Source: Erodium maritimum
Taxonomy: Eukaryota; Streptophyta; Magnoliopsida; Geraniales; Geraniaceae
Direction of reading: 5' to 3'
DNA: 64,000 nucleotides
Assembly: GCA_963921825.1 (NCBI GenBank)
Contig: OY997594.1
Location: 9,677,001 to 9,741,000 of the forward strand
Shown: one piece after another, positions 1 to 64,000 of the stretch
Layout of the letters: the number at the start of each line of letters is the position of its first letter
Numbering within the stretch: position 1 is the stretch's first letter
The notes under the pieces: model-generated
Seen by the model: only the letters and a program-made list of their open reading frames with translations
Told to the model about the DNA's origin: nothing
Database searches by the model: none
Position numbers and translations under genes: made by a program

Positions 1-2693
1 ATTACATCCAATGTAATTCTTCCTTCGAACCCGTCAACTACATCCAATGTAATGACGATTCTAAGGGCTCACACACAAGGATTAAAATTCCAATTTTATC
101 TTTGCATGTGAGGTGATATGCTCGGTAAATAAAGTTAAGCATGCAATTCTAAAACACAGAATTAATCATGCATAAACTAAACCAAGCATAAAGCGATAAA
201 TATGCACATAATAGCCCCCTAAACTAACTCCCACTAGCTTCTTGAGCTCCATCGACTCCAAGCCGATGCCAACACCCGAAAAGCCACCAAATGACCTTTT
301 CGCCCTTTCTTCGTCTTGAGTAAAATATTACAATTTAATACACGACTCGCAGGTCGGGAATAAATAAATATTACAAACAAGTGGTTCGACGACCACACCT
401 TGAAAGAATAATTACACGTTAACTCTAACGGCTCGCAGGCCGTGAAAAGCGATAAATAATTAAATTGAGCTCGGGGCTATTATGTACACCATGCCAACAT
501 CACATCACACATCGTGTTATCAAACAAGCATGTTATCAAACATCATGTGATTTTCCGGTTTTAATTAATAGCCAAGTTTCGAAATTTTTTGATGCTCGGT
601 TTATCGAAACCGTTCAAAAATGAAACTTTTGAACATTTGATCTTCGAGTTCGTCATGACGGTTCCAAACTCGTCATAACTAACAAAACGGTTTAGCCTTA
701 GCATATCAACCATCCAATGGTCATGCTTGGCCTAGCTCCGTCCAACGGAGCCCCGTTCGGTCTCGGTTTCGGCTCCCCGAGAGTCCCGCTCCCGAGACCC
801 GAAAAATCAAACTTTTTTCAAAATTTCCAGATTTGAAATAATTTTCAAAAATTCATTTTACATGCATTAAATCCATAAACAAGAATTTAAAACATGTTAT
901 CAAACAATTTAGCAAAACAACATGCCAAAAACGAAACTTTCAAGCAAAACCGAAACTATGAACACCGTCTTGTGAATCCCGAAGGTAGCACGGCTCTGAT
1001 ACCACTGTTGGGTCTCGAGGTAAGGTTGGAGATGAACCAACTCGCAGCGGAAAATCAATGAAAACCAAGAGACGATTAAAACCATGAAACAACTAACAAA
1101 GAATGGATTCACAAGAGAAAATTTCAGCAGTAGTTCTTACCAAAACAAGAACACCGGGTAACGAATGATTGGCTTGAGTCTCCAAGACGCCTACGTATCC
1201 ACATGGGAATCAAAGCCACGTAGTTCTTCTCTTTGAGGACTCAAGAACACAAAAATGGAGGAGGAAACTAGCCAAACCCGAAATGGCCATGGAAGAGGGA
1301 GAGAAAATGTGTTTCCTATTCTTGTCTTGTGTTTGTTATGTTGAAAAAAGATGACTTAAACATAACAAAACCCATACTTGTCCAACTAAAAGCATGGGAC
1401 AAGTATGGTGTCAAGTAAGGTGTAAATAGGACAAAGTATGGCAAGACAAGATTGGGTTAGGTGGTGAATCACCAACACCTTAATCCTTGTCTTGCTTACT
1501 TAGTACTAATTAATCAAGACTTGATTAATTAGTTCCATGGGCCTTGGTTGCATGGGCCTTTCATGGGCCTCTTGGAACATGGCCCGTGGCCATTTCCAAC
1601 GAGGTCCCATGATTCGCTCATCGCCTCCATGCCTTCCATACCGGAAATGTCCAACATTATCCGACGCGATCAATCCCAAGACTCCAAGCCTTGTCTCGAT
1701 CCGTAAAGTCCTATTCACTTACGGGCACATGACCCAAAACCCAGTTTTGGTCATGTCCCGAGACAACTCCCTTTTGGCCATTCTCCATAAATGTGTCAAT
1801 GAGTTTCATCCTCCGGTGTGACCCTTAGGTTTATGCATGTCAATAGATCAACGTAAAATACCATTTTACTTGATCCTATTTAAGTGGCAACTAACGAGAC
1901 TTTAGTATTGCCTGACACTACATAACGAATCGACCCTGTCGATTCTAACCTTTCCGTCGTCCCTGTCATTATCCTTTTATCTCCGATATCCTGATTGAGA
2001 TAAGGCATAGAGCCGTCATCCTTATTATTCTCAATCACCGTTCCTTGATATGTGAGATGACTGAAGATCTGATACCCAGTATCATGTGCATGGCCATGCT
2101 ATTCTTCCAGTCACTCTCGATCAAGCGGCCGAGAACCGATATCTTTCCCATACCTTAGTATGAGGGATAAATCCCTTAGCCGTCTTTCGTGTCACTCATG
2201 TAGCCCGTCCCCAAGCCAATCCTGGCCGTTATGGAAGCCCTGTTACGGACAACGTTAGGCTCAGGTCAAACTCAGTTGTTGACTACATAGCGATCACAAA
2301 GACTCCTTGGTCTAAGGATACATGACAAGCTACAACACTGAATATGTTCATGACTTAATCTATGGCACATATTCAGGGCGGGTCGTCCAATATCATGTCC
2401 CACATGATATCTATGATCAGACTCCGGAATCTCATTCCAATGACTAACAGAACGTAAGCCATAAAGAGCCATCTTTCATACTAGTCGCTTCTAGTGAAGC
2501 TTTGTTGACTAGGGACCCATCGAGTGTGATCTATCTCGATCTATGGTTCTATTCGCATGGTGGGCATAGATCAGAGCACACATCGATATATTACTCCAAC
2601 ACTTAAGTAATATAAAGCCGCTTTAATTTTATTGCTAACGATGATATATACATTTGGACATTTAGGATTGAACTACGGGCACTAAGACTAACA
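1..2693 (-). mobile_element. 5' part of an LTR retrotransposon (LTR 1006-2693 plus internal leader)
   Basis: Read on the minus strand, an LTR of 1,688 bp starts TGTTAGTC at 2693 and ends CCCAACA at 1006 (TG..CA ends). One base beyond it lies a 13-nt primer-binding site matching the 3' end of initiator-Met tRNA. The internal region (1-1005) runs off the left edge and holds no recognisable coding sequence, only AT-rich leader-like DNA. The element sits inside LINE coding DNA that resumes at 2694. Superfamily cannot be assigned without gag/pol; initiator-Met priming is common in plant Ty1/copia and some Ty3 groups. Only one LTR is visible, so age cannot be judged from LTR divergence. Confidence 0.75.
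992..1004 (-). other. Primer-binding site (initiator-Met tRNA)
   Basis: The plus-strand text GGCTCTGATACCA equals the 3' end of plant initiator-Met tRNA, so the minus strand reads TGGTATCAGAGCC, the usual minus-strand DNA primer site. It is separated by one base from the LTR boundary at 1006, as expected for an LTR retrotransposon oriented leftwards. Confidence 0.85.
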
Positions 2694-4290
2694 GGAAAAA
2701 CTTTGTGTTACGGTCCCCATCAGTCAGCCAATGTTGTTTGGCTTTCTATCTTCAGAAAGTCCTTTTTTTTCAAAGCATTGTTAAACTTGATTTGCAATGC
2801 CATGCACCTTCGTATATTGGGCCGGTCCCCTTTACCATTCCCCTTCTATCGAGAGCTTCCCCCGTCTCCTTAGTATTTTCTAGAATATACCTTTTCTCTG
2901 CTTCACCCCATATGTCCTGGATGAGAGGCCCACATTCTGGGTCTTCCGCCTAGAGATTCTCAAAATGGAACTAAAGGGTTATTGGTTGTTCTACACTTAG
3001 TTCCGTATCCAGAAGGATAGGAAGATGATACGGCATTGAGATACCCACATTGTCTAGATGAACTTGAGGCCACCTATCATGAAGGTCAGTAGATATAATG
3101 GCCCTGTCTAGTTGTACCTCCACCCGGGTGGACAGTTCATTATTGCTAAGCCAAGTAAACTCGTACCCTTATAATTGTAAATCAAATAACTGTAGTTCAC
3201 TCAGTATGTCCTTGAACGAGGTGATTAAGTTTTCAGGATACGGATGACCTCCTCTATTTTTCTCTCTAGTGAAGAATGCCACTTAAATCTCCCATCCAAA
3301 TCCACTTCTTGTCCACTAGATCATTGAAGTCCCCCATGGACCGAGAAGGTCCCAAGTTTTCCATTGAAGCTCTCGATTGGCTTCTCCATAGATACCCGAG
3401 AAAAAAATTCCTTGACACCACTCCCTTGGATATAGAAATTAATATAGCGAGGACCCGACCCTCGAACCATAACCTGAAATTCCGTCCAAAGTAGCATAAT
3501 GCCACCCTGGTGGACCACCTGTCAGTACCTCAGAACCTCCAGGAAACCCAAGTTGAAGCTTTAAAGTCTCTACCCTGTCCAATTTGGCTAACGTCTCACA
3601 CAGGAAAATAACTTGGAGTTTATGACGTCGAATGATGCCCTTCAGGTATTCGACCGAGGCCATCTTCTCCAAACCCAGACAATTCCAGGACAGAATCCTC
3701 ATAGAGTTGTGAATGTGATCCGAAACTAAAGGACGTGGTTACAAAATTCACACCCACACAAAAACACAAGATCCTCGTACCCAAAAGAGACGAACTCGTT
3801 CCAAATCTCAATCCTCTGAACCCAAGAAAAAATTGGCCACCGTAAGCTCAAATTAGAGACAAACTCGGTCAGAACCAGTGCAAAACCTTCTTGATCTTTG
3901 CTGCTAAAAACCCCATGTTTCAGTTAAGCCTTCTTAAGACGATTTCAAGCCAAAATAAACAAGATAAAAGCTGTCGACGACGAAACTCAATCGCGGGAAG
4001 GGGAAACTAAAAACCAACCATCCCGGAGTTAGATTCTCGGCGGGAAGGGGTTACAGCAAGTAGTGGACAATTACAACCTTCTCCAAGGCAACGACATATC
4101 GAGATTGTTCCAAATCGAATAATTCAAAAACTGAGAAACCGAAGGCAGTTTTGAGAGGAAAAGAGTGGAACTATCTTCTTTTCCGAAGACGTTCACATTG
4201 GTTTGCGAGGGAAAACTCACGATCTACCATCGTCGACCGACCATAGCCGCCACGATAAAGAGTTTCCCTACTTGCGGAACCCTAGCAACG
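2694..4290 (-). mobile_element. L1-type LINE fragment (5' region, endonuclease, start of reverse transcriptase)
   Basis: On the minus strand a frame from 3702 begins MRILSWNCLGLEKM and continues with VIFLCETLAKLD, the opening of an APE-type endonuclease of plant L1 elements. A second frame near 3330 gives MGDFNDLV, matching the conserved GDFN block. At 2694-2750 the minus strand encodes KQHWLTDGDRNTKFF, the conserved block at the entry to the L1 reverse transcriptase. The frames do not line up, so the copy is decayed. About 590 bp upstream of the endonuclease look like a 5' UTR; no ORF1 zinc knuckle is seen. The 3' half is displaced beyond the window by the LTR retrotransposon at 1-2693. Confidence 0.8.
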
Positions 4291-6446
4291 CTCATTCTTT
4301 AGTATCCGTTATAGTTGAGTAGATATAATTTTGTGTGTTTACTAGTATTGTGGGTAAATGAACAAAAAGTTTATTATTAATATCTTAATTGGTTTATCTT
4401 AAATCTCATATACCATCATTATCATGATTTATGGATTAAAAAAACGGGTAGTAATTGTACTCCTAAGTAGCCATAATCCCAAGACAACAACTACAAAGTA
4501 GAATCGTGAGACAAGGTTAACTTGCTCTAGCGTCGTTCGAAATATGTAATTCAATATCCACTCATTCGTGTTGGACACAACCCCTTTTCGGAATGCTAAC
4601 TAGCTGTTAGACCTTGCTCGCCTCCCCATCAGCACCTACATGGTGTCTGGCCATTGAGGTTACATTGGAGACCCTCTCTTAACCCCTTACTTCTTCTCTC
4701 TCCTACCTCCTCACCAAATTTCCCCCCTTCCGTCTTTATATATGGAACCCTTCCTTGTTTCTTCACCTACCGGTGGCTGTTGGTCGTCGTTCCTGTGGCC
4801 AAGTGTTGGAAAGTATTCGTTGTCAAAGTCACTCTTGTGCTCGCCGGCTTTGGCCCATTCCCCTTCGGTGCTCCCATCTCAGACAACTGCTCTTCCTCTA
4901 CTTCTCCGCTCGGGGCCGTGCACGGAGTCGTATCGTCTCAAATCGGGAAGCTTCCTTCGTATCTGCACATGTGGTGGCCGATGTTTGGGTTGGTTCTATC
5001 GGAGTCTCATGTCGGTAGAGCTCCCCTGCCTCGCTGCTTATGAATGATTGATGGACTGTGTCTCGGTTTGGGTTGTCAGATCTCTTTTTGGGGGTGGCTG
5101 CTAGAGCTTCTTCTCGGTCCAATCGTTGCCAAAGCATCCCATTCTCTTTTCATTAGTTGATCTCTCTGGACGACTTTTTTCATTGGATGGTCTTGATTCC
5201 TTGGACTTGAAGTTGGCTTTTAGTCGTGGCATCACCAGATTCGGTCTCTATGGCTTGAGTTCTAGTCATCGCTGCTTGTTCATGAGGTGTGGTGGTTGCG
5301 GTGGCAGTAGTCTTAGGGAGTTCCGTCTGGTTTTTGTGTTGGCCACCGAAGTTTTCGACTGTTGTAGATCAGCTCCCTGTTGTGGTGTCGGTAGAGCCTC
5401 TCTCGTGTTATCAAAAGTGGTCACTTTCAATTCTGACCCTATGACACGTTTTTTCATCCACCTGGGTATTGATCGTTGTGGTTTTGGTCTAGGCGCCTCG
5501 GTTGGTTCGTTTGGTTTTTTGGCGTTATCATTCTAGATCTGGTCATGGGACACGTTTCTTCATCCTACTGGGCATTGATCGTCGTGGTGCTGGTATTGGT
5601 AATTCAACTCTTATGCTTCAGATTTATGCCCCCTCATTGTCTCTTTATCGTTATCTGATTGGTATTCATCTGCTCTCTTCCATAATTGTGGTTAGAGCTC
5701 GTCGGTTTAGGGTGTTGGACACCGGTGAGCGGTTTGGAAACTGTGCCTTTTAATCTTTTAAATTCAGTTTTGATTTTTGGGTATAGTGTGTCCGGGTGGG
5801 TTTTTCCCTCCTGTTCTGTCTTTTTCGTTTTGGGTGTACGTCGCTGAGTTGTTAGTGACTGCCTTTCAGTCTATGTGATAGGTTGATGGTCCTGATAAGA
5901 CAGGGTGCACTACATTATTTGGTAGTCGGTTAGGTATATGTCAGTATCGTTTGTGTTTAATGGTTGGAAAATTAGGGTTTTGACCTTCTTTAATCTTGTG
6001 TGCTTCATGATAAGAAAATCAGGGTTATAGACTTAATTTACTGCTCTATTCTTAATGTTGGTAAAATTTGGATTTTTAGACCCTTTTCAATGTATTCTCC
6101 CCTTGTTGGGATTGTTTTGAGGTTGAGCTCTCATGCCAAAGCTCATTTGTTTTGTTGGTTGTTAGTTTGATCCTTTGAAGGGATCAGAGGAGCCTATGGC
6201 ATGCTCTTGTCTTTTAGGGTTCTCTAGCTCGACTTTTTTTGTACCATTTTTCTTCCACCGAAGAGGTTTTATTTTATATATTTGCTTTATTGATTAAAAG
6301 AAGTTAACAAAATATACTAAAAAAAAGTTTGTTGTTCAAGAAGACTTGCAGAGTAGAAGCCCAAGAATATGCCCAGAACAAAAATACACTTCAATTCGAT
6401 ATAACAAATACGATGTGGATTGTGTGTTTCGCCTTTTTGAGGTAAA
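4291..6446 (+). repeat. Unclassified repeat-like sequence, pyrimidine-rich then GT-rich
   Basis: There is no gene here. From about 4600 the plus strand is C/T-rich, then G/T-rich, with short open frames in several frames at once and no conserved domain. A diverged duplication of about 105 bp spans 5440-5640: the phrases CACGTTTTTTCATCC and CACGTTTCTTCATCC are each followed by a GGTATTGATCG-like or GGCATTGATCG-like stretch. Wording near 6040-6180 resembles 11150-11330, suggesting that both are copies of one retroposon or LINE untranslated region. Confidence 0.35.
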
Positions 6447-6456
6447 CCCCTTGTTT

Positions 6457-7333
6457 TTTTGAGCGAAAGGTGCAATTCAATAATTTAAATTCAAATACAT
6501 ATGAGTGCATCAGGAATAAATCCATGACCACGAAGAACAGACAAAAGACACAATGGTGTCGCAGTTCTTTTTATACTATAACCGTCCCTGATGGTATTGG
6601 GTGGGCCAGCTAACACTGAGTCGTGATGCCGTATAAGCAAGGAAGGAAGACGGGGGTTGAGAAGGTGATACTGGAATATCTGCTCCACAAATTGGCCAAG
6701 GACTTCAACAAGAATAGTGGGACACAATACATGAATCGGGATTCCCTCCCTAGAAAAATCTCTGATTCTCTGTTCACTAGGCATTGAAGTTGCAAGGAAA
6801 GGCTCAAATAAAGTAAAAAGGACCCGCTCAGTTAGCCAGATCCATAACCGTGAAATGGGTCGAGGCGGTTGCGGTGGTGGAGGTCAGGGAGAAGGGCGCG
6901 CCGGCTGCGGCTGCGGCTTTAGGGTAGACTTTAGAGACGGGGTTGCATTAGAGGCGGCGACGACCTCAGAGACAACGACAACTTCTCAGACGGCGGTGGC
7001 AGCATCAGGGACGGAGGCCTCAGAGGCGGAAACCCTCGGAGTTGTAGAGGAGAGACCGAAACAGGTCGGGAGACGCTGCTATGGTGGCGGAAGAAGGTGA
7101 ACGTCGCGGTGGCTAGAGGCGGCTCGAACAAAAGACTGGCAGAGAAAACCTTCGCGTAATCCTTAAGGAGGGTGCAAGAAAGAGGATCTGTAGAGGAGAG
7201 AAGCACAACCATGACATATGTCATAGCAAAAACCATGGCCATAACGATGATTTTTGGGTGCTGCGACAAAAAACTTCTTTTAGAGAGAGGTTTTTGGTAT
7301 TCAACTTTCTGATGATACACCCGCTCTAGGTCG
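6457..7333 (-). mobile_element. Non-autonomous polyA retroposon, copy 1 (about 877 bp)
   Basis: The element lies between direct repeats of ACCCCTTGTTT (6446-6456 and 7334-7344) and has its polyA run (T on the plus strand) at the left end. The 5' half on the minus strand is GC-rich, with CCGCCACCG-like words; the 3' half contains a GTCTGTTCTTCGTGG block shared with the copies at 12787-13664 and 23145-23530. There is no coding capacity. Target-site duplication plus polyA marks LINE-machinery retrotransposition. Confidence 0.7.
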
Positions 7334-7344
7334 ACCCCTTGTTT

Positions 7345-8445
7345 GATAGCAAGATCATCACATAATAGAAAATTTGCATAATAGCTTTATTTTGACATAT
7401 GGGTGCTGAATAACAGTTTGCCTTTCAAATCTTTAGAAACTAGTCTGCATTCTGAGTGGAAACCGGATTAAGAATGATACACATTTAAGTAATATTCTTA
7501 ACAATATACATGGTTGGTTAAGATATGAGATGAATATGAATAATAAGATATCATACGACCAAAACTATTTTCCGTCCGTGCGTGTCAATTCAGTCTATAG
7601 CCACGTTCTTCTTCATGTACAAACTCCACAAAACTATGCTCTATATCGTTTTATTCAAACCCTATGATTGAAGATTTGAAGTAGTGGTTAATTTTTTCCG
7701 TCGGATTATGGTAACTTTATGGATTGTCGGGCACTACTTTTTGATAATTGATATCCACTTTTCTGCATCTGACAAAGAAGTAACAATTATCTTTGTTCTC
7801 ATATTTATAATTGATAGATAATAGTTGGTCACCGTTTTTGAAGATTTTTACATGAAACTATTCTGTACAACGAGAGTACAAGTCTACCAAGACAACGATT
7901 TTATATTCAAATTGGCCAGAACATTTTAATTTGTAGATTGTATAATAATCTCATTGTGGCCAAACCATTAGAAGACAACATCAAATTAAGAATGTCGACA
8001 AACAAATCTAGCTACTGATAAAATTTCGGTGAATGATAGCATATTTACACGCAGATCCTTGACAGTTGACAAGACGTTGGGGGTATATTTTAATCTCAAA
8101 TCCCAATTATCGTTGCATTATTAAAGGCAAATCTCTATCAACGCATGATATAAATTCTATATTATTTTTTGTTGCAGATAGCTGACATAAGGTCAAATTT
8201 GATAAAGTTGGAGTCAGTAAACAACTTCAGATTCAGGTGGTGTGTGAAAACTACAAAATAATATCCTCAGATAGATATGATCATGACAGACTAAAATTTA
8301 TCGTGTGGAATTAAATATATATATATATATATATATATATTAGTAGAGGTCAATTCAAACTAGTCTTGTGAGCAGCCTATCAACCGAATCATGTGTTCGG
8401 TTTAATACAACGAATAGATCATAAAGACTACAATTTGAGCAGTGA
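7345..8445. other. AT-rich spacer, no gene seen
   Basis: No open frame or known repeat is recognised in about 1.1 kb of AT-rich DNA. A (TA)n microsatellite occupies about 8313-8341. Confidence 0.6.
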
Positions 8446-9100
8446 TTTTTTTTGAGGAAATACGAGATAATATTATAACTGATAATGAAAAGTGTTTACA
8501 AGAGAGAAACAGTGTAAAATAGCATAATTGAAATAACAATAGAACATAATGTAAAAGCGCTTTATAGAGATCGGTTGTTGTCTGAAAAATGATATTGCGA
8601 TAGCGTCCCATGCGGTACTGAAATAGCGGCCGATGAACACCGATACAACGGCTCCAAACTGATTGGCACATGCCGAGCATGCCTGGTGTTGATGGTTGTG
8701 GTGGTGGACTGGATATTCCCCTAGGATGTCAGCGTGCGTCATCCTCCCTTGAATGATTATGGTATGGCTCCAAAACGCGGGAATGCTGACCTCTGAGCTG
8801 CTAGGGAAATACTGCACCGGTTCTTGGTGGTATTGCTCCCACCTTACGTCTAGAGGGGCGGTGTAACCGACCGAACCCCCTCTGGACAATCTCCGCCTCA
8901 TTCCGTGAGGCGAGGGTGCTTTGTGCCCCTCGTCGCTGCATATGATGTTCCGTCCAATCGGGTAGCACCTGCCGAGTTCTCATCCGCATAGATCCTGGCC
9001 TGTGACCCTTCCCCTCTGGCCGGGCCCGTTTTCAATGGGCCCCGACCCACTGCCACCTGATGGAATCCCATCATGAATGGCCCACCCGCCTCCAATCCGT
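8446..9100 (-). mobile_element. PolyA retroposon, minus strand (family shared with 49915-51194 and 19130-19640)
   Basis: A polyA tail on the minus strand is seen as T8 at 8446-8453. Moving 5' on the minus strand, the blocks GGATGACGCACGCTGA, CAGTCCACC and AAGCACCCTCGCCT occur in the same order as at 50690-51190 and, more diverged, at 19130-19640. No protein domain is visible. The 5' boundary is not resolved and may extend to about 9400. Confidence 0.55.
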
Positions 9101-10565
9101 GACCGCCTCACCCCAGACCAAGACCATGAAGTCCTATTTCACAGGCCTACGATCTGTCGACCCATAGCGATGGCCCAACCCAACACGAGTGCCTCTCCAG
9201 ATACTTTTTCCACCGCTCTCGAGGTGTATTTGGTTGACGCTTGGAGATTGATCCAGATCTGATAGTGGGACGCCTTTCTCTACCTTCACAGGTCTGATAG
9301 GTGCGGATCCGGTACCATTTTCCTCCCTCGTTGGGCTTCGCCGCTAGTCACTTCTGCAGCCATAAATTTCGGTACACCTAGCTCGCCTCTCCGCTCCGTT
9401 GTTCTTTGAAGTAACTTTCTGGTGCATCATCCTTAGTTCTGATTCCTTCTCCTACTTTTCTCCCCTTCTAGTTGGTTCAGGACTCACCGGGGAGTGTTGG
9501 CCTCCGGTGAGGATCTTGCCTTTGTGCACTTGTTGCGGGTGAAGGTGCGGCGTGTTTAGGGGGTTTCTTTTCCAACATGGCCTAGAGTGGGTGTCGAGGT
9601 TGGGGAAACCCGTTTTGGTCTAGATCTGACGTCTCCCGCACCTCCTTCGTCATCGAACGGGTCAGGCTTTGGCTTTTAATTGGGTGTTAGCCCTAGCTTT
9701 TTTTGGTCCTTTTGGATCTTTATCGATCTACCGGAGTTTCTTTCGCACGGATCGTTTCATCACACTTCGACATCTCTACCGTTGAGTTCCAGGGTAGGCT
9801 TTTTAGCCTCGTCCGGTGGTGTTGGCCTTAGGTTCAGAGATACGTGGTTTTGAGCCTTTTGGTTAGTCGGAAAGGGTTCTTCAAACCGTGTTCCGGTGTT
9901 GCGGGGTTCATCATTACTTGGCTCTGCTACTGGATACAGGCTTCTTCACTCGTTGTGCGACAGGGGTGCTGGGCTCGAGGGTGGTCGGATCATGACTAGT
10001 TTGCAGCGTGGGTGTGGCTCAAGGACGACTCAGGACTCGTGGTCTTTGTTTCTTTTTGATCCTACATGTTGGCTGTACTTGGCACTTTAGGCCTGTCTAG
10101 TTTTGGGCCTAGTATTTATTTGTTGAGAGTTTTTGGGTCTAGTGTTTATTTGTTGAGATTATCTGTTTTGTTCTAGGCCCAATTAGACATTTGTTTAGGC
10201 TTGTTTCTTCCCTTGTTAGACTTATATTACCTTGTTTGCTGGTTATACCCTTCTTGGGTCTATTACCCCTAGATGGGCTTGGTTAGGTGCCCATTGTTGG
10301 ACTTAGTTCGGTGCCCCTTGTTGGGCCTCGGTTGGTTTTTGTTGAGTTTGCCTCGTGTGGTGTCCCCTGGTTGGGGCTGTTTGTTGTTATTTCTTATTGA
10401 AGGGTTTGGTATTGTTGAGCCCCGGCTTGTGGAGTTTCACTTGTTTGAGGCCGTGCTTGGTTACCGGTGCTCGGTTATGTTTCAGAGGGTTTTCAGCTCT
10501 TGCTCTCTCCTATGTCTTATAGGATTGGAGCCTCGATAGTTCTTTGTCGTTTCAAAAAAAAAGGT
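9101..10565 (+). repeat. Probable polyA retroposon, plus strand
   Basis: This GT-rich, non-coding stretch ends in TTGTCGTTTC followed by a run of nine or more A at about 10554-10563, the way plant L1-derived retroposons end. Internal phrases repeat, such as GTTTATTTGTTGAG near 10110-10160 and TGGGCTTGG/TGGACTTAG near 10270-10330. No target-site duplication could be fixed, so the 5' end is uncertain. Confidence 0.4.
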
Positions 10566-11589
10566 TTAGTATCTAAACGAGAGTATATATACATAAAAAA
10601 ACAACTAAAACTCCTTATAAAGTGTCTGGGTAACGAGCTTTTTCTCTAATCTGATCAGTAGTTCGTCTTTTTTATTTCCATGCTTTCCCGTTGATTTACT
10701 TGTCTTGTTTAGGAGTTCTCCAACTCCTCTTCTCAACCGATGGAGATTTGGAGTCGGTTTCGCCTAACTCTCTTGTTGGATTGCCTGCTAGTATTGGCCG
10801 ACAGTTGGTTATCTCGTTAATCGAGCAGTGTAAGGTTTGTGAGTCCCGTTAAGTAGTGGAATTATTAGGTTTCAGGTCTTTCTTCATTGTTGAGGTGAAT
10901 GTTCTCGAGCTCGACTAAGCCTCGCCATTCCAGTTTGTCATGGCTGGTTTTGGAGTTGGTAGAGTCGACTCCTTACGAGTCAATCTGTGGTGTAGGCCCG
11001 GATTAGGTCTTCCCTATGAAGACTGAGCAGTGCTCGTTTGCGTCCCATGGATCCTTAAGATAGGCCTGATTCTCTCGGCATCCTCAAGACAACAGGTTTG
11101 CAGTGGGAGGTGTGTTGAGTATTGAGAAGTCGATCTTGCTAATTTGATTATTAGTTCTTCATGTTGGTAATATTTGGGTTATAGATTTTCTCTTTTTGCT
11201 CTTCATGTTTGTAATATTTGGTAGTTAGGCCATAAAATTTCGCTCCTATCCTAAGTTTGTTTACTTTTGGTTCTTTATTTGTTCACTTTCTGTAGTTCTG
11301 ATTTGAGGTGCCTCTTAGGCATGCTCGTGGTTGTATTCAGAACGCCTTGTGTGGTATGCTCTTAGTTGTGGTTTCACTGTGTTGTGCCTGGGAAGTTGGA
11401 TGTGTCTAATATTGGACTTTTATAGTCTATTGTCAAACTTTGTACTTCACTTTTGACATGAAGTTTCATTTTAACATATGCCTTACTGACAAGATAAAAC
11501 ACTTATAAAGAAAAGACTTGACATTTTAATTGTTATCCTCCACTTTACAAATTTTAATAGGGATTTACGACACATATGAGCAACTAACA
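10566..11589. other. Spacer, T-rich, no gene seen
   Basis: No coding sequence is recognised. The stretch shares loose phrases (TTGGTAATATTTGG, TTTGAGGT) with 6040-6180, so it is probably another old retroposon copy. Confidence 0.4.
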
Positions 11590-11853
11590 ACGAAGTAAAG
11601 CAAAAACTTGACCTTCATTATAATACGCAATTCAGATTTTACGAGTTTCACACATCACTAAACAGAATTAATTATACAGCAAACGACAAGGATTGACCAT
11701 TACAGCATTACCTGTTAATTGGTACGAACCATTACTACGCACCAACATCAATCCAACACAAGACAACGGTTGGTACACACACGTGATGTTTTCAACTTAT
11801 TTTAAACAGTACATAATATTATTTTCATGACCATGCCTCATTTTATAGCATGA

Positions 11854-12429
11854 CTATGCTGCCTTGACGAGATGAGTATCAAATTCCTCGATGAAGATGT
11901 TGATGAGAAACTCAAAGTAATTAACGGGAGCCGGAATACTCTCTTTCAGTTTCTCATACTCCAAAGTAACCCTCACCATGTTCTTCGCACCGTGTCCACC
12001 GGGAATAGCCTGAAAGATCCCCTTGTAATCCTTGTACAGCTTCAGCACATCTCCTTCCACTGCAGTTATTGTCACCGATTTGTTCTCATCGTTGTGTGTG
12101 ATCTTTTCCTTCAGGGTTTCGGTTTTTCCATCTGCGTACATAACATATTGTTAAAATATAAAACTATAATTAGACTTTCAACTATCAATCAATGATAAAT
12201 ATGGAGTATGTGTATACTTTAGAATATATACAAAATATTACGTACTAATGGTGTAGGTCCAGTTCTTGATAGCGCCATCGTGGTGCCAGTCACCTTCATG
12301 AAGCTCGACGGCACCAATTTTGTCAGAGATGGTAGAGAAGTGGTGAACTTGTTCCTTCATGATGCTGTAGTACTTGTCAGCAGAACCCTTGATTTCGGTT
12401 TCTACAATCAGCTTACCTTTGAGACCCAT
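11854..12429 (-). CDS. MLP-like protein (Bet v 1 / PR-10 fold), copy 1
   Basis: A small soluble protein of the major latex protein branch of the Bet v 1 superfamily, whose members bind hydrophobic ligands in a central cavity; the ligand here is unknown. There are two exons: 12429-12246 (ATG at 12429) and 12131-11854, joined by GTACGT..CGCAG. This gives 153 residues, the usual MLP length of about 150. The N-terminus MGLKGKLIVETEI, the HEGDWHHDGAIKNW segment (the family's modified glycine-rich loop), a mid block ITAVEGDVLKLYKDYK and the C-terminal helix ending FDTHLVKAA are all family-like. A TATA box lies about 95 bp upstream. Both frames are open and the gene looks functional. It is a duplicate of the gene at 23845-24485, with identical intron position. 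Confidence 0.9.
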
Positions 12430-12522
12430 TATTTGATCGCTTAATTTGGTTGCAGTGTGAAGATAGAGAGAAGTTTGAGGGGAGCTAACTGTTGTTGAAG
12501 AAAATTGCTTGATGCCTGCTTT

Positions 12523-12532
12523 CTTTATATAG
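12523..12532 (-). promoter_or_regulatory. TATA box of MLP copy 1
   Basis: The minus strand reads CTATATAAAG about 95 bp upstream of the ATG at 12429. The same sequence stands at the equivalent place before MLP copy 2 (24578-24587). Confidence 0.75.
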
Positions 12533-12786
12533 ACAATAATGTATACATACTATTCACTATTCTGAGTTTCAAAACTCAGGTGCAATGAGTATTTAGTTGA
12601 CATTCAGGAATACAGTACTAAGTTTAAATATGGTTTGTCTTCCGAAACAGTATATACCCATTACTTGATAACTGTATCATCAATTCGGCTTCTTTTATTT
12701 CTCTCTTGAAACTTTATATATGGTTGAGTTGTACAGTGTTCATATTCTACATGTTTGGTTGGTCATTTCAATCTATACTATTCTAT

Positions 12787-13664
12787 TTTTTATGAGCGGA
12801 AGGTGTAATTCATTCATTTAAGTTAAAATATATTTGTGTATATCAGGAATAAATCCCGGACCACGAAGAACAGACAAAAGACACAATGGTGTCGCAGTTC
12901 TTTTCATATTATAAGCGTCACTGACGATATTGAATGGGGTTACATAAAGGCGACTTAGAACTAAAACTAGGCGAAGTTGACTACGGCTACTCAAGGTCTT
13001 GCCTAAACGCTGCATGCATAATAGAATATGACCGAACCTGCTATCATCCACTTCTAAAGTATGGCGAAACTGACTACGACTGCTCAAGGTATTGCCTAAA
13101 CGTTGCATACTCTGGAGAGTGCGACCGAACATGCTATCATCAATTTCAGAGGGAGGCATAGATCTTACCAGGGACCCCTCCCGAGGCTAGTCCCTAGAGT
13201 ACTGAATTCCTTTCGTCGTTGACCCTGTAAAGACGAAGTCAGATAAAATAAAATAGACCACTCGATTAGCCAGATCCATAATCGAGAGAGGGGTCGAGGG
13301 CGGTGCGTTGGTGAAGGCCAGGGAGTAGGCGGTTTAAGAGACGAAGAAGACGGGTTTAGAGACGGCGGTGGTGACGGCTTCAGAGAGTGCGGTGGTGGAG
13401 GCCAGGGAGAAGGACGCGCCGGTGGCGGCTTCATTGAAACCATCAGAGTTGTAGAGGTGGTGCCGAACAGAGTCGGGAGACACGTCGTTAGTGGCGGGAG
13501 GGAGCCAATGTCGCGGTGGCTAGAGCCGGCTCGAAGGGAGCCCTGATCGTAAAAACCCTAACAAAATCCTCAGGAAGAAGCGCAGGGGAGTAATTGTCGA
13601 AAACAAATCAATAGAATGCGAGTAGGAGGAGAGGAGCCATGGCAGAAACCCTAGCAATAGCCAT
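12787..13664 (-). mobile_element. Non-autonomous polyA retroposon, copy 2 (about 878 bp)
   Basis: It is flanked by 16-bp direct repeats, ATCTATACTATTCTAT (12771-12786) and ATCTATACGATTCTAT (13665-13680), with one mismatch. The T-run at the left end is the polyA tail of a minus-strand insertion. It matches copy 1 (6457-7333) in order and almost exactly in length. The middle carries a tandem duplication of about 70 bp (12955-13140, GACTACG/CTCAAGG/TTGCCTAAACG) that copy 1 lacks. Confidence 0.75.
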
Positions 13665-13806
13665 ATCTATACGATTCTATATTAATATACCTTCCCTGTC
13701 TTATATTAATTTTGAAATCGCCTCTGAAAAATATATCAAAACATGAGTCATTTTCAAGCCATAAGAAAATAACACCAATAACCATGTTCCGAGAAAACCC
13801 AATGCT

Positions 13807-15333
13807 TGTCACGCCCCAAATCCGGTATTGACCGGACTCGAGACGTGACTTAGTGAAATTAAATAAAATAGTTCTAAAGCAGTTAATATCTGAAAAGGGA
13901 GAGATATAAATCAACAGAAAAAAAAAACCAAAACTCTGATAAATACAATAATAGTCAAAAACTAGAACTCTGAGTTCTACGCTCAGTCAAATAACAGGTT
14001 CAAGTACATTGTACGTCTCTAAGAAATAAAATAAAGACCACGACTCCCGGACTCTCGCTAGCCCCATGCTCTCCGATGTCCTCTAGTCCAAATCATAGCT
14101 AACACCTGTAGAAAACACGGTAAGGGATGAGCTTGACGCTCAGTAGGAAAAAGCCACGAAAACCACTTCATTACAGGTTTACAAAGAATGCATTTCCAAA
14201 GTTTAAAGTTTAATACAAGGGTTGATAAAATCGATGCGACACTTAACCATTTAAAAAAACAATACTCACCTTACCCAGACACTCACCAGACCAACAAACT
14301 CCAACCTTAACTCAACACTAGTGGACAAACCGATGCAACGCCGAAGGAACAAACCAAGGAAAACAACCATAGCCACAGGCACCGCAACACTCACAACACA
14401 GCAACACTCACAACACAGCAACACTCAATAAAAATCCAAGGTATTCTCACCACAGGCAATTCACACACTTGCACGGTCTCGGGAGCAACCCGCTCGGTCC
14501 GGCGTAGTCGCACGCAACTTTCCTCGACACACAATCGGGAGAGGCGGTCGACCTCATCGCGGAACACACTCTTCGTGGAACACATCGCGGACACAACGTT
14601 TTAGTGACACACGGAAGGCAGGGAAATCGCCTCTTCGCGCAATACATTGCGGACACAACGTTTTACCAACACACGAAAGGCAGGGAAATCGCCTCTTCGC
14701 GTAACACATCGCGGACACAGCGTTTTACCGAGTGCTAGTCGGAAGGTAGGGAAACCACCTCTTTGCGGGACTCACTCCGACGACCTCCCCTCGTCGTCCC
14801 GAGCATCCTGACGCCTCCCCCGCCATCGAAAACCACATCGAACTCCCCTGGCGCCGCCGCCGTCGCCGGAGTTGAACCGGACGAGAGACCAAACCCTAGC
14901 TCGTCTCTGACGGGCCTTGGACCAGGGAAAATCCGGGTACTTGGGCCTGGCTTGATCTGGGCCTTCGCCCGGACGTGGACGAGGCTCGTGTCCGGATCCT
15001 GAACTGGATCTGGACTCGGGTTTGGATCCAGGTCTGGGTCGAGCTCGGGTCAGGTCCGGGTCTGAGATCTGGACGGGTCAGATCCGGGTCGGATTCGGGT
15101 CCGGGTTTCGGACTCGGGTCGGATCCGGGTTCGCTTTGTTTCTCTCTGAGTTTGTAGTTATGGGAGGCAATCTCAGCATATCAAAGATGGCAGCTCCCTG
15201 TAGTGACAAGCTCGACAGACCTTCCCCTGGCTCGCAAGTTGAGTCTCCTCCCTCATTTCCAATGGTTCGTCCTTCTGGGATCGCACTGGGACAGTGGCTA
15301 GACTCGTCTTCTCCGTACAGGCAGAGGTAGGTG
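13807..15333 (-). mobile_element. Large-LTR family member, partial copy
   Basis: The copy begins TGTCACGCCCC at 13807, like the copies at 15334, 52314, 57136 and 62427, followed 300 bp in by the shared GAGCTTGACGCTCAGTAGG stretch. It carries its own 66-bp minisatellite (about 14520-14750, three units around CATCGCGGACACA) and a GGGTCGGGTC-like simple repeat at 14985-15130. The far end (GGTTCTTACA) is not seen, so this is a fragment; the next family member starts directly at 15334. Transcription polarity is inferred from better copies. Confidence 0.55.
14520..14750. repeat. Minisatellite, about 66-bp unit, three copies
   Basis: Three imperfect units share ACATCGCGGACACA, a GTTTTA step and GGCAGGGAAATCGCCTCTTCG. 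The repeat lies inside the large-LTR copy starting at 13807. Confidence 0.7.
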
Positions 15334-17720
15334 TGTCACGCCCCAAATCCGGTTTTGACCGAATTCGAGACGTGAACTAAAACAATAATAATTTTCATCG
15401 AAAATAAAGCCAACAAGTCTCAATTCGTAATTTTAAAACTTTAAACAATGCCACGAGTCGCAGCTCGATAAAAACAACGGTAAAATAGTTCAACAGTTAA
15501 CGGTACGTCGCTAGACACTAGCTAAACCCTCGCTAGCTCCCAAGCTCCGAGAATCCTGCTAGTACAGATCCCGCTCAACACCTGAAATACAACAAAGTAA
15601 GGGGGTGAGCTTACGCTCAGTAGAAAAAGTAGCTAAGGTTCTGAACCCCAGTTCGTCACCACGGGTAACCGTCCAATTAGGGCATGCTAGTAAGGCACAA
15701 CTATTAAAAGTCAAATTAAAACAATTACTCCAAGACAACCCTTAGCCTTCCATCAGGAACAACCCGTAACACAAACTCGCAACGAACCCAACTCATACCA
15801 CTTTCCACAACTAGCTCTTGACACCCATCACCTAACAATTCTCAATAAACAACACCTACGGTTATCTCACAACCGACCACATGTGTGAACTCGCATTATA
15901 ACACAGGAATCAGGTCCAACATCACCTCGAGTCACCCAACACTCTCACCAGACCCAAGTCTCACTTAACCCAATGCACAAAGCTAGACAGCCCGCACAGC
16001 TCACACAACAGACAATGCACAAAGCCCAACAACACACTTCCCCGTTACTGCCCATTTCCACAACCTTAAACATACTTCACCAATGCACATAACCAACCAA
16101 TGAGAAAATAAGCACACAGCAACCAAGGAGAATAAAGCACACAACAACCAAGGATAATAAAGCACACAGCAAGGCACACACAAATGTCGTAGGACAGCAC
16201 ACAACCAATCAGCCAGAATAAGGCACAAGCGAGACTCACACAGATGTCGTCTAACGGCATAAGCCATACCACCGGATGCACACAACCACTTATATCGTAC
16301 TGGACCACACAACATCAGTCCCGATATCTTCCTCCTCATACAGACGAAGGGTAACATGCTCGATCGAGAATCCCTCAGTCCGATGTCTTCCACTCACACA
16401 GACGTGGGCCCTGCTCAACATATGTACCGCACTGGTCATATCTTCCTCCTCACATAGAGGAAGGGTAACATCCATCACGCCATCCTTGGCCTCGATACAC
16501 TACACTGGAACTATCCCTCGGTATAAGTCCATTCCAGCTACGCCGTCTCTTGGAACACCCACATAGGATATGACACACAGCACAATTCACTGATGGTCTC
16601 GGTGTACCAACCGAACCATCTCAACATAGCACACAAACGGTCTATCACTCACCAGGTCATATCACAACCAAGGGTTCACATTATCAAACACGGCACACTT
16701 GCCCACACAGTCAGATCGTGCAACACCGAGTAAAATCTCGTTAGACTCTTAATCACACTCATAACCGTCACGTACTTACCATCACTTACCGACACTACAC
16801 TCAGCGTGGTAACCCCACCGGCTTCACCGGTATCAAATCCCCAACCATCCCACAGTTCAACATATCGAATAAACAGGAAATAACCACACAGGTCATCACA
16901 TGCACCACTAGTTCAATTCTACTCTTTTTCATGTTCGTTATTTATTATCCATTCAAACAACACAAGGCACACCAGCAGGCACACTCAGCAAACAATCCTA
17001 TAGGCACGACATGGCCCGAATCTACCAGCATGGCAATTCCCAAGACATGAATCGTAAATATTCACAGTTTATACGTCTACGCTAGCTGTTCGCCTCCTAC
17101 ATGCCAAACTATGATCTTTCTAGTTTTATTATTAACCCTAATCATGCACACTAGTAACTTTCCGTAATTAAAGCGGTATTCGCTACTTTCCCTACCTCAA
17201 GACGAACCGACACCTACGTCTCTTAGCTGCTGACGTCCTGGCTCGCTACCTCCGGTCTTCTCTTCGATCGAAGCCGGACTCGTAGACTAAGAGGGACGGC
17301 GGCGGAGAGGTGGTTGTAGGGTTCTGAGCGGTGGTGGCTCGGCTGAGCTCTCCGGTGGCGGGGCGGCGACGAGAGCTCGGTTATGCACCGCTGATGGTGG
17401 TGGTGGTCGGCGTTGAAAACGGAGGGAGACGAGGCGCAGTGGAGCGATCGAGAGGAGATCGTGGCCGCGGTGACAGGGGTGACCGTGGCTTCCATGGCCG
17501 CGGAGACCGTGGTGTTCCGCCGCCAGCATCGTCGATAATGGCCGATAGAAGAGCGAGGAGCGGTGGCGACGGTGCGGTGCGAGTTGGATGAAGATGGGAG
17601 AGAGAGAAGAGGGGAACGGGGCTGCGCAAGAAGAAGGAGAAGGCAGGATCTCAGGGTTCGAAACCCTAAAGGACGCGTTTATAAACGCGGGCCATGTCAC
17701 GCTTGGGCCTCAGACGGGCT
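15334..17720 (-). mobile_element. Large-LTR family member, partial copy
   Basis: It starts TGTCACGCCCC at 15334 and has GAGCTTACGCTCAGTAG near 15605. Blocks at 16575-16680 (CGGTCTATC) and 16960-17210 (CGACATGG, AAAGCGG) match 53340-53400 and 53570-53760 of the complete copy at 52314-55008. On the minus strand a TATAAA element stands near 17685, followed by a GC-rich leader and a splice-donor-like GAGGTAGGG near 17205, so transcription probably runs leftwards. The terminal GGTTCTTACA is not found; the right boundary is approximate. Confidence 0.55.
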
Positions 17721-19129
17721 TGGGCACTACGGCCCAACACGAGAAGTTGGAACGGGGCGGGCCGGGTCTGCCAGTCGGGTCCGGTTCAGCCCGGTCCAGT
17801 CTCCTTCCTTTTTTTTCTTTTCTTTTTCTTGTTTATTTATTCTTTTTTTATTAAAAAACGAATTAAAAATTAAATCGAATTTCAACCACGTCGTTACCAA
17901 AGACCGACCCGTTTTTCACCGTCGACGTTCCGATCGAACAAAATTAAATAAATTTAATCTTTTTATCGAGGCGACCTTCACAAGGTCTATCTCCAACATT
18001 GACGATGACGGGGGGACGCGTCTCTCGGCAAGCCAATCTTTTGGGGAAGCTAAAAGGTTTTATTCGATGGACCCCTACAATAGGACCTCGTCCAAAGCAA
18101 GTCAGGGTGGTAGTGGTCTAGTCCTCGGAGTCTCGACCGACCCCTCTTCCAGATCTGGCTTATTATCTCCAACAAGATATTGTTTGGGAGAGCAGGACGT
18201 TGGGGGCTCTGGTTTGAATCTATAGGGGTGGCGATAGTGCTCGGTTGTAGAGGATTAAAACACTGAGTACAACGGCTATACCACTAGGCTGGGGATGTTC
18301 CCAGGCGAGTGTGTGTGAGAGAGGACCACGAATTTCATCTGACTTGGGAGAGGGCGGAGATGATGGAGGCGATTGCAGGAATCGACAAGCCCTAGGGTCC
18401 AATTGCCTCGTTTGGAGTCGCGGGTCGTGGTGGTCTAGTTGTGAATGGGCCGGGGAATGTTGGGGGGGGGGGGGGCAACGGGTCAGGGGGGGCGTGGAGT
18501 TAGGCATCCTGGACAGTCAGCTCCCGAGCAAGTTGGCTAGGGGGATTTGGGTGACAAAATAGGGGGTTGGTCATTTGGGATGTTGTTGTGCCTCTGACGA
18601 AGCTTTGTGGAAGGGGGATCAACATCGCCTACGCAATGGCTTCTCGTGTGATGACATCGTAGACAGTCTTCTAATAGTCTCTGGTGGAGTGGCTAGTGGA
18701 CTTATGGCAGCTCCTTGATGTGATGACTCGTCAGCTGGAGGACGAAGTGGTCAGTTTTTTCTTTTGGTATGCTAAAGAAAATGGGACTGGGATGGCAAGA
18801 CGAAGGTAGTAGAGGAGGAGGTTTCCTCCCCTGACTGAGTCATGTTTTTTTCCCGTCAATAGTGGCTACCCGGAACGGGACTCTAACTCACAAGTCAAGG
18901 TTTTTTCCCATCATGGGGACAAGGCAGTAAGTTTTAGGGAGTCATCACTTCAAAGAAGAAGGCCTCGACCACACCCGCATCACATTCCTTCCCACGAAGC
19001 AGGGCGAAGTACCATCCGGGAACACCCCGGAAATAAGCTACTTCTTCTCTTCTAGCGGGGCAAAAGCGTCCGACAAGGAAGACTCAAGACTTGGAGTCAT
19101 AAGGCTCTACACGCTTTGAGGGGGTGTAT
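17721..19129. other. Repeat-rich spacer, no gene seen
   Basis: AT-rich then GC-rich DNA with no supported gene. A 220-codon open frame crosses 17563-18225 but has no domain and lies over the LTR leader. A G13 run sits near 18462-18475. The stretch 18900-19129 (GGGACAAGG..CACACCCGCATC) leads into the retroposon that follows. Confidence 0.4.
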
Positions 19130-19640
19130 CGAATAGCGACAGGGTGCACTAAGCACCCTCGCCTTGGTCAATAAGGAGTTCGTGTCTAGTGGAGGGTTAT
19201 TCAGCAGCATCGCCCTGTTGTACGTATAGTGGAAATGGTATCACCAAGTTCTGGTATGGTACTCTTCTACAATTTCGAGGGATAGCACTCTTGCGTTCTT
19301 GGATCCCTATTTTATAATTTCACAGAGGACGATGCACGCTAGGTCCTTGGGAGAGTATACAGTCCGCCTCAGAACCACTATGAAAATAAGGATGCTTTGT
19401 CCTAACTTCTCGTTTGGAATTGTTGTACCTGTTTCTTCAGAGGTTATCACATCATTGACTTCTGAACATCACAGTGAAGCATTTCGACCTTTGAGCAATT
19501 ACATTATGTTTTTTTGTCCAATAATGTTAGTACATGTTTTTCAGTACTTCTCTCTTTGGTACTTGATTTTCCTTCTTGGGTCAGATTATTTTCCTCACTT
19601 AATATATGGTTACTTTTACACTTCAAAAAAACTCAAAACC
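19130..19640 (+). mobile_element. PolyA retroposon, plus strand (diverged copy)
   Basis: It contains GCACCCTCGCC, GACGATGCACGCTAG and CAGTCCGCC in the order seen at 50727-50945 and in the minus-strand copy at 8446-9100, and ends TTACACTTCAAAAAAA at about 19620-19634. No coding potential. It is older (more diverged) than the copy at 49915-51194. Confidence 0.5.
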
Positions 19641-20128
19641 TAAAAAATCATAACAATAGAAAATACAAACAATTTAATACGGTTTCATAATTCGAATTCA
19701 CACTAAGAAATTACATAAAAAAAGTATAGGAACTGAATTACGTAATTGAAATAACAAAAATAGCAATCTCATCGACTCTATTGCCATATATGTTCTATAA
19801 GATCGTTTAAGAGCCTCTTGTGTATTGTTTAATTTTGTAGTTCTGTTTGATGATTATAACTCGACAGCACGACTACTCGATCGACTGTTATACACTACAC
19901 AATATCGTCACCTAGGTGATGTGGTATTTCATTGTTGTGTCACCTAGGATATCATCTGAGTGATGCAAAGACAATAATGTGTCACTTTAGTGTCTTTGGT
20001 GACGTGGTATTTATAGGTGTGTCTCCTCAGAGCCTTACGTAGAAGACCTACCAAAGAAGGGTAAGAAGAAAAAATCTAAAAAACACATAAAAAAAGAAAC
20101 AACACAATCATAAGAACAAGAAACTAGT
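19641..20128. other. Spacer, no gene seen
   Basis: AT-rich sequence. A degenerate repeat at 19910-20030 uses GTCACCTAGGTGATG, GTCACCTAGGATATC and GTCACTTTAGTG, possibly the edge of an unrecognised MITE. Confidence 0.4.
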
Positions 20129-21009
20129 TGTAAGAACCACCCCCGGTCGATCCCGGTCGAACCGGTAAACTGCAAACAAGTTTGACTTTCGGCTGGAAAA
20201 GTCAACCGAAGACTCAGGAAGTCATTCGGGGCCTTTCTGGGGCCCAATAAGCTTAGCCACTATCACGGGATGCTTAGTTGGGCCGTTTCCTTCAGTTTGA
20301 CTGTAATATTGGTTAAGTCAACTTTCGGTCAAACTTGGGCTTTTTATCGATATTCCCGACGTAAATTTGGACAGCTGAATTTAATTTATTGGAAAGTAAC
20401 TCCTGCAATGCCACATGGCATTAGAGCCTTGGATGAGAAGAAATGGAGTGAAAATGACTCTTACACCCTCCCAACTTACCTTTAAAGGGATAGGACCTTA
20501 AGGGCCTTTTGGTAATTGGACAAAATAGGTCATTTAAAGCAACATGAGCACACAACTCAGCTCATTATTTGTTGTAGCAGCCGAAATTCACCAAGGGAGA
20601 GAGGAAGAGAGAGCTTCATTTCTTGAGGAGGAAGAAAGAGAGGAAAGCTAGCATTTTGGAGCTTGTTCTTGGTCATTTCTCCTCCATTTTCCTTCCATCT
20701 TCATCATCTCATCTGCCTAGAGGTATGGATGCTCTTAACTTTCCATTTCATCCACTTTCAAGTTTTGGGTTTTGTGGGCTTTTGGCTTGAAGTTGAAGAA
20801 CTAACTATTTTGGTTGTTGCTTGGAGAAGAAGTAGTGAAGTTAGGTTGTTTTGATTGTGTTTTGGATGAAGCTTTGATGAACCCATTGAGGGTGTTGATG
20901 TTTGGAGACTTTTGATGGTTATTTTGGAGTTGTTTGGAGCTGGAAATGGAGTTTTGGGAGTGATTTTTGTGGAATCCGAGTTGGTGAAGAAAGGGGAAGG
21001 CTCTGGTCA

Positions 21010-21245
21010 GGTTTGGCACGGAACGTGATCCGGACCGGGCCATGTGCCGGCACGGCAGGCCGCACGGAACGGGTCTGGTACCGGCACGGTACGCGGCACG
21101 GAACAGGCGAGATTCCGGCACGGTACCTCACACGGTCCGTGTCAGACTACGGGTCGGTTTGTGATGCGGTCCGTGCTGGTTACCAGACCGGCCTGTGATA
21201 CGGTCCGTGCCAGGTTCCGGCACGGCCTGTGACACGGTCCGGGCT
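21010..21245. repeat. GGCACGG/CCGTGCC palindromic array
   Basis: About ten closely spaced units of the type CCGGCACGGTACGCGGCACGG or CACGGTCCGTG form short inverted repeats at roughly 25-35 bp intervals, inside the LTR starting at 20129. A related CACGGTTCCGTGAC array sits at the mirrored place (53995-54140) in the copy at 52314-55008. Confidence 0.7.
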
Positions 21246-22194
21246 GCCTTCCAGATCAGATTCCCAGAACCAAAACCCTTCCTTTTGAGTCCATTTCGAT
21301 TCCTAAATTATTCCTTTGACTTTGTTTCTATTAGTTGAGGGTTGTTATGTGTTTTTGGTTGAGGAGCACTTCGTTGGATTACTAATTTTGGTATAGTTGT
21401 GGTCCAAGACCGTGAGACCGAGCTCGGAAGGAGAAAAGGCTTTGGACCCGAGCTAGAGAAACGAAGACCACTCCGGAACCCGTGTGAAGGAGGAGAGGCT
21501 ACCCGTCTTTACAACAGAGTATTGTTAGAGGAAGACCACTAGGTAGGGAAAGTTCTAACTCCTCGAGTAATTCAATATTAGTGTGCCTATTAGGTTAATA
21601 AAATCGGAAAGGTCCTAGAATTGCATATAGGATGCGAATGACTAGAATAATCGTATTTCATTTACTAATAACCGGACGTGTCTAGTATGCATGCGTAGGA
21701 TGTGAATAACTAATGTAACTCGCTTTCAATACTTGGGAATTGTTTTACTGGTAGAGAGGTCGTGATGAGCCCTCGGATTAGTTGTGTGTGTTTGCCTCAC
21801 ATGCTTGCTTGCTTAGTTTAAGTTAATTTAAGAGTCTAATGAAACTAGCTAAATCGTATGCTTGGATGTTTGATTGAATGTTGAATAATTGATTGATTGA
21901 TTGAATGTTTGAATAATTGAATGCTTGAACGGATGATCGAGTATGACTGGTTGTGCGAAACGGTACGATCAGGTGATCGATGGACCGGTGGATCGTGACT
22001 GGTAAGTAACGGTAAGTGTAAAGGGGTAATTGGATGTCTTTGGTGTGTTGTGGTGAAAGTGTGATTAGATAAGCGTTGATTGGTTGATGTGTTATCGTGT
22101 GTTTCTCTTATTCTTGCTCTTAAGATGATTTGTTGTCCGGTATGAAACTTACACCGGGCGGGGGTAATCCGGTAGTGTTACAGTTGTTGGTGTT

Positions 22195-22350
22195 TGGTAG
22201 ATCCTGCGGGGTATTGTTTGGCAGATCCTACGGGATAATCATTGATTATTGGAGCCTGCGGGGCATTGATTATTGGAGTCTGCGGGCATTGGATATTGGA
22301 CCCTGCGGGGCAATTGGATGGTTTACCCTGCGGGGAATAGTTACTTGTGG
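22195..22350. repeat. Minisatellite with CCTGCGGGG units
   Basis: Five to six imperfect units of about 28-32 bp, each with (C)CTGCGGG and a TTGATTATTGGA-like step, lie within the LTR at 20129-23140. Confidence 0.7.
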
Positions 22351-23144
22351 TTTCACCCAAGTGTATGCGTCCTGCGGGAGCACTACCTTGGTTCCCTATG
22401 ACATATGGTCCTTTGGAGGCATTTCCGAGAATTCCGATGATAAGCTCCCCTTTGGGATTGTTTCCGGTGCCCCGATGTATGTGCCTCCTCTGGACCGAGG
22501 GAAAATCTGATATGAAATGGATAGTCTGGTGGATCGGAGTATGGGACCCGATGTGACACCAGAATCTATCTGTGGATCGGAGGCTTGAAAAAACTAGAGG
22601 TTGATGTGATATTACTTGCTCCCATGTTAGTGGTTATGAATTATTTATAGCACTTTTCACGTAATCCTTTAAAGTAACTGTTATCTTTAAGAATACGTTA
22701 CTATTTTTAGTCATACTGATTCTATTGCATTTCTTGATTAATATTGTTTAATTGTAAATTGCGATGCCATGCTAAGGCATCTTCATTACTAAACTGGTGG
22801 TTAAATTATTTACGATTTTCCATATCGAGCGCAAGCTCACCCCTATTGTTTTCTTACTGTTTTTACAGACGTACCTGATGTTTAGGGGGTTCGAGGCTCG
22901 GGAGCTTCTGGCTATTTTGAGGGTTATTCTAGAGACATGTTGGTCTTTTGTACTAAACACTATTTACCTCGCACTTCATGTTGAGCTTTGACTCGTATTT
23001 GAGATTTTGGATTATTTTATTTTGAGGATTTGATGGAGTTTAGTTGAACTTTTCAAAGGTTTATTAATTGTTTATTATCCTTTCATGATTATGGTTTTGG
23101 CTAATCGAAAGGGTTTCTTAGAGGTTCATATTCTGGATTACTTC

Positions 23145-23530
23145 CTCGTCAAGCATTGTCCCGCTTCCTCTCAACCCTAGATCACCGAGTTCCCGGGTGT
23201 ACCACGACCTTGCTCTGGTCCCTTCTTCGGGCGGTGCGAGATCTAGGGTTGCTCCTTTACCGGGGCCTCCGAGTTTTCGACATCAACCAATCTTCAAGCC
23301 GCCTGAATCCGTCGACGTCCCTGTAGCCGCCGCCGACGAGTTTGTCTGTCCAGACTCGTTGACTATTGAACAGGGAATCGAGGATTTCATTAGTTTGTTC
23401 CATTGTGAAAAGAATAGCGAACATTCTTAAATGTTCTATGTCTGTTCTTCGTGGTGAGAGAGTTTCTGATGTACTATCTTGTTATTATAAACACTGACTA
23501 ATGAAATTTGCATCTTTCACTCAAAACAAA
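23145..23530 (+). mobile_element. Non-autonomous retroposon fragment, copy 3
   Basis: The plus strand starts CTCGTCAAGC, like the start of the retroposon at 51416. It carries GTCTGTTCTTCGTGG near 23440, as in copies 1 and 2 (in reverse there), and ends in CACTCAAAACAAAACG. It is shorter than copies 1 and 2, and no clear target-site duplication was found. Confidence 0.45.
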
Positions 23531-23712
23531 ACGAACTAATGCAAAAACTTGACCTTCATTATTATAATACGTAATTCAGATTTTACGAGTTGCACAAAGT
23601 ACTGAACAGAATTAATTAAGTAACAAAGTAACAAACGACAAGGATTGACCTTTACAGCATTACCTGTTAATTGGTACAAACCATTACTACGCACCAACAT
23701 CAATCCAACACA

Positions 23713-23815
23713 AGACAACGATGATGTTTTCAACTTATTTTAAGCAGTCCATAATATTATTTCAAGACAACGATGATGTTCTCAACTTATTTTAAGCAGT
23801 CCATAATATAATTTT
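23713..23815. repeat. Tandem duplication, about 54 bp x 2
   Basis: The phrase AAGACAACGATGATGTT..CAACTTATTTTAAGCAGTCC occurs twice in a row downstream of MLP copy 2. MLP copy 1 has a single diverged unit, so the duplication arose after the two genes separated. Confidence 0.8.
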
Positions 23816-23844
23816 AATGACCATGACTCAAATTTATTGCATGA

Positions 23845-24485
23845 CTATGCTGCCTTGACGAGATGGGTATCAAAATCCTCGATGAAGACGTTGATGACAA
23901 ACTCAAAGTAATCAACGGGAGCCGGAATACTCTCTTTCACTTTCTCATACTCCACAGTAACCCTCACCGTGTTCTTCGCACCGCGTCCACCGGGAATAGC
24001 CTGAAAGATACACTTGTAATCCTTGTACAGCTTCAGCACATCTCCTTCCACTGCAGTGATTGTCACTGATTTGTTCTCGTTGTTGTGTGTGATCTTTTCC
24101 TTCATGATTTCGGTTTTTCCATCTGCGTATATAACATTTTGTTAAAATATGAAATTATAAGTGAACTTCAACTATCAATTTAAACTTTTAATTGAGTTTG
24201 GTCTCTAATACATTTCATGCCATGGAATAGAATGCATTCATCAATGATAAATATGGAGTATGTGTATACTTCTCTTAGAATATATACAAAATATTACGTA
24301 CTAATGGTGTAGGTCCAATTCTTGATGGCGCCGTCGTGGTGCCAGTCACCTTCATGAAGCTCGACGGCACCAACTTTGTCAGAGATGGTAGAAAAGTGGT
24401 GAACTTGTTCCTTCATGATGCTGTAGTACTTGTCAGCAGAACCATTGATTTCAGTTTCTACAATCAGCTTACCTTTGAGACCCAT
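23845..24485 (-). CDS. MLP-like protein (Bet v 1 / PR-10 fold), copy 2
   Basis: A close paralogue of the gene at 11854-12429. Exon 1 is 24485-24302 and exon 2 is 24122-23845, with the same GTACGT donor and CGCAG acceptor, giving 153 residues. It differs from copy 1 at only a handful of residues (for example KCIFQ for KGIFQ, VDYFEFVINVF for VNYFEFLINIF). The frames are open. Homology with copy 1 extends through the 3' flank (to about 23530) and upstream to the TATA box, then stops at 24600, where a copia LTR begins. Its regulation may therefore differ from copy 1: only about 115 bp of native upstream DNA remain. Expression cannot be judged from sequence. Confidence 0.9.
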
Positions 24486-24577
24486 AATTTGATCGCTTAA
24501 TTTGGTAGCAGTGATAAGATAGAGAGAAGTTTGGGGGAGCTAGCTGTTGTTGAAGAAAATTGCTTGATGCCTACCTT

Positions 24578-24587
24578 CTTTATATAG
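24578..24587 (-). promoter_or_regulatory. TATA box of MLP copy 2
   Basis: CTATATAAAG on the minus strand, at the same distance from the ATG as in copy 1. It is the last native promoter element before the copia insertion at 24601. Confidence 0.75.
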
Positions 24588-24600
24588 ACAACAATATATA

Positions 24601-24926
24601 TGTCGTAGAAATAGATGGCTCAGTTGCATGGCTCACATTATCCTCATCCTTTATAATTAATGAAAGGTATTATTATTGTATCAAGTTGTATTAGCTATGA
24701 TGACATGAGTTCGGTTTGGTCTATATAGGAGCATTCATGGTAAATTTGCGTGTGAAAATGAACTTTGTTTTACTCTCCACAAATACAACGACCACGTTAC
24801 CTTGTTCTCAGCCGTGTACATGTTTTTAAGCCATTCTTGTTCATCTGTGAGCCTTAAACACTTCAAAAGTACAAGTCTCGTATTTGTTTCTATGTTTGAT
24901 CTCTTTTCATCAAGTAAATTACAACA
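24601..24926 (+). repeat. 5' LTR of the copia element
   Basis: TG..CA ends (TGTCGTAGAA and TTACAACA), 326 bp, lying directly against the MLP copy 2 promoter. Native MLP homology stops exactly at its first base. Confidence 0.7.
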
Positions 24927-25207
24927 CATTATCAGTACGACCCGTTTTATTTGATTATCAACGTATCGAATTTTATACTATCATGAATTTTGTTTTGTTG
25001 ATCTGTTAAACTAACGATATTCTTAAATTATATTTACGTTTATGGTTATTTGGACCTGTTTTTATACCCCATAAGCAAGGTTGTAAAAGGCTCTAGGCTC
25101 TAGGCGCTAGTCGGGCGGCAAAAGGGTCTAGGCGTTAGGCGGGGACTAGTCGGGGCCTAGGCGGGTTTTATTTTTTACTATTAAATAAATATATATATAT
25201 ATATATA

Positions 25208-25536
25208 TGGTAGCTATCCAGTAAAAACCATCCTTATTGTGCAAACTACGAACCAATCTAAGCCACAGGATGCGGTCAAAGTGACGTCAGCAGAGCGCGC
25301 GCGATGCTGACACGTGGCCGCTTCGCGCGCGCCTCTGCCCGCGCGCGTGAGCGTGTTGACCACGCGCGCGCACAATGCTAATTTTTTGGGCGCACAGTGC
25401 TAATAGTTTAGCACAGTGCCAAACTATTAGCATTGTGCGCCCCACGTGTCAGCACTGTGCGCGCGCGCCCACGTGTCAGCACCTGGTGAGTTCGTAGTTT
25501 GCACAATAAGGGGTGGTTTGTACATGATACCAACCC

Positions 25537-25537
<1 letters not shown>
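25208..25537. mobile_element. MITE 1 of the giant-MULE family
   Basis: About 330 bp, from GGTAGCTATCCAGTAAAAACC at the left to GGTTTGTACATGATACCAACC at the right, with the inner TIR pair TTATTGTGCAAACTACGAAC / GTTCGTAGTTTGCACAATAA. The ends match those of the 23.6-kb MULE. The interior has GC-rich GCGCGC words and several AGCACAGTGCTAATAGTTT-type motifs. (TA)n lies on both sides. Confidence 0.8.
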
Positions 25538-25561
<24 letters not shown>

Positions 25562-25569
<8 letters not shown>

Positions 25570-25928
25570 TATCCAGCAAAAACGATCCTTATTGTGCAAA
25601 CTACGAACCAATCTAAGCCACAGGATGCGGTCAAAGTGACGTCAGCAGAGCGCGCGCGATGCTGACACGTGGACGCTTCGCACGCGCCTCTGCCCGCGCG
25701 TGTGAGTGTGTTGACCACGCGCGCGCACAGTGCTAATAGTTTGGGTGCACAGTGCTGATAGTTTAGCACAGTGCCAAACTATTAGCACTGTGCACCCAAA
25801 CTATTAGCACTATGCGCGCCACGTGTTAGCACTGTGCGCGCGCACCAGCAGCGCGCGCCCACGTGTCAGCACCTGGTGAGTTCGTAGTTTGCACAATAAG
25901 GGGTTGGTTTGTACCTAATACCAACCAT
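25562..25928. mobile_element. MITE 2 of the giant-MULE family
   Basis: About 367 bp, AGGGTAGGTATCCAGC..GTACCTAATACCAACC, with the same inner TIRs and interior as MITE 1 but with one extra stretch of GCACAGTGCTGATAGTTTAG-type motifs in both orientations. It lies 24 bp of (TA)n after MITE 1 and 22 bp before the giant MULE. Confidence 0.8.
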
Positions 25929-26099
25929 ATATATATATATATATATATATAGGGCAGCTATCCAGTAAAAACCACCCTTATTGTGCAATCTACGAACCCA
26001 CTGTAGCCGCGCGATCTGCCAGTCTTGACGTCAGCAGAGGGAGCCAGATTGCGCCACGCGTCCAAAGAGCGCGCGCCAGCTCATTTGAACAGAACGTCG

Positions 26100-26285
26100 A
26101 ATCGCGCGAGAAATGAAGTCGATTATATCGTTTGCCGATATATTAAAATTCGCGCCATTAAAATTTCCTTCTTCAACCTTCTGACTTCGCGATTTCTCAG
26201 AAAAAAATTATATCTCTTCCTGCTTGCGATTCGCGATCTCTTCTTCAACCTTCTTCAACCTACTGTGTTTGCGATTCACGATTCC
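26100..26285. repeat. Left subterminal TCGCGA-type motifs
   Basis: The words ATCGCGCGAGAAAT, TTCGCGATTTCT, GATTCGCGATCTC and GCGATTCACGATTC cluster within 340 bp of the left end. The right end has four AAATCTCGCGTG units (49352-49435). Such subterminal repeats are typical transposase-binding candidates; the role is inferred. Confidence 0.5.
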
Positions 26286-26334
26286 AGAGACAGATCAGCG
26301 AAAATTGAACAAAAAGCTCGACCAAACAAACCAT

Positions 26335-26744
26335 GTAAGTTCTGAAATTTGGTATGTAAACCCTAATTGTTGCACAGAAACTGCGACTTGATTTGAGATA
26401 GTGCTTGTAGCATCAACATAGGGATGTTAGAAGCATCTAGAAGCCTCCGAGATATTTTTGGGATGCTTGTAGAATCCCATCGATAAAGGATTTTAGCATT
26501 GTTAGATTGAGAGTCCAATCACTAATAGAGAGTGTGGATTCTGTCCATCCATAAAGGATATTAACACTAGTAGATTTAGTGTTCAAACCACTGATACAGT
26601 GTGTTGGTTGGTAACTAGTATACACACTTGTTGTTATTTGCATATTCACATTGTAACATGCACAACACTAATAGTTTGAGTGCCCAACTGCTAGTGTTCT
26701 ATGTGTCCAATTACTTATACACTGCCTGTTATTTGGTTCTACAG
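26335..26744 (+). other. Probable 5' UTR intron of the transposase gene, motif-bearing
   Basis: GTAAGT at 26335 and TTCTACAG at 26744 frame an intron just upstream of the first ATG of the transposase (26758). It contains repeated CACTAATAG, CACTAGTAG and CACTGATAC motifs and a duplicated sentence with TCCAT..ATAAAGGAT (26475-26580). Confidence 0.55.
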
Positions 26745-26757
26745 TGACGGGAAAAAC

Positions 26758-29739
26758 ATGACTACACCAAATAGTAATACCACACCAACAACCCCTCGTG
26801 TCACACGCCAAACTGCTCAAAAACCACCACGTGTGCCCACACCGACAACACCTCGTGTGACACGCCAAACAGCTCAAAAACCACCGCGTGCGACCACACC
26901 GACAACACCTTTTGTAACACGCCAAACAGCAAAAAAACCACCGCGTGTACCAACACCACGTGTGCCCACACCTGTACAAGTGAACACATGCACAATACCC
27001 CCTGTACCTTATCCAGTAGTAGCTCCAGAGGAGAGAAATGAGCCTGCCAACTCTGATAATACAGTGGTGGACGAAGACATTGAGTGTCCACCAGATGTGA
27101 CAAATATCCCCGAACAACCTCCTACTGAAAACACTGAACATTCAGAACATTCTGCGTTCCGAGTGCCTGTTGTGGAAGCTGCAGTAGAAGCAAATCCAAA
27201 CCAACCAAGTTCAAGTGAAAACATACATTCTGAACATTCTGCAATCCCGGTACCTGCTTCATTCATCCAACTGACAGAGGATGGGAAAAAGGAATACATT
27301 CCAAATTGCCACGAGGACAGGAAGCCGAAAGAAAAAAAGGAGTTCAAGACACTAGCTGCTGCAATTAACTTTTATGAGAGTTATGCAAAAGTAACAGGTT
27401 TCAGCGTTCGGAGAGGGGCAGAAAAAAAGCACAAAGATCAAACCGTGACCCTCAAGTACTTGCTCTGCTCAAAATAAGGGCATAAGTACGAGCCCAAAGA
27501 ACCTAAGGATGACGAGCCCATAGAATAAAACATAAGAAACCGGCTATTGTCAAGAACTGGTTGCAGAGCGAAAATAGCTATTAAATTCAAAGCCACAGAA
27601 AATGGGAACGTGTACTTCATAAAGGAGTTTGTTGAAGCGCACAACCATGAGTTGTTTGTGATGAATGACAGGCAGTACATGAGATCCAACAGGAGGGTGA
27701 CATCACCGATGCAGAACTGGTTACTGAATTGCCAGAAAGCTACAATTGGTCCTGTTCTGTGTCACAAAGTTTTAAGCGAAACGCTTGGAGGTCCGGAAAA
27801 GGTTGGTGCAACTTCGAGGGATTTCATGAACTACCAAAGGGATCTACGGGCTTATGTAATGGATACGGATGTCCAGATGGTACTGGACAGGTTCCATGAG
27901 AAGAAGGAGTCCAGCCCTGAATTCTATTTTGAGTTCAAAACTGACCGCTCCGATAGGTTGACCGCTGTTTTTTGGGCTGATGCTGAAATGTTGAAGGACT
28001 ACAAGCTCTATGGTGACTGTGTAGCTTTTGACTCAACTTATCACACAAACCAGTAAGTAATGTTGAGATAATATTCGTCTGGTGGTTTATATAGAATTGT
28101 GGTTTATATAATTTTTTTTTAAATTTTGCAGGTATGACATGGTATTCTCTCCATTCACTGGAATAAACAGCCACAACAAATCAGTGACCTTTGCGGCAGC
28201 CCTGATATCAAAAGAAGATGTACCATCCTTTGTTTGGATTTTCCAAACATTCCTCAAGGCGATGGGCGGGAAGGAGCCTCTATGCATCATTACTGACCAT
28301 GACCCTGCAATGAAGATTGCAGTGAACGAGGTGATGAAAGAGACAAAACACCGGTTCTGCATGTGGCACATCATGGAGAAAATTCCAAAAAAGGTGAGTA
28401 CAAGTTCAAATTCATTATTGTGCTGATTGATTTTGGACTAAGACTAGTGGTGCAATGTTAAAAGTACAGAGTAACTGGTTGGATGGCTTCTTACTTGTTT
28501 GCCACTCACTAATAATTTAATAATCATACTGCTAGTAGTTTACAAATGCATTGTGCTGATAGTTTAGCATGTTAATTATTGTTTTGGCAAGTTCCCCTTG
28601 CCAATCTGTCTGAAACTAACTTTAAGCAAGAGATTAAGGATGTGGTGTGGTCCAGGACTATGACGATAGATGAATTTGAGAAAAAGTGGCCTGTGATAAT
28701 CAAGAAGTGAAATTTAGAGGACAACAACTGGCTGCAACAACTCTTTGAGATGAGGGAGGACTGGATACCCGCCTACTTCCATGATTTGCCGATGGCGAGG
28801 CTGATGAGGACGACATCCCGTTCTGAGAGCCAAAATAGTACCTTTAGAAAGTTGACCGACAAGTATCTCCCGCTGGTCCATTTCATGTGGAGAGTCGACG
28901 GTGTAGTGAACAACCAAAGGGAGGAAACAAGGTACTTGGCCATGAAGTCTGCCACGTGTCACCCACAGTACAAGCTGAATTCAGAACTGGAGCGCCATGC
29001 TTGGAACCTATACACATTGCCCATTTTCTTCAAGGTGCAAAAGTACATGATGCTGACCGACAAGCTCGAACTCCACCAGATGGGTGACAAGAAGACCAGT
29101 GAAGGAATGTTAAAGTTGTACTTCATCAGAGACGAAAGAAACAGTGAATTCATTGTGGCGAGGATGATGGAGACGAACCACTTTGACTGTTCGTGCAAGA
29201 GATTCCAGGCAAAAGGTTTGTTGTGCATCCATATATTCCTAGCAATGAGAAATGCGAGGATGAAGCTCATCCCGGACAGCATGGTGAATCTGAGATGGTG
29301 TAGGGAGACAGCTAGACAAGACCAAGAAGCAAGGGCAAACATGGATCCTGAAGATACGAACAAACTGATAGAGGACATCAAGAAACGATTTGCTGAGCTG
29401 ATCGAAGTCCCGGATCCTTCCTTTTCTAATCTGCAGAGTCTGTTGCACACACTGAAGAACACAACCATACACAGCAACAACGAAGACTACAGGGCGAAAA
29501 AAATGCAAAAGCAGAAGAAGATGGAGAAAATGACAGGGATTAAAAGGCCCATAGAGGCGACGGTCCAGAATCCGCCGCAGTCAAACAACAAGGGGTCTCG
29601 AAAGAGCAGAAGAAAATAGTCGGATTTTGAAATAGCAGTACAAGCAGCTAGCAAGCCACTGAGGCTGTGCCATGGATGTTTCAAGATGACAAACGAGCAT
29701 GACAAAAGGAACTGTCCAGAGATTAAGGAGAAAGATTGA
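26758..29739 (+). pseudogene. FAR1/MULE transposase, disabled by in-frame stops
   Basis: The predicted protein opens with three 19-residue Pro/Thr repeats (TPTTPRVTRQTAQKPP). A FAR1-type DNA-binding zinc domain follows (FYESYAKVTGFSVRRG, then RTGCRAKI and AHNHEL), then a MULE transposase core with DSTYHTNQYDM, TDHDPAMK and SESQNS as catalytic-region blocks. A SWIM finger (CSCKRFQAKGLLCIH) and a C-terminal CX2C..H..C knuckle (CHGCF..HDKRNC) complete it. Introns are 28053-28131 and about 28394-28591 (the phase at the second is not clean). Stops lie in the coding frame at 27475, 27526, 28708 and 29617, each followed by further homologous sequence in frame. Apart from these the sequence is well preserved, so inactivation looks recent. 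Transposition would now need another copy. Confidence 0.85.
28440..28575. repeat. Motif array in transposase intron 2
   Basis: Four close copies: CACTAATAATTTAAT, TGCTAGTAGTTTAC, TGTGCTGATAGTTTAGC and an upstream CTAGTGGTGCAATG. They lie in the intron, not in the exons. Confidence 0.6.
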
Positions 29740-30600
29740 ACAAGTATTAGCATATGTTTATGATTTTGTGTTAAACCTGCCTTACTTTTGAACACTTGGG
29801 AAATATTAGTATGGTTTGGAACTTTGAATGACTTGATGCTTAAAACAATTGTGTTTTTAGTTATATATGATTTTGAAGTTTCAAAGTGTCAAAGAACCAT
29901 AATGAAGTATTGCTGATGGACTGGTGCAGGAGTACTAATAGATTGGTCGACTTGTGCTAATATATTCATGAACATGTTCATGGGTGCTACCAAATTTATA
30001 GTGCAGAGCACTGCACACCACTAGAAGTTTAGACTGCACACCACTAAAAGTCTATACTGCACAGCACTAGAAGTTCAGAGTGCAGACTACTGGAAGGTTA
30101 TATTTCTTCAGATTCCTTCAGTTTAATATAAAATATGTACATGGTTGCCATGTTTGGGTGAAAAGTTTGAGATAATGATTCCAAATTTAATAAACATATA
30201 AAATAAAGACCTTTTAAGATTATGCATAAATTTCTAACAGTTTCTCTGCAACTAGAATTTTTAGCTTGCACATTACTAACAGTTTAGCATGCACGCCACT
30301 AATTTTTTAACATGCAGAGTGCTGACAGATGGTAATTTGCTTCTCTAGTGAAAAACACAAACAAAACACTGAATAACATATATTACTAGCAGTTTAACAT
30401 GCACACCACTAATTTTTTGACATGCACAATGATGACAGACAGTAATATGATTCAACAAGTCCACACAAGAACAACAAATTTAAAGAAAGCAGATATATAT
30501 ATAAAACAAGTCGTCCAAACAAAAAAGCAGATTATATAAAAAGTCCAACAAAAAACAGGAAATTTAAAGAAAGCATAAGTAGAATGGAAAGGAAGTAACG
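29740..30600. repeat. Non-coding spacer rich in the CACTAATAGTTT motif
   Basis: There is no gene. Units such as GCACACCACTAGAAGTTTA, GCACACCACTAAAAGTCTA and GCACAGCACTAGAAGTTCA occur every 20-25 bp at 30000-30105, and again at 30245-30440 (GCACATTACTAACAGTTTA, GCACGCCACTAATTTTTTA, GCAGAGTGCTGACAGA). The segment 30225-30390 is repeated almost exactly at 31940-32105. Confidence 0.75.
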
Positions 30601-30604
30601 GGAT

Positions 30605-30916
30605 CTAAACGGCCTGCTCTGCTCTGGAGAACTGCTCCAGTACACGACGAATTGCACTCAACTGACGGATGAGCGATACATGTCTCCGCTTTTCTTCCTG
30701 CGACCATTCATTGGTGTTGATGTGAGTCAGGGTCACCAGTTGTTCGTTGACCTCGGCCTGGACACTGAAAATTTTATCTTCGATGTCCTTATACGCCCTC
30801 AGCCTCGCATAGTGCTCCAGCTTTCTTATCCCTGTAACGATCATCTGGGCATCAGTAGGAGCAGCCGTGGATGATTGACTCGCGGTAGGGATTCCTGAAC
30901 CAGATGGAGCAGCCAT
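30605..30916 (-). CDS. Small helical protein of unknown function, 103 aa
   Basis: Not recognised. A single exon starts at 30916, the first ATG after a minus-strand TATA box (TATATAAA at about 31005-31013). The N-terminal 30 residues are Ser/Ala/Pro-rich and duplicate a GIPT.S.SS.AAP phrase whose first copy lies in the upstream leader. The remainder is predicted mostly helical and charged (RKLEHYARLRAYKDIEDKI; RHVSLIRQLSAIRRVLEQF). It is divergent with the gene at 31308, with about 390 bp between the start codons. Like two other small genes in this element, it is a helix, a polar middle and a leucine-rich helix; it may be a distant relative of them. A regulatory or adaptor role would be a guess. 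Confidence 0.55.
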   Translation of the reverse strand: MAAPSGSGIPTASQSSTAAPTDAQMIVTGIRKLEHYARLRAYKDIEDKIFSVQAEVNEQLVTLTHINTNEWSQEEKRRHVSLIRQLSAIRRVLEQFSRAEQAV

Positions 30917-31240
30917 GGATGATAGACTCAGAGTTGGAATTCCTGCAAAAAAAACTGAGTAGAAGTATAAGTAAAATGTGAAAGAAATGGAACACGGTTG
31001 TTCGTTTATATAGAGGATGAAAATGAACCACCACCTTAAATGGGGAGAGGAAACAAACTGTCACCAGCGTTGATATATGTGTAAAAATTTATTAAGGACG
31101 GTTTGATTAGACTGTTGATATGACAGATAGATGTTTGAAAATATAAGAAGAATACAAGCGGTTTCTTAACTATCCACTCAGTTAAGGGAGATGTGGCAAG
31201 TATTAAAACTGCCCACTAACTCCATCACGCGTTACAGTTC

Positions 31241-31250
31241 CCTATAAATA
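31241..31250 (+). promoter_or_regulatory. TATA box of the 86-aa gene
   Basis: CCTATAAATA lies about 60 bp upstream of the ATG at 31308. A second TATA box on the other strand near 31005-31013 serves the divergent 103-aa gene. Confidence 0.65.
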
Positions 31251-31307
31251 CACACCTGACTAATACCCAAACCCAACCACGAAAAGAGTTTTGTCTAGTT
31301 AAAACAA

Positions 31308-31568
31308 ATGGAGTCAGGAAAATCTATCCAAAGTACACTGTCAGAGGAGATCAAGCGTCAGAGGCGCCTCATTGAGCATGAAAGGGCAGTGCTAAACTAC
31401 ACGGAGCTGAGGCTAAAGCTGTTGGAGACCCAACTTGAAGTGACTTTAATGGTAAATGATACATGCAATGTGGATGAAAAGGATATGACACCGGACGAGA
31501 AGGATGCAAACCAGACCCAAATGAAGAAGTTTGCAGAGCTTAATGTAATGCTTGAAGAAATTATTTAG
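31308..31568 (+). CDS. Small coiled-coil-like protein of unknown function, 86 aa
   Basis: Not recognised. A single open frame with a TATA box 60 bp upstream. Residues 10-50 form one long charged helix (EEIKRQRRLIEHERAVLNYT, then LRLKLLETQLEV) with a heptad-like spacing of Leu and Ile. An acidic DEKDMTPDEKD segment and a short C-terminal helix (KKFAELNVMLEEII) follow. It is surrounded by the element's motif-bearing spacers and so belongs to the MULE. The order of helix, acidic turn and short leucine helix recalls the 93-aa product at 41344-41625. Confidence 0.5.
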   Translation: MESGKSIQSTLSEEIKRQRRLIEHERAVLNYTELRLKLLETQLEVTLMVNDTCNVDEKDMTPDEKDANQTQMKKFAELNVMLEEII

Positions 31569-31739
31569 AAGTTGGATTAGGTAATTCCAATCTTGGCTGT
31601 TATTTATTTGTATTCATCCAAAAAAATCATGAACATGGTCATGATTTTTATGCTTTAAATTTAATGAAAAAAGTAATTTCCTCCAGTTGAATCCAAATTG
31701 TGTTCTTCTCTTAATTCTCTACAATTCTATATCCGTGAT

Positions 31740-32110
31740 CACTAAAAGGTTAGTGTACACCCTGCTAAAATATTAGAATACATGTTGTTGATAGTTCATA
31801 CATACAAAGCTTATTTAATATTCATAGATGTATTATAAAATGAATTTGAGACTTGCAAAAAAATGTACATGATTGACATTTTTGGATCAAAAGTTTGAAG
31901 AATTCAAGATAATGAATCTGAATTTAATAAACGAAAATGCATAAATTGCTAACGGTTTCTCTGCAACTAGAATTTTTAGCTTGCACATTACTAACAGTTT
32001 AGCATGCACACCACTAATTTTTTAACATGCAGAGTGCTGACAAATGGTAATTTGCTTCTCTAGTGAAAAACACGAACAAAACACTAGGTAACATATATTA
32101 AGCATCAACC
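31740..32110. repeat. Spacer with motif array, near-copy of 30225-30390
   Basis: The stretch 31940-32105 repeats 30225-30390 with only scattered differences (TTTCTCTGCAACTAGAATTT, GCTTGCACATTACTAACAG). This shows that spacers of the element spread by internal duplication. Confidence 0.75.
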
Positions 32111-32209
32111 AAAATTACACAACGCAGTTGTCCACCTAAAAACAAAACATCTTCAACTATTCAGGTGGACAAGTTCAACAAAAACAACCAGGTTAAAGAG
32201 AAAGCGTAA

Positions 32210-32980
32210 TTAGTTGATGTTACGAACAAGCTTCATTGACTCAATGTCAATTAAACAGTCAATACACACATATCTAAGTTCTCCGGCACCTGCGATATCG
32301 TACAGCCTACGCCTCCAATGGCCAGCATCGTGAGGAGTTTCGCAGATGCTTGATATACTCAACTGTGACCATCTGCCAAAGTGTAGCATGGCTCGAAACT
32401 CACGACGACATTCATGCAACACTGCCCTCTCTGGATCACTTATCAGAAAAAAGATACCGTAGAATATGTCTGCAACAATGTCATCTTTCCCACCTAATTT
32501 GATTAGAGCAATTGCATGGATATATCTTCTTAACATAATAGACCAGTTGTCACACACCTCAAGTAATCTAAGGCCGAGTCTAGGTTTATTCCGATTGAAA
32601 GTATAGTACAGACCTAGAAGGTACCTAGCATTCAAATTACCGGCTTCAGTAGCATTCACAAGCACTGATTTGGTGCGGAAAGTCACTGCCCTGCCTACTT
32701 GTGGTCGGAATTCACAATTTAAGGCCAACAGCACATCATCATCCTCTTTCATTAAGTGATAAAAATTCTTGCAACTGAATGCAGAACACAAAGACAAATA
32801 GTGTATTAAAATAAAAGAGTAAAAAACAAAAAGGAAATAAGAATTTTAAATGTTGAGGGATAGAGTTTTAGAACCAGTTTACCACATAGAAAGGTGGACA
32901 AAAGGAACATCGTTATCATCCAGAGTCCTTTTGAATATTTCAGACTTCAACTCATCAGGCAGAGCACTAAGGTAATCCAT
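32210..32980 (-). CDS. F-box/Sel1-like protein A, 220 aa
   Basis: Two exons, 32980-32883 and 32774-32210, spliced GTAAAC..TTCAG. Exon 1 gives an N-terminal F-box (MDYLSALPDELKSEIFKRTL). Exon 2 gives CCKNFYHLMKEDDDVLLALNC, a Sel1-like repeat piece (ATEAGNLNARYLLGLYYTFN) and a C-terminal RYVCIDCLIDIESMKL. The order resembles plant F-box proteins of the At2g35280 type, which would act as substrate receptors of SCF ubiquitin ligases; the substrate is unknown. All coding positions are open. A minus-strand TATATATA box lies near 33110-33120. First in transcription-distal order of five paralogues, all on the minus strand within the giant MULE. Confidence 0.8.
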
Positions 32981-33369
32981 TAAAAAACCTTAATGAAGTT
33001 GAAAAGATTGTTGATCTTCAGGATTTCTTCGAGTAACTGAGAGTAATGGAGGAGGAGCTTGAGATAGAAAGAAACAGAGATAGGGAGAAATATGTTCGAA
33101 CAAGACTTGCCTATATATAGTAGAAGTAAAACGATGGGATTATTGAAGAAGGAAATGATTTATTAAATGCAAAACCACCCTTCCATCTTCCATATTTAAT
33201 ATGATGGAGACACGTGTAGTCAAATCAAGTCAATCAGATTGTCACTCTCTTAACCGCCCTTACACCTTATTTATTATCTCAATTAATACGGAAATGATAA
33301 TATATGTGCAGAGTCATTTAAATAAAATACGTGTAAAGCCTCGTTTAATTAAATCAGATAAATTTATTT

Positions 33370-33545
33370 ACATATTGTTGATAATTTACCACGCACAGTA
33401 CTAATAATTTAATATTCAAACTGCTGACAGTTTCCAATTCATATGAGAAAAAATAGTTTTAATATTGGAAGAACTGGGAACCGATAATTGGTTCATTTAC
33501 ACACCGCTAATATATTAGAATACATGCCGCTAATATACCAGTTGT
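33370..33545. repeat. Motif cluster upstream of F-box gene A
   Basis: CACAGTACTAATAATTTA, CTGCTGACAGTTTCC, CACACCGCTAATATATTAG and CATGCCGCTAATATACC lie between genes A and B. Confidence 0.6.
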
Positions 33546-33621
33546 CCAACTAAAAAAAACATCTTCAACTATTTAGAGAACACAAGTTCAACCAAAATAA
33601 TCAGGTTACAGATAAGTGTAA

Positions 33622-34405
33622 TTAGTTGAGATTATAAGTAAGCTTGAATGACTCAATGTCAACTAAACAGTCAAAGCAGCTATATCTAAGTTCGCCAGGG
33701 CCTAAGATATCTTCGATTCTACGGCTCCAATGGCCATCATCGTTAGGAGTTTCACAGATGCTTGATGTCCTCAAGTGTGACCATCTACCGGGTTGAAGCA
33801 TGGCGCGAAACTGGCGGCGACATTCATGCAGCATTGACCTGTCGGTGTACAACATCTGCATAAAGATACCGCCGAAGATATCTCCAACGCGTTCATCTTC
33901 CCCACCTACTTTGATTAGTGCTATGGCACGGACATATCGTCTTAACATTGTATACCAGTTGTCACACCTCTCAAGTAATTCAAGTCCGTGTCTAGGTCTA
34001 TTCCGATTGAAAGTATAGTACAGACCAAGAAGGTGCCTAGCATTTAAATTACCGGCTTCACTAGCCTCCTCAAGCACTAATTTGGTCTGCAATGTCACTT
34101 CCTTCACTACTTGTGGTCGGAAATCACAATTTAGGGCCAACAGAACATCATCATCCTCTTTCATAAACCTATAGAAATCCTTGCAACTGAATGCAGCACA
34201 CAAAATATAAAATCATACACTAAAAAAGAAAATAATTAAATAAGAATTTTACATGTTTAAGATAGGGTTTCAGAACCAGTTACCACATCGAGAGGTGGAC
34301 AAAAGGAACATCACCATCACTTAGAGTCCTTTTGAATATGTGAGACTTCAACGAATCAGGCAAAGCACTAAGGTAATCGAAACCAGGGGCAGCATTTTGA
34401 TCCAT
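33622..34405 (-). CDS. F-box/Sel1-like protein B, 228 aa
   Basis: Exons 34405-34284 and 34186-33622, with the intron at the same codon as in gene A. The F-box reads FDYLSALPDSLKSHIFKRTL. Exon 2 is very close to gene A (CCKDFYRFMKEDDDVLLALNC, ASEAGNLNARHLLGLYYTFN, RYSCFDCLVDIESFKL). The longer N-terminus (MDQNAAPG) is shared with genes C and D, so gene A probably lost these residues. Frames are open. A TATATAAT-like box lies near 34620-34632 on the minus strand. A and B form the closest pair in the cluster. Confidence 0.8.
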
Positions 34406-34824
34406 TGTAAAACCTGGGGTTGAAGATGAAATATTTTCTTAAAAACTCAAACATGTAAATAAATACTTCTATGAATCAAAGAAGAAACGTACAAAACTCA
34501 AAGGCAAAATCATACCGCAACAAGTTCGCTTCAGGCTTTCTTCTGGTAACTGAGTAGAATGGAAGAGGAGCTTAAAAATCAACCCTGGAGATAGAGAGAA
34601 ATTATGTTCGAATTAAAGTTCCCAATATATAATAGAAGTGAAGTGATGGTGAAATTCACAAAGGAAAGAGTTTTTAAAATTAATAACTACCCTTCCATCT
34701 TCCATATTTAATATGATGTAGACAGGTGTAGTTAAGCGCAAGTCAATAAGTTTCTGAAACTCTCTTAACCGCCCCTTCACCTTCGTCATTATATTAATTA
34801 ATTCGAAAATCAAGTTAATCTGCT

Positions 34825-34925
34825 TACATACTACTAATATTTTACCACGCATAGTACTAATGGTTCAATATTCACGTTGCTCAAAGTTTACCATTCATAC
34901 TACTAATAAGTTACCATTCATAACA
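34825..34925. repeat. Motif cluster between F-box genes B and C
   Basis: Four units: TACTACTAATATTTTACC, CATAGTACTAATGGTTCA, CATACTACTAATAAGTTACC and a degenerate GTTGCTCAAAGTTTACC. Confidence 0.6.
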
Positions 34926-34985
34926 AGTTTAACAAAAACATAGAGATTCAGTCTATTACATAAAATGAAATAAAAAACAAAAGAC

Positions 34986-35730
34986 CTAAATAGTGTTATG
35001 AGATAGTTTATATGTTTCGATATCAATTAAACATTCGACATAGTTGTAATAAAACTCTCTAACACGTCTGATTGCTGCGACTTTCTTATTCCAGTGAAAG
35101 GGATTTCCGGTCCATTCACACAAATGTGTGTGTTTTAGATATCTCCAGTTCCTGTTCTGCAGCATTTGGCGAAACTGGCGACGACAAGTAAATAGGACGT
35201 GCCTGTCATTCGGATCATTCTCCTCAAAGAAACTATACAGAGCAGCAAGAGATTCATCTTCATCTTCATTTACATACCTCCTCATCCAAGTTGACACATT
35301 GTCACACGTGTTCAGAATTGGAAGACCTCGCTCAGGCGTATCAGAATTGAAGATGAGGTACAGAGCCAGGAGATATGCTGCCCTGGAGTTCCCAAAATCA
35401 GTGGCCCTCTGAAGAATTTTGGAGCCGTCATGGTCCACAGCTTTCACCGTCCTCGGGTGGAACTTACAAGGTAGCTCCATCAAAATATCCTTCTCAGTAG
35501 ACATAAGTCTATAAAATAACTTGCAACTGAAATTAAAAACATGTAAAAAGAATAAATAGTAATAATAATTAAAAACAAAATTGTAAGTCACGAGTTTCAA
35601 ATTTCTACCAGGATGAGAGTATAATCAAATTTCTGTCTGAATCATCAAAACACCTCTTAAGAATATTAACCAACACATCGTCTGGCAACGACGTGATATA
35701 ATCAACACCAGGAAGCACTCTGTGATCCAT
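34986..35730 (-). CDS. F-box/Sel1-like protein C, 220 aa
   Basis: Exons 35730-35609 and 35526-34986. The F-box is GVDYITSLPDDVLVNILKRCF. Exon 2 starts CCKLFYRLMSTEKDILMELPC and includes the Sel1-like ATDFGNSRAAYLLALYLIFN and a C-terminal YYNYVECLIDIETYKL. It is about as close to gene D as A is to B, so the cluster has two subgroups. Compared with D there is a short internal loss around residue 130 (RRYVNEDEDES). The frame is open throughout. Confidence 0.8.
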
Positions 35731-35744
35731 TATAATACCTGAAA

Positions 35745-36690
35745 ATGCAGACTACTAATAGTTTATTATACAGACCACTACTACATAAAATATGCTACTT
35801 ATAAAATACTGGCATTCAAGTTAATAAAATAAGAAACATTATCCTGCGCAAATACAGTCCACTTAGTTCACAAAATTTATTTTATTATCTTGGTCTTATT
35901 CAAAGTGCTCATTATTACATGCATGCTCCACATTAATGACACATTTTGGTTGGTAGAAATGAAGTAATTACAAACAGAAACTCCATGATTCGTTCTTCAA
36001 AAAAAATTCAACCTCTAGAAAATACAGAGATATACACGCAAGAGGGATATTTTGCAATTAAACCAAATATATATTGATGAGAGAAGTGACCAAATTGGGA
36101 AAAGAGCCAGTAATTTTATATGAACGAGGGAGATTGAGGCAGGATTCAGTGGTTGAGATTTTAATGCAAAGTACTAACAATATAGACAGTGAGGTGCTAA
36201 TACATGAAAAAATAATCAATATACACACAAGAAGGATATTTTGCAATTAAACCAAACATATATTGATGAGAGAAGTGACCAAATTTGGAAAGATGCACCT
36301 TGATGAAAATCGTGGCTCTGTAAGGAGAACAAAATAGATTTGAAGATGAAGAGTGGCTCCAACCTGACGAGGAAGATAAATAGTGGCTCCAAGCTGTACT
36401 CAGATATGAATAGTCAAATCGTTGCACTAGGCATTAATACCTCTTTCGTTTAGGGCATCATGGCTACTTGGACTCTAAAAACCCTAATGGGTCTGAGATT
36501 CATCTAGATATTCGGGAAAAAGTAATGATTAAAGGAAACAGTCATTTAGTTCTCCTATATTTTGTAGTAATTGCCAAAAAAAATAAATTATTTTATGCAT
36601 TTTTTTAAGTTTTCGTTTCTCAAAAAATTCTCTGCTGTGTCTAACTTGTTCATAATTTCCTTCTTCTTTACAATCAAACCACAACTTAAG
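35745..36690. repeat. Upstream region of F-box C, duplicated upstream of F-box D
   Basis: No gene. 36350-36600 (GTGGCTCCAAGCTGT.., GGGCATCATG.CTACTTGG) matches 38080-38340, and 35750-35800 matches 37760-37800, so one unit of about 1.8 kb (F-box gene plus upstream) was duplicated in tandem. Within this copy, 36035-36110 is repeated at 36225-36290. Motif units GCAGACTACTAATAGTTTA and ACAGACCACTACTAC sit at 35752-35785. Confidence 0.7.
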
Positions 36691-36691
36691 A

Positions 36692-36757
36692 AATGTCTGG
36701 CAATCTACTTCCAGAGGATTTGATATTCAAAGTACTGCTGATATTTTACAACACATA
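36692..36757 (+). pseudogene. Truncated start of an MSGxLLP gene
   Basis: MSGNLLPEDLIFKVLL is followed by a stop after 21 codons. The start and upstream DNA match the complete 105-aa gene at 38491-38808 (MSGDLLPNVLL). The fragment ends where the duplicated block begins. A third copy of the same stretch, MSSNLLPEDLIF, stands at 48407. LPEDLIFKVLL resembles an F-box start. Confidence 0.55.
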
Positions 36758-36862
36758 GTACTAATAATTTAATATTCAAACTGCTAAAAGTTTCCCATTC
36801 ATACCTAAAAATATTTTGTCATTCATAACATGTTCGACAAAAACATACCGAGATTCAGTCTA

Positions 36863-37668
36863 TTATAGAAAATTAAAAAAAAACAGACGAACTACTAAAG
36901 GAGTTTTGTGCTTCAGTTTATATGTTTCAATATCAATTAAACATTCTATGCAGTTGTAACAATACTCTTTAAGATATTTAATTGCTGCGACTTTTTTGTT
37001 CCAGTGAACGGGATATCTAGTCGATTTGCACAACTTTGTGTATTTTAGATGTCTCCAATTCCTATCCTGCAACATTCGGCGGAAAAGACGACGACACTCA
37101 AATACCTCACGCCTGTCATAATAATCAATTCCCGCAAAGAAACGATATAGACCAAGAACCGCTTCAACATCATCAGGATCATGTACTTTCAATTTGGCCA
37201 TCCCATACACATACCTCGTCAACAAAGTTGACTCATTGTCACACATCTCAAGAAATTGAAGTCCTCGGTCAGGAGTATCAGAATTGAAGATGAGGTACAG
37301 AGCCAGAAGATATGTTGCATTAAGGTTCCCAAAATCAGCGGCCCTTTCGAGAATTTTGGAGCCGTCATGGTCGACAGTTTTCACCGTCCTCGGGTGGAAA
37401 GTACAAGGTAGCTCCATCAGTATATCCTTGTTAGTAGACATAAGTCTATAAAATAATTTGCAACTGAATTCGAAAAAAAAAGTAAAAAAATTAATTATTA
37501 ATAATGAAAGACAAAAATTCTAAGGCACAGATGTGAAATTGATTACCAGGATGAGAGTATGACCAAATTGCAGTCTAAATCATCTAAACTCCTCTTCAGA
37601 ATATCAACCAATACATTTTCTGGCAATGAGGTGATATAATCAACACCAGGAACCCCTCTCTGATCCAT
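36863..37668 (-). CDS. F-box/Sel1-like protein D, 240 aa
   Basis: Exons 37668-37547 and 37463-36863. The F-box is GVDYITSLPENVLVDILKRSL. Exon 2 reads CCKLFYRLMSTNKDILMELPC, AADFGNLNATYLLALYLIFN and YNCIECLIDIETYKL. The C-terminus runs on for about 17 residues beyond the family end (VVRLFFFNFL), probably because the ancestral stop was lost. Otherwise it is intact. It is a tandem duplicate of gene C with its upstream region. Confidence 0.8.
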
Positions 37669-38414
37669 TATAATTACGTGAAAAGGGATATGACTAATTT
37701 TTTGTTGTAATGTTTTTATCAGATAAAGAGCAACATAGATAAAGTTGCACAGTACTATCATGCAGACTACTAATAGTTTATTAAACACACCACTACTATA
37801 TATATATGCTACCTATAATATAATGGAAATGAAGTTAATAAAAAAAAAGATTAACCAGTGCAAAAACAGTCCACTTAATTCACAAATGAATACAAATACA
37901 GTACACAGCTACAGGGCGGATGTATAAAAAAATAAATAAACTTCAGATTAAACTAAAAAAAAATAGGCAACAATTGCAAGGTTAAGAGAACTAATAACAA
38001 TAAAAAATTTCAGAAGCCACACCTTGATGAAAACCTGACGCTGTAGGGTGCACAGAGTAGATTTGACGAGGAAGATAAATAGTGGCTCCAAGCTGTTCTC
38101 AGATATGAATAGTCAAATCGTTGCACTAAACATTTATACCTCTGTCGTTTAGGGCATCATGCCTACTTGGACTCTAGAAACCCTAATGGGCCTGAGATTC
38201 ATCTAGAGATTCGAAAAAATTAAAATCCGGGTAATTATTATACAAGACGCGTGTACAGATACGAAAAGTTATAATGATTAAAGGAAACCGCCATTTAATT
38301 CTCCTATAATTTCTAGTAATTGCCAAAGAAGATAATTACTTTAATCATTTTTTTAAGTTTTCATTTCATATAAGGTATGTACCTCTTCGTTTCCAAAAGC
38401 GTCATCAACCGACC

Positions 38415-38425
38415 TTATATATAAT
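38415..38425 (+). promoter_or_regulatory. TATA box of the 105-aa gene
   Basis: TTATATATAAT about 70 bp upstream of the ATG at 38491. Confidence 0.6.
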
Positions 38426-38490
38426 ACTCTGCTCTGTCTAACTTGTTCATAATTTCCTTCTCCTTCACAAATCAAACCACAACTTAAAAA

Positions 38491-38808
38491 ATGTCTGGCG
38501 ATCTACTTCCAAACGTTTTGTTACCTGTTTCTCCTCCAACAACATGCGATAGCAGTAAAATAAGTTCAAGCAGAGGTCTGACGTCCTACCCAGAGCTGTC
38601 AGAAGATGATGGCGAAGTTTCTTCTAAACTCTCAGAAGTTGAAAACAAGGAAGGAGAGAACCCAAAGGCAGAAGATAAACGTCTAAAGAATGAAAAGGAA
38701 GAAGAAAAGAAGGAGGTAAACCTGAAGAATGAAAAGAAGAGGAAAAGGGATGATGATCCGGATGAAGGCCATAACATAGGAAAAATCGTGTCCTCCCAGA
38801 AGGCTTAA
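38491..38808 (+). CDS. Small, highly charged protein of unknown function, 105 aa
   Basis: Not recognised by domain. A single exon with its own TATA box. The first 20 residues (MSGDLLPNVLLPVSPP) resemble the F-box-like starts in the truncated copies at 36692 and 48407. A Ser-rich stretch follows, then a long Glu/Lys tail with KKRKRDDDPDEG, a likely nuclear localisation signal. Such tails are low complexity and say little about function. It is the only gene of this kind with a full frame; two partial copies lie elsewhere in the element. Confidence 0.5.
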   Translation: MSGDLLPNVLLPVSPPTTCDSSKISSSRGLTSYPELSEDDGEVSSKLSEVENKEGENPKAEDKRLKNEKEEEKKEVNLKNEKKRKRDDDPDEGHNIGKIVSSQKA

Positions 38809-39238
38809 TATGAAATAAAAAATATCTATATATTTTGTTTAATGCTTTGTTTTGAATGATGGTCTGTTTCTCTCTTTCTATGATGGATATTACTACTGTT
38901 CTGTTTGTTATTTGTGTTGAAAAACTTGAAGAAATCGATAATATTTGTTCCTTATCTTCGTCAGAGTTCAGTATTTCATTTTGTTTTGAAGTGTTATCTT
39001 GCATGTTAGTGGTTTGAAAAATAAACAATTATCACATTGTAATGTAATATATTAGTACCAAAAACCATACTTACATTATACAATTAATTTCAATTTATTT
39101 GATGTGTTTACTTGCATTTTAGTGGTATGTAACACAAACAATTATCACATTGTAGTCGAGTGTTTTAGAAGCACAAAAACCATACTTGTATTATATATAA
39201 AAAGCTGAAAGCATTACAAAATAGATAAAAAATTTAAC

Positions 39239-40107
39239 CTAATATATTCTGTAACGCAGCTTATAGGTCTCTATATCTACGATACAATAAGGACAACTGA
39301 CGTTCAAATCCCCGCCCTCATGAATAGTATCGTAAACCTTAGGATGCCAATGCCCGATGTCTTCTTCTGAGCAGCACTCGGTGACAACCAAATTTCGGCG
39401 CCTGTTCCCTCTAAGCATCCTTTGGAAATCATAGTTGCAGACTCGAAGTCCACGCCTTTCCTCATCACCTTCCACCATCTCCATGATTAACCCGACCAGA
39501 ATCTGAACACCATAATCAACCGTGCCTACATTGATTTGGGTCATTCCCATAATGTAACGCCGCCTCCAGGTTGTGGTGCAATCAAACTCGGACAGGAGCC
39601 TCAGTCCATAGTCGGGGTTGACACTGCTATTGAATGTGTAGTAGAAGGCAAGAAAAAACCTTGCCCTGTAATTGCGTGCATTAGATGCGTTGCGAAGAAC
39701 GCGACAGCTACGCCCTGTAACAGCTCGAACCACTTCAGGCCTAAATTGGCAGCGCAGACGGAAAAAAACTCTCTCATCACGATGCAGAAGTTGGTAAAAC
39801 CTCCTGCAACTATTTAAACCACGAATTGCAGAAATAAAAAACCAAAATACGGGATTTGTGGAATCAATCTCGACTAGAATGAACAATAAATATAAACAGA
39901 CACTGATTTGGGAATCAAAATAAAAATAAACAGATATTGATTTGGGATTGATTTACCAGAAGGAAAAGGGGAAGAACATAGTATCGCTTACCAGACAGAA
40001 AGAGGAAACAAGGGACCATCGCTTTCTTCCAGAAGCCTGTCAAAAATTTGCAGGAGCACATTGTTGGGCAGTTGATTGATGATATCCCTCTGATCGTCGT
40101 TTTCCAT
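39239..40107 (-). CDS. F-box/Sel1-like protein E, 228 aa
   Basis: Exons 40107-39992 and 39809-39239 (donor GTAAGC, acceptor TTTAAATAG). The F-box is IINQLPNNVLLQIFDRLL. Exon 2 begins CRRFYQLLHRDERVFFRLRC; the Sel1-like piece is ASNARNYRARFFLAFYYTFN; the C-terminus is NVSCPYCIVDIETYKLRYRI. It is the most diverged of the five and closest to the generic plant family, so it may be the founding copy. TATATATAAC in reverse lies near 40168-40180. The frame is open. Confidence 0.8.
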
Positions 40108-40559
40108 CCTGCAACTAGAAAATCGCTTCCGAAAAGATTTTGTGGTGACTGAAAAGACTCTGCGGCTAGGGTACTATATATAACAAATCAAGGGACGCGT
40201 TTTAGGAAATCAAAAGGGCGCCGAGTTAATTTTAATTACAAAATTTAAACTGATTAAATCACCGAGAATAGAGGACGTAGAGTGTTAATTGACGCACGTC
40301 GCGTCCAATAAAGACAGCACGCGAGGAGTGTCTTCTCATATTCAATTGGGCTCAGCCCACTACAATTACTGATAAATGGACCTATATCAGGTCCACTAAG
40401 AATACAAAATAAATAAATAAATAATTTTATTTATTTGTTTATTGTTATAATACATAGTATTATAACAATATTAAATAATTTTTATGTTATTATACATAGT
40501 ATTTACTGTTTTATTATCAGATACAAACCAACCTTAGGCAAAGTCTCTGCGCATCACTT

Positions 40560-41130
40560 ATACTTAAAAACACACACCACTGATATACCAGTCTACACAC
40601 CACTAACATTTATGACTGTTTTGGTTATGATGAACTGATTAGAAAGGCAACCACCATGACCCTGACGCAATATCAGAAAATAGATAGGTTTAAAAAAACG
40701 AGGAAGATTAAGCTATTAAGATAGAGATGCACTGATCAGAAGTTGATCACTTTTGGAAATGAGGTATTGATATTTGTGGCCAAGGGATTTTGATGCAGTG
40801 ATTTGGTGGTTGAGAATTTAATGCATAAGAGTAGACTGGATCATAAAAAGAAACTACCCACTAAACACATAATTTATTATTTGATTATCAGATACAAAAC
40901 ACATTTCATGCAACGTCTATGCACTAAAAAATTATGCTGCACACCACTAATTATTTAAAATGCACACCACTGATATACCAGTCTACACACCACTAACATT
41001 TATGACTGTTTTGGGTATGATGAAGTGATTAGAAAGGCAACCACCAAGACACTGACGCAATATCATAAAATAGATAGGTTTAAAAAAACGAGGAAGATTA
41101 AGCTATTAAGACAGAGATGCACTGATCTGA
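40560..41130. repeat. Tandem segmental repeat, two units about 410 bp apart
   Basis: 40563-40755 (ACCACTGATATACCAGTCTA..GACGCAATATCA..GCACTGATC) recurs at 40974-41140 with few changes. Each unit carries motif copies (CACACCACTAAT, CACACCACTGATATACC). No gene inside; the 62-codon frame at 41025 is non-coding shadow. Confidence 0.75.
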
Positions 41131-41268
41131 AGTTGATCATTTTTGAAGATTTAGTGGGTGAGAATTTAATGCATAAGAGTGGAGGTGGTGTTGAAAAGAA
41201 ACTACCCACTTAGTCCATAACATGGTTTCGGAATAACAATAATGCCCTTGGACCAGGGCTATAAATAC

Positions 41269-41277
41269 CCCCCACTT
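41269..41277 (+). promoter_or_regulatory. TATA box of the 93-aa gene
   Basis: CTATAAATA lies 67-75 bp upstream of the ATG at 41344. It excludes the earlier in-frame ATG at 41242 as a start. Confidence 0.65.
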
Positions 41278-41343
41278 AGCAATCACTTGAACACACCTTT
41301 CAAACCTCATCTGCACAGAAATATCTTCAGTCCCACAAAAAAA

Positions 41344-41625
41344 ATGGCCTCCAACGGAAGAAGTGATAATAATGCTTGGTTTCGAATGAACATCGAAGAT
41401 GAGGAAAGACGTATAGATACCATTCACCAACTATGGAAGTTGAAGTTCACAGTGATCCAGTATCAGATGTTGATGCTGGATGCACAGGTTGTGAAGTTGT
41501 TGGGTGAGATGGAACGAGACGACAATCATACTTGGAAGGCAGAACAAACAGCTGACAAGGAACGCATGCTGCAGGCACTAAGGGGATATCAACAATTCCT
41601 CGGAAATATAAATGTAGATCCCTAA
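41344..41625 (+). CDS. Small helical protein of unknown function, 93 aa
   Basis: Not recognised. The start at 41344 is chosen because the TATA box at 41269 lies downstream of the earlier in-frame ATG, and it has the strong context AAAATGG. The helix IEDEERRIDTIHQLWKLKF, then QYQMLMLDAQVVKLLGEM, an acidic turn and ADKERMLQALRGYQQFL resemble in layout the products at 31308-31568 and 30605-30916. It lies between F-box gene E and the protease gene, on the opposite strand to both. Confidence 0.55.
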   Translation: MASNGRSDNNAWFRMNIEDEERRIDTIHQLWKLKFTVIQYQMLMLDAQVVKLLGEMERDDNHTWKAEQTADKERMLQALRGYQQFLGNINVDP

Positions 41626-41814
41626 GCCATAGGGAGATGAAGGATTGTTGGTACCTTCTTTTTCATGCATGTCGTCTTTTGTCTGTTTTGTTTGGTGTTT
41701 CACACACCATGTTTTCCCTATGAATCTATAAAATATTAAATTGTGACTTATTATCTACTGGTTTTGAACAGATACAAAAATATAATCATGCACAAGTCAG
41801 TATACTGATAATCT

Positions 41815-41890
41815 ATGTTGCACAGCACTATAAAATTATGATGTACACCACAAATTGCTTAATGTGCAGACTGCTAATATACTATATTAC
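41815..41890. repeat. Motif cluster
   Basis: TGCACAGCACTATAAAATT, GTACACCACAAATTGC and GTGCAGACTGCTAATATACTA stand in the spacer between the 93-aa gene and the protease gene. Confidence 0.6.
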
Positions 41891-42036
41891 ATTCCACTGA
41901 AACTCGAGACATAAGCTCCAAAATACTAAGAATCATATCTGTATTATAATAACCATGTTTGTTTTGAACAGAAAAAAAATATCCATAGTTATGATCTCAC
42001 CACAATAAAGAACAATATTCATACTGTTCCAAACAA

Positions 42037-45000
42037 TCAAGAACCTATTTTTGGCAATTTGGTACATTTAAATGGAAAAAAATTTTGGCGAAAATTGAAT
42101 GGGTTTCCTGTTCCTGAATAGTAGCGCTTCACTTCTTCATGCACATCTTTCCATTTACCGTTCAGCTCAAACGTCAACAATTTTGCCATGAACCTCATCC
42201 TCAGCTTCTTTTTCTGTGTCCTTTGATACTGCATTGCAAAAATTTAAAATGTGTGAATGCTTTCAGAAGTGCAGCAGAAAAAATATGTGACTCTGATGCA
42301 CACTAAAATGCCAAAATCAGCCTTTTAGTGCAGACCACTAAAAGGCTCTGCTGCACACCACTAAAAGTTCAGATTGGAGACCACTAAAAGGCTCTGCTGA
42401 ACACCACTAGAAGCTCAAAGAACATAGCACTAAAAGGGTATGTTATACACCACTAGAAGTTCAGAGAGTAGGAAACTAGAAGGTTATATTGCAGACCACT
42501 AAAAGAGAGGTTAAGAGAAGAAAAACATATTGTAATCCGATGTGCGATTTTGGTTTTATTGGCCCATCGTCCTCGACCGAGATAGTTTTCTGCATGATAC
42601 ATGGCAAAAACCCCACAATCCTTGCAGTTCAAAGCATTCTGCCAATGAAGATGACGACGTCTGATTGGTAGACCACCGATTTTTAGTCCAATCTTCTTAT
42701 TGGTCTTCATAACATGTGCTGAAATGCCATCTCTCTGTGATATATACAAATTTTGAAACATTATTTACAAGTAAATATGTTCAGACAGAATAAAATATAC
42801 AAATATATAACACTCAAGAACAAGAAAAAGAAGAATATATTAATCTCACCAAGTCATGAAAACAATTTTGACAACGATCCTTATCGTCAGTATCAGGGTC
42901 ATAATTGTCAAGAATCTCGATGATACTATTATTTATATCAATTACCATGACCATGTAATGGCTCTTCCTGTATACAAATATCATAATCTGCAACAAAAAT
43001 GATTTCCCAAAACACAAAAAATTCACCAAAGTAATTTGACTTAAAAGCAAATAAATAATTAGAATGACGAAACAGAAAATTACCATGTCATAATAATGCA
43101 AATTCATGTTAAAATTTCGAAGTTCTTCCTGTACAATACTTCCCAAAGCATCAGTGTTTCCTGACTGCTCGTAGGCAATCTACATATATGTAAATACAAG
43201 AAGATTATTATTCAAAAAAGATAAAGTAAAATGATGAACAAAAATAAAAATTGAATGACTTCAAAAAGGATACCAAACTTCAACTTACAGATATATTGGT
43301 TGATAAGAACACCTGTAATGGACCCAGATGGTTCACCTTGTAGTATTCCAAGTAGTTGAGATAATCAGCCCAAGCATCAATCACAGAACTGTAAACTTCC
43401 ATGTCATCTCTGAAAGTCAAAATGTCGTCTCTTCGCAATACATTGCATGCATTTTCATACACATGATCCCTGTCACATCATAAGAATGAAATTTGATAAA
43501 CGACTAAAAATTTCACTGTAGACAGGTAAAACCTTATATGCAGACCACTAAAAGTTACTGCTGCAGAACACTAAAATCTTATACGTAGAGCACTAAAACG
43601 TTATAATGCAGAGAAGAAACTATTTTATGCATGAATTTTAGATAAACTGAATGGTAATAACAACAACTTACTTCTTATCAGTTTCGGTGGGGTTCAAAGC
43701 CCAATCTGTCAACAGAGTCTCCCAAATGGGCTGCTGCTTAATGCTAATGAATTCGGTATGCCTGTTCCCATAAGGTACTATGTCCTTATCAAACAAATAA
43801 AGATCGGGACCTGTAGCGCAATCTGGCGATGGGATGGCCTGAAGTGGAGGAATATTCAATGCGCCTTTTCTTCTCCCTTTGCGTTTACGAGGAGGTGAAA
43901 CAACTTCTGTTTCATCAGGAGGAGTTTGTTGTTCATTCTTTTGTAGGTAAGCGTTGAAGATATCGTCTGTATAACCAGAATGATGTGATGGTTCTTCATC
44001 AACGCTTTCCTTGCCTACTGGTTTGTCCTCATTGTTTATGTGTGAAGCTGAAGCAGATGTGTTACTCCCAGACAATTTATGTAGAGGAACATAAAGGACC
44101 ATAGCCATGCACGGCTCAGATATCTCCTCAAGTTCTTCACATGCATCCTTCCCTATTGATGCCACAGAAGAGAAGAGAGCTTCTGGATCATCAAAATCCT
44201 CTACATCAGAGTCACTAAGCAGTATGTGTGGAAGTTTCGGGATGTCTGGAACCGAATGTGAAGAACTACCTTTCTGATTAGAAACCTCTATCTTTAGTTT
44301 TTGTTCTTCACTATTACCAGACACCAATCCACCTACCTCTTTGCCAATATGCAGAGATGGGTCGGTACAGGTCCCACCATCTTCTTTGGATTGTATTGGG
44401 GATAAAAGCCCATGTTCAGGAATTAAATCTAGAGAAGGGTGATCTGCTTCAGTGGTTTCCTCCTCAATAATGACTGTATTCTTCTCTTCAGTGATTTCTT
44501 TCTCAACACAAATAACTGATGATGCCATTACATCAATCATCATTGCATCAATTAGACAATGAAGACCATTTTTATCTATGGTTTTCTGACTGTCAATGCC
44601 GGTAACAGTAATGCCTGTTTCTTTCCCTTCACATGCAGTCTGCTCATCTGGTACATCAGCAGGACTTTGTTTCAATGATTCCTGTGTCTCAGAATCCAGT
44701 ACAACAATATGAGATCCGCCCTTCAAATTACTGCTTTTATCCGGATCAGTTTTTGGAATGCTATGTTCCCCAGCATCAAGAGTATCTGTTTCTTCTTTGT
44801 GCTCCACATCAACAACAACATCTTTCCCTTCACATGCACTCTGTTCCCCTGGGACATCATCAGAATCCAGTACAACAATATGAGATCCATATTTCTGACT
44901 GTCAATGCCGGGAACAGTAATGCCTGTTTCTTTCCCTTCACACGTAGTCTGTTCAACTGGTACATCAGCAGGACTTTGTTTCAATGATTCCTGTGTCTCA

Positions 45001-48000
45001 GAATCTAGTACAACAATATGAGATCCGCCCTTCAAATTACTGCTTTTATCCGGATCAGTTTTTGGAATGCTATGTTCCCCGGCATCAAGAGTGTCTGTTT
45101 CTTCTTTATGCCCCGCATCAGCAACATCATCTTTCCCTTCACATGCACTCTGATCACCTGGGACATTAACAGCAACAAAATCTTTCCCTTCACATGCACT
45201 CTGTTCACATGGGACATCAACAGCAACAACATCTTTCCCTTCACATGCAGTCTGTTCCCCTGGGACATCATCAGCAACAGTTTCTTTCCCATCACATGCA
45301 CTCTGTTCACTTGGGACATCAACAGCAACAACATCTTTACTTTCACATGCACTCTGTTCCCCTGGGACATCATCAGCAACAGTTTCTTTCCCATCACATG
45401 CACTCTGTTCACCTGGGACATCAACAGCAACAACATCTTTACTTTCACATGCAGTCTGTTCCCCTGGGACATCATCAGCAACAGTTTCTTTCCCATCACA
45501 TGCACTCTGTTCACCTGGGACATCAACAGCAACAACATCTTTACTTTCACATGCACTCTGTTCCCCTGGGACATCATCAGCAACAGTTTCTTTCCCATCA
45601 CATGCACTCTGTTCACCTGGGACATCAACAGCAACAACATCTTTACTTTCACATGCACTCTGTTCCCCTGGGACATCATCAGCAACAGTTTCTTTCCCAT
45701 CACATGCACTCTGTTCACCTGGGACATCAACAGCAACAACATCTTTACCTTCACATGCACTCTGTTCCCCTGGGACATCATCAGCAACAGTTTCTTTCCC
45801 ATCACATGCACTCTGTTCACATTGGACATCACATTGGACATCATCACCGGGAACAAGAGTGTCTGTTTCTTCTTTATGCTCCACATCACTGGGAACAACT
45901 TTTTTCTCCTCACATGAACTCAGTTCAAGTGGTACATCAGGTTGTGTATCTGAATTAATATTAATATAATCAATCACAGGGTACATGTACAAATCGTCAC
46001 TCTCTTCAGCTCCAACGTATGCTTCAGCTTGTACCTCTGAATCAGGTGCTTCTACTTCTACTTCTTCTTCGTCATCACTTACATAAGCACACTTGTCCAA
46101 ATCACAGTAGCTTCCGCCTGAATTTTCCCTTTCACTATCGTCTGAATCTTCCAACTGATCCTTATCAGTTTCGTTTTCTTCAGAAATATTTTTCTTGGTC
46201 TCCTTTTCTTCAATGTCAGGCAATAGATTGAAACTAGGTAGAGGACCTACATCAGGTGATCTAGTCCTTAGTGCATGAAAATAAGCACTGGATTTCTTTT
46301 TCAGTTGAGCTTCTTCGATCTTTGCTATAGCTTTCAGAACATCCTCCTGCTCCCAAAAGTCACCATCCACAAGCTGTTGAACGCGCATCGGTGGTGCAGC
46401 TGCCACAGGACTTGGAACTCCAACAATGTCCTGAAATCCTTGAGACAGACGCCTAACTTGTTGGACATCGGGTAATGGATGTTGACTGTTTTCATAACAG
46501 TCAACCAAAACTTCAAAACTCTCAGCGAAAACTTTTGCCGCTGTGACAAAGTTTTGGTATGAACGCTGAAATGTTATCAATAAAACTAAATCAAAAAACA
46601 ACATTTAGGAATGATAACTGAAAACAAATAAAAAATATAAAAGTCAGAAAACATACACGATAGCTGCTCCCTGAACCACGAGTAGAACCAGAAGGTCCTG
46701 AATGAGACTGAGGATCATGAGTACTCTGGTGAGTACCAGATTGTTCATCGACCTTACGAGGAGATACAAGAGGTGGCTGAGGAAGCAACTGAGCCGGCAA
46801 CTGAGGATCAGGTTGATCAACGTAACACATTCCAAACTTGTCACCTAACAACAACTCTTTATCCTCCCTCTCCTGAACATCGTCTGTAGTCCAACCAATT
46901 AACGAAGGTTTATATTTTGGCTTCTTCAGATTGGCTATGGTAGTACGATCCAAATAGAACAGCTGCAAATAATCTAATAGTCAAGTAACGAACTGATTTT
47001 AACAATATAAGACCACATTATTAGAAACATGGTACTGCATACAGACCACTAAAAAATTATGCTGCAGACCACTGACAACTTCACTGCAGACAACTAAAAA
47101 ATTATGCTGGAGACAACTAAAAAATCATGTTGCAGACCACTAAAATAAGTCCTACATACCACTAAAAATTAATGATGCAGACCACTAAAAAAATGCTTCA
47201 GACAACTAAAAAATTATGCTGGAGACAACTAAAAAATCATGTTACAGACCACTAAAATAAGTACTACAGACCACTAAAAATTAATGATGCAGACCACTAA
47301 CATATTACAGTAATTCTTTCAGTGCAAATTCTTAGAGGCAAAAAACCCAATTACTAAAATACTATGCATTAAAAAACAAAAATGGGCAAATAACCTTACT
47401 TACCACCAAAAATGTCATTGGACCTATGTAGAATTTTTTCCGGTCCCAACTCTTAGATGTCTCCACCAACCTGTCAATCAGAAACTGACACCAATTGTAG
47501 TCTTTGATCTTCTCGACATCGTGAACATCATCCAATATGTACTGGTTGACAAGCCCGGAGGCACTACCAAAATCTATCGTAAGTGTGGTAAATAGCACCA
47601 AAAATGATCGTTTGAAATGGTCGCCTCCATCCTTCAAAGACAACAAGTGATGATACAGATCCTCATGCATTATATCATAGACAGATGTAGTCTGTTTCTT
47701 CTTACCCTTCACATCAACCAACTTAGTTAACTCTCTCCAATCCAAGCGAGCTTTTGAATAAGATTTACTCTTATTCAAGTAAACCTTATTCCTGCCTCGA
47801 GGAATGCCAAGAACCTGGTGTACAACAGAATCGTCGATATGCAACCGATCCCCAAAGCCAAGAACCAGGGACATAATGCCAGGCTTGAAGCTCTCGGCAA
47901 GGTACAGGCACAGCCGGGCGGGAAGAAACTGCACTCTAAGATGTAATATGGACCCAAAACCTATCTCTTCAATGTCTTTTCTTTGGGCTGCACTTAGACG

Positions 48001-49138
48001 AACGATCAAATCGTATAACCTACACGGTGAAGTGCGTAACAAAATCTTAGGTAGCCCGGTTTTCCTTTTCCTAATCAACTGCCACTCCTCCCTCTGCTGT
48101 GAAGTTTTATAAACTCTTCTCTTCACTTCACCAGCGATCTTCGGTTTCTTTGCCTCCTGATCTGAAGACACAACATCTGGCTCTTTACGCTTACCAAGGA
48201 CATCAATCCTTTGTTTCCGCTTCCGAAGCCTCTCATAAACTTGCAGATTCACATACTTTTTCCTTAAAATGCCAATAGGCATGTTATCTTCATCACTTAG
48301 CCCGTGTAGCGAACTTGTTGCAGAGTCAGGAACCACTAACTCTGCAGCTAGAGAGGCTGCAGCAGTTTCTTCTACAAAAAGACACAATCAAACCACAACT
48401 TAAGAAATGTCTAGCAATCTACTTCCAGAGGATTTGATATTCAAAGTACTGCTGAAATTTTACAACACATAGTACTAATAATTTAATATTCAAACTGCTA
48501 AAAGTTTCCCATTCATACCTAAAAATATTTTGACATTCATAACATGTTCGACAAAAACATACCGAGATTCAGTCTATTACTGGAAAATGGAAAAAAAACA
48601 AAAGTCCTACTTAAGGAGTTTTGTACTTCAGTTTATAAATAGGGTCAAGTGAATTATGCCTTCCAGAATGTTTCTCAGCATCATTAAGAGGTTACCTATG
48701 ATTTTAGAAGAAAGGGGCATGGTAGATTGTAGGCCATAACATTTAAATTCTAGGGCACATCTTCTCTTTTGTAGAGTCAGATTTTGAGGAAATGAAGTAG
48801 TACATGACTCAGAAAATCAGTTTAGGGTTCAGTGAATGAGATTGGAGGGTGAGGTTAGGGGTCAACTCTTAACTCTCAATTGCTTGACTATCATAGTTTT
48901 TGTTCACACAAATCAACAATGCACAGAATATTGTTCCTCGGTTACTCAGCTATGATGCTGCAAATGATAATAGTTAAGCTTTGTGATTGTTCATAGATTT
49001 TCAGAAGTTCATGAATTTGAGAAGCCAAATGATGCACAAGCTCTGAACCTTATGAACTCATATGTAGTGGCTTTGTTAGAAGAGTTTACCTTGTTTGCTC
49101 GAGGGGCTGTGGAAATCGGAGAACATTTTTGAAGTCAT
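42037..49138 (-). CDS. Giant ULP1-like (C48) cysteine protease with PMD-like N-terminus
   Basis: Likely a SUMO-type isopeptidase of the transposon-borne ULP1-like class. Nine exons are traced, with canonical sites and matching phase for the first eight starts: 49138-49090, 48371-47404, 46962-46657, 46565-43672, 43469-43289, 43179-43084, 42987-42850, 42734-about 42500, 42228-42037. The product is about 1,650-1,700 aa. The N-terminal third holds a plant-mobile-domain-like block (FGSILHLRVQFLPARLCLYL, LHIDDSVVHQVLGIPRG, LFYLDR). Exon 4 is an acidic, repeat-filled linker of some 960 aa. The C-terminus has the protease site: HYMVMVIDINN and ILDNYD (His, Asp), then QNALNCKDCGVFAMYHAENY (Gln, Cys). 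All expected catalytic residues are present. The donor of exon 8 is not resolved. The gene starts about 430 bp inside the right end of the MULE and faces inward. Confidence 0.8.
42295..42510. repeat. Motif array in the last intron of the protease gene
   Basis: Eight or more units at 20-26 bp spacing: GCAGACCACTAAAAGGCTCTG, GCACACCACTAAAAGTTCAG, GAACACCACTAGAAGCTCA, TACACCACTAGAAGTTCAG and others. The array stops at the flanking exons. Confidence 0.8.
43530..43620. repeat. Motif array in intron 4 of the protease gene
   Basis: Four units: GCAGACCACTAAAAGTTACTG, GCAGAACACTAAAATCTTA, GTAGAGCACTAAAACGTTA and GCAGAGAAGAAAC. Confidence 0.75.
44186..45030 (-). other. SUMO-interacting-motif-like sites and an 85-residue duplication in exon 4
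   Basis: Three copies of GSHIVVLDS followed by Glu or Asp (around 44690-44717, 44860-44890, 44993-45028) and one PHILLSDSDVEDFDD (44186-44232) fit the SIM pattern: three or four Ile/Val/Leu followed by acidic residues and Ser. Two of the three IVVLDS copies lie in a duplicated block (HKEETDTLDAGEHSIPKTDP..CEGKETGIT). SIM function is inferred from pattern only. Confidence 0.6.
45125..45835 (-). repeat. 51-bp / 102-bp coding tandem repeat in exon 4
   Basis: The protein alternates VPGEQSACDGKETVADD and VPGEQSACESKDVVAVD, 17 residues each, for about thirteen half-units. Because the unit is a multiple of three and the repeats are homogenised, the two antisense frames are also open here; those are shadows. 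The array is acidic and has one Cys per unit. Confidence 0.9.
47035..47310. repeat. Motif array in intron 2 of the protease gene
   Basis: About eleven units such as CAGACCACTAAAAAATTATG, CAGACAACTAAAAAATTATG and CAGACCACTAAAATAAG. Part of it is a higher-order duplication (47085-47180 versus 47205-47290). It is the densest array in the element. Confidence 0.85.
48380..48640. repeat. Duplicate of 36672-36920
   Basis: About 250 bp repeated with roughly one difference per 15 bp, including the ATG context of the MSGxLLP gene, two motif units (ACATAGTACTAATAATTTA, CTGCTAAAAGTTTCC) and the start of the F-box D 3' region. It lies in intron 1 of the protease gene. Confidence 0.8.
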
Positions 49139-49167
49139 TTTGAAGACCTACAGTTCTGCTTGAGTGC

Positions 49168-49231
49168 GACTTCGTCTTCGTCTTCGTCTTCTTCTGCTTC
49201 TGCTTCTACTTCGTCTTCTTCTTCTTCTTAA
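49168..49231. repeat. CTTCGT / CTTCTG microsatellite in the 5' UTR of the protease gene
   Basis: A trinucleotide-period tract just upstream of the ATG at 49138 on the minus strand. Confidence 0.8.
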
Positions 49232-49351
49232 TACATTTCGAAGAAAAAATTAACAATATGAAATAAGAAATCGGACACATGCATATTGAATGGGGGCAAA
49301 ATAAAAAATATAAAATCAAAATCAAAAAGGGGATTAATTCGATTAGTTTAA

Positions 49352-49435
49352 AATCTCGCGTGTTTCTAACTAAAATTTCGCGTGTTTCTATCTAAAATCT
49401 CGCGTGTTTCTATCTAAAATCTCGCGACAAATCAA
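49352..49435. repeat. Right subterminal repeats, about 23 bp x 4
   Basis: Four units of TAAAATCTCGCGTGTTTCT type lie 135-215 bp from the right end. They mirror TCGCGA-type words near the left end. Confidence 0.75.
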
Positions 49436-49568
49436 AAAGGGCCACAAATTACAATTCTGCCACCGCGTCTCTCAGCGCAATCTGAGCCATCGATCCGAAC
49501 AGATCCTGCGGCCCACAAGAGTTCGTAGTTTGCACAATAAGGGGTGGTTTGTACCTGATAGCTATCCT

Positions 49569-49732
49569 ATATATATATATATATTTATATTATGATACAA
49601 GCTACTATCTAGCAAATATGTTATCTAATCCAATGGTTTGTACTTAACGATTTATTATAAACCTCTATTATATTAAAATCTAGTTTTTAATCTATATAAT
49701 ATATATCAATTTTATTATATTAATATGTTTCA

Positions 49733-49778
<46 letters not shown>

Positions 49779-49906
49779 TAATACATATAATATATATTTT
49801 TATTAAATAATAAATATGATATACTATATATATATATATATGTTTATTTTTTATTATAATAATATTAACATTTAACTTCTATTAAATGGGGTAGCACGCC
49901 TACACT
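49569..49906. other. AT-rich hAT remnant with (TA)n and (ATT)n
   Basis: No gene. (TA)n at 49567-49585 borders the MULE, (ATT)n spans about 49733-49777, and a further (TA)n is at 49829-49842. Confidence 0.7.
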
Positions 49907-49914
49907 ATACATGT

Positions 49915-51194
49915 AATAGCTTATAGGAACTTTAGTCGCAGCTCTCCAAAAACCCTAGGGTTAGCATGAGCTTTACGTTTCCTCTTGCTCATGGCAGATC
50001 AATGGCATTATCAATGGCAGATTTGTAAATTGGCAAGGGGGGCTTCGACGTAATGCTTCTACGCCAGCCGGGTAACCCGGAATCCTGGCGGAGATCGACG
50101 ACGGAGAAGTCGAGTGGAGGAGGCTCACCGGTGAGAGTTGTCTCGCCAAGGGAGGAGTCCTTCTCGGAACCGGATTCGGTGACACCACGAGTGGGTGATG
50201 CCGAGAAGAGGGTGAATGTTTAATGGCCTCTGGACCATGGAAGGAGGAGGGAGAACGGGGTGGTGGCAGCGCGAGGCGGTGGTCTCAAGCCAGTCCACGT
50301 CGTACCTCGGCGGTGCCAGGCGTTCCGGTGTTCCGATGGAGCACGGACCTCGAGGTGCAGAAGGAAGGTGGAGCGGGGATCGGGCAGGTGCCAGCGAGCG
50401 GAGGTGCACTACTGTCGGTGGCCATCTCGTCGGATACGGCCACGAAGTTGTTGGAGAAGCCAGAGGTGGTGACTTGGCGCCGAAGGAATTGGAAGGAACC
50501 ACTTAGGGTTTCGACGGAGCCGTGGGAGGAACTGAGTCTGGGCATGGGCCGGGGTTGGATGGCAGCTGCACGTCGGGTCTGGGGAACTGGGCTGGTCTGG
50601 ATCCCAAAGGCTGGCACGGGCACGAGGAAGGTAGACAGGCTGAGGAAGGTTGGGCCAGAGGAAGGTGGGCGGGGGGTACCGGGGGCCCGGATCCAAGGGA
50701 GCGTCAGGCACAGCAGTGGCGGGGGGGCACAAGCACCCTCGCCTCCAGGAATGAGTCCAAGGAGGCCCAGAGGGAGGTTGGTCGACGGTACCCTCTCTCT
50801 GGCTAGACGGTGGCAACGGTTCCACCAACTTTCGACAGGATTCTCCCCTACCAGTTCGGGGTCAGCACTCCCGCGTTTTGGAGCCCTACAATTATCAGTC
50901 AGGGGAGGATGACGCACGCTGACTGTCCGGGGGAGACATCGGTCCACCAATGCACTTTCTTCACTTGGTCTGCTCGATCAGTGTTTATGGTTGGCGTATG
51001 CTGTATCAGTGTCTTCGGATGCTACTGCAGTAAAAAAAAAAACCCCATCCGACCGCCCTTATGTCTAGAGCAACAGTTAATTTTCAGTCGCTGTTTTTTC
51101 AATATTGTTATAGTATTTGGTTGTACGATGAAAACAGTTCTGCGATTATCTAAACGTTTTAATTAATAATATTTCCATTCCTTCTAAAAAAAAA
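49915..51194 (+). mobile_element. PolyA retroposon, about 1.28 kb, full length
   Basis: Direct repeats ATACATGT (49907-49914 and 51195-51202) flank it. The 3' end is TCCTTCTAAAAAAAAAA. The 5' half is GC-rich and shows a long open frame in several frames at once (50223-50912), which is compositional. The 3' half (GCACCCTCGCC, GAGGATGACGCACGCTGACTG) is shared with 8446-9100 and 19130-19640. No reverse transcriptase, so it is non-autonomous and LINE-driven. Confidence 0.7.
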
Positions 51195-51202
51195 ATACAT
51201 GT

Positions 51203-51402
51203 GATATGACATTAGTATTATTTAAACTTCTTTTAAAATTTATATTATCTTTTGAATATGATTTAAAACTTATTTTTCCATTTCTCAACTTAAAGTTAAT
51301 TGAAATTCACTACTTATGGGATGAGAACATATTCCGGGTAATATTTTGAGCCAATAAAAAGGTATGAATCAACTTTGTTGATAAGATTTTGGGTTAATTA
51401 TT
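51203..51402. other. AT-rich hAT remnant
   Basis: About 200 bp of AT-rich DNA between two retroposons; nothing recognised. Confidence 0.5.
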
Positions 51403-52879
51403 AAATTGACATTCACTACCCTCGTCAAGCCAAAAACCCTTTCATAGGCTTTCTCTGTGCAGCTTCCTCCCCCTTCCTCCCCCTCTCCCATTTTCAACAT
51501 TGAAGTTTTTTGCTTCCAAGCTCTCGGACACGCTTGTGTGGGTCAACTTTAACCCCTTGGCGTACACTTTACCGTCGACGATCCTTCCAGATCGGCGTTG
51601 GTTCCATTACAACGTCATTCTGGCTCCTCATCCGTGTTCAGCCTCCTCTCCCGAATCGACCATGCAGCCACCTGCTCCCGTCGCTTCCCTGTTCACAGCC
51701 CAGCGCCGCCGTTCCTGGACCACGCTCGGTCGTCTGCAACAGGCCGTCACTCGGTCGGTGGGGCTGCGTCGCGAACCTGCCCCCGAGCAGCAACACGCCC
51801 TACACCTGCACCACCAGCGGCTCGCCCCACTGCCCCTGTCGGATTTTATGCCCGGCGTCACTTTCTAGACACCATCGGTCTATACCCCCACTCCCGAGAT
51901 CCGGCGTCTCATCGGCAGCGTACCGCCTTTAAAGGACAAACAGGGTTCGGTGATGGACGGGCCCTCGTCCCGGCGCCCCCGTATCGGTCCTTTGCTGCCG
52001 CCGCTGGAGGTCAGCCCGACCAGGCGCACCACCCCTGGTCGTCGCCGCTGGTGTCCTGTTCCAGGTACCACCCCTCGGTCGTGCCTGCCTCGTCCTCGAC
52101 GGGCCGCTCAACGCCCGTGGCAGTTCTGGTTTTCAAACAGACGGAGGTGTCTCAGCCTTCTTTGGAAGAACGAGAAGACCAGGTGGGGGTGGGAGGGTCC
52201 GTCTACAGACTATACCCACAGACCCGAGACTACCAGTGCTGGGAAGTCTCGGGAAATCCGCATTCAAGACACTACGTTCAGCTTTTAGGTCTGCTTTCTT
52301 TCTAGGTCAAATATGTCACGCCCAAAATCCGATTTTGACCGAACTCGAGACGTGAACGAGAGAAATAATAAAGACAATAATAAAAGTAGCTGAAATAACA
52401 TAAAACTTCGAGAAGTTTATAAATCCAAATACAATGCTACGAGTCGAAAGCTCAAAAGTCACATATAAATGGACAGTTTAATAAATAAAAGTGAGGTACG
52501 TCTCTACTACAAGTCACCACCCAGACTCTCAATGAGCTCCTGACCCCTGAGACGTCCTCTAAGCCTACTCAACACCGAAACCTGTAAAACAGTAAAAACA
52601 GAGGGAGTGAGCTTACGCTTAGTAGGAAAAAGTAGTCAAGGGAAAGAACAACCGCTGGGTTATCAAAAACAAACTCGATCTGTAACTCTTACTAAAATTG
52701 ATAAAGTGGAAGGAAGCCGACATGAACACAACAGTAATAATAATAGCACCATAATAGATAAATAAACGAGCAACGTGACATTATGTCGCTTAGACCACTA
52801 CGAACGTTACTCAAATTCGATAACACACAACAAAGACAAGTACTCATGACAATCTGATCACCAGATACCATTCAACAAA

Positions 52880-53215
52880 CACATCATACCGGCATATACC
52901 CTCGGTCTAGATGTCTTCTCGGACACACATCATCGGGGTGAGACAAATACATCATACCGGAATAACCGTCGGTCTAGATGTCTTCCCGGACACACAGCAT
53001 CGGGGTGAAGCCAATACATCATACCAGAATACCCATCGGTCTAGATGTCTTCCCGGACACACAGCATCGGGGTGAAACACTACATCCTGCCGGAATGTCC
53101 ATCGGTCTAGATGTCTTCCCGGACACACAACATCGGGGTGAAACAACATGCATCATAACAGAATATCCATCGGTCTAGATGTCTTCCCGGACACACAACA
53201 TCGGGGTAAATCTCA
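52880..53215. repeat. Minisatellite, about 65-bp unit, five copies
   Basis: Units contain CGGTCTAGATGTCTTC, CGGACACACA and CATCGGGGTGA, inside the solo LTR. It is found only in this copy of the family. Confidence 0.85.
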
Positions 53216-53994
53216 AGGCACACATACTGGACCGGCACACACCTCGGTCGGGTATCTTCCTGTCGCTCAGGGCACAAGTCACAACGCTCAATGCCACACA
53301 GCCACACTACACCAAACTTATCGTACCGACGCAGCTTATCGCCACAACTTACCAAGAACACCGTATCGGTCTATCGTTCACCCGATCATATCATAGGACA
53401 ACATTCATATCACAATCATCTCATTCATCCAATCAATCATATCACGCAACAAACATTCATATTTCATTCATCATAATTCACGGTATAATATGATTCTTAA
53501 CCAAGAGTATATTATGCATCGACATTTAAGGACGAACAACCACAATCAAACACAACCAACACGCAATCCTAAGGCTCGACATGGCCATTCTACAGCACGA
53601 CAATTCCCATAATTGAAAGCGGTTATTCTAGTGAATCACATCCTATATGCAAACTAAGACTCTTCCGATTATTATTATCCTACATGCATACTATTAATAT
53701 TCATTGAATTAAAAGCGGAATTTACTACTCTTCCTTACCTCAAAAGCAATCCAATCTAGCAACGGACGACCTGGCTAGCTTCCTCCCTGTCACTTCACGA
53801 GGTCCAAAGGTCTACTCCTCCGTCAAACTCAGGTCCAAAGTCTTGGATCACAATTAAATACTCGAATCAAGAGTAATTCACAAATGGATTAAAGAGGAAA
53901 ACATTCTCAATTAACCCCAAAGGACTCGGTTTTGAAAATCATCCCAAATATTCGAAATCCAACAAAATGGGCCCAAAAGGCCCAACTCAGGTCT

Positions 53995-54140
53995 GCCACG
54001 GTTCGGGTCACGGACCCATGGTCTGCACCGTCACGGTTCTCCTCACGGAACCGTGACTGGCGCCGCACGGTCTCCCTCACGGAGCCGTGACGTCCCCCGT
54101 CACGGTGCCCGTCATGGATCCGTGACGGGTCTGACACTGT
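53995..54140. repeat. CACGG..CCGTG palindrome array
   Basis: GTCACGGTTC/GGAACCGTGAC-type inverted units occur five to six times. Related units lie at 21010-21245 in another LTR copy. Confidence 0.75.
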
Positions 54141-55267
54141 TCCGCCTTCTTCTTCCTTCAGCTTCGGTTTTCACGAAAATAAACCCCAAAACTCCAGTTT
54201 TGACCTTCCCAAACCTCCAAAACAGTCTCTAAAACGTCTCTACTTCAATACCCATGATGGGTCTCCATCAAAACCACAACAAACCAATTAAATCCATCAT
54301 CTAACACCATTTTCTCTCCATAAATCATCATCCAACACCCAAAACCTCAAAACCCAACCAAGTTCATCATTTTTCTTCAAAACCCGTGAACCAAAATCAA
54401 CAAAAACGAAAAAGGGTTGGGGATTTACCTTGAGAATGGAGAATAGGTGAAGAAACAAGTGATTTTGGGTAGAAAACCACTTCAAGACTCTCTTCTTTCT
54501 CCTTTCTTCCTCCTCAAGCTTTCATGGCCCTTCTCTCTCTCCCCACTCTCTAATTTCGGCCAACACTGAAAAATGGGTGAATTGTGTCCCAAATGAGGGC
54601 TTTAACCTACCCTTGAATTGTCCGATATGACCCTTTGCTTTTTTGTCTTTCATGCCTAAGCTTTTAAGGGTAAAAGGGTCTTTTGTACCTTATTTTTTCT
54701 CACCTAAGCCACTATGGACATATGTCCATGTGGGGACCACCTAAACCCAAATTTTAAATCTCAGCACAATTAATTATATCTTTAAGTCTTAAGGTTTGAC
54801 CGAATTTGACCCGGGTTGACTTTTTCACAATTACAGCCATTTGAAAGGAAACGGCCCAACTAAGCTAACCGTAACGAAGGCTAAGCTTTTTGGGTCCCGG
54901 AAAGGTCCCGAATGACTCCTGGAGTCATCGGTTGACTTTTCCGACAAAAAGTCAACTTTCGCTGAAAATCGTCGGTTCCACCGGGATCGACCGGAGGCGG
55001 TTCTTACAAAATAAGTCTTTGGTTAGGTTGGTTTAGGACTTTATTTTTCTTTATGTCTCGTTGTTTTGAGAAGTTGGTAAGGTAATGTCCTAAGTTTTTG
55101 TCTACGATGTCAAGTAGGCTATCTTTATGGGTCCATGAGCGTTAGGCTTGCTACGGTCGGCCCGGACAAATATCTGGAACCCTGGGCGGTTACGCCCTAC
55201 CTTGTTTGGTTACTTATTTGCAGTAATGCAATTATCCAGTTACCCGTTTCAAAAAAATTGACATTCA

Positions 55268-55842
55268 GTTTTTGTTAATTTATTATTATTTTGAACCACT
55301 CCCCACGTAAATGCCTTATCTTTCTCACTTCCCTATGTTCATTTTCCTCCCTACACTCAACCTCTTTTTGTCTGTCTCGCTTCCCAACAGTCAACACAGA
55401 ACAACCTTCCTTCTTCAACCTCATTTTTAACTCAAGTTTTATCATTTGTTCTTTCTTTTCCATCCGCATACAACATTGAAAATAACACAAGATTCTTTGG
55501 TTTTTCATCTGAATATCCACCCAAACCACCACTTTCATAGCTTCCTCCGCGAGTAAAGGCTGATGATTGACTGTTTCTTTTCTATTCTGATGACCAATTC
55601 CGATCGATACATCGGATGTCCGCCTATCATGTGGTTGTCCGAGTTCATCAAGTTGCCGCCCAGCATGCCAAATCGATGCCCATCATGCCAAATCGCCGCC
55701 CGGCCCGCCCTAATAGCCGCCCAACCCGCTTAATCACCGCCCGAACGGTTTGACGCCTCATCCCGCCCGACCAGCTTGAGTCGTGGCATTTCTTCTGTTT
55801 TTAGCGCCTAGGCGGGCGCCTATCCCGCCTTTTACAACCATG
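55268..55842. other. Right-hand remnant of the hAT element
   Basis: AT-rich DNA without a supported gene, then GC-rich subterminal repeats (GCCGCCC, CCCGCC, GGCGGGCG) leading into the terminal inverted repeat at 55827-55842. Confidence 0.65.
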
Positions 55843-55850
55843 CCCATAAG

Positions 55851-56246
55851 TATGATCTGTGACTGCCAATATACATTGGATCTTTCACATCAGAAAATTG
55901 ATGTTTATTGTATACTTGTATTTTATCGTTAATACTCGAATTTGAGATTCGTTGAAACCGAAACATTTGGACCCGAAGTTCTAAAATAAAAAACTACTTG
56001 TTTATAACATGCAACATGATCATTTTGTTAATAAGTTTATGATGACACATATTTGTAGCCTGAAATTTATAAATATGATGGTATGTTGGGCCAGAAGTTC
56101 CAAATACCAGCAACACGATGTATGTTGGACCAGAAGTTTCAAATACATAGTACCAGCGACCTGATATGTGTTGGACCAGAAGTTCCAAAGTACAATATCA
56201 ACGACTTGAAGTCGAGTATGATCCTGACATGCAATTATTTTGATTA
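55851..56246. other. Copia leader, second part
   Basis: Continues the leader interrupted at 25075. It contains three copies of a unit of about 60 bp with CCAGAAGTTCCAAATAC (56085-56200). No gene. Confidence 0.6.
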
Positions 56247-57779
56247 ATGTCCCGGATGGATAACTTGACAAAGTTTCATTATGAACCCCTTAAACTAGAT
56301 GGGAAGAACGATTGTGAATGGGCGCTGGACACAACTCTTCACTTACGATCTCATAATCTTGGAGACGTCATAAAAGAAGGGAATAACGAATCAGTTAAGA
56401 ACAAAGCCTCGGCCACAATATTAATTCGCCATCATATGCATAAAGACCTACGACTTGAATATCTGGTTGACGGAGATCCATTTGAATTATGGATTAAGCT
56501 CAAGGAGAGGTTTGAACATATGAAAGGAATAGCTCTCCCTCGTGCCTTATATGATTGGTCTAACCTCAGGTTACAGGACTTTAAGTCTGTAAATGAGTAC
56601 AATTCGGCCATGTTTAAAATGTTTCCAAGCTTCACAGTTGTGGTGAAAAGATAACTAACGAATCTATACTTGAGAAAACATTCTCCACACTCCACCCCTC
56701 GAATATGCTCCTACAGCATCAATATCGAGAAAGAAAGTTTCAGAAATTTACAGATGTGATTGCTTGTTTTCTCGTTGTAGAGCAGAACAATGAATTATTA
56801 ATGAAAAACCATCAAACTCTCCTTATAGGCAATGCTCCATTCCCAGAAGTGAATGTGATAGGATATGAAAGTAGCTCTAAACCCAGTCGAGGACCCTTTA
56901 GAGGTCGAGGTCGAGCTCGTGGACGTGGTCGTAGTCATGGCTATGGGTATTAGAATTTCCAACCTTATAGAAGAGATGATAAGGTGTACCACCAGAAGTG
57001 GACCCGATACGAGAAAAGAAAAGGCCCATAGAACCAGACTCCTAGAAATGCCGAAAGCATATGTTACCGATGTAGAGGAGCTGGTCATTGGTCACGTGTA
57101 TGTCGCGTACCAAGCCACTTGGTGAAGTTATACCATGTCACGCCCCAATTTCAGTAAAACCGAACTCGGGACGCGAACGTTTAAAACAATAAAACATTTT
57201 GAACCTTTTACATAAATCACTTTAAAACCACCATTTACTTAACCAAAATAATCATTTACAACTTAAAAGTACGTCCCAACAAATGGACAAAAAGCAAGGT
57301 ATACGTCGCTAGACTCAAAAGTAAACCCGAACTCCCGCTCCTAGCTCTTCAAGCTTCGGAAGCTCACCTAGTCCAACCTGCGACCAATACCTGTAGGAAA
57401 AGCAGCTAGGGGTGAGCGTTCGCTCACCACCACGGATAACAGACTGACTACGACATACTTAGCAGACAATGCCGGTAAAACCAACAACAAACTCAACACC
57501 GGGATCACTGTCCCCAACTCAAGTACTCCGACTGACATACACCCACTGTTACTTTCCTCAACCGACTCAACACTCGAACACGTAATGTAGACCCGACACA
57601 ACGATTGACGACCTCCTCCAAAGACACGACAGACAACCACGCAACACCCAAGATCACAATGGATCGCACACCAAAAAAGATCACAAAGGATCGCACGCCA
57701 GCTGCTCAGTAACCCCCTTCGTCTCTCTCTCTCTCGCCCTTTACCGATCCCTGTCAGGTCAGACGGTCGACATGTCGCG

Positions 57780-58075
57780 CAACTTCTCCCGATCTCAGTC
57801 GGGAGGCTAGCCCACTACCTCTCCCCTACCCCCGATCTCAGTCGGGAGGCTAGCCACACCCACGAGCACCCACGAAACTTCTCCCGACACACAGCCGGGA
57901 GGCTAGCCCACAACCTCTCCCCTACCCCCGACCTCTGTCGGGAGGCTAGCCACACCACCAACCTCACAATCCTTCTCCCGATCCCTGTCGGGAGGCTAGC
58001 CCACAACCTCTCCCCTACCCCCGACCTCTTTCGGGAGGCTAGCCACACCACGCAACTTCCCCGACACAAAGTCGG
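57780..58075. repeat. Minisatellite with CCCGA..TCGGG hairpins
   Basis: About seven units carry CCCGA(T/C)CTC.GTCGGGAGGCTAGCC; each unit can fold on itself. Private to this LTR, with a loosely related array in the copy at 62427. Confidence 0.8.
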
Positions 58076-58149
58076 GTTTCCAACCTCAGGCAACCACAAT
58101 CACAATCATAAGCAAAGTTCAACAAACAGCAACAAGACCAGTTCAACAC

Positions 58150-58640
58150 TCCACAGGCACTCATGGCCACCCAAGATACCAACAGTAAAACACGGACTCA
58201 ACAACCCCACGGGTACTCACGGCCTCCCACGACACACCAACAGTAACTCACGGGCTCAACAACCCCACGGGCACTCACGGCCTCCTAAGACACACCAACA
58301 GTAACTCACGGGCTCAACAACCCCACGGGCACTCACGGCCTCCCACAACACACCAACAGTAACTCACGGGCTCAACAACCCCACGGGGACTCACGGCCTC
58401 CCACGACACACCAACAGTAACTCACGGGCTCAACAACCCACGGGCACTCACGGCCTCTCAAGACACACCGACAATAACTCACGGGCTCGACAACCCCACG
58501 GGGTCTCATGGCCACCCAAGACACAACAGTAAAGTACGGGCTCTCATGGCCACCCAAGACACAACAGTAATACGGGCTCTCATGGCCACCCAAGACACAA
58601 CAGTAAAGTACGGGCTCTCATGGCCACCCAAGACACAAAT
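58150..58640. repeat. Minisatellite, about 57-bp then 38-bp units
   Basis: Units of AACTCACGGGCTCAACAACC..CACGGGCACTCACGGCCTCC are repeated about six times, then shortened units with GGGCTCTCATGGCCACCC. The same array occurs at 63480-63995. Confidence 0.85.
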
Positions 58641-58805
58641 TACACAATCAACCTCCGGGCATAACCAATGCCTCCAGCAGTTCTAATGTCAACAGTTTCA
58701 CAATCAACCTCTGGGCATGGTCATATGCCTCCAGCAGTTCTAATATCAACAGTTTCACAATCAACCTCCGGGCATGGTCATATGCCTCCAGTAATTCTAA
58801 TATCG
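58640..58805. repeat. Minisatellite, about 62 bp x 3
   Basis: Three units of CACAATCAACCTC.GGGCAT..ATGCCTCCAG. Confidence 0.8.
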
Positions 58806-60661
58806 ATAAGTTCACTGCTCCTACGACACTACTAAGTGTCACATGCATTTTTAATGTTCGATACGTTCCCGTATCATACGACACTACCCGGTATCGCCTA
58901 CCTTTCTAATATTCGATAAACTTACTTAACCCAGACACCCAAGTGTCACATGCATTTCCACTGTTAGCTTTCCCTAGTTAGGGCCGAGATCCGGCTACTT
59001 TTCAATACCTCGTATGCTTTCTCCAAAAGCGCACAAATAAGCTCCGGCGTGATCTCGGTCACTCGCCTAGCTTTCCCTTTCCTCTGTCAGCGGCACGATC
59101 TAAAAAGAACGCAATTTTAAACGCTTTTAAGCTTGCAGGCATAAGCTGAATTTTAATAAACTTGACGCCCAAAAGTAACTCCGACAATGTCGATCACTCC
59201 CAAACTCCCCAATTACTCGACATTGTCGATATTGGACCCGGAAAAGCCCGATTCGCCCGACATGGCGAATCTGCCCAGGTTTTGTAAACGCCCTTCCGGG
59301 GCTCCGAAAATTCCCGTTTTCGTTTCTACGGTCTTAGAATAATTCAAGGGTTCCTAGACACCCGACGGAATCGAATTCCGACTTCCGAGTCAGTTAATTA
59401 GCGTTTAAAGTTTCTAAACCCGTCAATTATAACTTTCACAATTTAATTCCAAATTTCGATCCGGTTGTAGATTAATGACTCGGGGAACGTCCTAAACCAC
59501 CCGAACACGAAACCCGAGCCCCCGAGCACGTGGGCCCCACCTGGCCAACCTTGGCCGTGGGTGGCTACAGCTCAAATGGGCCCGGCCCACCATGGTGGTG
59601 GCCGGCCCTAGCTCCGGCCAGCCACCCCACATGGTGGCCGGAGCTCCCCCAGAGCTCCCGGTCACCGGAAAACGTCCCTCTTCACTCTAAAACGTCTCCA
59701 AAACGTCTCCAACGAACCCCAATCTCCAATACAACCCTAAACTACTAGTTTTAAACCAAAACCTAAATTTCAAACTTAACAAAACGAAGATCGATTAGGT
59801 GCTCACCGTAGAGAACGTCGATGTGAGCTCGATTCCTTTAGCTTTGAAACGATCCAAAGGTTAGATGAACGAGAATCACCAAAACCCTACAACACCACCT
59901 CTCTTTTCTCTATTCTTTCTTCTCTCCTCTTTCTCTTTCTAAAAACACCAAAAACCCCTTTTTTACAAGTCTTGGCCGAACCCCCCTCTCTCATAGTCTT
60001 CTTGTTTTGCCCCATAAACCTAACACCACCACTTGGTTGACAAGTGGCAAGGTGGGTCCCACACCTTTTTGGGAAATATCTCCTAGATATTTTCCAATCA
60101 AATTCGCGAAATTCGGACGTTTCGGGCCCCGAATGGGCACTTTTTCCAAGAAATTACGAAACTTGACGGGCTACAAGGAAATGGCTCAACTAAGATCGAT
60201 GCGACGACGGCTAAGCTTTTTGGATCCAAAACGGTCCTCGAATGGACCAAAACGTCGCTCGGTTGACTTTTCCAGCGAAAAGTCAACATTTCCCAAATTG
60301 GTCAGAAAGTTGCCCTGAGTCCCCCGGAACTCACTTTGGTCGATATCGGGGTCAACTTAAGTCCGGAATGATCCTCGGGGTCAATCTTAGGTTTAATTAA
60401 GTGTCTGCTGAAATTTTTTAAAATTTCCTGTTTTTCGCAGATTTGACTGGCGTTGACCGAGAGTGGTTCTTACATACCAAGAGTCAATCAAGGGAAAAGA
60501 GAAGGTCATTAAGACAAATTTTATTGATCATATGAACCCTGAAGATGCTCCGATTAAGTTTACAGTCTTCGACTTCTTTAAAGATGATGACGAATATGTC
60601 GACCATGATGAAAATGTTGCTTGAACTTGTTTTTTCCTGTATACCCCTTCTATTGGCCAAT

Positions 60662-60662
<1 letters not shown>

Positions 60663-60720
<58 letters not shown>
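60663..60720. repeat. (TA)n microsatellite
   Basis: About 58 bp of perfect TA repeat directly before the MITE at 60721. Confidence 0.95.
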
Positions 60721-60727
<7 letters not shown>

Positions 60728-61052
60728 CTATCCAGTAAAAACCACCCTTATTGTGCAAACTACGAACTCACCAGGTGTTGACACGTGGCGCGCACAGTGC
60801 TGATAGTTTGCGCAGCACAGTGCTAAAAGTTTGGGACTCTTAGCACTATGCGCCCAAACTATTAGCATTGTGCGTGCCACGTGTCAGCGCCTGGTGAGTT
60901 CGTAGTTTGCACAATAAGGTGCGGTGTTTTATATATATATTGTCCACGTGTCAGCATCTGGTGCGCTCTGCTGACATCACTTTGGGGGGATCCTATGGCT
61001 CTCATGGGTTCGTAGTTTGCACAATAAGGGGGGGTTTGTACCTGATACCAAT

Positions 61053-61054
<2 letters not shown>
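60721..61054. mobile_element. MITE 3 of the giant-MULE family, composite
   Basis: It begins AGGGTAGCTATCCAGTAAAA and ends GTACCTGATACCAATCCT, the same termini as the giant MULE. An extra right-end sequence (GTTCGTAGTTTGCACAATAA, about 60898-60917) followed by a short TA tract lies inside, so one member is probably inserted in, or fused to, another. The interior has CACAGTGCTGATAGTTTG and CACAGTGCTAAAAGTTTG. (TA)n on both sides. Confidence 0.75.
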
Positions 61055-61086
<32 letters not shown>

Positions 61087-61094
<8 letters not shown>

Positions 61095-62426
61095 CACTTT
61101 CTAGTGTTATCAATGCTTAATTTGTTACATGTTACATAAATATAAACCATTGATTTTTAAAATCCAATGGTTATAGATTTTCATGCTTAATTATTCATAA
61201 AATAAATAGAATAATCACTAAAAGGGTAGTTTGGTAACTCTATATCTCATATTTTTTACTGCAGATTTTTTTAGTGCCCGCATCTGATTTTTTTTTTATA
61301 ACTATTTTTTATTCAATTTTTTGATAAAAAATAAAATATTTGATTGTTGTATGGATTTCATATACGATGTTACAGATTATTATGTATGATATTATATAAA
61401 TTCATACTGAATATTACATAAAAAAAATATCGATGTTACGAATTTCAAATCGATGTTACATATTTTGTCCATGATAAGTTTTTTAAGATCCAATTCGGTT
61501 CTGATCCGTATACAATGCAGTACAAGTTACAAAAATAAATTATGTTACATAATATGATACTAAAGTTACATAACTAAACCATTATATTACATAACAAGAC
61601 ACCGAAAATTAATAATCAAATATTAAAAATTACATAACTAAAACACTATCGGAAAAATTACAAAAACCTACCTTATATATTACATACTACCTTGAGTATT
61701 ACAAAATAAATAACAAAATTTATAGAATAATAAGCTTCCAAACAAAATCTACCAAAGAGTATAAACAAAACAAATCTCAAAAACCAGAAATCAAAAACAA
61801 CTAAACACTATCATACGATTCTGGAAAACTAACCGAAATAAAATGAGGAATTATAGAATATAACATCTAAAATACATAAAATTATATTAACAGTTATAAA
61901 AAATTATATTTACAGTTATACATCAAATAAAACAAAACAAAACAAAAATACGATGATCTGTACCAAGAACATCAAACCCTAGCTCAGCCCATTTTCAGAC
62001 ACGAAATCGTGCAACAGAGGAGGCCTCGCCGCCGGTAACGGAGAAGCAGAACCGGCGGCGGCCAGACCAGATCGAGCAAGGAGGATTTGGAGAAGAAGCC
62101 TGAACAGGTGCTCCGTCCCATCAGTTTCTTCTTCATGACTGGTTCTGGTACACTAGCAGCTCCGGATGGCGGCGCGTGAGCTTGGGCCAGACGACGGCTT
62201 GATCTGCAGCTCGGACCAACAACGCCAATGGGGAGCAAGGCCGACTTCCTTCACGACAGACGTCCTTCTTTATTCAGATCTCCATGGTTGCTTGCGCGGC
62301 GGGACAAGGATGAACGGCGGCGGGCAGAGGATGAACGGGAGACGGAGGGGAGATGATGCACGGGATACGGAGGGGAGGAGTCGGGCGAACTCGCCGAAGG
62401 CCGAGTTCTGATCTGGCGGTGGCGCT
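61087..62426. other. AT-rich segment with TTACAT motif array, then GC-rich tail
   Basis: No supported gene. 61110-61700 is studded with TTACATAA, GTTACA and ATTACATA words (about fifteen). 61980-62400 is GC-rich with CCGGCGGCGG and open frames on both strands but no domain. The left edge abuts (TA)n, so the segment may be another transposon inserted in the same microsatellite. Confidence 0.4.
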
Positions 62427-63119
62427 TGTCACGCCCCAATTTCAATAAACCGAACTCAGGACGTGAACTTTTAAAACAATAAAACATTTTGAAACCTTTT
62501 ACATTAAATCACTTTAAGATCACCGTTTGTTCAACAAAATAATATTTACAACTTAAAACACGTCCCAAAAAGTGGACAAAAGTATGGTATCCGTCGCTAG
62601 ACTCAAAATAAACCCAGAATCCCGCTCCCAGCTCTTCAAGCTTCGGAAGCTCACCTAGTCCAACCTGCGACCGGTATCTGTATGAAAAGCAGCTAGGGGT
62701 GAGCGTTCGCTCACCACCACGGATAACAGACTGACTACGGCATAATTAGCAGACAATGCCGGTAACACCAACAACCAACTCAACCCCGGGGATCACTATC
62801 CCCAAACTCAAGTAACCCGACCGACACCCACACACTGATACTTTCCTCGGACACGTAAGGTAGACCCGACACAACGATCGACGACCTCCTCCAAAGACAC
62901 GACAGACCACCACGCAACACCCAAGATCACAAAGGATCGCACACCAAACAAGATCACAAAGGATCGCACTCTTGTCAGCTGCTCAGTGCTGGTTGCTAAC
63001 CGGCTGGGCTCGAGCCTGCCCCACGCGCTTTGCCGATCCCTGTCAGGCTCCAGGCGGTCGACCTGTTGGCGATATATACAGCGCTGCTTTTCCGATAGCT
63101 AGTCTGAAGGGGAGCTGCC

Positions 63120-63350
63120 CTCTCATCGCCTAAAAACGCTCACAACCTCCCGAGACTCGAACTCGGTCAGGCTAGCCAAAGAACGCTCGCAACTTCCCGA
63201 GACTCGAACTCGGTCAAGACCGCCAAAGAACGCTCGCAACCTCCCGAGACTCGAACTGGGTCAAGACCGCCAAAGAATGCTCGCAACCTCCCGAGACTCG
63301 AACTCGGTCAGGCCAGCCAAAGAACGCTCGCAACTTACCGATCCCTGTCA
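63120..63350. repeat. Minisatellite, about 47 bp x 4-5
   Basis: Units with CCCGAGACTCGAACTCGGTCA and AAAGAACGCTCGCAAC. It occupies the place held by the CCCGA..TCGGG array in the 57136 copy. Confidence 0.8.
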
Positions 63351-63479
63351 GGTAAGCCAGCCAAATTCCACACCACTTCCCGACACGAAGTCGGGTCACT
63401 AACCCTGGGCAAACACAATCACAATCACAAGCAAGGTTCAACAAACAGCAACAAGACCGGTTCAACACTCCACAGGCAC

Positions 63480-63995
63480 TCATGGCCACCCAAGACACCA
63501 ACGGTAAAACACGGACTCAAGAACCCCACAGGCACTCACGACCTCCCAAGACACACCAACCATAACTCACGGGCTCAACAACCCCACCGGCACTCACGGC
63601 CTCCCAAGACACACCAATCATAACTCACGGGCACAACAACCCCACGGGCACTCACGGCCTCCCAAGACACATCAACAATAAAGACACGGGTTCGACAACC
63701 CCACGGGCACTCATGGCCACCCAAGATACATCGACAATAACGACACGGATTCCACAACCCCACGGGCAGTCATGGCCTCCCAAGACACATCAACAATAAA
63801 AGACACGGGTTCGACAACCCCACGGGCACTCATGGCCACCCAAGACACAACAGTAAAGTACGGGCTCTCATGGCCACCCAAGACATAACAGTAAAGCACG
63901 GGCTCTCATGGCCACCCAAGACACAACAGTAAAGCACGGGCTCTTATGGCCCCCAAGACACCACGGCTCTCATGGCCACCCAAGACACAAAATAC
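63480..63995. repeat. Minisatellite, about 57-bp then 38-bp units
   Basis: Same unit as 58150-58640 (CACGGGCACTCACGGCCTCC, GGGCTCTCATGGCCACCC), eight or more copies. Confidence 0.85.
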
Positions 63996-64000
63996 ACCAT

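Follow-up and report, generated by a model that had tools for sequence, protein, structure and literature searches.

Mutator-like elements (MULEs) that prefer microsatellites or carry accessory genes have been described in several plants. MuTAnT and AutoMuTAnT of Medicago (PMC4486113) insert in TA microsatellites and are accompanied by related short non-autonomous copies; the mean length of MuTAnT terminal inverted repeats (TIRs) is given as 47 bp, and distal TIR nucleotides are variably lost, which we count as a likeness to the element described here. SaTars of guayule and rice (PMC5907723) form non-nested MULE-type arrays joined by microsatellites, an arrangement matched in our locus by two MITEs on the left followed by a giant element. 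Kaonashi (KIU) and VANDAL MULEs (PMC13317346) combine a transposase with a gene that encodes a ULP1 domain, as this element likely does; KIUs are characterized there as VANC genes that include such a domain and cause related elements to become hypomethylated. There are differences as well. AutoMuTAnT measures 4.9 kb and contains one transposase gene (PMC4486113), whereas the Erodium element spans 23.6 kb and contains nine further genes. SaTars are small and non-autonomous, and the autonomous relative reported with them measures 5.3 kb (PMC5907723), unlike the giant element. Kaonashi/VANDAL elements are presented as non-TIR MULEs with three genes, and F-box genes go unmentioned in the available text of that source (PMC13317346), whereas the giant element has TIRs of ~65 bp. 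Some elements of the VANDAL clade are reported to have TIRs (PMC6446971); TIRs alone therefore do not exclude membership of that clade.

The window is a stretch of 64,000 nucleotides from Erodium maritimum. Judged from its sequence, the interval 25952–49567 (no strand assigned) is one giant multi-gene MULE of 23.6 kb, delimited by the alignment of its ends, the genome-wide pairing of those ends, and colinear copies. Matching inward-facing ends had been noted at 25951 and 49568; a local alignment with 53 identities in 65 columns confirms them as TIRs and places them at 25952, the first base of the left end (GGGCAG), and 49567, the last base of the right end, with (TA)n beyond each. The left TIR (~65 bp) occupies 25952–26018 on the plus strand and the right TIR 49500–49567 on the minus strand. 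Inverted repeats pair 25929–25977 with 49542–49590 (88%) and 25968–26018 with 49500–49550 (75%). The target is a (TA)n microsatellite on the left (25927–25951) and a (TA)n-rich segment on the right (49568–49590), neither assigned a strand, and these mask any 8–11 bp target site duplication on both sides. The window also contains three MITEs of ~330–360 bp that have similar ends and are likewise flanked by (TA)n, two of which lie directly left of the giant MULE. Rfam yielded no match within 25900–49620, and a tRNA search of the window found none.

TIRs occur together with a MULE-type DDE transposase, as expected of a MULE. The transposase gene lies on the plus strand in three exons: exon A (26758–28053) with a FAR1 domain, exon B (28139–28423) with the MULE (DDE) domain PF10551 (E = 5.8e-22), and exon C (28588–29736) with a SWIM zinc finger that scores over the Pfam cut-off. 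The FAR1 match is split between two pieces of exon, with E-values of 5.9e-4 and 6.4e-6, each under the curated cut-off; taken together, these matches bear out the original prediction of a FAR1-type transposase region. The C-terminal exon has 24 relatives outside this genome at 23–46% identity, 21 of which are from Bidens, Helianthus, Tagetes, and Tanacetum. Exons A and C of the window copy contain two premature stops each, four in all. Because this transposase is broken, the element may be moved in trans.

On the minus strand, a gene that likely encodes a SUMO-protease-like (ULP1-like) protein extends over 42456–48387, with approximate exon junctions. It comprises a conserved N-terminal exon (47362–48387), middle exons that contain a tandem array of 51-bp (17-aa) units (45119–45831), and C-terminal exons (42814–43179 and 42456–42761) that display the catalytic H/D/C pattern on which the assignment rests. 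This pattern aligned with that of SENP2 (1tgz) at an E-value of 1.5, which is not significant by itself, and the same search of solved structures also returned a nucleolar protein (E = 1.4). Pfam detected no C48 peptidase in the gene, and neither DUF1985 nor DUF287 was hit (E ≤ 0.1) when the N-terminal exon and the 978-aa middle frame were searched. The locus had been likened to Kaonashi-type MULEs, a label that is borne out in part: the ULP1-like gene is a likely point of agreement, but the element possesses TIRs and lies within (TA)n.

The noncoding DNA of the element contains arrays of a 23-bp motif on the plus strand: 30010–30100 (TGCASACCACTAAWAG type), 42329–42505, 43527–43612 (22–23 bp), and 47042–47307, the last between exons of the ULP1-like gene. 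There are 22 matches on the plus strand and 1 on the minus strand of this noncoding DNA, as compared to a mean of 1.3 and a maximum of 7 in 300 dinucleotide shuffles. Coding DNA has none on the plus strand, and 39.7 kb of flanking DNA has 2 on both strands together. The strand bias recurs in all eight other copies of the element that were compared. A similar 22-bp repeat, GCACAGTGCTAATAGTTT, is found in the neighboring MITEs.

Dense same-strand repeats of a motif in noncoding DNA are characteristic of the sequences recognized in the VANC/VANDAL21 system (PMC5735166, PMC10398659), and the arrays thus look like targets of VANC anti-silencing proteins. VANC proteins are also reported to contain variable tandem peptide motifs (PMC5735166), a feature that recalls the 51-bp array in the ULP1-like gene. 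The two systems differ in the motif itself and in DUF1985, which was not found in the frames of the giant element. The arrays could instead be transposase-binding sites or remnants of MITEs, a reading to which we assign somewhat less than an even chance. The resemblance to the MITE repeat speaks for this interpretation; on the other side, 20 of the 22 matches are separated from either end by more than 2 kb and fall within introns or intergenic DNA, on one strand, as reported for VANC targets (PMC5735166).

Between the transposase and ULP1-like genes lie five F-box genes on the minus strand, each with two exons: Fb1 (32210–32980), Fb2 (33622–34405), Fb3 (34986–35730), Fb4 (36863–37668), and Fb5 (39239–40107). 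All five predicted models are open in the window. Curated cut-offs are reached by two of the five, Fb3 (F-box, 22.1 bits against 20.5) and Fb5 (F-box-like, 29.6 against 24.3; F-box, 22.9 against 20.5), and Fb1, Fb2, and Fb4 score below them. Fb2 matched only clusterin among solved structures (E = 0.82) and had no homologue outside the genome at E ≤ 0.001 among 164 candidates. The database searched contains some Asteraceae, and this negative and that for sm2 (below) are weak ones. No host source gene was identified for the carried genes.

Three small genes are also supported: sm1 (30605–30916, minus strand; 103 aa), sm3 (31308–31568, plus strand; 86 aa), which is open in eight of eight mapped copies, and sm2 (41344–41625, plus strand; 93 aa). 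A fourth had been proposed, but the open reading frames at ~38.5–39.0 kb, intact in three to five of five covered copies, have pN/pS values of 0.47–0.90, within the range of noncoding frames. Both sm1 and sm2 are predicted to fold as two-helix hairpins; blastp between them was not significant, and we do not treat them as sequence homologues. The search outside the genome produced no candidate for sm2, which also had no match among solved structures at E ≤ 1. Foldseek comparison of the predicted sm1 model with the PDB gave no match at E ≤ 0.001; two-helix hairpins match many unrelated proteins, and nothing is drawn from this search.

Substitutions were pooled over nine copies of the element, with one-sided tests in which alleles were treated as independent and live and dead copies were mixed. 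By this measure the transposase (S 100/N 185, omega 0.56, p = 4.3e-6), the conserved parts of the ULP1-like gene (S 32/N 55, omega 0.54, p = 0.0052), the F-box genes (S 118/N 240, omega 0.64, p = 8.5e-5), and the small genes (S 34/N 47, omega 0.43, p = 2.1e-4) show purifying selection as groups. Six noncoding control frames ranged from 0.93 to 1.16, and the remainder of the ULP1-like gene is unconstrained (0.96). Single genes vary: Fb2 has an omega of 1.01, Fb4 of 0.81, and transposase exon B of 1.63 (S 4, N 22). Open reading frames in noncoding DNA have a 10–90% range of 0.46–1.53 (n = 17, three of them true exons or genes); since such frames also reach 0.47, omega proves no small gene singly.

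A second MULE lineage has sm2, sm3, and the ULP1-like gene in common with the giant element, and a transposase as well at the one locus read. No F-box match lies within 45 kb of it among the matches listed, so the F-box cluster looks like a later addition to an existing multi-gene MULE. These observations bear on the possibility that the unit is mobile but that one successful master lineage passively carries its F-box and small genes along, with no use to the element. The second lineage fits such an explanation, as do the weak constraint on Fb2 and Fb4, the stops or frameshifts that interrupt the window's model of Fb4 in seven of seven copies covering it, and the stop present in 23 of 101 F-box matches inside paired elements. 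We nevertheless consider the explanation unlikely: the pooled F-box omega is close to that of the transposase, noncoding controls lie near 1, and dN/dS for sm2 between the two lineages is 0.25.

The 763-Mb host genome, a single genome, was searched for further copies, and 40 left ends were scored. For 31 of these, a same-strand right end lies 15–95 kb away, a pairing of left and right ends beyond what chance would produce. The span from end to end is 23–60 kb in 24 of the 31 paired elements, and the long spans contain extra, unread sequence. Every paired element contains sm1 and F-box matches (101 of 101 in element orientation); sm3 is present in 30, the N-terminal exon of the ULP1-like gene in 29, and sm2 in 27, all likewise in element orientation. 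Eight copies compared in detail follow the same linear order as the window copy and are 95.4–98.2% identical to it over the mapped parts. The copies stop at the TIRs, and (TA)n lies outside all nine left ends and all seven right ends read, as at independent insertions of MULEs of the MuTAnT/SaTar type. Mobility as one block is well supported by these comparisons. Thus, two expectations hold within this genome: the element takes its F-box cluster and small genes along, and sites that are not syntenic have the same gene set enclosed by the same ends.

Gene clusters also spread through duplication, and the copies might represent a host F-box cluster with a MULE inside it, multiplied as a segmental duplication or amplicon through recombination rather than transposition. 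We regard this as very improbable, for the copies end at TIRs bordered by (TA)n, and what nine left flanks have in common is limited to matches of 63–135 bp plus ~410 bp, a MITE stretch, in one pair. That host genes were caught between two unrelated MITEs with chance-similar ends can be dismissed as improbable in the extreme, even with three MITEs of similar ends and (TA)n flanks in the same window, because 31 of 40 left ends pair, and the pairs enclose the same genes, oriented alike, as ends of two separate small elements would not.

The locus is thus very probably a copy of a mobile multi-gene transposon unit under selection, with a transposase, a ULP1-like gene, five F-box genes, and three small genes, present at no fewer than 31 sites. 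In the mechanism we propose for this unit, transposase supplied by another copy would cut at the TIRs and insert the element into (TA)n. The ULP1-like protein, similar to VANC and Kaonashi proteins, would bind the one-strand arrays in noncoding DNA and remove silent chromatin; F-box proteins would serve as SCF adaptors through which a host protein of silencing or of the SUMO pathway is targeted for degradation; and the small helical proteins may associate with the transposase or ULP1 complex. Such a combination of anti-silencing by ULP1 and motifs with protein degradation by F-box proteins is a tentative proposal that we hold with less than even confidence. Polerovirus P0 is reported to turn host ubiquitin machinery on AGO1. 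It is tempting to speculate that the giant element has a comparable, virus-like counter-defense kit built atop a multi-gene MULE, consisting of an array-guided ULP1-type protease, a tandem F-box set directed against silencing, and a family of small proteins, although we consider this possible rather than probable. The arrays might then coevolve with the protease, and the small helical accessory proteins might constitute an unrecognized family common to MULE lineages; both ideas are offered with similar reserve.

Passenger genes apparently kept working by selection are unusual for a MULE-type transposon. If our interpretation is correct, a plant transposon that carries several whole selected genes, F-box genes included, would break with the usual view of MULEs as carriers of a transposase and scraps of genes. 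Transposon use of host ubiquitin and SUMO systems against silencing, as in some plant viruses, would become testable, and the small proteins would provide a new handle on MULE accessory genes, with many natural genomic copies for comparison.

Our literature search, judged partly from titles and abstracts, found no report of a MULE that harbors F-box genes; a different association, capture of a Tc1/Mariner domain by F-box genes, is described in PMC12062965. ULP1-like regions occur in DNA transposons of grapevine, where MULE and CACTA families carry them in either orientation relative to the transposase (PMC2528002); F-box genes go unmentioned in the accessible portion of that report, unlike the situation in the giant element. 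Extra gene sequence within MULEs is also the hallmark of Pack-MULEs. According to the sections available of a review (PMC6431247), none of the Pack-MULEs in a 2004 study was larger than the 7-kb full-length element, and full-length gene capture is exceptionally rare. Pack-MULEs contain captured fragments of host genes and depend on transposase in trans, whereas the giant element contains whole open genes and a transposase gene of its own, and these whole genes recur from copy to copy and are constrained as groups.

The predicted set of genes recurs between matching ends across the genome. F-box genes and sm1 (the 103-residue small gene) were found in 31 of 31 paired elements, sm3 (86 residues) in 30, the ULP1-like gene in 29, and sm2 (93 residues) in 27. 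These counts derive from 63 of 67 sm1 matches, all oriented as expected in the 31 elements; 141 sm3 matches (150 of 543 candidates scored); 141 of 152 ULP1-like matches (150 of 674 candidates scored); and 64 of 150 sm2 matches. Of 422 F-box candidates, 150 were scored; 101 lie inside paired elements, all in the element's orientation and 78 free of stops. Of the other 49, 41 lie no more than 60 kb from an unpaired end or an entered sm position, and two more are close to a paired element. The remaining six, at 36–52% identity, have none of these within 60 kb (G000:C4:26029673, C2:60525504, C2:58088549, C1:87197944, C9:26203338 and C1:106988334) and are candidate host relatives or dead elements. 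A host source of the F-box genes was not found among the 150 scored matches.

The inverted-repeat ends claimed in the original prediction were confirmed by local alignment (53 identities in 65 columns), which places the giant MULE between 25952 (left end) and 49567 (right end). (TA)n lies immediately external to both, as it does at all nine left and seven right ends read. In a search of the 763-Mb genome (40 contigs; the window is G000:C7:9677001–9741000) with the terminal 131 bp, all 40 scored left ends (of 1117 candidates) and all 40 scored right ends (of 1006) matched at 84–100% identity. Same-strand right-end partners were found for 31 of the 40 left ends at spacings of 15.1 to 94.7 kb (23–60 kb in 24 spans), which leaves nine left and nine right scored ends without a partner. 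Eight further copies, fetched whole or in part, are colinear with the window at 95.4–98.2% identity over mapped parts. In a tabulation of gene pieces that excludes the middle ULP1 exon, a 31.0-kb copy covers every piece, and a 23.2-kb copy covers every piece save the second F-box gene (71%). A 15.1-kb copy has an internal deletion that removes the part corresponding to window positions ~38.5 to 46.9 kb, and the remaining copies carry internal deletions or insertions. Sequence comparison supports a model in which the giant MULE moves as a block into (TA)n target sites.

The transposase contains FAR1, MULE and SWIM domains, with FAR1 below cut-off on the split exons. The window copy has four premature stops, split evenly between exons A and C, and as read is therefore non-autonomous; other copies vary, and not all share the window's stops. 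The ULP1-like gene comprises a conserved N-terminal exon, an in-frame tandem array of 51-bp (17-residue) units at 45119–45831, and C-terminal exons that align with SENP2 at H, D and C (E 1.5, not significant alone). Alignment of the 51-bp array to other copies is fragmented, as if its copy number differed between them. All five F-box genes have two exons and are open in the window; the window's Fb4 model is broken in all seven copies that cover it. Fb1 and Fb2 are 72% identical and Fb3 and Fb4 69% (dN/dS ~0.5 in both pairs), and the remaining pairs are 35–43% identical, which suggests that the set expanded by tandem duplication. Structure prediction gives a two-helix hairpin for both sm1 and sm2 (mean pLDDT 80 and 82, respectively, from six-sequence alignments); the sm3 frame is open in all eight mapped copies.

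Selection was assessed from unique minor alleles counted over nine copies, with kappa taken from noncoding sites. Omega values were as follows: pooled F-box genes, 0.64 (S 118, N 240); pooled small genes, 0.43 (S 34, N 47); transposase, 0.56 (S 100, N 185); conserved parts of ULP1, 0.54 (S 32, N 55); and remainder of that gene, 0.96 (S 35, N 105). Six noncoding control frames gave 0.93–1.16. Single-gene values included 1.01 for Fb2, 0.81 for Fb4 and 0.42 for sm1, and transposase exon B gave 1.63 (S 4, N 22). For 17 ORFs of at least 45 residues that fall outside the models (among them sm3, exon B and one exon of ULP1), the median was 0.90 and the 10–90% range 0.46–1.53, so our argument rests on groups rather than on single small genes. 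The group values support constraint on the cargo roughly equal to that on the transposase.

A compact MULE of a second lineage lies ~9 kb past the window's right edge (L038:4995 to L039:181; G000:C7:9750198–9755384). Besides a 22-bp repeat motif of its own, it carries a distinct FAR1/MULE transposase (40–55% amino acid identity over three stretches) and genes resembling sm2 (66%) and sm3 (tblastn E 1e-6). An open frame at L039:7247–7999 may encode a Copia-type gag. Genome-wide, 150 of 759 sm2 candidates were scored (58–100% identity). From 87 low-identity sm3 matches came 35 same-strand pairs with sm3 at most 12 kb downstream of sm2, spaced 4.63–4.72 kb in 19; one pair had the wrong order and none the wrong strand. 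The intervening transposase was read in L038 only. For 40 of 79 low-identity ULP1 matches, sm2 and/or sm3 lies no more than 45 kb upstream, on the opposite strand, and four have another arrangement; sm2, sm3 and ULP1 occur together in 16. None of the 150 F-box matches listed falls within 45 kb of those 40. Between lineages, sm2 has a dN of 0.23 and a dS of 0.93, versus a dS of 2.1 or saturation for the transposase exons, which suggests later transfer of sm2.

Noncoding DNA of the giant MULE contains 23-bp units of the type TGCASACCACTAAWAG. The consensus pattern matches 22 times on the plus strand and once on the minus strand of this DNA; in 300 dinucleotide shuffles it averaged 1.3 matches and never exceeded 7. 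Coding DNA, scanned on the plus strand, has no match, and 39.7 kb of flank has two in total, counting both strands. The strand bias is common to all eight other copies (weakest, 9:2). Three MITEs in the window, at ~25209–25536 and ~25563–25926 (together adjoining the giant MULE's left side) and at ~60722–61054, have ends similar to those of the giant. The TIR core that they share with it, (TA)n runs on both sides and 22-bp repeats related to the 23-bp unit indicate that the giant's transposase may mobilize them. Dense minisatellite arrays with units of 38 to 93 bp occupy 57781–58919 and 63128–63961.

We propose that a FAR1/MULE enzyme from other copies would drive transposition, that the ULP1-like protein would act on the 23-bp arrays to counter silencing, and that the F-box proteins would serve as SCF adaptors directed against silencing. 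The last step is drawn by analogy with polerovirus P0, which is reported to have an F-box-like motif and to act on AGO1. We regard these steps as possible but less likely than not.

There is precedent for TA-targeting MULEs, ULP1-carrying MULEs and VANC systems; among the papers listed in our literature searches, none showed a MULE with an F-box cluster. Passages of one review describe full-length gene capture by Pack-MULEs as exceptionally rare and cite a study in which none was longer than the 7-kb full-length element (PMC6431247). According to an excerpt on VANC21, its targets are motif arrays in the same orientation within noncoding tandem repeats, and VANC proteins contain variable tandem peptide motifs (PMC5735166). 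SaTar elements are described, in an extract, as forming non-nested arrays joined by microsatellites (PMC5907723), and the row of MITEs and giant MULE is likewise non-nested and microsatellite-linked.
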